A DNA stretch of 35,594 bases from Deltaproteobacteria bacterium (GTDB lineage Bacteria; Myxococcota; JADLHZ01), in assembly GCA_020848545.1 (NCBI GenBank), contig JADLHZ010000041.1, positions 1-35,594 of the forward strand. Reading direction: 5' to 3'. The position numbers and the translations under genes are program-made. Shown one piece after another: positions 1 through 35,594 of this stretch (positions are counted from its first letter, which is position 1; every line of letters begins with the position of its first letter). The notes under the pieces are model-generated. The model did no database searches. It had not been told where the DNA came from and saw nothing but the letters and a program-made list of their open reading frames with translations.

Positions 1-275
1 AGATCGCGCTCGCGCTCGAAAGCGTCGATGAGCGGATCGGAGGTGAGCGTGGAGCGGCGTACAAGACCTTCCTCGCCTACTACCACGTCCTCAACACGCT
101 CGGGCTCGACGCGATGATCGCGCCGATCAACGAGTTCTTCGCGCCGGTGAAGAAGCCGAAAGCGAAGGAGACGCCGAGCGAAGACGGGCCGGCGCCGAAG
201 GTCGCGAACGCCGACATCGAAGAACCGAAGGACAATCCGACGAAAGTCGAGACGCCGGTGAAAGTGCCTGCGTAG
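1..275 (+). CDS. C-terminal part of an unrecognised protein
   Basis: Only the last 90 codons are in the window; the reading frame is open from base 3 and ends at TAG 273-275. The visible part begins with an amphipathic helical stretch containing TFLAYYHVLNTLGLDA. It ends in a charged, Pro/Lys/Glu-rich tail of about 45 residues (KKPKAKETPSED and similar), which looks disordered. I do not recognise the family. Codon use has G/C at nearly all third positions, like the neighbours, so it is very probably a real gene end. It converges with rimK, with a strong hairpin between the two stops. Confidence 0.6.
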   Translation, partial: IALALESVDERIGGERGAAYKTFLAYYHVLNTLGLDAMIAPINEFFAPVKKPKAKETPSEDGPAPKVANADIEEPKDNPTKVETPVKVPA

Positions 276-289
276 TCCGCAAGCTCAGC

Positions 290-327
290 CGATCGGCCGG
301 GAGTCCACCTCCGCTCCCGGCCGATCG
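290..327. terminator. Long perfect hairpin between convergent genes
   Basis: GATCGGCCGGGAG (291-303) is the exact reverse complement of CTCCCGGCCGATC (314-326), with a 10-base loop; C290/G327 adds a 14th pair. It lies between the stop of the leftmost gene (275) and the stop of rimK (358). It has no T-run on either side, so this is a structure-based call for a bidirectional terminator or transcript-end stabiliser. Confidence 0.7.
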
Positions 328-357
328 CGCTGCGTGGTTCGCGGCTCGGTCGCGCCA

Positions 358-1269
358 TCAGATCAGCCGCTGCTTCTGCCACCCACGCTGGCGCGCTTCC
401 GCGAAGGCGACGACGTGCGCCATCATGTCCGTCGCAATGTCGCGCCCGGTCGCCGCCTCGAGCCCTTCGAGGCCGGGGCTCGAGTTCACCTCCATCAGCT
501 TCGGCCCGTGCTTGCCGAGCAAGAGGTCGACGCCGGCGATCTCGAGGCCCATGACGCGCGCGGCTTTGATCGCTGCCTCGGTGTACGCCGCGTCGAGCTT
601 CAGCGCCTTCCCTTTGGCGCCGCGGTGGATGTTCGAGCGAAACTCGCCGCGCTGCGCGACGCGCGACATCGCCGCGACGACCTGATCGCCGACGACGAGC
701 GCGCGCACGTCTTTGCCCTTCGACTCCCTGATGAACTCCTGCAGCATGATGTCTTGGCCGAGCTCCCACATCGCGTCGAGCACGCTCGCCGCTTCGGTGC
801 GGCTCTGCGCGATCATGACGCCGACGCCTTGCGTGCCTTGCAAGATCTTCATGATCACCGGATAGCCGCCGAGGCGCTCGACGCAGGAGTCGAGATCGTC
901 GCCGCGCCGCGTGATCAGCGTCTTCGGCACGTCGAGATCGAAGCGCGCGAGCAGCTGCAACGAGCGCAGCTTGTCTCTCGCGCGCGCGATCGGGACGCTG
1001 TTGTTGACGACCGGCACGTCCATCATGTCGAACTGGTTGACGACGGTGAGGCCGTACTGCGTGATCGACGCGCCGATGCGCGGCAGGATGACGTCCGGGA
1101 CCTTCAGCGGCTTGCCGCGGTAGGCGATCGTCGGCTTGCCGCGCTCGACGTAGAGATCGCACGCGAGCGTGTTGATGATGCGCACTTTGTGGCTGAGCTT
1201 GCGGCCGGCCTCGACGAGGCGGCGCGTCGTGTACAGCTTCGGGCCGAGTGAGAGGATGCCGATCAACAT
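358..1269 (-). CDS. rimK: RimK-type ATP-grasp alpha-L-glutamate ligase
   Basis: 303 residues, close to the 300 of E. coli RimK, and collinear with it throughout. RimK adds glutamate residues to the C-terminus of ribosomal protein S6, using ATP. Visible landmarks are the N-terminal pre-ATP-grasp domain (GILSLGPKLYTTRRL), the VILPRIGASITQYG segment, the RARDKLRSLQLLAR helix, the nucleotide-binding loop LQGTQGVGV, and the metal-binding end LMEVNSSPGLEG. The ATG at 1269 matches the expected N-terminus. It follows trmH after 3 bases, so the two are almost certainly cotranscribed as a translation-related pair. Related RimK-like ligases use other substrates (for example tetrahydromethanopterin or F420 cofactors), but the residues seen favour the S6-type enzyme. 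Confidence 0.9.
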   Translation of the reverse strand: MLIGILSLGPKLYTTRRLVEAGRKLSHKVRIINTLACDLYVERGKPTIAYRGKPLKVPDVILPRIGASITQYGLTVVNQFDMMDVPVVNNSVPIARARDKLRSLQLLARFDLDVPKTLITRRGDDLDSCVERLGGYPVIMKILQGTQGVGVMIAQSRTEAASVLDAMWELGQDIMLQEFIRESKGKDVRALVVGDQVVAAMSRVAQRGEFRSNIHRGAKGKALKLDAAYTEAAIKAARVMGLEIAGVDLLLGKHGPKLMEVNSSPGLEGLEAATGRDIATDMMAHVVAFAEARQRGWQKQRLI

Positions 1270-1272
1270 GCT

Positions 1273-1971
1273 TCAGGCGCCGCGATCTCGGAGCTCCGAG
1301 AGCACCACGCTCGGGCGTTGTATGGTCTGAACCAGGTAGCGCGCAAGGAGCCGCCGGCGCTCGGGCTCAGGGAGCGGCTCCGGCGGCGATCGCTCGGTGA
1401 GCGCATAGGTGAGGAGCGCGGCGGCGACGCTCACGTTGAACGACTCGACGAGCCCCTGCATGGGGATCGACACGAACGCTTTGCACCGCGCGCGTGCGGC
1501 GACGCTGAGCCCCGGCTTCTCCGCGCCCATCACGAGGCATACGCGGCCCTGCACAGCGAGATCTTTCGGTGCGATGCCGGTGACGTCGGCGCCGACGAGC
1601 GTGTAACCGGCGCGCTCGATCGCGTCGGCGGCGGCGTCGGTCGATGCATGCACGTCGAAGTCGATCCACTTCTCGACGCCTTGGCTGACCGTCGCGGAAA
1701 GCGCGGCGCCTTGCCCGCCGGGAACGGCGTGGACGCGCTCGAGGCCGAAGGCTTCGGCGGTGCGCAGGACGGCGGCGTTGTTGTGCGGGTCGTAGAAACG
1801 ATCGAGGAGCAGCGTCAGATCGCGGCGCCGGGCGCGCGTCGTTCTGTCGAGCTTCTGCAGGCGTTCTTCGGCGACGAGCGGCGACAGCCAGGCGATCACA
1901 CGCTCGACGCCGAACGCGTCGACGAGCGCGGCGTCTTCCTTCGGTTTTTGTGCCGACGTGATCTCGATCAT
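1273..1971 (-). CDS. trmH: TrmH/SpoU-family tRNA 2'-O-methyltransferase
   Basis: SpoU-class (SPOUT, trefoil-knot) RNA ribose methyltransferase; the closest match is TrmH, which makes Gm18 in tRNA. All three SPOUT motifs are visible: HNNAAVLRTAEAFG (motif 1, with the catalytic Arg), VCLVMGAEKPGLS (motif 2) and SIPMQGLVESFNVSVAAALL (motif 3), which form the SAM-binding knot. The C-terminal RRRLLARYLVQTIQR resembles the TrmH tail. Length is 232 residues against 229 in E. coli. I use ATG 1971; an in-frame TTG lies at 1977. It is upstream of rimK in the same transcript and divergent from the TPR gene, with about 50 bases between the starts. Confidence 0.85.
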   Translation of the reverse strand: MIEITSAQKPKEDAALVDAFGVERVIAWLSPLVAEERLQKLDRTTRARRRDLTLLLDRFYDPHNNAAVLRTAEAFGLERVHAVPGGQGAALSATVSQGVEKWIDFDVHASTDAAADAIERAGYTLVGADVTGIAPKDLAVQGRVCLVMGAEKPGLSVAARARCKAFVSIPMQGLVESFNVSVAAALLTYALTERSPPEPLPEPERRRLLARYLVQTIQRPSVVLSELRDRGA

Positions 1972-2021
1972 TTCCAAGCGCCGTCATTACACGGCCCGAA
2001 AGGGTTGCGACTGGCCAAGCG

Positions 2022-4223
2022 ATGGTGGAGACTCACTTCGCGCCTATGACAGCAACCACCGCACACGGCGACGACGTCCATTCCCTCGAGCTCGATTTCG
2101 CTAAGCACCCGAACACCGATGCTTTCGTGCCGCTTTGCGAAGCCTACTTGCGGCATAAGCGCTACATGGAAGCGATGCTCGTCTGCAAGAAGGGCATCAA
2201 GAATCTACCGAACGATCCGCGCGGGCGCTTGCTGCTCGCGCGCGTCTATATGGAGCAGGGCAAGCCGCCGAAGGCCGAGCAAGAGCTCATCACCATGCTC
2301 GAGATCTTTCCGGACAACGTCGACGGCCTGATGATGCAGGGCCTGCTCTACAAACAAGGTGGCCGTAAGAGCGATGCCATCGCGGTCTTGCAGCGCGTGT
2401 TCCTGCTGCAGCCCGGGCGCACCGAAGTAAAGGAGCAACTCAAAGAGCTCGGCGTGGTCGTCGACCAGCCCGCGCCGCCGCCGCCGCCGATGCCCGCGCA
2501 GCAACAGGGCATGGGGCAGCCGATGATGATGCAAGGCCAAATGCAGAATCAAATGCCGATGCAGCAGCCGGCCGGCCCGCCGTCGGTCGACTCGTTCTTC
2601 GGCGACGAGCAAGAGGCCGCCGCCACGTTCACGAACGACACGGCGCCGGTCCAAGCGCCGCGCTCGCAGACGCGCATCATGCAGCAGCAGCAGCGCCAAC
2701 GCGGCGCGAAGATCTTGCTGTCGGTCGTGGGCGTGCTGATCATCGGCTTCGGCTCCTTCCTCGGCTACTACTTGAACTACGTCGGCAACGTGAAGAAGAT
2801 CGACGCGCTCGTGCGTGAGGCGCGGCCGAACTTCGAGCAGAACACGCTGCCCTCGCTGCGGCTCGCGCTGAAGAAGTACGAGGAGATTCTGGCCATCGAC
2901 GAGAAGCAGGGCTTCGCGCTCGGCATCAGCGCGTACTTGCATCATTGGCTCGCGTACCAGCAGCTCGTCGAAGAGTCGAAGACGCCCGCGGCGGCCTTCT
3001 TGAAGCGCGCCGAGACGAACGGCGACAAGGAAGACAACCAGTATCGCATCTCCGCCGCCGGCCTCGCCAAGATCGCCGCCAACGACGCGAAGGGCGCCGT
3101 CGACTTGATCGAGCCGCAGGCCGGCAAGTTCCAGAGCCCAGTCGTGTTCCTCACGCTCGGCGAGGCGTATGCGGCCATGGGCGACGAGACGAAGTCGCGT
3201 GAGGCGTTGACCAAGGCGTCGACCGCCGGCACCGCCGACAACGCGACGCTCGTGCGCCTCGGCGAAGCGAACATCGACGAAGGCAAGTACGACGCGGCGA
3301 AGGGCTACTTCGATCAGGTGTTGAACCAGCAAGGGGGCCATCCGGGCGCGTTGATCGGCCGTGTGTACTCGAACATCGGCAAGAAGGTGGAAGCGCTCGA
3401 CGCCGCCGAGAAGGACGTCGAGAAGCTGTCGATCACGCCCGCCGAGTATCTGACGCCGCGCTGGAAGGCCGGGCTCGCGTGGGGGAAAGGGCTCGTCGAC
3501 GTCCGCCGCAATCGCGCCCAGGACGCGCAGAAGAACTTCGACGAAGCGCAGAAGATCGATCCGAACAATCTGCGCAACTTGCAGCTCCGCGCCAAGGTCT
3601 ACACCGTGAGCGGTATGCACGCCGAAGCGGCGAAGGACTTCCAAGCGGTGCTGACGAAGCGGCCGAACAACCGCCCCGCGCAAGTCGGCCTCGCGCTCGC
3701 GTACGCCACGCTCGGCAAGAGCATGGAGGCCGGGCAGATCGTCGAGCAGCTGCTGGCGAAGGACCCGAACGATCTCGAGCTACAAATCGTGCGCGCGCAG
3801 TCGATGAAGGCGCAGAACAAGCTCGACGACGCGATCGCCGCGTTGCAGAAGGTGCTCTCGCTACAGAAGAGCAACGTCGACGCGAAGATGGAGATCGGCC
3901 GCTTGTTGCGCCAGAAGAAGGACTACAAGGGCGCCGTCGATCACTACACTGGCATCCTCACGGCGAACGAGATCAAAGGAAAGGCGCAAGCGGGCGTCTA
4001 CTTCGAGCTCGCGCGCTCGTATCAGGAGCAAGGCAACAGCGAGAAGGCGAAGGAGTTCTTCTTCGAGGCGATCAAGAAGGACCAAGACTTCGCCGACACT
4101 TACTTCTACCTGGCGAAGATCCTGAAGACGAAGGCGCAGAAGGAAGCGTTGCAGCAGTATCTGAAGCTCGCACCGAGCGGGGCGCACGCGAGCGATGCCC
4201 AGAAGATGCTGTTGAAGAAGTGA
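2022..4223 (+). CDS. Membrane-anchored TPR-repeat protein
   Basis: 733 residues built in three parts. Residues 20-145 form an N-terminal TPR block (PNDPRGRLLLARVYMEQGKPPKAEQEL is a clear repeat). Residues 149-225 are a low-complexity Pro/Gln/Met linker. A single transmembrane helix lies at about 231-254, preceded by QRQRGAK. Residues 265-733 hold at least eight further TPR-like units. The basic residues before the helix suggest the N-terminal part is cytoplasmic and the long C-terminal part periplasmic. TPR arrays are protein-binding scaffolds, and no enzymatic domain is seen. Start is ATG 2022 or, equally, ATG 2046; neither has a clear ribosome binding site. The gene stands alone, divergent from trmH and convergent with DUF3467. 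Specific function unknown. Confidence 0.8.
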   Translation: MVETHFAPMTATTAHGDDVHSLELDFAKHPNTDAFVPLCEAYLRHKRYMEAMLVCKKGIKNLPNDPRGRLLLARVYMEQGKPPKAEQELITMLEIFPDNVDGLMMQGLLYKQGGRKSDAIAVLQRVFLLQPGRTEVKEQLKELGVVVDQPAPPPPPMPAQQQGMGQPMMMQGQMQNQMPMQQPAGPPSVDSFFGDEQEAAATFTNDTAPVQAPRSQTRIMQQQQRQRGAKILLSVVGVLIIGFGSFLGYYLNYVGNVKKIDALVREARPNFEQNTLPSLRLALKKYEEILAIDEKQGFALGISAYLHHWLAYQQLVEESKTPAAAFLKRAETNGDKEDNQYRISAAGLAKIAANDAKGAVDLIEPQAGKFQSPVVFLTLGEAYAAMGDETKSREALTKASTAGTADNATLVRLGEANIDEGKYDAAKGYFDQVLNQQGGHPGALIGRVYSNIGKKVEALDAAEKDVEKLSITPAEYLTPRWKAGLAWGKGLVDVRRNRAQDAQKNFDEAQKIDPNNLRNLQLRAKVYTVSGMHAEAAKDFQAVLTKRPNNRPAQVGLALAYATLGKSMEAGQIVEQLLAKDPNDLELQIVRAQSMKAQNKLDDAIAALQKVLSLQKSNVDAKMEIGRLLRQKKDYKGAVDHYTGILTANEIKGKAQAGVYFELARSYQEQGNSEKAKEFFFEAIKKDQDFADTYFYLAKILKTKAQKEALQQYLKLAPSGAHASDAQKMLLKK

Positions 4224-4244
4224 CGTAGCCGTAGGCGTTGACGT

Positions 4245-4262
4245 CGCCGATCTTGATCGGCG
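4245..4262. terminator. Short perfect hairpin after the TPR gene
   Basis: CGCCGATC (4245-4252) is followed after two bases by its reverse complement GATCGGCG (4255-4262). It sits 22 bases beyond the TPR stop, before the end of the convergent DUF3467 gene. No T-run follows. A candidate intrinsic terminator only. Confidence 0.4.
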
Positions 4263-4279
4263 CAACGGGGCGAAGACTT

Positions 4280-4309
4280 CGGCTACGGCTACGGCTACGG
4301 CTACGGCTA
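4280..4309. repeat. Five tandem copies of CGGCTA
   Basis: Bases 4280-4309 are five perfect head-to-tail copies of the hexamer CGGCTA. The last copy supplies the TAG stop of the DUF3467 gene on the minus strand. The complementary CGTAGCCGTAG occurs at 4224-4234, so this array can also pair across about 45 bases with the end of the TPR gene. Such hexamer arrays are prone to copy-number change. Confidence 0.8.
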
Positions 4310-4609
4310 ATGCAGCGCCTCGTCTTCCGGTGACGGCCCGGAAATATCGATCGTCCCGAACTTCTTCTCGTACTTCTCGATGTTGTCCTTCAGCGCCATC
4401 AACAGCCGCTTCGTGTGCTTCGCGCTCGAGATGATGCGGGCGCGTACCTTGGCCCGTGGCTGCTGCGGTTGCAGATAGATGAAATCGAGCGCAAACTCAG
4501 TCTCGGTGTGGTTCACCATGGTCAGGTTGGCGTAGATGCCCTGCGCGACGTCGTCATCGAGCTGGATTTGGAGCTGCATCTCTTTGCGCGGTTCGCGTTT
4601 TTCGGACAT
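4307..4609 (-). CDS. DUF3467 family protein
   Basis: 100 residues matching the DUF3467 pattern: a Y(A/S)N-type beta start (GIYANLTMVNHTETEFALDF), then the ARIISSAKHTKRLLMALKDN helix, ending NIEKYEKKFG. The family is small, cytoplasmic and of unknown function, widespread in bacteria and some archaea, and usually a stand-alone gene as here. The start ATG at 4609 is divergent from the ThiO-like gene with 35 bases between starts, so the two promoters must overlap. The stop codon lies inside the CGGCTA tandem repeat, so changes in repeat number would not alter the protein beyond its last residue. Confidence 0.85.
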   Translation of the reverse strand: MSEKREPRKEMQLQIQLDDDVAQGIYANLTMVNHTETEFALDFIYLQPQQPRAKVRARIISSAKHTKRLLMALKDNIEKYEKKFGTIDISGPSPEDEALH

Positions 4610-4644
4610 GAGAGCCCACTAACAAACTTCCGCGGGTTTTGCCT

Positions 4645-5763
4645 ATGTCGTCGTTAGGCTCGGTGTGCGTGATCGGTGGCGGCCTCGTCGGGGTGCTCGG
4701 GGGCTACCGGCTCGCGCAGCAGAAGCTCGACGTGACGCTGGTCGAGATGCACGAGATCGGCGCCGCGGCGAGCTCGGCGGCGGCGGGCCTGTTGGCGCCT
4801 TTCGCGGAGCACGAGCAGGATAGCCCGTTGTTTCGCGCGGCGGCCGATGCTCGCCAGCGCTACTTCGCGGTGTGCGAAGAGCTCGAGGCGGCGACCCAGC
4901 TGAAGATCGGCCGCGCGCGCTCTGGCCTCGGCTTCGTGGCGCTCGACGTGGTGCAAGCGCGCAAGCTGAAGGCCCGGGTCGAGTGGCTGCGCGCAGCCGG
5001 CTTCGCCGCCGAGTGGCGCGACGATGCGCAGAGCGTGCACAAGGAGATCGCGCCAGAGATGGCCGGCGCCGCGGTGTTCCCAGATGAGGCATGGATCGCG
5101 CCGCGCGAGCTGATGGCCGCGGCGGGGCGAGCGGCGCGCTTGGCCGATGTAAAGATCATCGAACATCGGCGCGCCGTGCGTGTGCAGGCCGGTCCAAGCG
5201 GCTTCGAGGTGCAGCTCGAAGACGGCACCGCGAAGGTCTTCGACCGCGTCGTCATCGCGGGCGGTGCCTGGTCGTCGCGTCTGCCGATCGTCGACAAGAA
5301 CGGCGCCGACCTGCGTGCGTCGGTCGGGATCGAAGAGACGAGCGTCGAGCCCGTCCGCGGCGTGTTGCTCCACGCGGACTGGGCGCCGCACACACTCGAC
5401 ACGATCATCATGCTGCGCGGCGGCTATGTCGTCCCGCGCGGCGGCAGCTCGGTGATCATCGGCACGAGCTCCGAGGACGCCGGCTTCGACGCGACCGTGA
5501 CCATCGATGCGATCGCGTCGATCGAGGCGCGCGTGCATCGCGTGGTGCCTTCGCTCGGCAACGCGCGGATCGTCGATCGTTGGGCCGGGCTACGCCCTTA
5601 TGCGCGTCGCGAGCGGCCGATCATCGCCGAGACGAAGATCCCCGGGCTCTTCTACGCGACTGGCCACTACCGGAACGGCATCTTGCTCGCGCCGCTGACC
5701 GCGGAGGTCGTCGCTGCCCTGGTCAGCGGGACGGCGCATCCGCACGCGGCGGCCTTCCGCTAA
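4645..5763 (+). CDS. ThiO/DadA-like FAD-dependent amine oxidase
   Basis: 372 residues. The N-terminal Rossmann dinucleotide fold is explicit: G11-x-G13-x-x-G16 in VIGGGLVGVLGG, with an acidic E34 ending the second strand. The C-terminus GLFYATGHYRNGILLAPLTA is the typical ending of glycine oxidase ThiO, which makes dehydroglycine for the thiazole of thiamine. The FAD-binding ARRERPIIAE region before it also fits. Other DadA-family members (D-amino acid dehydrogenase, sarcosine oxidase) have similar folds, and no thi gene is near, so the substrate remains inferred. I use ATG 4645; a TTG lies two codons upstream at 4639. The stop is one base from the stop of the convergent lipoprotein gene. Confidence 0.75.
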   Translation: MSSLGSVCVIGGGLVGVLGGYRLAQQKLDVTLVEMHEIGAAASSAAAGLLAPFAEHEQDSPLFRAAADARQRYFAVCEELEAATQLKIGRARSGLGFVALDVVQARKLKARVEWLRAAGFAAEWRDDAQSVHKEIAPEMAGAAVFPDEAWIAPRELMAAAGRAARLADVKIIEHRRAVRVQAGPSGFEVQLEDGTAKVFDRVVIAGGAWSSRLPIVDKNGADLRASVGIEETSVEPVRGVLLHADWAPHTLDTIIMLRGGYVVPRGGSSVIIGTSSEDAGFDATVTIDAIASIEARVHRVVPSLGNARIVDRWAGLRPYARRERPIIAETKIPGLFYATGHYRNGILLAPLTAEVVAALVSGTAHPHAAAFR

Positions 5764-5764
5764 C

Positions 5765-7093
5765 TCAGGGAGCGCCAAAAACGTAGACCTCGCCGCGTGT
5801 GCTGCCGCCGCCGATCGGGTTGTCCGTTGGCGCGCCGACCGTGAGCAAGCGATCGGTGCCGGCGATGGAAAACCCGAACCGGCTTCCCAGCGGACCCTCG
5901 AGCGGTGGGCTCGAGAGCCACTCCTCGGCGCTGTTGACCCGATAGTACGGCCACACCCTCGCTGCGTCGGGATCGCCGATCATCGCGACGCCGGTGCCGA
6001 GCGCGACGATCTGAGCGCCCGCGCTCACGCCGACCGCGGCCCCGAACGTTTGCGCGAGCGACCACTTCGCGCCGCTTCGCAAGAAGCGCAGCGCCGAGCC
6101 GGCGCAGCCGACGAGCAGGTCGTCGTCGAGGAGGGCGACGCTCGCACCGCACGAAGCGGCGACCGAGAGTGTCTGCTGCTCGGACCAAGTCGTGCCCTGG
6201 CGTGTGAAGATCCGCACCGCACCCGGCGCGGCGGCGACGAGGGTCGTCGTCGTGATCGCGACGGCCAAGATGCCAGGGACGCTCGCCGAGTGCTGCTGCG
6301 GCCAGCCGCTGCTCGCTCGGCTGAACACGTAGACGCGATCGAAGGACGCGACGGCAAGGACCGTTCGTGCGGCCGCCAGGGCCGTGCCGAAGCCAGTCGT
6401 CGTGTCGTTCGGCGCGAGCGCGATCGCCGGCGTCGATGTGTTGGCCAACGCCGCCGGGGCGTCGAAGAGATCGACGCGGCCAGTCCCGGTTGGCACACCG
6501 ACGAAGAGCGCGTCGTCGATCATCGCGAGCGCGGCTGGCGCGGCGCTTGGGATCCGCGCATGCTCGGCGAAGCTGCTCGCGCCGCGCGTCCACACGACGA
6601 TCTCGGCTGTGAAGGGTGCATCGGTGACGAGCGGCGCGGCGAGCGCGGCGACGGTGCTGCCAAAGAGCGCGACGTTGCGTCCGAGGCGGCCCGGGACCAT
6701 CGTGTTCTCGAGCGACTGCGTCTGCGCTTCGCACTTGTTGCCGAGGCAGCGGGCAAAGGCGCAATCGTTGGCGCTGCCGCAACGCCGGCCGAGCCCGCAT
6801 GGCGCGCACTCGCCGCCGCAGTCGACGTCGGTCTCGGTGCTGCCGCGCAGGCCGTCGTCGCAGCGCGTGGGTGCGCACACACCAGCGTCGCAGATCTCGG
6901 TCTCGCAGTCGCTGCTGGCCGCGCAGCTCTGCCCGGCCACGCACGGCCCGCACGGTCCGCCGCAGTCGACGTCGCTCTCTTGGCCGTCGTGCGCGCCGTT
7001 GCCGCATAGCCCGCGGGGGTTCGTCGCAGGAAAATCGCGCGCGAGGTTGAGGCACGCCGCGAGGAGCACGGCCGCGGCCGCGAGCGCACGCAT
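5765..7093 (-). CDS. Cys-rich lipoprotein with a propeller-like C-terminal domain
   Basis: 442 residues. The N-terminus MRALAAAAVLLAAC ends in a lipobox (LAAC, Cys14), so an outer-surface lipoprotein is expected. Residues 25-120 hold two Cys-rich modules of the 'DG..ETDVDCGG.C..C..G..C....DC' type common in myxobacterial surface proteins. The remainder is a series of short beta-rich repeats (for example DRVYVFSRASSGW and GEVYVFGAP) that resemble FG-GAP/beta-propeller blades. The start ATG (7093-7091) shares one base with the upstream stop (TGATG), so it is translationally coupled to the PEGA gene. The open frame extends to 7435, but that extension overlaps the PEGA gene and lacks a signal. 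No specific function can be assigned. It is the last gene of the sterol-gene run. Confidence 0.75.
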   Translation of the reverse strand: MRALAAAAVLLAACLNLARDFPATNPRGLCGNGAHDGQESDVDCGGPCGPCVAGQSCAASSDCETEICDAGVCAPTRCDDGLRGSTETDVDCGGECAPCGLGRRCGSANDCAFARCLGNKCEAQTQSLENTMVPGRLGRNVALFGSTVAALAAPLVTDAPFTAEIVVWTRGASSFAEHARIPSAAPAALAMIDDALFVGVPTGTGRVDLFDAPAALANTSTPAIALAPNDTTTGFGTALAAARTVLAVASFDRVYVFSRASSGWPQQHSASVPGILAVAITTTTLVAAAPGAVRIFTRQGTTWSEQQTLSVAASCGASVALLDDDLLVGCAGSALRFLRSGAKWSLAQTFGAAVGVSAGAQIVALGTGVAMIGDPDAARVWPYYRVNSAEEWLSSPPLEGPLGSRFGFSIAGTDRLLTVGAPTDNPIGGGSTRGEVYVFGAP

Positions 7094-8169
7094 CAGAACG
7101 ATCCTCGCAGGGACAGCGCCGCGCCTTCGCCCGTGACGGCGGCGCCGACTTGCACCGGCGCCTTCGGGATGGTCAGGCCGACGACCAGCGTGCCGATGCC
7201 GAAGCCGGCGCCCACGACGATCACGCCGATGCCGAAGCCGCGTTGCGTATTCGAGCGATCGACGGCGCGGCGGAGGTCGCGATAGCGCGCGTCGGCGTCG
7301 TCCTCGCTGACGGCGCCGAGGTACGCGCGATACTCCTTCGCGGCGATCGCCGCCTGCGACGGCGCCGACGCCAGCAAGGGCACGCCAATGCCCGTGCAGA
7401 TCCCGGCCATGATCCCGAGCGCGGCGACGATCCACGCTCTGCCGCGGCGGCGGTTGGCCGTGTCGATCTGGGCGCGGACGTCTTGCTCGACGCGCGCGCG
7501 CTCGACCTTTTGATCGGCGAGTGCCACGTGCTCGGCGTGTGGCTTCTGCGCTGCGAGCGCGATCGTGCGCTTCTGCTCGGCGTACCCGGCGAGCAAGACG
7601 CGGATCGTGTGCGGCCCTGGCGCGATGCGGCCGACGTAGGCCGGGGTCCTGCCGATCGCCACGTCATCGACGAGCACATCGGCGCCCGCGGGCGTGCTCA
7701 GCACCTCGAGCGAAGTCGTCGGCGGCACCTGGCCGAAGAGCCCATAAAGCGCGTCCTCGACCGCCCTTGCGTAGCGCCGCTCTTCGTTCTGCACGTTCGC
7801 CTGGCTGCGCGACTCGACGGCGCCGCGTTCCGGATCGATGAGCGTCATCGTGACGATCAACTGCTCGCCGAGCGCGCTGAGCGTCACCGTGAGCAGTCGG
7901 TTGGCACCGAGCGCGCCTGCGATCTCGACGGCGCAGGAGACGTCGCTGCAGCCGAGCGAGTCCTTCATGCGCTCGAAGCCGAGGATCGCCGAGATGTCGC
8001 TCGAGCCGATGACGGTGAAGGTGCCCATGGACGAGAGCGCGTTGAGCACGAGCTGCTCCGCGGCCTTCGCGGTGTCGGGCTGCACGCGGTTTGCCTGCGG
8101 TGGCATCACGGCGAGGCGGGGCTTAGTGTCCGCGACGCTCAGCAGCGGGATGAGCAAGGCGGCGAGCAT
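7093..8169 (-). CDS. PEGA-domain envelope protein with CsgG-like N-terminal region
   Basis: 358 residues. A signal sequence (about 1-13) is followed by a 'TKPRLAVMPP' strand typical of CsgG/TolB-like N-terminal domains (about 15-145). A PEGA domain follows at about 152-216 (SLEVLSTPAGADVLVDD...GPHTIRVLLAGY). Two hydrophobic helices lie at about 245-267 and 311-334. PEGA domains are extracytoplasmic binding modules found in myxobacterial surface proteins. The start ATG 8169 shares its first base with the TGA of the sterol reductase gene; a TTG at 8172 is also possible. Residues 57-88 resemble a truncated reading frame at 31974-32360 in this window. Role unknown. Its place in the sterol operon suggests an envelope partner, which is inference. 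Confidence 0.75.
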   Translation of the reverse strand: MLAALLIPLLSVADTKPRLAVMPPQANRVQPDTAKAAEQLVLNALSSMGTFTVIGSSDISAILGFERMKDSLGCSDVSCAVEIAGALGANRLLTVTLSALGEQLIVTMTLIDPERGAVESRSQANVQNEERRYARAVEDALYGLFGQVPPTTSLEVLSTPAGADVLVDDVAIGRTPAYVGRIAPGPHTIRVLLAGYAEQKRTIALAAQKPHAEHVALADQKVERARVEQDVRAQIDTANRRRGRAWIVAALGIMAGICTGIGVPLLASAPSQAAIAAKEYRAYLGAVSEDDADARYRDLRRAVDRSNTQRGFGIGVIVVGAGFGIGTLVVGLTIPKAPVQVGAAVTGEGAALSLRGSF

Positions 8170-9503
8170 CAATAGACGAACGGGACGATGCGGTGCGGGA
8201 CGCGCTTACAGTACTCCGCCCAGTCGTCGCCGTACTTCTCCTCGCACGCGTGATGATCGCGGCGCTCGCGATCGATGAGCAGCGGCGCGAAGTAGATGAA
8301 GTAGAAGTAGGGCGGAAGGTGCGCGAAGCCGCAGGGCAAACACCACGCGAGCGCCATCATCAGATCGCCCAAGTAGTTCGCGTGCCGCGCGAGCCCCCAC
8401 CAGCCCGAGGTCAACAGCTTGGTGCCGCGCTTCGTCTGCATGAACGTGGCCGGCTTGCCCCAAATGTGCGACGCCGGCTCGGTCTTGAACTTGTGCTTCT
8501 GCAGGTTCGCGGTCCGGAAGATGAAGTAGCCGCCGGCATTCAGAAGGCAGATTCCGATGACCGCCCACCACGCGAGCGCCGGCGCGTGCGTGACGAGGTA
8601 CTGCGCCTGCAGCGAGAAGATGAACGGCATCCACACGACGAAGCCGAAGCCGAGCATGAAGCCGAAATTCTCGTTGTTGATGTCCCAGGTCGAGAGCATC
8701 GCGTGCTCGAAGATGTAGAAGTCGATGACATAGGCGAGTTGGAACAAGACGACGAGCAGCATCGCCAAGCTGAGCGTTCCGTCGCGCTCGTACTGGGCGC
8801 CGGCCATCGCCAAGGTGAGAACGATCCACGTCGTCATCCCGATCTTCGACTCGAAGAAGAGCTTGAGATCGAAGCCGCCCGTCTCGACGCGTTTCGAGGC
8901 GCCAGAAACGTTGACGGTGATGCCTTCGGGCGTGACCGCAGTCGCGGCCGATGACAAGCCACGCAGGCGGGGATTCAATCCGGTGCCCATGAAGTAGTCG
9001 TAGATGAAGTTGCCGCTGCGGTGCTCGACGCGCGACGAGCGCTGCCCGATCCAGTAGAGGAAGGCCGCGAGCACGTACGAGCCGAGGATGCCAACGCTGA
9101 GCAGTGGGCCGAGCTCGGCCAAGATCGTCGACGCGCGCAAGATGCCGCCTGCCCACAGGCCGGCCATCGCCGCCAGCGAGACGCCGAGCGAGAGCAAGCC
9201 GTTCAAGCGGTACTTGAGGACGACGCCGTCGCGCGCCTTCAAGCCCTCGACCACGCGGCCGGGGAGCACGATCTGCAAGACGATCTGAAACGCGAGCCAC
9301 GCAGAGAAGAACCCGAGCGCTCGCCACGTGGGCAACGGCCAATCCGTGAGCGCGGGCAATGCGAGGCTGCCGCCGTGCTTGTGCACGCAGATCCACAGAT
9401 AAACCGAGAGCACCGGCAGCAGCGTCATGAACGCGACGCCGCCGAGGACGCCGCCGAACGCGCGCGGCTCGATGCGGGTAAATGCCGGGGGATTCTCGCT
9501 CAT
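8169..9503 (-). CDS. C-14 sterol reductase (ERG24/TM7SF2 family)
   Basis: 444 residues, polytopic membrane protein of the ERG4/ERG24 family. Its reaction would be NADPH-dependent reduction of the delta14 double bond left by CYP51. Family landmarks are all present: FMGTGLNPRL, GGFDLKLFFE, YIFEHAMLSTWDI, FGFMLGFGFVVWMPF, then GWWGLARHANYLGDLMMALA with WCLPCG. The C-terminus is RRDHHACEEKYGDDW followed by EYCKRVPHRIVPFVY. The C-terminal half is especially close to animal TM7SF2/LBR, which favours delta14 over delta7 or delta24(28) reductases, although these share the fold. Start ATG 9503 overlaps the preceding stop by ATGA, and the longer in-frame extension to 9566 lies inside that gene. It acts in the membrane, fourth step of the operon's order after the Rieske genes. 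Confidence 0.88.
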   Translation of the reverse strand: MSENPPAFTRIEPRAFGGVLGGVAFMTLLPVLSVYLWICVHKHGGSLALPALTDWPLPTWRALGFFSAWLAFQIVLQIVLPGRVVEGLKARDGVVLKYRLNGLLSLGVSLAAMAGLWAGGILRASTILAELGPLLSVGILGSYVLAAFLYWIGQRSSRVEHRSGNFIYDYFMGTGLNPRLRGLSSAATAVTPEGITVNVSGASKRVETGGFDLKLFFESKIGMTTWIVLTLAMAGAQYERDGTLSLAMLLVVLFQLAYVIDFYIFEHAMLSTWDINNENFGFMLGFGFVVWMPFIFSLQAQYLVTHAPALAWWAVIGICLLNAGGYFIFRTANLQKHKFKTEPASHIWGKPATFMQTKRGTKLLTSGWWGLARHANYLGDLMMALAWCLPCGFAHLPPYFYFIYFAPLLIDRERRDHHACEEKYGDDWAEYCKRVPHRIVPFVY

Positions 9504-10534
9504 GCCGCGACGCTGAGCACCGGCGCGCCGGCGCGACGCTTCAACGCACCGCGCGCTTCGAACCACGCGATCTGCTCGTCGTAAGCCGCGAACACGCTGG
9601 TCGGCTTGAACCCGAGATCCGTCTGCGCCTTCTGCGTCGTCGCCGATTTCGAAGAGGACAAGAGGCGGATCGTGCCAGGCGTGAAGCGCGGCGGCACGTC
9701 GGGGAAGAAGCGCTTCATGACGAAGGTCGATGCTGCCGCGACCGGCTTCATCAGCGGCAGCGGCAACTTCAAGCGCGGCATCGGCGCGCCGATCTGCTTG
9801 TGCAAGTGCTGCAAGATGTCTTCGAGCGTGTGGTGGCCGCCGCTCAAGATGTAGCGCTCGCCGGTCTTGCCCTTCTCCATCGCGAGCAAGTGGCCGGCGA
9901 CCACGTCACGGACGGCGACGAACTCGAAGCCGCCGGGCAGATACGCGCGCATTTTACCGGCGGCGAAGTCCAAGATCGTGCGGCCGACGGATGAGGGCAA
10001 ATAGTCGTGCGGGCCGACGACGCCCGACGGATTGACGATGACGATGTCCATGCCGCGCGCGACGGCGCGGTGCGCTTCGAGCTCGCTCACCGCCTTCGAC
10101 AATTCGTAGTCCAAGTGCACGTCATACGGATTCACGGTGAACGTCTCGTCGCTCGGGCCGTGTGGGTTCACGCCGATGGCGCCGAAGGACGAGCAGTAGA
10201 CCGTGCGCTCCACGCCGGCGCGCTCGGCGACGTCGAAGAGGCTCTTCGTGCCGACGACGTTCGTGGCGAAGAGCTCGTCAGTGTCGCCCGCGCGCAGCGA
10301 GACGAACGCCGCCACGTGGTACATGCGATCGCAGCCTTGCACGGCGGGCTTCAACGACTCTTTGTCGCGCAGATCGCCGTAGACGCGCTCGACGTCGAGG
10401 CCGTCCAAGGCGGTGTTGTTCGCGTCGCGCTGGCAGAGCACCTTCACGGCAACGCCGCGCGCGAGCAATTCCCGCACGAGGTTGGCGCCGACGTGGCCAG
10501 AGCCGCCGGTGACGAGCGTCTTCTTGGCGGTCAC
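9500..10534 (-). CDS. SdmB-like NAD(P)-dependent sterol dehydrogenase/decarboxylase
   Basis: 344 residues, extended short-chain dehydrogenase of the 3-beta-hydroxysteroid dehydrogenase group. It shows the cofactor motif G10-x-x-G13-x-x-G16 (TGGSGHVG), a Ser pair at 115-116 and the catalytic Y143-x-x-x-K147 (YELSK). In Methylococcus, SdmB is the known partner of the Rieske oxygenase SdmA: after SdmA oxidises a C-4 methyl to a carboxyl, SdmB oxidises the 3-hydroxyl so the carboxyl is lost, completing C-4 demethylation. That role is inferred here from family and from direct adjacency to the Rieske gene, which it overlaps by four bases (GTGA; GTG start at 10534). General NSDHL-like or dihydroflavonol reductase-like functions are the alternatives. 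Confidence 0.82.
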   Translation of the reverse strand: MTAKKTLVTGGSGHVGANLVRELLARGVAVKVLCQRDANNTALDGLDVERVYGDLRDKESLKPAVQGCDRMYHVAAFVSLRAGDTDELFATNVVGTKSLFDVAERAGVERTVYCSSFGAIGVNPHGPSDETFTVNPYDVHLDYELSKAVSELEAHRAVARGMDIVIVNPSGVVGPHDYLPSSVGRTILDFAAGKMRAYLPGGFEFVAVRDVVAGHLLAMEKGKTGERYILSGGHHTLEDILQHLHKQIGAPMPRLKLPLPLMKPVAAASTFVMKRFFPDVPPRFTPGTIRLLSSSKSATTQKAQTDLGFKPTSVFAAYDEQIAWFEARGALKRRAGAPVLSVAA

Positions 10535-11664
10535 TCTGCCACCTGCAACGACGCCGCGGACGGCGACTCGGTCGCGCGACCAGCTTTCTTCGTGGTCGAG
10601 ACGCGCTTCTTCAGCGACGCTTCGTACTCATCCCACTTCTTCATCGTCAGCTGCTGCGCCTTCGGCACGAAGGGGTTGAACTCGAAGCTCGGCCGGCCGC
10701 CGTGGCGGTTGTGCGCCACTTGCTCGGCTTCCATGATCCAGTTGTCCTGGCCGAGGACGGGCTGCACGTAGAGCTTGTTCGCCAGCGCCATCACCGGCTG
10801 CTGCAGCCAGCGCGGCAGCGTCGCCTTCACGAAGGGCAGCTTGAACGACTTGAACGTGAACACGTAGAAGATGTGCGTCGTCTGCTCGTCGATCGGCCGC
10901 AGAAAGAGCCAGTGCAGGTACTTGCCGTCGATGTCCGAGCGCTGGAACGGATACTCGTACCAGAGCTTGATCGTGTTCAGGTTCACGCTGCCGCTGTCGG
11001 CGAAGTACTTCACGAACGGGCCGCCGCCGATCTTCGTCTCGTAGCGCACTTCGACCGAGTCATCCGTCGTGTCGATGCCGGTGAAGCGCGCCGACGCGAA
11101 CGGCCGGTAATCGCGGTGCAAGAACTCGTGATAGAAGTCGCACACGTTCTCGACGATCATCGAGTGGTGGCACTTGACCACGTAGTCGACCGGGATCGTC
11201 GCCCAGTTCTTTTCGACCGGCTCCATGTGCGGCAGCGCCGAGAGCTGCGCTTTTTCCGGATCGCCCGGGAACACCCAGACGATCCCGTACTTCTCGGTCA
11301 CCGGAAACGAGCCGACGCGGATGTCCGGCCGGTTCTTCGTGCGGACTTCGTGCGGGATCTTCGTGCATTCGCCGCCGCCGTCGAACTGCCAGCCGTGGTA
11401 GCCGCACGCGAGGTCGCAGCCCTGCACCACGCCGAGCGACATCTTCACATGGCGGTGCGCGCAGCGGTCTTCGATCGCGCGCACGACGCCGTCGTCGCCG
11501 CGGTAGACCGCGATCGATTCCTTCCAGAACACGACCTCTTTGACCTCGCCCTTCTTCAGGTCACCCGACCACATGGCCGGGTACCAATAGTCGCCCGAGA
11601 GGCCGGCGGCGCGGACGCGTTCACGGTGCGTGAGGTGCGGTTCGATCGGCGTGGTCGTGCTCAT
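10531..11664 (-). CDS. Rieske non-haem iron oxygenase, SdmA-like sterol C-4 methyl oxidase
   Basis: 377 residues. The Rieske [2Fe-2S] motif is C68-x-H70 with 16 residues to C87-x-x-H90. The mononuclear iron site follows, with N173, D176, H179 and H183 in ENVCDFYHEFLH and a probable third ligand D307 in GQDNWIMEAEQ. This is the two-domain architecture of Rieske oxygenases such as bacterial SdmA, cholesterol 7-desaturase (Neverland) and KshA. Because it sits between a ferredoxin and an SdmB-like dehydrogenase, the most likely reaction is stepwise oxidation of a sterol C-4 methyl group. Start ATG 11664 overlaps the ferredoxin stop by ATGA. No C-terminal membrane anchor is visible. A dedicated ferredoxin reductase is not in the window. 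A sterol desaturase of the Neverland type is the main alternative. Confidence 0.85.
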   Translation of the reverse strand: MSTTTPIEPHLTHRERVRAAGLSGDYWYPAMWSGDLKKGEVKEVVFWKESIAVYRGDDGVVRAIEDRCAHRHVKMSLGVVQGCDLACGYHGWQFDGGGECTKIPHEVRTKNRPDIRVGSFPVTEKYGIVWVFPGDPEKAQLSALPHMEPVEKNWATIPVDYVVKCHHSMIVENVCDFYHEFLHRDYRPFASARFTGIDTTDDSVEVRYETKIGGGPFVKYFADSGSVNLNTIKLWYEYPFQRSDIDGKYLHWLFLRPIDEQTTHIFYVFTFKSFKLPFVKATLPRWLQQPVMALANKLYVQPVLGQDNWIMEAEQVAHNRHGGRPSFEFNPFVPKAQQLTMKKWDEYEASLKKRVSTTKKAGRATESPSAASLQVAE

Positions 11665-11957
11665 CCTGATACCTCTGCGACAACATCGTCGCCTTCAACG
11701 CGCGTCTTGTAACACGCGACTTCGCCTTCGCCGTAGACTTCCTTGCCCGTCGTCACGTCGTAGGTCCAATCGTGCCACGGGCAGGTCACGTGGGTGCCTT
11801 GCACGATGCCTTCGCTCAGCGGTCCGCCGAGGTGCGCGCAGGTGTTGTCGATGGCGTGAAAGGCGCCGTCGCAGTTGAACACTGCGAGCTCTTTGCCGCC
11901 GGCAGTGAACTTGCGTCCCTTGCCGTTCGGCACGTCTGCAGTCTTGCAGACCTTCAT
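11661..11957 (-). CDS. Rieske-type ferredoxin
   Basis: 98 residues forming a single Rieske domain with C40-x-H42, 16 residues, then C59-x-x-H62 (CAHLGGPLSEG ... CPWHDW). Ferredoxins of this type carry single electrons from a reductase to a Rieske oxygenase or to a bacterial P450. Here the gene lies exactly between a P450 and a Rieske oxygenase, overlapping both by four bases. It therefore probably feeds one or both sterol oxidations. No signal peptide, so cytoplasmic. It could also be called a NirD-like protein, but no nitrite reductase large subunit is nearby. Confidence 0.87.
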   Translation of the reverse strand: MKVCKTADVPNGKGRKFTAGGKELAVFNCDGAFHAIDNTCAHLGGPLSEGIVQGTHVTCPWHDWTYDVTTGKEVYGEGEVACYKTRVEGDDVVAEVSG

Positions 11958-13321
11958 CCGACGGCTTTCAACGGCACCTGCACGAGCGGCGCCTTCCTAC
12001 GGCGGTAGCGCGCGCGGCATGGCTGGTGCGGCCCGACGAGGATGCGCTTGTAGTCCGGCGAGTATGAGTCTTCGATGAGCTCGAGCTCGAAGTTGCGCAC
12101 GAGCACGCTCGACGTCGCTACGAGCTGCAGCATGGCGAAGACGGCGCCGAGGCAGCGGTGCTTGCCGCCGCCGAAGGGCAGAAACGCGAGCGGGTGCTGC
12201 TTGTCTTCTTCGCGGCCTGGGCCGAAGCGATCCGGATCGTACTTCGTCGGATCTTTGAAGATCGTCGGGATCATCTGCGACGCGGCCGGCGAGCAGAGGA
12301 CCATCTGGCCCTTCTTGATGTCGTACTGCTCGTGCTGGAAGTCCTTCAGCACGCGGCGCATGACCATGATGATCGCCGGGTACATGCGCAGCGTCTCTTT
12401 GATGCTCCGCTCGAGCGTGTGCATGGCGCGGAGGTCTTCGATCCGCATTTGGTGCCCGTCGCCCATGATCGCTGCTTGCTCGTCCATGACCCGCTTCAAG
12501 TAGTCCGGGTGCTGGTGCATCAGGATCGTGTTCCACGAGAAGGTCACGCCGCTCGTGTGGTGGCCGGCGAACATGACGGTGAGCAGCATGCCCACGACCT
12601 CGTCGTCGGTCATCGGGCGGCCGTTCGAGTAGCGCGCTTCGAGCAGCGCTTGCAGGATGTCGTTCTCTTCGCGCTTCGTGTTCCGGCGCTCGTCGACGAC
12701 CTTCTTGATCATCTCGCCGAGCTTCGCCCGCGCTTTGTCGCGGCGGCGGTGCGCCGGGATCGGCAGGTACGGGTTCAAGAACGAGAGCAGCGTCAGGCTG
12801 CCTTCCATCTCTTGGTAGAGGCGCGCGAACTCGCCCGAGAGGTGCTTTCTGAAGTCGCTGCCGAGCAGCGCGCGCGACGAGGTGTAGATCGTGAGCTCGT
12901 TGCCCACGTCGTAGAGATCCATCACGCCTTCGTTGTCGAATTTTTCGAAGAAGAGCTCCGCTTCTTCGACGAAGCAGTCGGAGTAGGTCTTCAAGCGTTG
13001 CTCGCGGAGCGCCGGATGCAAGAACGCGAGCTGCTCCTTCATGATCTCGGGCGTCGTGTCGTAGGCGATGCCCTTGCCGAAGATCGGCGTGACGAATTGG
13101 TAGACTTCTTTTTGGCTGACGACGTCGTCCGGCATGCGGAAGAAGGTCTCGTGCGCCTTCAAGCCGCTGAACACGACGGTGTCGGCGCCAGGGAGCTTCA
13201 TGCCGAAGACGTCGCCGTGGCGCTCGCGGCCTCGCGTGATGAGGTCGACGGGACCTTTACGAAGCTCGAGGGCGTGACCAATGAAAGGCAGGGCTCCAGC
13301 GAGCATCGGAGGTTTGGCCAT
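11954..13321 (-). CDS. CYP51-family sterol 14-alpha-demethylase
   Basis: 455-residue cytochrome P450. The CYP51-specific B'/C segment YQFVTPIFGKGIAYD (74-88) and the I-helix motif FAGHHTSG (251-258, with the family's His-Thr in place of the usual acid-Thr) identify the subfamily. ExxR is E309-R312 and the haem loop FLPFGGGKHRCLG carries the thiolate Cys390. CYP51 removes the 14-alpha-methyl group in three oxygen-dependent steps, leaving a delta14 bond for the C-14 reductase encoded downstream. Phe76 occupies the site where plant and T. brucei enzymes, which prefer C4-monomethylated sterols, carry Phe. There is little N-terminal anchor. Start ATG 13321 has no Shine-Dalgarno sequence, and a TTGACA lies 35 bases upstream, so a very short leader is possible. 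First gene of the operon. Confidence 0.88.
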   Translation of the reverse strand: MAKPPMLAGALPFIGHALELRKGPVDLITRGRERHGDVFGMKLPGADTVVFSGLKAHETFFRMPDDVVSQKEVYQFVTPIFGKGIAYDTTPEIMKEQLAFLHPALREQRLKTYSDCFVEEAELFFEKFDNEGVMDLYDVGNELTIYTSSRALLGSDFRKHLSGEFARLYQEMEGSLTLLSFLNPYLPIPAHRRRDKARAKLGEMIKKVVDERRNTKREENDILQALLEARYSNGRPMTDDEVVGMLLTVMFAGHHTSGVTFSWNTILMHQHPDYLKRVMDEQAAIMGDGHQMRIEDLRAMHTLERSIKETLRMYPAIIMVMRRVLKDFQHEQYDIKKGQMVLCSPAASQMIPTIFKDPTKYDPDRFGPGREEDKQHPLAFLPFGGGKHRCLGAVFAMLQLVATSSVLVRNFELELIEDSYSPDYKRILVGPHQPCRARYRRRKAPLVQVPLKAVG

Positions 13322-13337
13322 ATGGCGGCGGCGCGTA

Positions 13338-13361
13338 ACAAAAGACGCGACAAAGTGTCAA
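13338..13361 (-). promoter_or_regulatory. Candidate promoter of the sterol operon
   Basis: On the minus strand a perfect -35 hexamer TTGACA occupies 13361-13356. A weak -10 candidate (TGTTAC, about 15 bases on) follows near 13340-13335. Transcription would begin within roughly ten bases of the P450 start codon, giving a near-leaderless message, consistent with the lack of a ribosome binding site there. The region is shared with the divergent isomerase gene. Confidence 0.4.
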
Positions 13362-13474
13362 TTTCGTTTGCGTGGCGCGCGTTTCCGATCCGTCACAATG
13401 GCGCAAGAGCAAGATCGAATGGCGCTTTCTATGGGCTGGTCAAAGCCCCGCCGATGCGTCTATGCGAGCGCTCG

Positions 13475-14224
13475 ATGGACGCGCCTGTGCAACGCACGTG
13501 GTTCTCGCCGGATCAAAGCCGCGCTTGGGGCGAGCGCTTCTTCCTCTATTACACGCCCGTCTGGGTCGCGATCGTCGCGATCCCCATGATCGCCGGCTGG
13601 GTGCGAAGCTGGGGCGACGTGGGCCTCACCGCCATCGGCCTCCTCGTCTGCGTGCCGCCGATCGTGCTGCCGTGGTTTCTCGCCAAAGACGCCCGCGCGC
13701 GCGCGTACGCGAACCGCGTGAACCTGTGGATCTTCGTGCTCTCGTTCTTCGGCAACTACTTCATCTGCCGTTACTTCGAGGACGTGCTCGGCCTGCGCTA
13801 CAACTTCCCGACGACGTGGAACCTCGGCGCGCTGATCCTCGGCACCAAGCAGATGCCGATCCCGATCACGATGTACCTGCTCACGCACGCGTACTTCCTC
13901 ACCTACCACGCCGCGATCCTGGTCGCCTGGCGGCGCTTCGGCAAGGGCAACCTCCTGGTGCTCATCGCGACGTGCTGCTTCTTCGCGTTCTTGGAGACGG
14001 CGACCATGGCGACGCCCTTTCTCGACGGGCTCTTTTGGTACGAGAGCAAGACGAAGATGCTCACCGTCGGCACGCTGATGTACGGCAGCTTGTTCATGGT
14101 CAGCGCGCCGTTCGTCGCGAAGATCACGCCCGAGACGCCTTACAAGCAAGTGGCTCTGACGGTGCTCGCGGCCAACATGCTGCAATTCTGGCTCTTCGAG
14201 GCGTGGGCTCGCGTCTTGCTGTAA
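13475..14224 (+). CDS. Cyclopropylsterol (cycloeucalenol) isomerase-like membrane protein
   Basis: 249 residues with six or so hydrophobic segments. It resembles plant CPI1 (about 280 residues), which opens the 9,19-cyclopropane ring of cycloeucalenol to give obtusifoliol. From memory of the Arabidopsis protein, matching blocks occur in order: RAWGERFFLYYTPVW (16-30), VNLWIFVLSFFGNYF (82-96) followed by VLGLRYNFPT, the TMYLLTHAYFLTYHAA region (132-147), AFLETATMA (171-179), and LTVGTLMYGSLFMVSAPF (196-213). The match was made by eye, without alignment. Start is ATG 13475, just before the conserved region; ATG 13454 is in frame. The long open frame upstream of it is only antisense of the P450. 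It is divergent from the CYP51 gene, so shared regulation is likely. Confidence 0.8.
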   Translation: MDAPVQRTWFSPDQSRAWGERFFLYYTPVWVAIVAIPMIAGWVRSWGDVGLTAIGLLVCVPPIVLPWFLAKDARARAYANRVNLWIFVLSFFGNYFICRYFEDVLGLRYNFPTTWNLGALILGTKQMPIPITMYLLTHAYFLTYHAAILVAWRRFGKGNLLVLIATCCFFAFLETATMATPFLDGLFWYESKTKMLTVGTLMYGSLFMVSAPFVAKITPETPYKQVALTVLAANMLQFWLFEAWARVLL

Positions 14225-14241
14225 ACGGGCGAACGCTGGAC

Positions 14242-14257
14242 AGACCTCTGCGGGTCT
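14242..14257. terminator. Small inverted repeat between convergent genes
   Basis: AGACC (14242-14246) pairs with GGTCT (14253-14257) around a six-base loop, between the isomerase stop (14224) and the stop of the cNMP-binding gene (14256-14258). Only five pairs and no T-run, so this is a weak terminator candidate. Confidence 0.25.
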
Positions 14258-16241
14258 AGAGCCGGCCGCCCGGCACGAGGTTCCCGGCCATCTCCACGCG
14301 CTGCTCCCAGAAAAACGGCTGATCGAAGAGCTCGAGGCTCTTTTGCCGCGAGCGGAACAACTGCACGATGAACTTCATGCGGTCATCCAAGTTGCCCCAG
14401 TCGGCGAAGCCCGAGTGCGCCCGCGAGAAGTGCTTGACGATGCGCGCGAGCTCTTGGTTGTCGAGCGACTGCAGCATGTCGGCGTAGATCCGCGCGTTCG
14501 GCAGGTTCGGGATCTCGCTGCCCAGGCGCAAGACACCGTACGGCAAGCGCAGCGTCATCAGGCTCTGCGTGGCGAGCCGGCGCCAGAGCACGGTCACCTT
14601 CTCGAGGGCTTTGACGACCAAGCGATGCTTCGGCAGCTCGGCGAGCCCGAGCGCGAGCGGCGTGTTCAATGCGTCGATGATGTTCGGCTGCAGGCGCATC
14701 TGCTCGTGCAAGCCGACCTTGATGTTGCCGAGCAGGATCAGCTCCGTCTTGCGCTTCATGTTCGGCTCGAAGGTCGCTTCGTAATAGTGGGCGAGGGCTT
14801 CCTTCAGCGTGTCTTGGCCGCCGGCTTCGGTGGCGCCGGACTTCATGGTGTCCAAGAACGCGCTCAGCTTCTCGCGCGAGTACTCGCTGTCCGCGTGGAA
14901 GGTGCGGACGAAGCGCGCGAAGATCGGCGCCAGCTCGGCGAAGACCTTCAAGTTGCCGGCCGAGATCGAGTCGCTCACGCCCTGCAGGATCGTCTCGACC
15001 TTCTTCATCGCCCATGACGACGCGAAGGTTTGCTCGGCGCGCTCGAGGAGCGCAGCGGCGCGGCGGTTCTGCTTCAGCATCAAGATGGCGCCATAGAACG
15101 GCAGCTCTTCGCGCCGGATCGAGTAGCCCGCGGTCTTCGACGCGTTGCAGGCGAAGGTGCACCAATTGGCGTCTTCGTGGCCGAGCAAGGTCGTCAGCTG
15201 CAGCGAGAGGCGGTGGTACATCTGCGTGATCTTCAGATTGCGCAGCACGAGGTTCTCGGTCTTCGTGATGTCTTCGCACTCCTCCACGCTGACGACGCCG
15301 CTCGAGCGCACCTGCGTCACGACGCCGCGCTGGCGAATGCGGCGGTTCAAGCGATCCATCAGCACCTTCGTGAAGATCACCATCGTCTGCGGGTGCTCGG
15401 CGACCAAGCGACCGAAGCCGGCTTGCGACAGCCGCAAGAGCTCGCTGTCGCGCTCGGTGACGACGTAGGCCGAGCGCAGAGCGTTCCCGAGCAGCGCCAT
15501 CTCGCCCACGGACTCACCCGGGCCGATCTCGCCGAGATCGATCTCGCTGCCGTCTTCGTTCTTTGTGTAGGCGCGCAGGCGCCCGGCGAGGACGAAGTAG
15601 AGGCAGTCGCCCTTTTCGCCCTCGCGCATGAGCACGGTGCCGCGCGGCAGCGGTTGCCACTGCGTCTCGGCTTCGAGGCCGGCGAGCTTCGATGGCTCGA
15701 CCGACACGATCTCGGCGAGGTGCTTCGACAACGCTTCGGGGCTTGGCCGATGCCGGCGCGTCTTCGCCCAATTCAAGCGGTAGACGAGGCCCGAGGTGAG
15801 CGTCTCCGAGAGCTTCGGGTTCTGCGCGATGAACTTCTGCAGCGTGTCGCGCGACAAAGCGATGAGCTCGCACTCCGTGACCGCCGTCACCGTGGCCATG
15901 CGCGGCGTTCGGCCGAGCAGCGCGATCTCGCCGAAGTGCTCGCCTTCGCGCACCTCGCCAAGGACGACGTCGCCGTACTCCGACTTCTGCGTGACGCGCA
16001 GGCGGCCCGCGACCACGAGGTACATGTGATCGCCTGGGTCGCCTTCCTTGATGAACACTTCGCCGGCCGGGATCCGCGCTTGGTTGCACGCCGCAGCGAG
16101 CGCCGAAATCTGCTGCTGATCGAGATCGCCGAAGAGGTGCGTGGCGCGCAGTTGGCTCGCGACGCGATCGTCGGCCTCTCGATCTTCATTCTCCGGAACG
16201 ACAGCGACTTCTTCTTCGGCGAGCGCGACGGCGGTGGTCAT
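14256..16241 (-). CDS. Protein with two cyclic-nucleotide-binding domains
   Basis: 661 residues. Two CNMP-binding beta-barrels lie in tandem. The first is at about 36-150, with its phosphate-binding cassette F103-G-E-I-A-L-L and R114. The second is at about 176-320, with SVGEMALLGNALRS around 245-257. Residues from about 330 to 661 form an all-helical region I do not recognise; no kinase, cyclase or HTH motif is visible. Such proteins sense cAMP or cGMP, and tandem domains recall regulatory subunits of PKA-like systems. The strong ribosome binding site GAGGGGAAG lies just before ATG 16241, fixing the start. It is convergent with the isomerase gene and upstream of nothing on its strand except the methyltransferase 103 bases away. 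Confidence 0.8.
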   Translation of the reverse strand: MTTAVALAEEEVAVVPENEDREADDRVASQLRATHLFGDLDQQQISALAAACNQARIPAGEVFIKEGDPGDHMYLVVAGRLRVTQKSEYGDVVLGEVREGEHFGEIALLGRTPRMATVTAVTECELIALSRDTLQKFIAQNPKLSETLTSGLVYRLNWAKTRRHRPSPEALSKHLAEIVSVEPSKLAGLEAETQWQPLPRGTVLMREGEKGDCLYFVLAGRLRAYTKNEDGSEIDLGEIGPGESVGEMALLGNALRSAYVVTERDSELLRLSQAGFGRLVAEHPQTMVIFTKVLMDRLNRRIRQRGVVTQVRSSGVVSVEECEDITKTENLVLRNLKITQMYHRLSLQLTTLLGHEDANWCTFACNASKTAGYSIRREELPFYGAILMLKQNRRAAALLERAEQTFASSWAMKKVETILQGVSDSISAGNLKVFAELAPIFARFVRTFHADSEYSREKLSAFLDTMKSGATEAGGQDTLKEALAHYYEATFEPNMKRKTELILLGNIKVGLHEQMRLQPNIIDALNTPLALGLAELPKHRLVVKALEKVTVLWRRLATQSLMTLRLPYGVLRLGSEIPNLPNARIYADMLQSLDNQELARIVKHFSRAHSGFADWGNLDDRMKFIVQLFRSRQKSLELFDQPFFWEQRVEMAGNLVPGGRL

Positions 16242-16344
16242 GGTGCTTCCCCTCTCGATGGAGGGCGCGCGGCTAGCGTGCGCTGAAGCGATCGGTCAAT
16301 CGAAATCGCGCACGGTGATCAGGCTCACGTCCCTCAGTGCGGCA

Positions 16345-17028
16345 TCAGGGTTCCCCAGTGAGGCGCGGTTTCACGATGTTGCTCGGCTCGTCGTTCACCC
16401 GTTTATCGACGAAGCAGAGGTTGTGATAGAAGTGCACGCCCACCGTGTGGCGCTCGACGTAGCTCGGCACACCGCCTTCGCGCTCAGCGTAGTTCACGGC
16501 GTCGACGAGCGACTTCAGGAAGTTCAATGAGGTGTTCGCGCTGGTGAGATCATTCATGTCGCCGCCGAAGCTCGACCAGTAGCTCGTTTGCAGATCTTCG
16601 ACCGCGTAGACGCCGCCGAGCTCGAGCGTCGGATACAAGATCTCGAAGGTGCGAATGACGTGCGCGTTCAAGTGGCTGCCGTCGTCGATGATCAAGCGAA
16701 AGGGCCCGGCCTCGGCGACGACCCGCTCCAAGAACACGGCGTCCGTTTGATCGCCCTGATAGACGCGGATGCGTGGGCCGGCGACGTGCTTTTCGTAGAG
16801 GTCGATCCCGACGATCGTCGCGTTCGGAAAGTAGTCCTGCCACATCCGAAGGCTCTCGCCGCCGAGCGCGGGATCCTTGTAGCCGCCGACGCCGATCTCG
16901 AGCAGGTTGAAGGTCTGGTCGCGGTAGGGCGCGAAGTGGCGCTCGTAATGCGGAATATAGAAGTGCGAGCCCCACTTGTCGGTGCCGTAGCGCTTGGCGA
17001 AGTCGAGCAGGCTCGGGCGGGTCCACAT
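16345..17028 (-). CDS. MycE/TylE-type class I SAM methyltransferase
   Basis: 227 residues from ATG 17028. The N-terminus SLLDFAKRYGTDKWGSHFYI and the SAM motif LLEIGVGGYKDP (42-53) match the MycE/TylE/ElmMI group. This group O-methylates deoxysugars on macrolides and other natural products, or cell-surface glycans. So do GGESLRMWQDYFP, VGIDLYEK, IIDDGSH and the metal-site-like VEDLQTSYW. These enzymes are Mg-dependent with acidic residues binding the metal. The frame stays open upstream to 17214, but that overlaps the start of the divergent aldehyde dehydrogenase, and the family start favours 17028. Substrate unknown. A sterol glycoside sugar is possible but only conjecture. Confidence 0.8.
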   Translation of the reverse strand: MWTRPSLLDFAKRYGTDKWGSHFYIPHYERHFAPYRDQTFNLLEIGVGGYKDPALGGESLRMWQDYFPNATIVGIDLYEKHVAGPRIRVYQGDQTDAVFLERVVAEAGPFRLIIDDGSHLNAHVIRTFEILYPTLELGGVYAVEDLQTSYWSSFGGDMNDLTSANTSLNFLKSLVDAVNYAEREGGVPSYVERHTVGVHFYHNLCFVDKRVNDEPSNIVKPRLTGEP

Positions 17029-17098
17029 CGTCGCGGGACCATAGCTTGTCAGGGCAAAAAAACCATGCCAGAGCGCGCGTTCGAAAGAGGGCGCACGC

Positions 17099-18724
17099 AT
17101 GGGCACAACGACTCCGATCTCCCAATCGAAGAAGCGCAAGGAAGCGGCGAACAGCGACAGCATCGCCTGCTTCAACCCGGGCACGCTCGAGCCGCTCGGC
17201 GAAGTCGAGAACATGCGGCCGGCGCAGGTGCTCGAGATCGTCGCGCGCGCACGAAAAGCGCAGCCGCAGTGGGCGAACGCCAGCTTCGCGGAGCGTAAGA
17301 AAGTGTTCCGCGCGCTGCTCGACTACGTGCTCGCGCACCAAGATGAGATCGCCGACGTCTGCGTGAAGGACTCCGGCAAGACTCGGGTCGACGCGCTCCT
17401 CGGCGAAGTGATCCCGGTGTGCGAGAAATTGCGTTACGTCATCCAGAACGGCGAGCGTGATCTCGCTGCCGAGCCGCGCTCGAGTGGCTTCCTCGTCAAC
17501 AAGAGGGTGCGCGTCGAATATCCGCCGCTCGGCGTCGTCGGCGTCATCTGCCCGTTCAACTTTCCGTTTCACAACGTGTTCTGCCCGGCGATCCCGGCGT
17601 TGTTCGCCGGCAACGCGGTGGTGCTCAAGGTCAGCGAGTGGACCAGCTGGTCCGCGAAGTACTTCCAGTCGATCTTCGACGCGATCCTGAGCCGCTTCGG
17701 CTACTCGACCGATCTCGTGCAGCTCGTGACTGGCGACGGCCAGACCGGCAGCGCCCTCGTGACGAGCGGCGTGGAGAAGATCTTCTTCACCGGCTCGCCG
17801 CAGAACGGCAAGAAGGTGATGGCGGCGGCGGTCGACACGCTGACGCCGGTGATTCTCGAGCTCGGCGGCAAAGATCCGATGATCATCTGCGACGACGCGC
17901 CCTTCGATCACGCGGTCTCGACGGCGATGCTCGGTGTGTTCACGGCGTGCGGGCAAATGTGCGTCGGCGCCGAGCGCATCTACGTGATGGACGGCATCTA
18001 TGATCGCTTCGTCGCCGAGGTCGTGCGCCGTGTCTCGGCGCTGCGCCAAGGCCCGGCGAGCGAAGACAAGGGCGGGGAGTTCGACGTTGGCGCGCAGACC
18101 ATGCCGCGCCAGCTCGACATCATCGAGAAGCAAGTGAACGACGCCGTGAAGAAGGGCGCCAAAGTGCTCGTCGGCGGCAAGCGCAACACCGCGTTGAACG
18201 GCCAGTTCTGGCTGCCGACGGTGCTCGCCGACGTGACGCACGAGATGGCGATCACGCAAGAAGAGACCTTCGGCCCGGTGATGACGATCATCCGCGTGAA
18301 GGACGAGGACGAAGCGATTCGTCTCGCGAACGACTGCGCGTACGGCCTCGGCTCGAGTGTGTTCACGAAGAACGCGGCGCGCGGCGAGCGCATCGCCAAG
18401 GCGATCTCGGCGGGCATGGCGGTCGTCAACGACTACGGCCTCGGGTACATGATGCAGTCGGCGCCGTTCGGCGGCCTGCGCGTGTCGGGCTTCGGGCGCA
18501 TCAACGGGCGCGAAGGCTTGCGTGCGTGTACGGCAGAGAAGACCGTCGTCACCGATCGCATCCCGATGAACAAGTCGGTCGGCTTCTACCCGATTAGCGC
18601 GATCACCTTCCCGCTCGTGCGCGACGTGACGACCTTGCTCTACGCCGGATCGCTTGGCGCGCGGCTCTCGGCCTTGGCCAGCGCGGCGAAGACGGTGCTC
18701 GGGAAATCATCGCCGGCACGTTGA
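17099..18724 (+). CDS. NAD(P)-dependent aldehyde dehydrogenase
   Basis: 541 residues, ALDH superfamily. The catalytic residues are C288 in GQMC, E254 in ELGGKDP and N154 in PFNFP; the cofactor loop FFTGSPQNGKKV (229-240) and C-terminal ETFGPVMTI also fit. It oxidises an aldehyde to an acid. The substrate is not readable from sequence. The last 45 residues (from about 497) extend beyond the usual end and are hydrophobic, so a membrane contact is possible, as in fatty aldehyde dehydrogenases. AAGAGGG before ATG 17099 is a good ribosome binding site. It lies 67 bases upstream of the sterol methyltransferase on the same strand. A role in sterol methyl or side-chain oxidation is possible, but known Rieske SdmA performs its own aldehyde step. 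Confidence 0.85.
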   Translation: MGTTTPISQSKKRKEAANSDSIACFNPGTLEPLGEVENMRPAQVLEIVARARKAQPQWANASFAERKKVFRALLDYVLAHQDEIADVCVKDSGKTRVDALLGEVIPVCEKLRYVIQNGERDLAAEPRSSGFLVNKRVRVEYPPLGVVGVICPFNFPFHNVFCPAIPALFAGNAVVLKVSEWTSWSAKYFQSIFDAILSRFGYSTDLVQLVTGDGQTGSALVTSGVEKIFFTGSPQNGKKVMAAAVDTLTPVILELGGKDPMIICDDAPFDHAVSTAMLGVFTACGQMCVGAERIYVMDGIYDRFVAEVVRRVSALRQGPASEDKGGEFDVGAQTMPRQLDIIEKQVNDAVKKGAKVLVGGKRNTALNGQFWLPTVLADVTHEMAITQEETFGPVMTIIRVKDEDEAIRLANDCAYGLGSSVFTKNAARGERIAKAISAGMAVVNDYGLGYMMQSAPFGGLRVSGFGRINGREGLRACTAEKTVVTDRIPMNKSVGFYPISAITFPLVRDVTTLLYAGSLGARLSALASAAKTVLGKSSPAR

Positions 18725-18791
18725 CGTTTTTTTCGGGAGAGTGCAGTAACGCGACGCTCAGTCGCATACGCAAAACCTAAAGAGGGTGACG

Positions 18792-19823
18792 ATGAACCAA
18801 CCAGCCGCTACGGATATCTTGCAAACCTCGCTGCCCGCCGACCAGGTGAAGAGCGTCGTGGACGAGTACAAGTCTTTCCACGCCGGTACGGTCGAGACCC
18901 GCAAGACCAACTACAAGACGATGGTCAACCACTATTACGATCTCGTCACCGACTTCTACGAGTTCGGTTGGGGCCAGTCGTTCCACTTCGCGCCGATGTT
19001 CAAGGGCGAGGCCTTCGCGGCGTCGATCGCGCGGCACGAGCACTGGCTCGCGGCGCAGCTCAACCTCAAGCCGGGCATGAAGGTGCTCGACGTCGGCTGC
19101 GGCGTCGGCGGCCCAATGCGCGCGATCGCCCGCTTCAGTGGGGCCACGGTCGTCGGCGTCAACAACAACGACTACCAGATCAAGCGCGGCGACAAGCTCA
19201 ACGCCGAAGCCGGCCTGGCGAACCTCTGCAGCTTCCAGAAGGCCGACTTCATGAAGCTGCCGTTCGAGAACAACACCTTCGACGCGATTTATGCCATCGA
19301 AGCGACGTGTCATGCTCCTGACAAATTGAAACTGTTCACCGAGCTTGCCCGCACGATGAAGCCGGGCGCGCACTTCGCCGGCTACGAGTGGTGCATGACC
19401 GACAAGTACAACGCCGGGAACGCCGAGCACCGCGCGATCAAGAAGGGCATTGAAGAGGGCGACGCGCTTCCGGACATCTGGACCACGCATGACGTCGTCG
19501 CCGCGCTCGAAGGTGCCGGTCTCGAAGTCGTCGAAGCCAAAGACGTGGCGCCGACGGCCGACGCCGAGACGCCGTGGCACACGCCGTTGAAGGGCCGCTT
19601 CAGCATCGACGGCTTCAAGCACACCGAGGTCGGCCGCGTGACCACGCACTACTTCGTCAAGGCGCTCGAGACGCTCAAGATCGCGCCGAAGGGCTCGACG
19701 GCGACGTCGTCGTTCCTGCAAGACGCCGCGACCGCGCTGGTCAAGGGCGGCGACACCGGCATCTTCACGCCGATGTTCTTCTTCCACGTCAAGAAGCCCG
19801 GCTCGTCGAAGTCGAAGTCCTAG
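18792..19823 (+). CDS. Sterol C-24 methyltransferase (ERG6/SMT1-like)
   Basis: 343 residues. It shows the signature regions of sterol methyltransferases: region I YEFGWGQSFHF (56-66, substrate binding), the SAM motif LDVGCGVGGP (99-108), region II EATCHAP (170-176) and region III YEWCMTDKY (198-206). The reaction is transfer of a methyl group from SAM to C-24 of a delta24 sterol; plant SMT1 acts on cycloartenol. ERG6 itself is somewhat longer (383). Start ATG 18792 is chosen because AAAGAGGGTG precedes it at good spacing; GTG 18786 lies inside that site. A TTGACG at 18721 overlaps the aldehyde dehydrogenase stop and could be a -35 box. It converges with the oxidosqualene cyclase gene, 28 bases away. 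Confidence 0.92.
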   Translation: MNQPAATDILQTSLPADQVKSVVDEYKSFHAGTVETRKTNYKTMVNHYYDLVTDFYEFGWGQSFHFAPMFKGEAFAASIARHEHWLAAQLNLKPGMKVLDVGCGVGGPMRAIARFSGATVVGVNNNDYQIKRGDKLNAEAGLANLCSFQKADFMKLPFENNTFDAIYAIEATCHAPDKLKLFTELARTMKPGAHFAGYEWCMTDKYNAGNAEHRAIKKGIEEGDALPDIWTTHDVVAALEGAGLEVVEAKDVAPTADAETPWHTPLKGRFSIDGFKHTEVGRVTTHYFVKALETLKIAPKGSTATSSFLQDAATALVKGGDTGIFTPMFFFHVKKPGSSKSKS

Positions 19824-19831
19824 CTGCAAAC

Positions 19832-19851
19832 GCCGCTTTCCGCGGAACGGC
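19832..19851. terminator. Imperfect inverted repeat between convergent sterol genes
   Basis: GCCG (19832-19835) and CGGC (19848-19851) flank the near-palindrome TTCCGCGGAA. This gives a bulged hairpin filling the gap between the methyltransferase and cyclase stops. No T-run. Candidate bidirectional terminator. Confidence 0.3.
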
Positions 19852-21855
19852 TCAAGACTTCGCGAGTGCGAGGGCCCAGAGCGGAAAATAGTTCCGATAG
19901 AATCGGTAGTGGATCATGCACGTGCGGTTGAACACGCCGGCGATCCCTTCCTTCGGCCAGTCGCCGTTCGCGAGCTGACGTTCTTCGAGCAAGGCGACGC
20001 CGCGCTCGATGGCGGACTGCGCCTCCGGCCGCCCTGCTTGGATCAACGCGAGCAGCGCCCACGCCGTCATCACGACCTGCGAGCCGTCCGGGTGCTGCAC
20101 GTAGTCGCGTGTCTCGCAGCTCAAATAGCTCTCGCCCCAGCCGCCGTCCTTGTTCTGTTTGCGCAAGAGGAACTCGACGGCCTGTTGCAGCGCCGGATCG
20201 TCTGGTGAGGCGCCGCACGCACGCAGCCCCATGACGCCGAACCAGGTGCCGTAGGTGAAGCACACGCCCCACGAGCCTTCCCAGCTGCCGTCGATGCGCT
20301 GCGCCGCGCGTACGTAGCGCTCGCCATTCGATAGCGCGGTCGCGATCTTCGCCAGCCGCTCGGTGCCGAGCGCGTCGCCGTAGTGGTCGCGCGCTTTGAC
20401 GAGCCCGGCCATCGTCGAGGCGCTGAGCTCGACGTACGGATACTCGACCATGATGCGCCCGAAGACCTCCGACGGGTTCAACAGCTCGAGCAGCGGATGG
20501 CCGCGGCGCTTCTCGTACGAGCACCACGCGCCGGACGGCTCTTGGCCCCACAACATGAAGTCGATGGAGTCGAAGAGGCGCTCTTTCGCCATCGGCTTCG
20601 CCGCGACGTGCTCGAACGCGAGCGCCGCTTTGACGCCGTCGGAAGTGCAGTCGAAGACGGGCCAGCCGTTCACCTCGTTCGAGAAGCCCCAGCCGCCCTT
20701 CGTCGGATCGCGGAAGTACTTCTCGCGCTCGTCGACGTCCTCTTTGATCTGCGTGCGATCGATGAACGCGTAGGCCTTCTTCGCCATCGCGAGGAATTCG
20801 TCGCCTCTGCCGCTCGCTGCCAGGGCTTGCAGCGTGAACGCCGTGTCCCACAGCTCGCTCGAGTGGTAGCCCTGCATCTTCAAGCCGTCTTCGCCGTCGA
20901 AGAGGTACTCGTTCATGCCGGCGATCGCTCTTTGCGTATGCTCGGTGCCGGGCGCCGCGGCGAAGCAGGCGATGGCGTCCAAGCACTTGTTCACCGGCCC
21001 GAGCGCCACGAAACGCGTCGACGTCTCTTCGTGGCGGATGTGATCGAGGACGAGCGCGAGCGCCTTGTCACGCAGTTTTTGCAGCCGCGGGATGCGCTGA
21101 ATGCCTTGCTCGACGAGGCCGAGCACCTTGTTCGCTGCGCGCAACACTGGGCTGTGCGGCGTGTAAAGATCGTTCGGATGCACCGTTCCACGCGCGCGCT
21201 GCCAATCGATCGTCGCGTACGGCCGGTCGTGGATCTCGTCGCGGATCTCGGCGAGCAGCGGCGTCTCTTCGACGCGCCAGCGGCGGCCGTAGAGATAGGA
21301 CATCGGCAGGTACACGACGCGCGCGTGGCACCACATGAGCGACGGGTGCACCGGCAGCCACGTCGGCGCGAGCCAGAGCTCCGGCAGCACCGGGTTGATG
21401 CCCTCATACTCGTAGAGGCCGAGCACGCACAGCCAGAACTTGCCCCACGACGCCGCGCCGAGCACCGCGCCCGGCTGCTTTCGAATCCATTCTCGCGCGC
21501 GCTTCGCCGACGGCGCCGTCTTCGCCACGCCGAGCAAGCGCAGCGCGACGTAGTTGATCGCGCTCGTGAACATGTAGCTCTTCGCTTCGATGTGCAGCCC
21601 GAAGCCGCCGTCCTCGTTCTGCACGCTCTCGATGTAGCGGATGAGGCCCTTGGCGACTTTCGGCGAAATCTCGGTGCCGGTCGCGTAGTGCGCGAAGACG
21701 TAGCCGGGGACGAGGAAGAGCGGACCGCCGTAGTCGCCGTGCCAGCCGCCGTCTTTCTCTTGGATCGACTCCAGGTAGCGGAAGCCCTTGCTGATGGCGT
21801 CCGTTTTTTGCGTGGCTTTGCGCTTTCTCACGGCGGGGCGCTCGAGGTCATTCAT
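19852..21855 (-). CDS. Oxidosqualene cyclase (cycloartenol/lanosterol synthase type)
   Basis: 667 residues with the alpha/alpha-barrel QW repeats (QEKDGGW, QNEDGGF, QRIDGSW, KQNKDGGW). The catalytic region is D402-C403-T-S-D, the oxidosqualene type, rather than the DxDD of squalene-hopene cyclases. The second cysteine that supports the catalytic Asp in cyclases of this type is C532 (GSWGVCF). Diagnostic product-specificity positions: Tyr330 (MQGYHSSELWDT) equals cycloartenol synthase Tyr410, where lanosterol synthases have Thr. Asn396 replaces plant His477, and Val400 is lanosterol-synthase-like where plants have Ile481. So the product is ambiguous from the enzyme alone; the ring-opening isomerase in the window favours cycloartenol. 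A monotopic membrane protein is expected. Twelve bases downstream of the EEP gene on the same strand. Confidence 0.93.
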   Translation of the reverse strand: MNDLERPAVRKRKATQKTDAISKGFRYLESIQEKDGGWHGDYGGPLFLVPGYVFAHYATGTEISPKVAKGLIRYIESVQNEDGGFGLHIEAKSYMFTSAINYVALRLLGVAKTAPSAKRAREWIRKQPGAVLGAASWGKFWLCVLGLYEYEGINPVLPELWLAPTWLPVHPSLMWCHARVVYLPMSYLYGRRWRVEETPLLAEIRDEIHDRPYATIDWQRARGTVHPNDLYTPHSPVLRAANKVLGLVEQGIQRIPRLQKLRDKALALVLDHIRHEETSTRFVALGPVNKCLDAIACFAAAPGTEHTQRAIAGMNEYLFDGEDGLKMQGYHSSELWDTAFTLQALAASGRGDEFLAMAKKAYAFIDRTQIKEDVDEREKYFRDPTKGGWGFSNEVNGWPVFDCTSDGVKAALAFEHVAAKPMAKERLFDSIDFMLWGQEPSGAWCSYEKRRGHPLLELLNPSEVFGRIMVEYPYVELSASTMAGLVKARDHYGDALGTERLAKIATALSNGERYVRAAQRIDGSWEGSWGVCFTYGTWFGVMGLRACGASPDDPALQQAVEFLLRKQNKDGGWGESYLSCETRDYVQHPDGSQVVMTAWALLALIQAGRPEAQSAIERGVALLEERQLANGDWPKEGIAGVFNRTCMIHYRFYRNYFPLWALALAKS

Positions 21856-21867
21856 GGCTCCGCGTCG

Positions 21868-22599
21868 CTAGCGCGCGGGCGCAGTCAGGGCAAGCTCCAC
21901 GTAGAGCGGCAGGTGATCGGAGAGATCGATCCACGGCGTGCCCTGCATGCAGCGGGCGTCGGCGATGGTGAGGTTCTTCGTGTAGATGCGGTCCAAGTTG
22001 AACATCGGGCGCTTCGTGTGCCAAGTGCGCGTCGCCTTCTTGGGCTCGCCGAACGCGTTCACGAGCCCCATCTCGGAGCAGACGAAGCGGTCGACGTTGT
22101 GGTTCCAGTCGTTGAAGTCGCCGGCGATGAGCACCGGATCGTCGGGCGTGCTCAGCCGCTGCATCAGCGCCAAGATGTGCCGCATCTGCGTCAGCCGCTG
22201 CCGCTCGGTGAGCCCCAAGTGGACGTTGAAGAGATGCAGCCGGCGGTCGTTCATGAGCACCCGCGTGTAGAGGGCGCCGCGCCTCTCGATCGGGTTCGTC
22301 GAGATGTCGAAGTTTTGCACGTGTTCGATAGGCATGTGCGTAAACGAGGCGTTTCCATGGTGGCCGACGCGGCGGTGCTTGTTCGCGCGATAGACCGCGG
22401 TGAGGCCGAGCGCGTCCGAGATCACGTGGCTCTGGCCGTCATCGTCGACGCCGTGGAAGACTTCTTGGCAGAGCAGAAAGTCGAGCGGCTGTGCCTTCAG
22501 CGCGTCGGCGAGCGGCACCGTCAGCACGCTCTTGCCGTCTGGCCCCAAGCCCTTCCTGATGTTGTAGGTCATCAAACGGAAGGTGCGCCCGGAATCCAT
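21868..22599 (-). CDS. Endonuclease/exonuclease/phosphatase (EEP) family protein
   Basis: 243 residues with the DNase I-like fold motifs in order: LMTYNIRKG near the N-terminus, LLCQEV (metal-binding Glu), FNVHLGL, GDFNDWN (catalytic Asp-Asn) and the terminal SDHLPLYVEL with the active-site His. The family includes nucleases, inositol phosphatases and sphingomyelinases, and the substrate cannot be told from these motifs. No signal peptide. It directly precedes the oxidosqualene cyclase gene by 12 bases, so the two are probably one transcript. A functional link to sterols is unproven. Start ATG 22599. Confidence 0.82.
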   Translation of the reverse strand: MDSGRTFRLMTYNIRKGLGPDGKSVLTVPLADALKAQPLDFLLCQEVFHGVDDDGQSHVISDALGLTAVYRANKHRRVGHHGNASFTHMPIEHVQNFDISTNPIERRGALYTRVLMNDRRLHLFNVHLGLTERQRLTQMRHILALMQRLSTPDDPVLIAGDFNDWNHNVDRFVCSEMGLVNAFGEPKKATRTWHTKRPMFNLDRIYTKNLTIADARCMQGTPWIDLSDHLPLYVELALTAPAR

Positions 22600-22629
22600 C
22601 TCGCTTTATACTAACCTGTGAGGTGTGCC

Positions 22630-23340
22630 TTGCAATACGGGGTGGTCTACCTACACGGCTTTGCGTCGCACCCCGGGAGCGAGAAGGGCGTGTTCTTCCG
22701 CACTCACTTCGAGAAGAAGGGCGTCCCGTTCATCGCGCCGGCGTTGGATGGCGGCGACTTCGCCGGCATGACCGTGACGAAGATCCTGTCACGCTGCGAG
22801 CGGGCCGTCGCCGAGCTCGATCCGAAGCGGGCGTTGGTCATTCTCGGCTCTTCGCTCGGCGGGCTCGTGGCAGCGCTCTACGCGGAGCGGCACCAACGTG
22901 AGGGCAAGCGGCCCGCGGCGCTCGTGCTCATCGCCCCGGCGTTCGAGCTCGGGTCGTTGTGGCGCAAGCGGCTCGGGCCCGAGCGGCTCGCGCAGTGGAA
23001 GCAAGCGGGTGAGCTCGCCCTGCGCGACGAACGCGGCGCCTGGGTCTACGGCGAGGCGTATCCGAAGATCGGCTATCCGTTTTACGAGGATGTCCTGCAG
23101 TACGAGCGGCCGAAGTGGACGTTTCCGACGCCGACCTTGGTCTTTCACGGGGCGAAGGACGAGCAGGTCCCGCTCGAAGGCAGCCAGCGCTTCGCCGACG
23201 CCGCGAACGTGCAGCTCGTCATCTACGGCCAGGGGGCCCACTCCCTCAGCGAGTCCCTCGGCGACATGCAGCGTCATATCGACGGGTTTTTGACGGCGCG
23301 GCAGCTCGTCGCCGACCGAGAATCTAAACAGGCACCATGA
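22630..23340 (+). CDS. YqiA-like alpha/beta-hydrolase
   Basis: 236 residues. The N-terminal YLHGFASHPGSEKG and the nucleophile elbow GSSLGG (Ser) with the Asp in HGAKDEQVP and the His in GAHSLSE form a full catalytic triad, as in the YqiA/UPF0227 esterase group. The substrate is unknown. The start is probably TTG 22630, because GAGGTG (22620-22625) precedes it at suitable spacing; GTG 22618 would extend it by four residues. A TATACT at about 22607-22612 may be its -10 box. It is divergent from the EEP gene and overlaps the next gene by four bases. Confidence 0.78.
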   Translation: MQYGVVYLHGFASHPGSEKGVFFRTHFEKKGVPFIAPALDGGDFAGMTVTKILSRCERAVAELDPKRALVILGSSLGGLVAALYAERHQREGKRPAALVLIAPAFELGSLWRKRLGPERLAQWKQAGELALRDERGAWVYGEAYPKIGYPFYEDVLQYERPKWTFPTPTLVFHGAKDEQVPLEGSQRFADAANVQLVIYGQGAHSLSESLGDMQRHIDGFLTARQLVADRESKQAP

Positions 23341-23720
23341 AGGATCTCGCCCTACCACCGCCCGGGACGCACGAGCCCGAAGGCAAGCCGTCGAAGGCCC
23401 GGCTTGGGGACAAGCCTGTCCTGCCGCCGCCGGTGAAGGCGTTGGACGAGAGTAACGTGAAGGCGGCGGTCGCCAAGGCTTCCGCCGGCCCAGCCGTCAT
23501 CGAGCCGAAGCCCGTCGTGCTGGAAGCGCCGCCGCCGGACCTGCGCGTCGAGCGCGAGCCCCTGCCCGCACCGCGCCCCGAGCCGATGAAACGCGAGAAA
23601 TCGAGGTCTTCGGTGTCGAAGGTCGCCAAGGCCAAGAAGAAGCGCCGCCCCGATCCCGGCATGATGGACGACGAAATCGCCGTCGTCGCCGTCGATCCTC
23701 GCCGCGGCCGCAGCGAATAG
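23337..23720 (+). CDS. Small Pro/Lys-rich hypothetical protein
   Basis: 127 residues, almost all low-complexity: PPP clusters, alternating Ala/Lys/Pro stretches, and a basic patch KAKKKRRP near the C-terminus, then a short acidic MMDDEIAVV end. It looks disordered. It starts by ATGA overlap with the hydrolase stop, and the G/C third-position bias holds, so it is likely translated. No family recognised. Confidence 0.5.
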   Translation: MKDLALPPPGTHEPEGKPSKARLGDKPVLPPPVKALDESNVKAAVAKASAGPAVIEPKPVVLEAPPPDLRVEREPLPAPRPEPMKREKSRSSVSKVAKAKKKRRPDPGMMDDEIAVVAVDPRRGRSE

Positions 23721-23726
23721 CGCCCA

Positions 23727-23786
23727 CGAAAAGGGACCGGGGAAGTTTAGCGTAGAAGTTTTGCTGAGCCGAAAAGGGACCGGGGA
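23727..23786. repeat. Pair of 17-base direct repeats
   Basis: CGAAAAGGGACCGGGGA occurs at 23727-23743 and again, identical, at 23770-23786, 43 bases apart in the gap between convergent genes. Similar AAAAGGGACC-type palindromic-flavoured units are found as dispersed intergenic repeats in other genomes. What it does here is unknown. Confidence 0.75.
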
Positions 23787-23807
23787 GGGTATTCAGTCGC
23801 TGATAGC

Positions 23808-24422
23808 TCAGTCGTAGCGCTTGTCTTTGATGCGCTTCCGAATGGCGCGGAAGATGTCCGGAACGCTGTCCCGGTTGGCCTTGTTGACGAGCCACGTCGG
23901 GATCTGACCGGCCGGGTCCGTGTACAGGTAATAGGTCGCGGTCGTCTGCTTGCCGTCTTCGGAGACCTCGAGCAGCCAGTAGCCCTTGTTCACTTCCAGG
24001 CGCACGGTGTTGCTGCGCGGAGCGGGGCCGCGGTCGTTCGCCGGCTCCCACGAGACCTTGTAGAAGCCGGCCAGCGGGTCCAGGTTCGATTGGTCGGTCA
24101 TCCGCAGCGTGTAGTCGCGGTTCGTGACCACCGGCGGCGCGATGTACGAGTAGAAGAACGTGGTCTTGCCTTCCTTGGCGACGACCTTCGACTCACGCGT
24201 GTACGGCATGAAGTCTTTGTAGTTATCGAGGTCCGAGATCACCTTGTAGACGCGCGCCGGTGACGCGTCGATGAGCCCCATCGCCTGCACTTCGCGGATG
24301 TCGCTGCCGGCCTTGATGCGGGTGAAGACCTTGATGCCGTCGTTCGTTTCGTTGGCGAGCTCCCAGCCGCCCGCGGTCGTGGTCAGCACCTTGGCTAAGA
24401 GAATGATGGTGAGAGTACGCAC
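23808..24422 (-). CDS. Secreted START/SRPBCC-like lipid-binding protein
   Basis: 204 residues. A GTG start at 24422 is preceded by GGAGG at ideal spacing; a TTG further upstream at 24461 is the end of the open frame but lacks such a site. The N-terminus (MRTLTIILLAKVLTTTAGG) is signal-like. The body has the START pattern: WELANETNDGIKVFTR, a 'DASPARVYKVISDLDNYKDFMP' helix-strand segment, TNRDYTLR, and the amphipathic C-terminal helix FRAIRKRIKDKRY. START domains carry lipids, in eukaryotes often sterols. Being exported and encoded about 2 kb from the cyclase makes a sterol-binding role plausible but unproven. Divergent from the M23 lipoprotein gene. Confidence 0.75.
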   Translation of the reverse strand: MRTLTIILLAKVLTTTAGGWELANETNDGIKVFTRIKAGSDIREVQAMGLIDASPARVYKVISDLDNYKDFMPYTRESKVVAKEGKTTFFYSYIAPPVVTNRDYTLRMTDQSNLDPLAGFYKVSWEPANDRGPAPRSNTVRLEVNKGYWLLEVSEDGKQTTATYYLYTDPAGQIPTWLVNKANRDSVPDIFRAIRKRIKDKRYD

Positions 24423-24592
24423 GATAAACCTCCAAAAACCTTCACTAATCGTTCTCGGCAATTCCCTGGGGCCGTTGTGCGTTCTTTACCGACATCCCGG
24501 TGCGGGAAACGCGAGGGTTGCCGACCGAGCCACGAGTATGGCAATGCGGCCCGTCGATCGGATGATTATCCTTTCGTTAAGGAGTCCCGAGG

Positions 24593-25750
24593 TTGCTCGC
24601 GAACGGACGTCATATGGCTTGGATGGGGCTGCTCGCGCTGTGTATCGGCGCCTGCGCCACGGCGCCTGTTGCGCCACCCAAGCCCGCGCCGCGCCCAGGC
24701 GTCATCGCGCATCGCCCTGTGATTCTTAGGGATTCTCGTCAGACGCTGCTCGCGGATACGGTGCTCGTGGCGAAGCCGGTGGTCGAGCCGAAGGAAGAAC
24801 CCAGGCCGGCGCCCGCGCCTGAGCCACAGCTCATCGACGCCAAGCTCGAGACGCTTTCCCTCTGCGAGAGCACCGAATCGAACCCGGACGGTGGCCGCTG
24901 CCTGTGGGTCGAGCCGAAGGCGCCTCAGCCGGGCGACATGGTGATGTTCGAGACCGACGCCAGCTCTTGGATCGGCGCGGCGACCTTGAGCGCCTTCGGC
25001 CGGGACGTGCGTATGTTTCGGGTGGGCGACCGCTGGCGCGGGTTCGTTGCCGTGCCGTTCAACACCGAGCCGAGCGCGTTTCAGACCCGGCTCACGCTGA
25101 CCAGCAACGGTGATCCCGACAGCCGCAGCTACCGTTGCCTCGACGCCCTGGTGTCCGAGCGGGCGTTCGGCGTCGGCGGGCAGCTGAAGGTCGCGCGCAA
25201 GTTCACCAAGCGCGCGGCGGCCGTCGCGGCCCAACACGGCAGGACCTCTGAGGGCAATGCGAGTTGGGTCGACGCGCTCGAAGTGCCCACGTTCTCACCC
25301 CAGCTCTTCGTCTGGCCACGCCCGGGCGAAGTCACCAGCCGCTTCGGCCTGTCGCGCTCGTACAACAAGAAGTTCTCGACGCGGCACATGGGCGTCGACA
25401 TCGAAGGCACGGTCGGCGATCGCGTCTTCGCCACGCAAGCCGGTGTCGTTCGCTACTCGGGCAAGGAGCGCTCGACCGGCCACACCGTGGTCATCGATCA
25501 CGGCGGCGGCATCCTGAGCATCTACATGCACCTGAGCCAGCGCCTGAAGCACGTCGGCGACAAAGTGATGCAGGGCGAGCTCGTCGCGTACGTCGGCCGC
25601 ACCGGCCGCGTCACCGGACCGCACTTGCACTTTGCGATGACGGTGCACGGACGCTTCGTCGACCCGGAGCAGGTCCTGTCGCATCCATTATATGCGACCG
25701 CGCCGGGCTTACCCTGTCGCGTGGAACCGTCTTCGCACTCTGTTCGTTAG
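24593..25750 (+). CDS. M23-family metallopeptidase lipoprotein
   Basis: 385 residues. A short signal ends in IGAC with lipid-modifiable Cys21. Then follow a Pro-rich linker (25-80), a beta-rich domain with paired cysteines (90-190), and the LytM/M23 domain from about 240. Zinc ligands are H265-x-x-x-D269 (HMGVD) and H346 in GPHLHF, with H313 and H344 as catalytic histidines. Such enzymes cut peptidoglycan cross-links or act in envelope remodelling with partner amidases. The TTG start at 24593 follows AAGGAG by eight bases; ATG 24614 inside the signal is the alternative. Its stop overlaps the convergent DUF507 gene by four bases. Confidence 0.85.
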   Translation: MLANGRHMAWMGLLALCIGACATAPVAPPKPAPRPGVIAHRPVILRDSRQTLLADTVLVAKPVVEPKEEPRPAPAPEPQLIDAKLETLSLCESTESNPDGGRCLWVEPKAPQPGDMVMFETDASSWIGAATLSAFGRDVRMFRVGDRWRGFVAVPFNTEPSAFQTRLTLTSNGDPDSRSYRCLDALVSERAFGVGGQLKVARKFTKRAAAVAAQHGRTSEGNASWVDALEVPTFSPQLFVWPRPGEVTSRFGLSRSYNKKFSTRHMGVDIEGTVGDRVFATQAGVVRYSGKERSTGHTVVIDHGGGILSIYMHLSQRLKHVGDKVMQGELVAYVGRTGRVTGPHLHFAMTVHGRFVDPEQVLSHPLYATAPGLPCRVEPSSHSVR

Positions 25751-26268
25751 CGTTCGAAGCCTTTGAGCGTTCGGAGCTGCTTGATCGTCTTCTGATACTC
25801 GATGTCCCACTCCGGCGTGCCTTCGCGCAGGTTGCGCAAACGGCCGCGCGCTTCGCGATCGAGCTCTTCGTCGACGCCTGAGTACTTGCCGAGAACATCG
25901 CGCGTCTTTCGGCGAATGTCGTGGTCCTCGGCGAAGACCTCGCTGATGTGCTTGCTGTTGAACAGCGACTCGACGACCTTGTCCAAGATGAAGTCGAGCG
26001 TCTCGTCGCCGATCTTGATCTTGCGCTGCTCGGCGAGCGCGCGCTTGACCAGGCCGTACTTCTCTTGCGGCAGCTTGCGCCGGTCCATCTCGTCGCGGGC
26101 GTCGTTGACCAGCTTCTCTTCGACGTTCAAATAGTCGACGAGGACGCCGGCGACATCGAGCTCCGCTTCGTCGCGGTGGCCGTCTTCGATGTCGATCAAG
26201 CTCTCCGCGAGCAGGCCGCGGACGATATCTTTGGAGATCTTCGGGACCAACCGGCGGTAAAGACGCAT
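25747..26268 (-). CDS. DUF507 family protein, tandem or fused form
   Basis: 173 residues. The opening MRLYRRLVPKISKDIVRGLL with the following IDIEDGHRDEAELDVAGVL is the DUF507 signature. The second half (LVKRALAEQRKIKIGDETLDFILDKVVESLF) looks like a second DUF507-type unit, so this is probably the fused form of a pair that is often encoded by two adjacent genes in Deltaproteobacteria. The family is of unknown function, cytoplasmic and highly charged. Single gene, tail-to-tail with the M23 gene. Confidence 0.82.
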   Translation of the reverse strand: MRLYRRLVPKISKDIVRGLLAESLIDIEDGHRDEAELDVAGVLVDYLNVEEKLVNDARDEMDRRKLPQEKYGLVKRALAEQRKIKIGDETLDFILDKVVESLFNSKHISEVFAEDHDIRRKTRDVLGKYSGVDEELDREARGRLRNLREGTPEWDIEYQKTIKQLRTLKGFER

Positions 26269-26353
26269 CGTGCCGCGCTATTATTGACCGCCGGGGACGG
26301 TGTCAATTGCCGGCCATGCAAAATCGTCGCCGAGGCAGAAGAAACTTTGCCGA

Positions 26354-27685
26354 TCAGATCTCGGCGCCGCCCCACTCGACGACCGTGAAGCCTTTGCGCG
26401 CGAGCTGCGGCAACGCCGGGGCGCCGACCGGGCGGATCTCGGCCACGCCTTGCACGAGGATGAACAGGCGGTTCACGGTGTCCGGGGTCGGCGTGACGGT
26501 CATCTTCGCGTAGCGCTCGTACTCGGACGGCTCCATCACTTGAATCATGCAGTACGGGTGCGCTTCGACGCGGCCGAGCCAGTAGCTGACGAAGTCGGTG
26601 GTCTCGGCGTCGTTGAATGCGTGCGCCTTCGCCAGATTTTCGAGGAACGCTTGGCCCTCGCTGCCCTTGATGCAGTGGGCCTTCTGCAGCTCGATCGCCA
26701 TCGGCTTCGTCGGATCGGCTTCCCAGAAGAGGTAGCTGTAATTGCGCGCGCTGCGCGGATCGTAGAGCTTGCCGTCGGTCTCGGCGATGAAGCGCCAGGT
26801 GTCTTTGCCTTCGCAGGGTTTTGGGTACTGCGCGGTGAACTTGCCTTCGACCTCGACCTTCACTTCGATGCTGGTCCGCTGCTCGGGATAGAAGTAGACG
26901 ACCGGCTTCTCGAGGCCGCCCGGGCCGCCGATGAAGTTGCCGCGCTCGTCGACCGTATCGACTTTGCAGCCCTTGCAGATGATCGCCATCTTGACCGTCT
27001 CGTCGCCGGGTTGGCGCGGCAGGGCGGCGAGGTACATCACCGGATCATCCGGATCGTCGGTCTCGAGCGCGAGCACCGAGGTCTCGAAGTCGAGGTTGAC
27101 GTTGCCGAGCTTCTTGAAGGCGTCTTGCTTGTCGACGACGGCGCCGTTGTTGACGATGTCGCGGAGCGAGCGCTGCTCCATCTTGCCCCAGCGGAAGCTG
27201 TAGCGGCCTTGCAGCTCGTAGTTGAAGACGCCGCCGGCGGTGCTGCTGACCACGAGCGACTCGAGGCCCCCGTTGTTGCCGCCCCCCGCGCCGTGCGGCG
27301 TGAGCGTGATGCTCTTCTGATCCTGGCTGAGCTCGACCGACTCGAAGCGCGCGACGAAGCCCTTGCTCGCGCCGTTGCGATTGTTCGAGTAGATGTCGTT
27401 TTGCAACTTGCTGAACACCGAGCCGAGCTCTTTGTTCGAAGACTGGCGCGGGCTCGAGAGCAGCGGCGAGCCGGTCAAGAGATCGACGAGCTCCTTCAAG
27501 ATCGGCGACGCGCCCGGCTGCTGCGCGAGCTTCGTCAGCACGGCGACGTTGCCGCTGTTGGCGAGCGACGCGATGACGTTGGCGACGTCGCTGGTGCTCG
27601 CGCGATCGAGCACGTTCTTCAGGCCCGGCGCGTCGGCCTTGATCGTCTGCGGGGTGGCGTTCAGTCCGTTGATGTTGGTCGGCAT
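26354..27685 (-). CDS. Conserved protein with a 'KPVVYFYPE' domain
   Basis: 443 residues from ATG 27685, which follows GAGGGAGAG. No signal peptide. The N-terminal 150 residues are helical with Asn/Gly-rich linkers (GAGGGNNGG). The C-terminal domain from about 260 carries the motif EKPVVYFYPEQRT, then a beta-rich region (YPKPCEGKDTWRF), NYSYLFWEAD and FVSYWLGRVEAHPYCMIQVM. I recognise this last part as a domain found in uncharacterised bacterial proteins, but know no function. Its start lies one base after the stop of the upstream small gene, so they are coupled. Confidence 0.65.
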   Translation of the reverse strand: MPTNINGLNATPQTIKADAPGLKNVLDRASTSDVANVIASLANSGNVAVLTKLAQQPGASPILKELVDLLTGSPLLSSPRQSSNKELGSVFSKLQNDIYSNNRNGASKGFVARFESVELSQDQKSITLTPHGAGGGNNGGLESLVVSSTAGGVFNYELQGRYSFRWGKMEQRSLRDIVNNGAVVDKQDAFKKLGNVNLDFETSVLALETDDPDDPVMYLAALPRQPGDETVKMAIICKGCKVDTVDERGNFIGGPGGLEKPVVYFYPEQRTSIEVKVEVEGKFTAQYPKPCEGKDTWRFIAETDGKLYDPRSARNYSYLFWEADPTKPMAIELQKAHCIKGSEGQAFLENLAKAHAFNDAETTDFVSYWLGRVEAHPYCMIQVMEPSEYERYAKMTVTPTPDTVNRLFILVQGVAEIRPVGAPALPQLARKGFTVVEWGGAEI

Positions 27686-27686
27686 C

Positions 27687-28133
27687 TTACTCTCCCTCTT
27701 TCTTCGCTGTGGCAAAGCGCGCCCATGGCATCGCTTTGATGGATCCTTCTGGTGGCTTCTCGTTCGTCTTCACGGGCTTCGTGCCGAAGATCGCGCGGCT
27801 CGCGTTGCGCGCGCGGCGGCTCTGGCGGCGTTGCTGATCGTCGATGGCGATGTTTTGCACGCCGCGGACGAGCGCGTTTGGCAGCGCGTCGTCGTCGCTC
27901 AAGAGATCGGCGAGCGCCTGCAATAGCTTGCCTGGGTCGGTCTCGTGGATGCCGTTCTTTTCGAGCAGATCGTTCGTCATGCGCTCGGCTTCCGGCGTGA
28001 TCTCGCTCTGCCTGCCCGCGAGGATCATCGAGAGCGTGATGCTGGCGACCAAGCGTTGGCGCTCGTCGCTCGTCACGTTCGCGGCCAGGCACTTCAGTGC
28101 GTTCGAGGTCGTGTGTGTGTCGATGTCCTGCAC
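27687..28133 (-). CDS. Small hypothetical protein
   Basis: 148 residues from GTG 28133, which follows GGAGGG at good spacing. Mostly helical and charged, with an SDERQRLVASITLSMILAG segment and a basic, disordered-looking C-terminus (RRQSRRARNASRAIFG ... KKEGE). No family recognised. Coupled to the 'KPVVYFYPE' gene downstream, so the two probably act together. Confidence 0.6.
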   Translation of the reverse strand: MQDIDTHTTSNALKCLAANVTSDERQRLVASITLSMILAGRQSEITPEAERMTNDLLEKNGIHETDPGKLLQALADLLSDDDALPNALVRGVQNIAIDDQQRRQSRRARNASRAIFGTKPVKTNEKPPEGSIKAMPWARFATAKKEGE

Positions 28134-28228
28134 GGCGCCCTCCGATCTGGGTATCGCCGCCTGCTCGATCGGGGATGCGGAACACGAGTCATTTTAGCGC
28201 CGGAGCGCACGACAATTTTCCGCTTGTC

Positions 28229-30175
28229 TCAGTTGTCGCTCGGCTCGCTCAGGTCCGTCTGCAACTTCTCCCACTGGTCTTGCGCTTTGGTCGGCGCGGG
28301 CGCGGCGCTTTCTGCGAGCACGTGCCGTTGCGCTTCGACGAGCACCTTCTCGGGCACACCGGCGATGTCCTTGAACGCCTCCGGCGCCGCCGCGGCGAAT
28401 GCCTTCAAGCTGCCGAAGCGACGGAGGATCGCTTTTTTCCGCTTCGGCCCGAGCCCGGGCACGCCGTCGAGCGCGCTCTCGAGGCCGCGGTTCTTGCGCA
28501 GCTTCCTATGAAAGGTGATCGCGAAGCGGTGCGCCTCGTCGCGCAGATGGGTGAGCAAGAGCAGCTCGCTCGCGTAGGGCTTCAGCACGATCGGGTTCTT
28601 TTGGCCCGGCAGGAACACGCGCTCGGGCGACCGTTCGGGGTTCTTGTCTTCGACGGCGTCCGCGCCTTGAAAGCCCTGATCGTCGCCGAGCACGCGGCTC
28701 TTGGCGATCGAGCAAAGGTCGACGCCTTCGACGCCGAGGTCGGTGAACACCGCGCGCGCGACGTTGAGCTGACCGATGCCGCCGTCGATGACGATGAGGC
28801 TCGGCAGCTCACCTTCTTCGAGCCCGCGCTTCAGGCGTCGCGTCAGCGTCTCCTGCAGCGAGCGAAAGTCGTCTTGACCCTCGGCCGCGCGCATCTTGTA
28901 GAGGCGGTACTCGCTCTTGGCCGGGACGCCGTTCTCGAAGACGACCTGCGACGCGACGATCTCGGTGCCTTGGGTGTTCGAGATGTCGTAGCACTCGATG
29001 CGCTCGGGAAAGTTCGTGAGGCGCAATGATCTCTGCAAGCGTTCGAGCGTCTCTTGCGCCGCTTCGTCGGTCTCGACGCGCGTGCGCAGGCGGTGCGCGG
29101 CGTTGTTGTCGGCGAGCGTCACGAGCTTCTTCTTTGCGCCGCGCTCCGGGACGAGCACGTCCACGGCGGCCCCGCGGCGCTCGCGCAGCCACTCTTCGAA
29201 GGCGGCGCGGCCCTCGATCTCGAAGGGGAGCAGGACTTCGCGCGGTATCTGGCGAGGCTGTGCCGTGATCTTGTCGTAGTAGCTCCGCAGCGCGTCTTCG
29301 AGCAGCTCCTTGGTCGGCAGCTCGTTGTCGTCGAGGTCAAACGTGCGCCCGCCGCGTAATTTGCCTTCTCGCACGGTGAGCAGCTGGATGACCGCGCGCT
29401 GGCCCTCGCGCGCCACGCCGAAGACGTCGCGGTCTTCCAGGTCGGCCGACATCACGCGTTGCTTCTGCAACGACTCTTCGATGGCGAAGATCTGATCGCG
29501 CACCTGCGCCGCGCGTTCGTAATCCTCGCCGCTCGCCGCTTGCAGCATGCGCATCTTCAAGCGCGTGAGGAGGTCGCTCTCTTTGCCTTCGAGGAACGCG
29601 ATCGCGTCCTGCACGCTTTGCTTGTAGGCGAGCTCGTCGATCGTGAGCACGCACGGCGCCGGGCAGCGCTTGATCTCGTACTGGAGACACGGGCGCTTTC
29701 GGTTCTTGAACACGGTGTCGCGGCAGGTGCGGAGCTGGAAGTGCCGGTTGATCAAACGCACGGTGCGGCGGATCGCCGTCGCCGAGTGATACGGCCCAAA
29801 GTAGCGCGCTTTGTCGCTGCGCATGCGCCGTGTGATCTCGACGCGCGGATACTTACTGTGCGGATCGACGCGCAGGCAGAGGTAGTGCTTATCGTCCTTC
29901 AGCTCGATGTTGTAGCGCGGTTGGTGCTGCTTGATGAGCTCGTTCTCGAGGAGCAGCGCCTCCTTTTCGTTGCCGGTCAAGAAGGGCTCGACGCTCACCG
30001 CTTCGTTCATCAAGAAGGGAATGTTGAAGCGATCATCGGCGCCGAAATAATTTCGCACGCGCGCGCGCAGGTTCTTCGCTTTGCCGACGTAGAGCACGGT
30101 GCCCTGCTGGTCGCGGAACATGTACACGCCCGGCTGCTGCGGCAGATCGCCGATTTGTTCCTGGAGCGAAGGCAC
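28229..30175 (-). CDS. uvrC: Excinuclease ABC subunit C (UvrC)
   Basis: 648 residues, full length. UvrC makes the two incisions in nucleotide excision repair with UvrA and UvrB. Order of domains: GIY-YIG nuclease (QQPGVYMF 14-20, LYVGKAKNLRARV 28-40), and four cysteines C151, C163, C171, C175 in the pattern of the iron-sulphur site. Then come the UVR motif (about 195-235, SGEDYERAAQVRDQI), the RNase H-like 5' nuclease (CYDISNTQGTE, IVIDGGIGQLNVA) and tandem helix-hairpin-helix motifs (VPGLGPKRKKAILRRFG). The start codon is GTG 30175; no clear ribosome binding site is seen. It follows the Ppx/GppA gene after nine bases. Confidence 0.97.
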   Translation of the reverse strand: MPSLQEQIGDLPQQPGVYMFRDQQGTVLYVGKAKNLRARVRNYFGADDRFNIPFLMNEAVSVEPFLTGNEKEALLLENELIKQHQPRYNIELKDDKHYLCLRVDPHSKYPRVEITRRMRSDKARYFGPYHSATAIRRTVRLINRHFQLRTCRDTVFKNRKRPCLQYEIKRCPAPCVLTIDELAYKQSVQDAIAFLEGKESDLLTRLKMRMLQAASGEDYERAAQVRDQIFAIEESLQKQRVMSADLEDRDVFGVAREGQRAVIQLLTVREGKLRGGRTFDLDDNELPTKELLEDALRSYYDKITAQPRQIPREVLLPFEIEGRAAFEEWLRERRGAAVDVLVPERGAKKKLVTLADNNAAHRLRTRVETDEAAQETLERLQRSLRLTNFPERIECYDISNTQGTEIVASQVVFENGVPAKSEYRLYKMRAAEGQDDFRSLQETLTRRLKRGLEEGELPSLIVIDGGIGQLNVARAVFTDLGVEGVDLCSIAKSRVLGDDQGFQGADAVEDKNPERSPERVFLPGQKNPIVLKPYASELLLLTHLRDEAHRFAITFHRKLRKNRGLESALDGVPGLGPKRKKAILRRFGSLKAFAAAAPEAFKDIAGVPEKVLVEAQRHVLAESAAPAPTKAQDQWEKLQTDLSEPSDN

Positions 30176-30184
30176 GGAGAGAGG

Positions 30185-31108
30185 TTAGCTGCCGGCGATC
30201 TTCTTGTGCAAGAGGCCCCAGTGCACGCCGCGGTTCGACACGAAGAGCTGGTCGGCGCCCAGGTGGATCATCGCCTCCAAGGCGATGGCGGCGCCGGCGA
30301 CGATCACATCGGCGCGCTTCGCCTCCATGCCCGGGAGGGCCTTTCGCGCGTCGAGCGTCATCTTCGCGAGGTCATCCGTCAGCTGCTCGAGATCGGCGAG
30401 ATCGAGCGCGCTCCCGTGCACTTTTTGCGGATCGTGGCTCGCGAGCTTTTGTTGCACGCTCGCCAGCGTGGTGATCGTTCCCGCGACGCCGACCAGAGAG
30501 AACTCGCCGGCGGCGACGGGAGCGCGAGAAAACGCGAGCCGAGCGTCGCCACGCAGCTCGGCGAGCATCTCTTTCGACAGCGGGTGGCGCTGCACGTGCT
30601 TCTCGGTGAGCCGCACTGCGCCGATGTTGAGCGACACGCGGTGCTCGGGCGTCTGAGCGCTGCCGATCGCGAGCTCGGTCGAGCCGCCGCCGATGTCGAG
30701 CATGACGATCTGCTTGGCCGCGCCGGCCGGCGGCGACGCCGTGACCGAGAGGAACGCGAGATCGGCCTCTTCGTCGCCCGTGATGATCGACAACGGGGCG
30801 CCCACCGCTTGGGCCATGATCATGAACGCGCGGCCATTCTTCGCGTCACGCGCGGCCGAGGTCGCGACCGCGCCGGCCCATTCGGCGCCGAGCTCCGTTG
30901 CCTTGTTCGCGGCTTCCGAGACGGCGAGCACGGTGCGCGCCATCGGATCTTTTTTCAGCGTGTGATCTTCGAGCGAGCCTTCGCCGAGGCGCGTGATCTC
31001 GGCCGACTCGAAGACCGGCGTGACGCTTCCGTCGGCAGCGACGTCAGCGATGATGAACTGAACGTTGTTGGTGCCGACGTCGAGGGCGGCGAGGCGTCGA
31101 GAGAGCAT
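30185..31108 (-). CDS. Ppx/GppA-family phosphatase
   Basis: 307 residues from ATG 31108 (MLSRRLAALDVGTNN). It is an actin-like ATPase-fold phosphatase of the Ppx/GppA family, which hydrolyses polyphosphate or pppGpp. Phosphate-1 motif DVGTNN, the TSAARDAKN loop, the second phosphate motif VMLDIGGGSTELAIG, and GVAGTITTLASV are all present. It has only the two core domains (about 300 residues), as in short Ppx-type proteins, without the HD-like C-terminal domain of E. coli Ppx. Which substrate it uses cannot be told. The frame extends upstream to 31213 but the family start is at 31108. First gene of a probable ppx-uvrC transcript. Confidence 0.88.
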   Translation of the reverse strand: MLSRRLAALDVGTNNVQFIIADVAADGSVTPVFESAEITRLGEGSLEDHTLKKDPMARTVLAVSEAANKATELGAEWAGAVATSAARDAKNGRAFMIMAQAVGAPLSIITGDEEADLAFLSVTASPPAGAAKQIVMLDIGGGSTELAIGSAQTPEHRVSLNIGAVRLTEKHVQRHPLSKEMLAELRGDARLAFSRAPVAAGEFSLVGVAGTITTLASVQQKLASHDPQKVHGSALDLADLEQLTDDLAKMTLDARKALPGMEAKRADVIVAGAAIALEAMIHLGADQLFVSNRGVHWGLLHKKIAGS

Positions 31109-31398
31109 CAGAAGGCGAGCGTATCGGAGGGGCCGGCCCAAGCCAGTGAGAGTAGAAAGACATTGGTTTAAGAGTTGTGTGCGGTTAAAACGTATAAATA
31201 CAAAGGCTTTCACGACTGCGCCAAGAGCGAAGCGAAAGCCCCGACGTGGAAGACGACTTGGAAACCCCCATGACGACGGATGACATCATCGTCCAGCCGG
31301 GGTTCGCGCCGATCCGCGAGCAGCCCGCCGACCGCTGAGCCTCCGTCGACTGCAACGGGCACCGGTGATAAGCCGGCCAGCGGACTGGCGGGTGACGA
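31109..31398. other. AT-richer gap between the Ppx gene and the first toxin-antitoxin pair
   Basis: About 290 bases. Bases 31161-31205 are markedly AT-richer than their surroundings and contain TATAAATA (31193-31200), with TTGTGT upstream at too short a spacing (12) for a standard promoter. A 30-codon frame from GTG 31246 to TGA 31338 is open but unsupported. The gap marks the change from core to accessory DNA. Confidence 0.4.
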
Positions 31399-31716
31399 TT
31401 GCAGAGCGCAACGTTCAAGAACGTTCAGGACGCTGTCGTTGATGGCAGGGTCTACGTGTCCGAGCACGCCTACGACGAGGCCGTGGCCGACCGCATCGAG
31501 ATCCTCGAGTTGTTCGGTCACCTGAGCACCGCCGACGTCATCGAAGACTACCCGCAGGATCCCCGGGGAGCGAGCTGCCTAGTGTTGTCCGTCGGGCCCA
31601 TCCATAGCGTCTGGGGCTACGACGACGGGGCCAAACAAGGTATACTGATCACTGTGTACCGGCCGGACCCCAGCAAGTGGTCCGAGGATTTCCGGGTGCG
31701 GAGGCCGAAGACGTGA
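31399..31716 (+). CDS. DUF4258-family protein, probable toxin of a type II system
   Basis: 105 residues. SEHAYDEAVADRIEILEL is the DUF4258 helix with its conserved His, followed by YPQDPRGASCLVL, HSVWGYDD and ILITVYRPDPSKW, the conserved strands of this RelE/BrnT-like fold. DUF4258 genes are often paired with YgiT/MqsA-type zinc-finger antitoxins, as here (the next gene overlaps by GTGA). The likely activity is mRNA cleavage, by family analogy only. TTG 31399 is the first usable start, right after an in-frame stop, and follows GGTGA. Confidence 0.72.
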   Translation: MQSATFKNVQDAVVDGRVYVSEHAYDEAVADRIEILELFGHLSTADVIEDYPQDPRGASCLVLSVGPIHSVWGYDDGAKQGILITVYRPDPSKWSEDFRVRRPKT

Positions 31717-31973
31717 ACGCCTTGAGCAAGTGTGTCAGATGCGGTTCGACGGATCTTGCCGAACGTACTGTCGAGCGGCTGGTTCGCGGAGGCCAAGACG
31801 TCGTCGTCTTCCGTGTGACCGCCGTCGTCTGCCACCACTGCGGCGAAAGGTACTTCAGCAAGGCCGCCATTGAGGCCTTCGAGGCTGCCCGTCACAAGCT
31901 CGAACGCCATGACCTCGACGGGTTTGAAACCGTTGGGCAACTGCTGCGTCCGGCCGCTGAAGCTGGGGCATGA
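31713..31973 (+). CDS. YgiT-type zinc-finger protein, probable antitoxin
   Basis: 86 residues. Two zinc-binding pairs (CVRCGSTDL near the N-terminus, CHHCGERYFS in the middle) frame a VVVFRVTAVV strand, the YgiT/MqsA N-terminal pattern. The C-terminal helix AAIEAFEAARHKLE may bind the toxin or DNA; no full HTH domain is visible. GTG 31713 overlaps the toxin stop, so translation is coupled. Toxin-first order is as in mqsRA. Confidence 0.75.
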   Translation: MNALSKCVRCGSTDLAERTVERLVRGGQDVVVFRVTAVVCHHCGERYFSKAAIEAFEAARHKLERHDLDGFETVGQLLRPAAEAGA

Positions 31974-32360
31974 ATGCTCAGCGTTTCCCCAGGATCGCGT
32001 TCGAACCGCAGATCGGCGAATAGCAGTCGGACCGCTGCGTACGGGAGTTTCTTCGCCATAGTCCTCTTGGTTGCCGTTTTCATGCTGTCTTCCAGCGCCG
32101 AAGCGGAACCTCGTACACGAAAAGTTGGTGTGTTCCACGTCGTGGCACGTACCGGTGTCGACCCCGGTGTCGTCGATGTGTTCGCCGTCGTCCTCCAAAG
32201 CGAAATCCGCGAACGTGGTTACGAGGTCATTGGTCGAGGCGACGTCGAGGCATTATTGGGGCTTGAGCGCACCCGGGAGGCACTGGGCTGCGAGCTCACT
32301 TCGTGCCTCACGGAGTTGGCCGGGAGCATGGGAGTCGACGAGATGATCACCCTTCTTTGA
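31974..32360 (+). pseudogene. Truncated CsgG-like/PEGA-type protein fragment
   Basis: 128 residues ending abruptly at TGA 32358-32360. After a hydrophobic segment (SFFAIVLLVAVFMLSSSAEA) it carries RKVGVFHVVA and a block VEALLGLERTREALGCE. That block corresponds to residues 57-75 of the PEGA protein at 7093-8169 (SDISAILGFERMKDSLGC). The rest of that protein (second half of the first domain, PEGA, helices) is missing and is not seen in another frame downstream. Start ATG 31974 directly abuts the antitoxin stop. A remnant is the best reading; a short functional secreted protein is not excluded. Confidence 0.5.
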
Positions 32361-32564
32361 CGCCACCGGTACGTTCACCACCACGTGTTGGCGACAGCGT
32401 ACTCGCGCATGGCACGATCGAGCAGCTTGACGTGGTAGCGCTTCAATCAGCGGGTCGGTGAGGGTCGCGGCCTACTCAATTGAGCACCGGATCTGGCGGA
32501 AAAGCGCTGGCGGTTGGCATGCGGCCGCTGGGCCTTCATCGCGCCGAAACCGATAACTCCGGGC

Positions 32565-33116
32565 ATGAGACTCGCTTTACTTCTATTCGTTCTCGTAGCG
32601 TCGTGCGCCGGCGGTGGGCCAGCGGGTCCGTCGAAGCTGGAGCGCTCAGCGACGCTCTCGTGGGATGTTGGCAGCGTGGATGTTCGCTTTCTCACGAGGC
32701 AGCCGCCCGCCAACGACGATTGGCATACCTTCGAGCCGGCGCAGCGTCAGCCGCATTTCGAGATCGCATCGCCCCAGAACTTGGTGCCGCAGTCGAACGA
32801 AATGCCCAACATGCGCGTCCATCTGTCGGCGGTGCCGGTGCTCGAAGCATCGAACGAGCACGATGGAGTGGACCTCGCCGGTGTGCGTGTCTGTGTTGAC
32901 CGGGCGCCGATCGTTGTCGGCTTCATGCGCGACAACAACTGGCTCGGGCACCCAGAGGATCATTTCACGGTCGGCGAAGGCGGATGCTACGAGGGCGGTT
33001 TGAAGGCGGATCGCGAGCTCCTCGCAACTGACGCGCTCGTTCTTGGTATGTCGGTACCGCCGGGGACTTCAGTCGAGATCACATCGATCGAGGCGACGTA
33101 TTACTTCTTGGATTAA
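32565..33116 (+). CDS. Putative lipoprotein of unknown function
   Basis: 183 residues. MRLALLLFVLVASC is a lipoprotein signal with the lipobox VASC. The mature part is beta-rich (VHLSAVPVLEASNEHD, GVRVCVDRAPIVVGFM) with two conserved-looking cysteines and ends YYFLD. Family not recognised. The start is ATG 32565; the frame opens further upstream but the signal begins here. Confidence 0.6.
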   Translation: MRLALLLFVLVASCAGGGPAGPSKLERSATLSWDVGSVDVRFLTRQPPANDDWHTFEPAQRQPHFEIASPQNLVPQSNEMPNMRVHLSAVPVLEASNEHDGVDLAGVRVCVDRAPIVVGFMRDNNWLGHPEDHFTVGEGGCYEGGLKADRELLATDALVLGMSVPPGTSVEITSIEATYYFLD

Positions 33117-33242
33117 CGTCAGCGGATCGCCGAGCGCTTGGGCTTCGCAGACGATGGCGGCGCAGTCTCCGTCGTGACGCGCGGCTCGCTAGGTCGTGAC
33201 GAACGGGGCTGCACCTCGCCCGAACGAAGCGGCGCGTGAAGT

Positions 33243-33285
33243 TGGTGGGCGAAGAGGGTATCGAACCCCCGACCCGCTGCGTGTA
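33243..33285 (-). other. 3'-half fragment of tRNA-Val(UAC), probable attachment site
   Basis: Read on the minus strand, these 43 bases correspond exactly to tRNA positions 34-76. They give anticodon TAC, A37, C38, the 3' anticodon stem GCAGC, a five-base variable loop GGGTC, the T-stem/loop GGGGG-TTCGATA-CCCTC, acceptor TTCGCCC, A73 and CCA. The universal U33 is absent (G instead), and no D-arm or 5' acceptor strand (GGGCGAA) exists upstream, so this is not a functional tRNA. Site-specific elements often integrate at the 3' half of tRNA genes and leave such a duplicate. Confidence 0.75.
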
Positions 33286-33442
33286 CATGCGATCTCGGAT
33301 CGTGCGCAGGGGTTGGTACGGAGTAGCAAACCCTTGCAAGCACTGGGCTCTCGATCGGCGGCGCATTCCAGCGAATCGCCGGCATTAGCAGCGTTTTGCA
33401 CTCCGGCCGCTACCAGCGCACGCGCAGCATGCCGGGGGTTCT

Positions 33443-33619
33443 GTGCTCACACTGCGCGAGGTGGCGAAGGCGCTGCGTGTCTCGACGGCGACCGTGTACC
33501 GGATGGTCGGCGCGGGCGCCCTTGAACACTTCCGCGTGCTGAACGCGATCCGCGTTCCTGCCCTAGCGATCGAACGACTGGCGGAGGCAAAGGCAAGCGA
33601 TAACGAAGAGCCGAATTGA
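33443..33619 (+). CDS. Excisionase-like helix-turn-helix protein
   Basis: 58 residues from GTG 33443 to TGA 33617-33619. LTLREVAKALRVSTATVYRM followed by VGAGALEHFRVLNAIRVPAL is the excisionase/MerR-type winged HTH: a short helix-turn-helix and a wing ending in an Arg-Val-Pro strand. Such proteins direct excision by tyrosine recombinases. It lies 160 bases from the tRNA fragment, which supports this reading. GGGGG precedes the start. No integrase gene is visible in the window. Confidence 0.65.
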   Translation: MLTLREVAKALRVSTATVYRMVGAGALEHFRVLNAIRVPALAIERLAEAKASDNEEPN

Positions 33620-33663
33620 AACGTTCGCTTGACGGCCCGCATCCCTCGGCCGAAACTCTGCTT

Positions 33664-33891
33664 ATGGAAATCGCCCCCCGCATCGTTGTCGATGAGCACG
33701 TCCGCTTCGGCAAGCCGGTCATCAAGGGAACCCGAGTGCCCGTCGAGCTCGTGGTCGGCAAGATGGCAGGTGGCATGACCGCTGAGCAGGTTGCCGACGA
33801 GTACGGCATCGGCCGCGACGATGTGCTGGCCGCCTTGGCATACGCCGCCCAAGCGGTGGCTGAGGACCAGGTTCGAGCTGTCCCTCGGTGA
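33664..33891 (+). CDS. DUF433-family protein, probable antitoxin
   Basis: 75 residues. RIVVDEHVRFGKPVIKGTRVPVELVVGKMAGGMTAEQVADEYGIGRDDVLAAL is the complete DUF433 domain, an HTH-type fold with the hallmark GKPVIKGTR. DUF433 proteins act as VapB-like antitoxins for DUF5615 PIN-like toxins, which is exactly the following gene (GTGA overlap at 33888). ATG 33664 begins at the domain. A TTG at 33616 overlapping the preceding HTH stop would add 16 residues. Confidence 0.82.
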   Translation: MEIAPRIVVDEHVRFGKPVIKGTRVPVELVVGKMAGGMTAEQVADEYGIGRDDVLAALAYAAQAVAEDQVRAVPR

Positions 33892-34262
33892 AATTTCTCA
33901 TTGACGAAGACATGCCGCGCTCTTTGGCGCCCGCGCTCCGAGCCTCCGGCTTTGATGCCGTGGACGCGCGAGACGCCGGGTTGCGCGGCCATGCAGATGC
34001 CGAGGTCTTTTCACGAGCGGTCGCTGAGGGTCGGGTGTTGATCACCGAGGATTTGGGTTTCTCCAACCTCCTGGCGTTCCCGCTCGGTCAGCACGCAGGC
34101 ATCGTTGTCGCCCGCTTTCCATCACAGGTGCCAACGTGGACACTGAACCAGGCCGTCGTCGAGGCCTTGCGATCGGTGACCGAGGCGGAAGTGGTTGGAG
34201 GGCTGGTGATCGTTGAACCCGGCCGCGTAAGGCTGCGACGTCTGCCGTCCCCCACTCCGTAA
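33888..34262 (+). CDS. DUF5615 PIN-like toxin
   Basis: 124 residues. The start MKFLIDEDMPRSLAPALR gives the first acidic cluster (D6, E7, D8) of a PIN-like nuclease. GFDAVDARDAGLRGHADAEVF and RVLITEDLGFSN provide the other conserved acids (Asp/Glu) expected to bind the metal. DUF5615 proteins are small PIN-fold ribonuclease-like toxins. Coupled to the DUF433 antitoxin by a four-base overlap. Confidence 0.82.
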   Translation: MKFLIDEDMPRSLAPALRASGFDAVDARDAGLRGHADAEVFSRAVAEGRVLITEDLGFSNLLAFPLGQHAGIVVARFPSQVPTWTLNQAVVEALRSVTEAEVVGGLVIVEPGRVRLRRLPSPTP

Positions 34263-34332
34263 TTCGCGACCCCGCGCTGCGCGCGTACCTGCCGCTGCAC
34301 CCGAACGGCTGACGAACAGCGGGCTGTAAGCT

Positions 34333-34596
34333 ATGGCCATGGCGGCACGTGACCTGTTCTCCAAAGCGCTCGCCCTTCCCGCGAAAGAGCGCGCCCGTCT
34401 CGCCTCCGAGCTCATCGCGAGTCTCGACGAGGGCGCGCCTGATCCGGGTGCCGCAGAGGCGTGGGATCGCGAGATTGAACGCCGCGTCGAGGGGCTGAGC
34501 AACGGCACCGTCAAAGCGGTTCCGTGGGAAGAAGCGCGCAAGCGGATCCGAGGGAGGCTCAGTAAGGCCCGGCCACGCATGCGCTGCACCCGGTGA
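34333..34596 (+). CDS. Addiction module component (antitoxin-like)
   Basis: 87 residues of the 'putative addiction module component' family: DLFSKALALPAKERARLASELIASLDEG is its typical N-terminal helix, and AWDREIERRVEGLSNGTVKAVPWEEARKRI its C-terminal part. The usual partner is a RelE/ParE toxin encoded immediately after it with a short overlap. Here a GTG at 34593 opens a frame beginning VTIRLHE, like a ParE start, but the similarity stops after about seven residues. The antitoxin may thus be orphaned. ATG 34333 or 34339. Confidence 0.75.
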   Translation: MAMAARDLFSKALALPAKERARLASELIASLDEGAPDPGAAEAWDREIERRVEGLSNGTVKAVPWEEARKRIRGRLSKARPRMRCTR

Positions 34597-34616
34597 CCAT
34601 TCGCCTTCACGAGGGA
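34593..34616 (+). pseudogene. Possible start of a deleted ParE/RelE toxin gene
   Basis: GTGA overlap with the antitoxin stop and the residues VTIRLHE fit the beginning of a ParE-type toxin. Downstream the frame stays open to 35009 but has no toxin features and overlaps a lipoprotein gene on the other strand. This suggests a deletion joined the toxin start to unrelated DNA. Very short evidence. Confidence 0.3.
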
Positions 34617-34889
34617 GACCAAGGCACTTTGCCGCTGCCCAACGTTGAACGTGGCCACGTGCGTCCAGAATGTGTGTCAAAACTCATCTCGACGGCGAGT
34701 CTTGAGATTTTGATTTTGCCACGGGTTTTGCGACAACGTTTTCGCTGTCGGTGCAGCGCGTGGCGTTCGAACGCGGAGTCGTCTCAAGACCGCACGTATC
34801 TGAAATTGATGCGACTTGACCGACTCATCGTCGCTTGGCGCGAGCTCATCCCAGACTTCTTCGATCCGCAAGTAGCTGGCTTGAAAACG

Positions 34890-35261
34890 TCAACGAATGA
34901 CCAAGGTCGCCGTCTGAACTTCTTGCCCGCCGCCGGACAGGCTGACCTCGGTTATCCCGCTGGCTTTTGCCGTGCAACGCACGCACCAGGCGTACTCGAC
35001 GACGCTTAGCTTGCAGTAGGGCTTTGGCTCGGCGCATGTGATCAGCTCCGGGGCACTGAACGTGAGCGACCAGTCTTTCGGCAATTCGTCGTGGGAGTAG
35101 CCGCTACTGTTGATGGCGTAGGAGCCAAGCACGATGTCAAATTGTTCACCGACGGAATAGGACCCGCCCACCCGTAAGTGGAGTTCGCTTTCGTAGACGC
35201 ATGAAGAAAGCGAGAGGACCGCGACAAAAATGGCAGTCCGGTACGCGAAAAGACGGCCCAT
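34890..35261 (-). CDS. Small putative lipoprotein
   Basis: 123 residues from ATG 35261 (MGRLFAYRTAIFVAVLSLSSC): a classical signal with lipobox LSSC. The mature part is beta-rich with four cysteines (CAEPKPYC, WCVRC) that could form disulphides, and resembles bacterial Ig-like folds (SGITEVSLSGGGQEVQ TATLVIR end). An alternative ATG at 35321 follows GGGAGG but would give an unusually long signal. Family not recognised. AT content and codon use are less biased than in the core region. Confidence 0.55.
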   Translation of the reverse strand: MGRLFAYRTAIFVAVLSLSSCVYESELHLRVGGSYSVGEQFDIVLGSYAINSSGYSHDELPKDWSLTFSAPELITCAEPKPYCKLSVVEYAWCVRCTAKASGITEVSLSGGGQEVQTATLVIR

Positions 35262-35594
35262 ACGGGAGCGTAAAGCAATCATTGCGCCAAAAGCACTCGC
35301 GCCGGCCAGAAAAATCCTCATAAACCTCCCTATTCGGGACCGACAAGGCGTAGCCAAGAGCCGCCGTAAACGCACTGCGTCATCCTCGCTGGCTCTCGGC
35401 CGGTTAGATCCCAATGAATGTCATTGCGACAACTCACGGTGGCGGCAGACAAAGATGTCTCGTTGTGTGTCGGCTCTCACGCTGTTCCACCGGCAGCATC
35501 CCATTTTCTTCCTGACGCGCGCGCGGACTGGCTCTCGAATTGCGCCGTCGGGTGAAACGGATTGGAGATGTGCTTCAAAGAGAGAATCGATCTG
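35262..35594. other. No gene recognised
   Basis: The last 333 bases hold no reading frame that I can support on either strand. The only signal is a Shine-Dalgarno-like GGGAGG on the minus strand at about 35325-35330, before an ATG at 35321 that may be an alternative start of the lipoprotein. Confidence 0.4.

Follow-up and report, generated by a model that had tools for sequence, protein, structure and literature searches.

Sterol genes in the 8.0-Mb genome of a myxobacterium-like bacterium are grouped within 14 kb, at 8169-21855 of the window (the whole 35,594-nucleotide stretch analysed). We estimate at about 70% the probability that this locus encodes the central part of a de novo pathway to C-24-methylated sterols whose oxidosqualene cyclase (OSC) would form mainly lanosterol. 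An earlier note had listed here an OSC, a C-24 methyltransferase (SMT), a cyclopropylsterol isomerase (CPI), a Rieske C-4 oxidase with its ferredoxin, an SdmB-like decarboxylase, CYP51 and a C14-reductase, and family and motif matches recover all of them; these eight sterol-type genes are genuine, not chance resemblances.

Organization of the locus

Five of the genes form a minus-strand operon with 4-base start/stop overlaps. CYP51 sterol 14alpha-demethylase (11954..13321; PDB 6mcw, M. capsulatus CYP51, 1.8e-113) is followed by a Rieske-type [2Fe-2S] ferredoxin (11661..11957; PF00355, 8.1e-21; an ATGA overlap at either end), which probably passes electrons to SdmA and/or CYP51. Next come the overlapping genes for an SdmA-like Rieske C-4 methyl oxygenase (10531..11664) and an SdmB-like C-4 sterol decarboxylase/dehydrogenase (9500..10534), the adjacent Rieske oxygenase and NAD(P)-dependent SDR that make up SdmAB, which is functional in other systems (PMC10202945). 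Both are under the curated NCBIfam cut-off of 600, SdmA matching NF052579 at 421 bits (4.1e-126) and SdmB matching NF052578 at 431 bits (3.3e-129); SdmA carries the Rieske motif and the iron-site motif DFYHEFLH common to other SdmA homologues, and SdmB the TGxxGxxG and YxxxK motifs. The last operon gene, whose ATG at 9503 lies in an ATGA overlap, encodes a Delta14-sterol reductase of the ERG24/MaSR1 type (8169..9503; PF01222, 2.7e-111; PDB 4quv, Delta(14)-sterol reductase, 2.8e-115). No ERG25/SMO-type C-4 oxidase is encoded in the window; six genes elsewhere in the genome exceed the cut-off for the FA_hydroxylase family, a family-level match. Promoter-like sites at the locus did not rise above chance.

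The CPI homologue (13475..14224, plus strand) is transcribed divergently from the CYP51 operon, and SMT and OSC lie 4-8 kb away from these genes. Within 5765-22599, recognisable sterol enzymes are missing from 5765-8168, from the cNMP-binding protein at 14256-16241, from 16345-17214, and from the endonuclease/exonuclease/phosphatase-family protein directly upstream of OSC (21868..22599, minus strand; PF03372, 1.3e-13). We rejected 16345-17214 as a sterol methyltransferase: it encodes a MycE/demethylmacrocin-type enzyme unrelated to SMT, and the true SMT is at 18786-19823. An aldehyde dehydrogenase gene (17099..18724, plus strand; PF00171, 1.2e-128) ends 61 bp upstream of SMT on the same strand; we only infer a role for it in the pathway, and other bacteria have homologues of 44-46% identity at distances of up to about 10 kb from CPI/CYP51.

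The SMT (18786..19823, plus strand; alternative ATG at 18792) has every part of the family signature (YExGWGxSFHF, LDVGCGxGGP and YAIEATCHAP), in the form YEFGWGQSFHF, LDVGCGVGGP and YAIEATCHAP, together with a Sterol_MT_C domain (PF08498, 1.4e-25). Closest among the sequences compared was Arabidopsis SMT1, at about 56% identity. Another cluster (L266) combining OSC, SMT, SdmA, SdmB and epoxidase has an SMT 53% identical to that of the window, and bacterial SMTs within sterol gene clusters have been reported previously and are functional (Brown et al. 2023, PMC10070321).

Signature residues of the cyclase and CYP51

The OSC (19852..21855, minus strand), present as a single copy in the genome, has the catalytic DCT motif and matches TIGR03463 at 2.5e-219, yet under the curated cut-off, as well as TIGR01787 (6.6e-179) and human lanosterol synthase (1w6k, 4e-176). 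Its product residues are Tyr381/Asn449/Val453 in human numbering, a combination found in only 3/81 bacterial OSCs, and we know of no characterised bacterial OSC that carries it. An Arabidopsis cycloartenol synthase double mutant with the same Asn and Val pair reportedly makes lanosterol almost exclusively, which counts against a cycloartenol route. According to an empirical signature rule, His and Ile (His477 and Ile481 of cycloartenol synthase, positions 449/453 in human numbering) occur in all cycloartenol synthases and Val in all lanosterol synthases (PMC4208727; PMC4919349); the window OSC has Val at 453 and Asn in place of the His, and bacterial V453 cyclases produce lanosterol (PMC4919349). 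Judged by these residues, the product would be mainly lanosterol, and the cycloartenol precursor of the earlier note is not supported.

CYP51 has the plant/T. brucei-type Phe in its B' helix (YQF in YQFVTPIFG), a residue that in T. brucei goes together with a lanosterol-type pathway. Phe-type CYP51 enzymes prefer C4-monomethyl sterols (PMC11089504, PMC2850312), and by this residue the same preference is predicted here. The Phe is independent support for the proposed plant-like order, with the first C-4 methyl group leaving before C-14 demethylation.

A bacterial CPI homologue

The CPI homologue found no match in Pfam, NCBIfam or PDB. By BLASTP it is 31% identical to Arabidopsis CPI (4e-30), and across plant CPI 31-35% identical, falling in the same clade; these values are approximate. 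Its length and conserved residues are those of the plant and bacterial homologues: in 29/30 columns conserved in at least 90% of rows it carries the consensus, the exception being M107, which is Leu. From its sequence, the protein is a genuine CPI-family member. An AlphaFold2 model of it alone reached a pLDDT of 45 and was set aside.

We rejected the idea that CPI is unique to this genome, because whole-genome searches found many homologues. Profile matches extended to 28 further genomes (up to 2e-64), and homologues occur in 28/184 genomes of the order containing Polyangiaceae, mostly adjoining CYP51. In CPI-bearing genomes the cyclase is mostly of the lanosterol type (V453) or is not detected, the latter in 12/29. 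The protein would probably open 9,19-cyclopropyl sterols, which might arise as an OSC side product or be imported from algae, plants or amoebae. Our main proposed route does not account for a CPI next to a lanosterol-type OSC.

Genome complement and proposed pathway

The earlier note had suggested looking for squalene epoxidase elsewhere in the genome, and the gene is there, as expected of a de novo sterol producer (contig C9, L015:9376-10824). Its best PDB match is squalene monooxygenase (8e-26), and epoxidases encoded next to cyclases in many Myxococcota share 37-45% identity with it. The genome further encodes a second CYP51/SdmA/epoxidase locus on contig C139, an EBP-family protein, and five ERG4/ERG24-family proteins, four of them beyond the C14-reductase of the window. 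It also has SMT, SdmB and CPI paralogues or fragments, and the SMT and CPI paralogue fragments show that some of its sterol genes are decaying. With the epoxidase, the second locus, EBP and the reductases added to the genes of the locus, de novo synthesis of 24-alkylated sterols is therefore well supported as a prediction. The earlier note had likewise predicted C-24-alkylated sterols, with which the SMT, SdmAB, CYP51 and C14-reductase genes and the epoxidase agree; the predicted products would also be demethylated on the rings.

From the observed gene content, arrangement, families, motifs, signature residues and genome complement, we infer the following activities, products and order. Squalene epoxidase would supply oxidosqualene, from which the single OSC would form mainly lanosterol, and SMT would place a methyl group onto C-24, a side-chain methylation also known from plants, algae and fungi. 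With electrons from the Rieske ferredoxin, SdmA would oxidise a C-4 methyl group and SdmB would decarboxylate the product. CYP51, with a preference for substrates from which one C-4 methyl is already gone, would then remove the C-14 methyl group, leaving a Delta14 bond that the C14-reductase would saturate. Candidates for the later ring steps come from the rest of the genome.

Discussion

The route of the earlier note seems to us unlikely. In it, cycloartenol would be the sole or main OSC product, and SMT, SdmAB, CPI, CYP51 and C14-reductase would follow the plant sequence of steps through an intermediate resembling cycloeucalenol/obtusifoliol. Asn449 and Val453, the lanosterol made by bacterial V453 enzymes and the occurrence of the CYP51 Phe in T. 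brucei all weigh against this route, even though CPI clades with plant CPI and diverges from CYP51, SMT is closest to Arabidopsis SMT1, and Tyr381 is as in cycloartenol synthases. In Acanthamoeba, the CYP51 Phe has also been read as favouring a cycloartenol route (PMC11089504), and a cycloartenol synthase with the single mutation Ile481Val still yields some cycloartenol (PMC8617677). The OSC residues point away from an in-house cyclopropyl sterol, and bacterial CPI occurs mostly with V453 or no detected cyclase; with no cyclopropyl sterol made in-house, the ring-opened sterols of the note therefore do not follow. Its label "plant-like" fits SMT, CPI and the CYP51 Phe but not the OSC residues.

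The CPI-like protein might instead be a different sterol isomerase, for example one moving the Delta8 bond, that acts on lanosterol-derived sterols after CYP51 without any cyclopropane. We hold this possible, if doubtful. CPI homologues mostly adjoin CYP51 and mostly accompany V453 cyclases, including in a 16.04-Mb genome that we take to be that of Minicystis rosea. M. rosea is a reported cholesterol maker (PMC12004948). However, the window protein matches most conserved residues of plant CPI and clusters with the plant proteins rather than with those of the M. rosea type. For Delta8-Delta7 isomerisation the genome has an EBP-family protein encoded elsewhere, and the CPI-bearing genomes without a detected OSC also fit import of cyclopropyl sterols. 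Import could be taken further, the whole locus serving to remodel or break down imported sterols: in small genomes of the Polyangiales order, often without a detected OSC, CPI and CYP51 lie amid catabolic-looking genes (ring-cleavage dioxygenase-like, hydrolase, GMC oxidoreductase). In the window no catabolic genes were seen and SMT is present, and we set breakdown aside as the main role because OSC, in the same locus, and epoxidase are both present; such a function is very improbable here.

Bacterial SMT clusters (PMC10070321) and SdmAB (PMC10202945) are already published. The clusters of Brown et al. 2023 (PMC10070321), from a Sandaracinus MAG and sponge symbionts, share with ours OSC, SMT, SdmA/SdmB, an uncultured host and predicted 24-alkyl sterols; the window locus adds the CPI homologue, the CYP51-ferredoxin-SdmA-SdmB-C14-reductase operon and the Y/N/V cyclase, and that paper mentions neither CPI nor an isomerase. 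The cholesterol pathways of Enhygromyxa, Sandaracinus and Minicystis (PMC10202945, PMC12004948) have a similar ring pathway with CYP51, SdmAB and a C14-reductase type enzyme, but lead to C-24-reduced or unalkylated sterols, whereas our locus has SMT; CPI is mentioned in neither paper, and SMT is also absent from PMC12004948. With the plant pathway (CAS1-SMT1-SMO-CPI1-CYP51G-FACKEL) the locus shares an SMT1-like SMT, CPI, the CYP51 Phe and C14-reductase, but differs in its lanosterol-type cyclase residues and in having Rieske SdmA/SdmB in place of SMO/ERG25. Acanthamoeba and T. brucei (PMC11089504, PMC2850312) resemble it in the CYP51 Phe, with its C4-monomethyl preference, and in 24-alkyl end products, yet they are eukaryotes with eukaryotic C-4 demethylation enzymes and the present host is a bacterium. 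What appears to be new is the bacterial CPI homologue, of which we found no description in the literature that could be searched.

The near-complete ring and side-chain set stands in one place, so a compact construct could serve for heterologous proof. 24-Alkylated steranes in old rocks are taken as eukaryote signatures. We suggest tentatively, and think it rather unlikely, that CPI forms a family of the bacteria's own, associated with CYP51 in several bacterial lineages, and that 24-methyl sterols are made here by a plant-like route that is in part cyclopropyl; plant CPI, in common with other sterol enzymes, may then share ancestry with that bacterial family. The bacterial CPI family is an apparently undescribed partner of CYP51, and its kinship with plant CPI bears on the origin of the cycloartenol branch.

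Results

Five overlapping genes on the minus strand encode a sterol 14α-demethylase (CYP51, 11954-13321), a Rieske ferredoxin (11661-11957), an SdmA-like Rieske C-4 methyl oxygenase (10531-11664), an SdmB-like C-4 decarboxylase (9500-10534) and an ERG24-type Δ14-sterol reductase (8169-9503). Because 4-base start/stop overlaps (ATGA, GTGA) join all five, from CYP51 to the reductase, we infer that they form one translationally coupled operon. SdmA and SdmB matched their NCBIfam models at 4e-126 and 3e-129, below the curated cut-offs, and are therefore treated as homologues, not certified family members. The cyclopropylsterol isomerase homologue (CPI, 13475-14224, plus strand) diverges from CYP51 across 153 bp. 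Between CPI and the methyltransferase part of the locus lies a protein with two cyclic-nucleotide-binding domains (14256-16241), possibly a regulator. The locus also holds a MycE/demethylmacrocin O-methyltransferase-type protein (16345-17214; PDB 3ssm, 3.6e-67), which could be confused with the C-24 methyltransferase. The latter (SMT, 18786-19823, plus strand) converges with the oxidosqualene cyclase (OSC, 19852-21855, minus strand) and is preceded by an aldehyde dehydrogenase (17099-18724, plus strand), which could use a C-4 aldehyde as substrate or take part in breaking down sterols; in another lineage (L217, L218, L222, L223, L227-L229, L233), its 44-46% homologues are no more than about 10 kb away from CPI.

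The source genome (8.0 Mb, 163 contigs), in which the window makes up contig C41, is scored at 100% completeness and 1.8% contamination. Since the genes flanking the sterol locus are bacterial (SpoU methylase, UvrC, Ppx/GppA, TPR and M23 proteins), eukaryotic contamination is an unlikely source of it. The squalene epoxidase that the earlier note had left to be sought elsewhere is encoded on contig C9, and a further epoxidase-like protein on C31. A locus on C139 carries paralogues of the epoxidase-like protein, SdmA and CYP51; C104 (L013:9188-12575) carries a second SMT, N-terminally truncated and without the YExGWG region, which is followed by genes for a radical-SAM-like protein and another SdmB that shares 75% identity with the window SdmB; and C118 holds an SMT fragment. 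An EBP-family protein, four more ERG4/ERG24 proteins and several FA-hydroxylases are also encoded outside the window.

The window METHYLTRANSFERASE has all signature motifs and shares 56% identity with Arabidopsis SMT1 and 46% with yeast ERG6. The SMT of an OSC-SMT-SdmA-SdmB-epoxidase cluster in the order Polyangiales (L266) is 53% identical to it, and the OSC-linked SMTs of two MAGs, one gammaproteobacterial and one verrucomicrobial, are 43% and 40% identical, respectively. Both the window CYP51 and that on C139 have the B'-helix Phe (YQF), which favours C4-monomethyl substrates (PMC2850312, PMC11089504), so one C-4 methyl would probably be lost before C-14 demethylation.

The OSC, the only one in the genome, carries Tyr381, Asn449 and Val453 (Y/N/V) when aligned to human lanosterol synthase, the residue columns being ungapped beside the DCT motif (SNEVNGWPVFDCT versus STLDCGWIVSDCT). 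Arabidopsis cycloartenol synthase with its His and Ile swapped to Asn and Val reportedly gives almost pure lanosterol. Plant cycloartenol synthases all need His and Ile, and lanosterol synthases all have Val (PMC4208727); in every bacterium tested, the product is lanosterol with V453 and cycloartenol with I453 (PMC4919349). Among 80 named bacterial OSCs, 72 have Y/H/I and only two besides the window OSC have Y/N/V; each of these two has a CYP51 less than 10 kb away. Of the genomes that carry both CPI and an OSC, the majority show A/H/V. Given Asn449/Val453 and the published rules, the cycloartenol precursor of the plant-like route claimed in the earlier note is not the best prediction: the residues fit the lanosterol-type rules, not the His/Ile of cycloartenol synthases. 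CPI does not track cycloartenol-type cyclases. Bacterium KW1-S15_112 (L119) also has a Y/N/V cyclase, and a CYP51 carrying the plant-type Phe (46%) lies some 5 kb away from it; CPI was not found in that genome.

No Pfam, NCBIfam or PDB model matched the CPI protein. It aligned end to end with Arabidopsis CPI (BLASTP, 4e-30), a match treated here as a lead; homologues in other bacteria provide independent support for the assignment. A three-row profile (window copy, C128 copy and the Arabidopsis sequence) gave matches in two of the 50 named genomes with an OSC (Polyangiaceae OFTM3, and Methylothermaceae A3, where the match lies at a contig end) and in 28 of the 184 genomes of OFTM3's order. CPI was not found in the remaining 194 genomes of the source phylum, to which Corallococcus and other Myxococcaceae also belong; 55 of the 194 have an OSC. 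CYP51 was on the same stretch as CPI, mostly adjoining, in 16 of 28 stretches inspected (CYP51-CPI-ferredoxin-C14-reductase in OFTM3), and these CPI-linked CYP51s of OFTM3's order have Met at the B'-helix Phe site where readable. In the tree, two clades separate with 100/100 support, although on long branches: one unites the window, plant and small-genome sequences, the other comprises the OFTM3/M. rosea type.

The second CPI copy, on C128 (L012:13485-14030), lacks the N-terminus and one internal segment, has transposase-like genes alongside and is likely a decaying duplicate. Its dN/dS against the window copy, about 0.34, suggests that selection acted on the sequence over the greater part of the period after the two copies diverged.

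Discussion

Bacterial SMTs clustered with sdmAB have already been published, as has cholesterol synthesis in bacteria (PMC10070321, PMC10202945, PMC12004948); in the open-licence bacterial sterol papers searched, we found no mention of a cyclopropylsterol isomerase. Of what the earlier note predicted, C-24-alkylated sterols in a bacterium stand well, their gene set being the firm claim here. CYP51-CPI pairs in 3-4 Mb genomes of OFTM3's order (L217-L229, L234, L242) have catabolic-looking neighbours (VOC/ring-cleavage-like, hydrolase, GMC oxidoreductase, Rieske), often with no OSC detected, and these organisms may break down cyclopropyl sterols of algal or plant origin. The function of the bacterial CPI family is a more interesting question than the gene set for 24-alkylated sterols.
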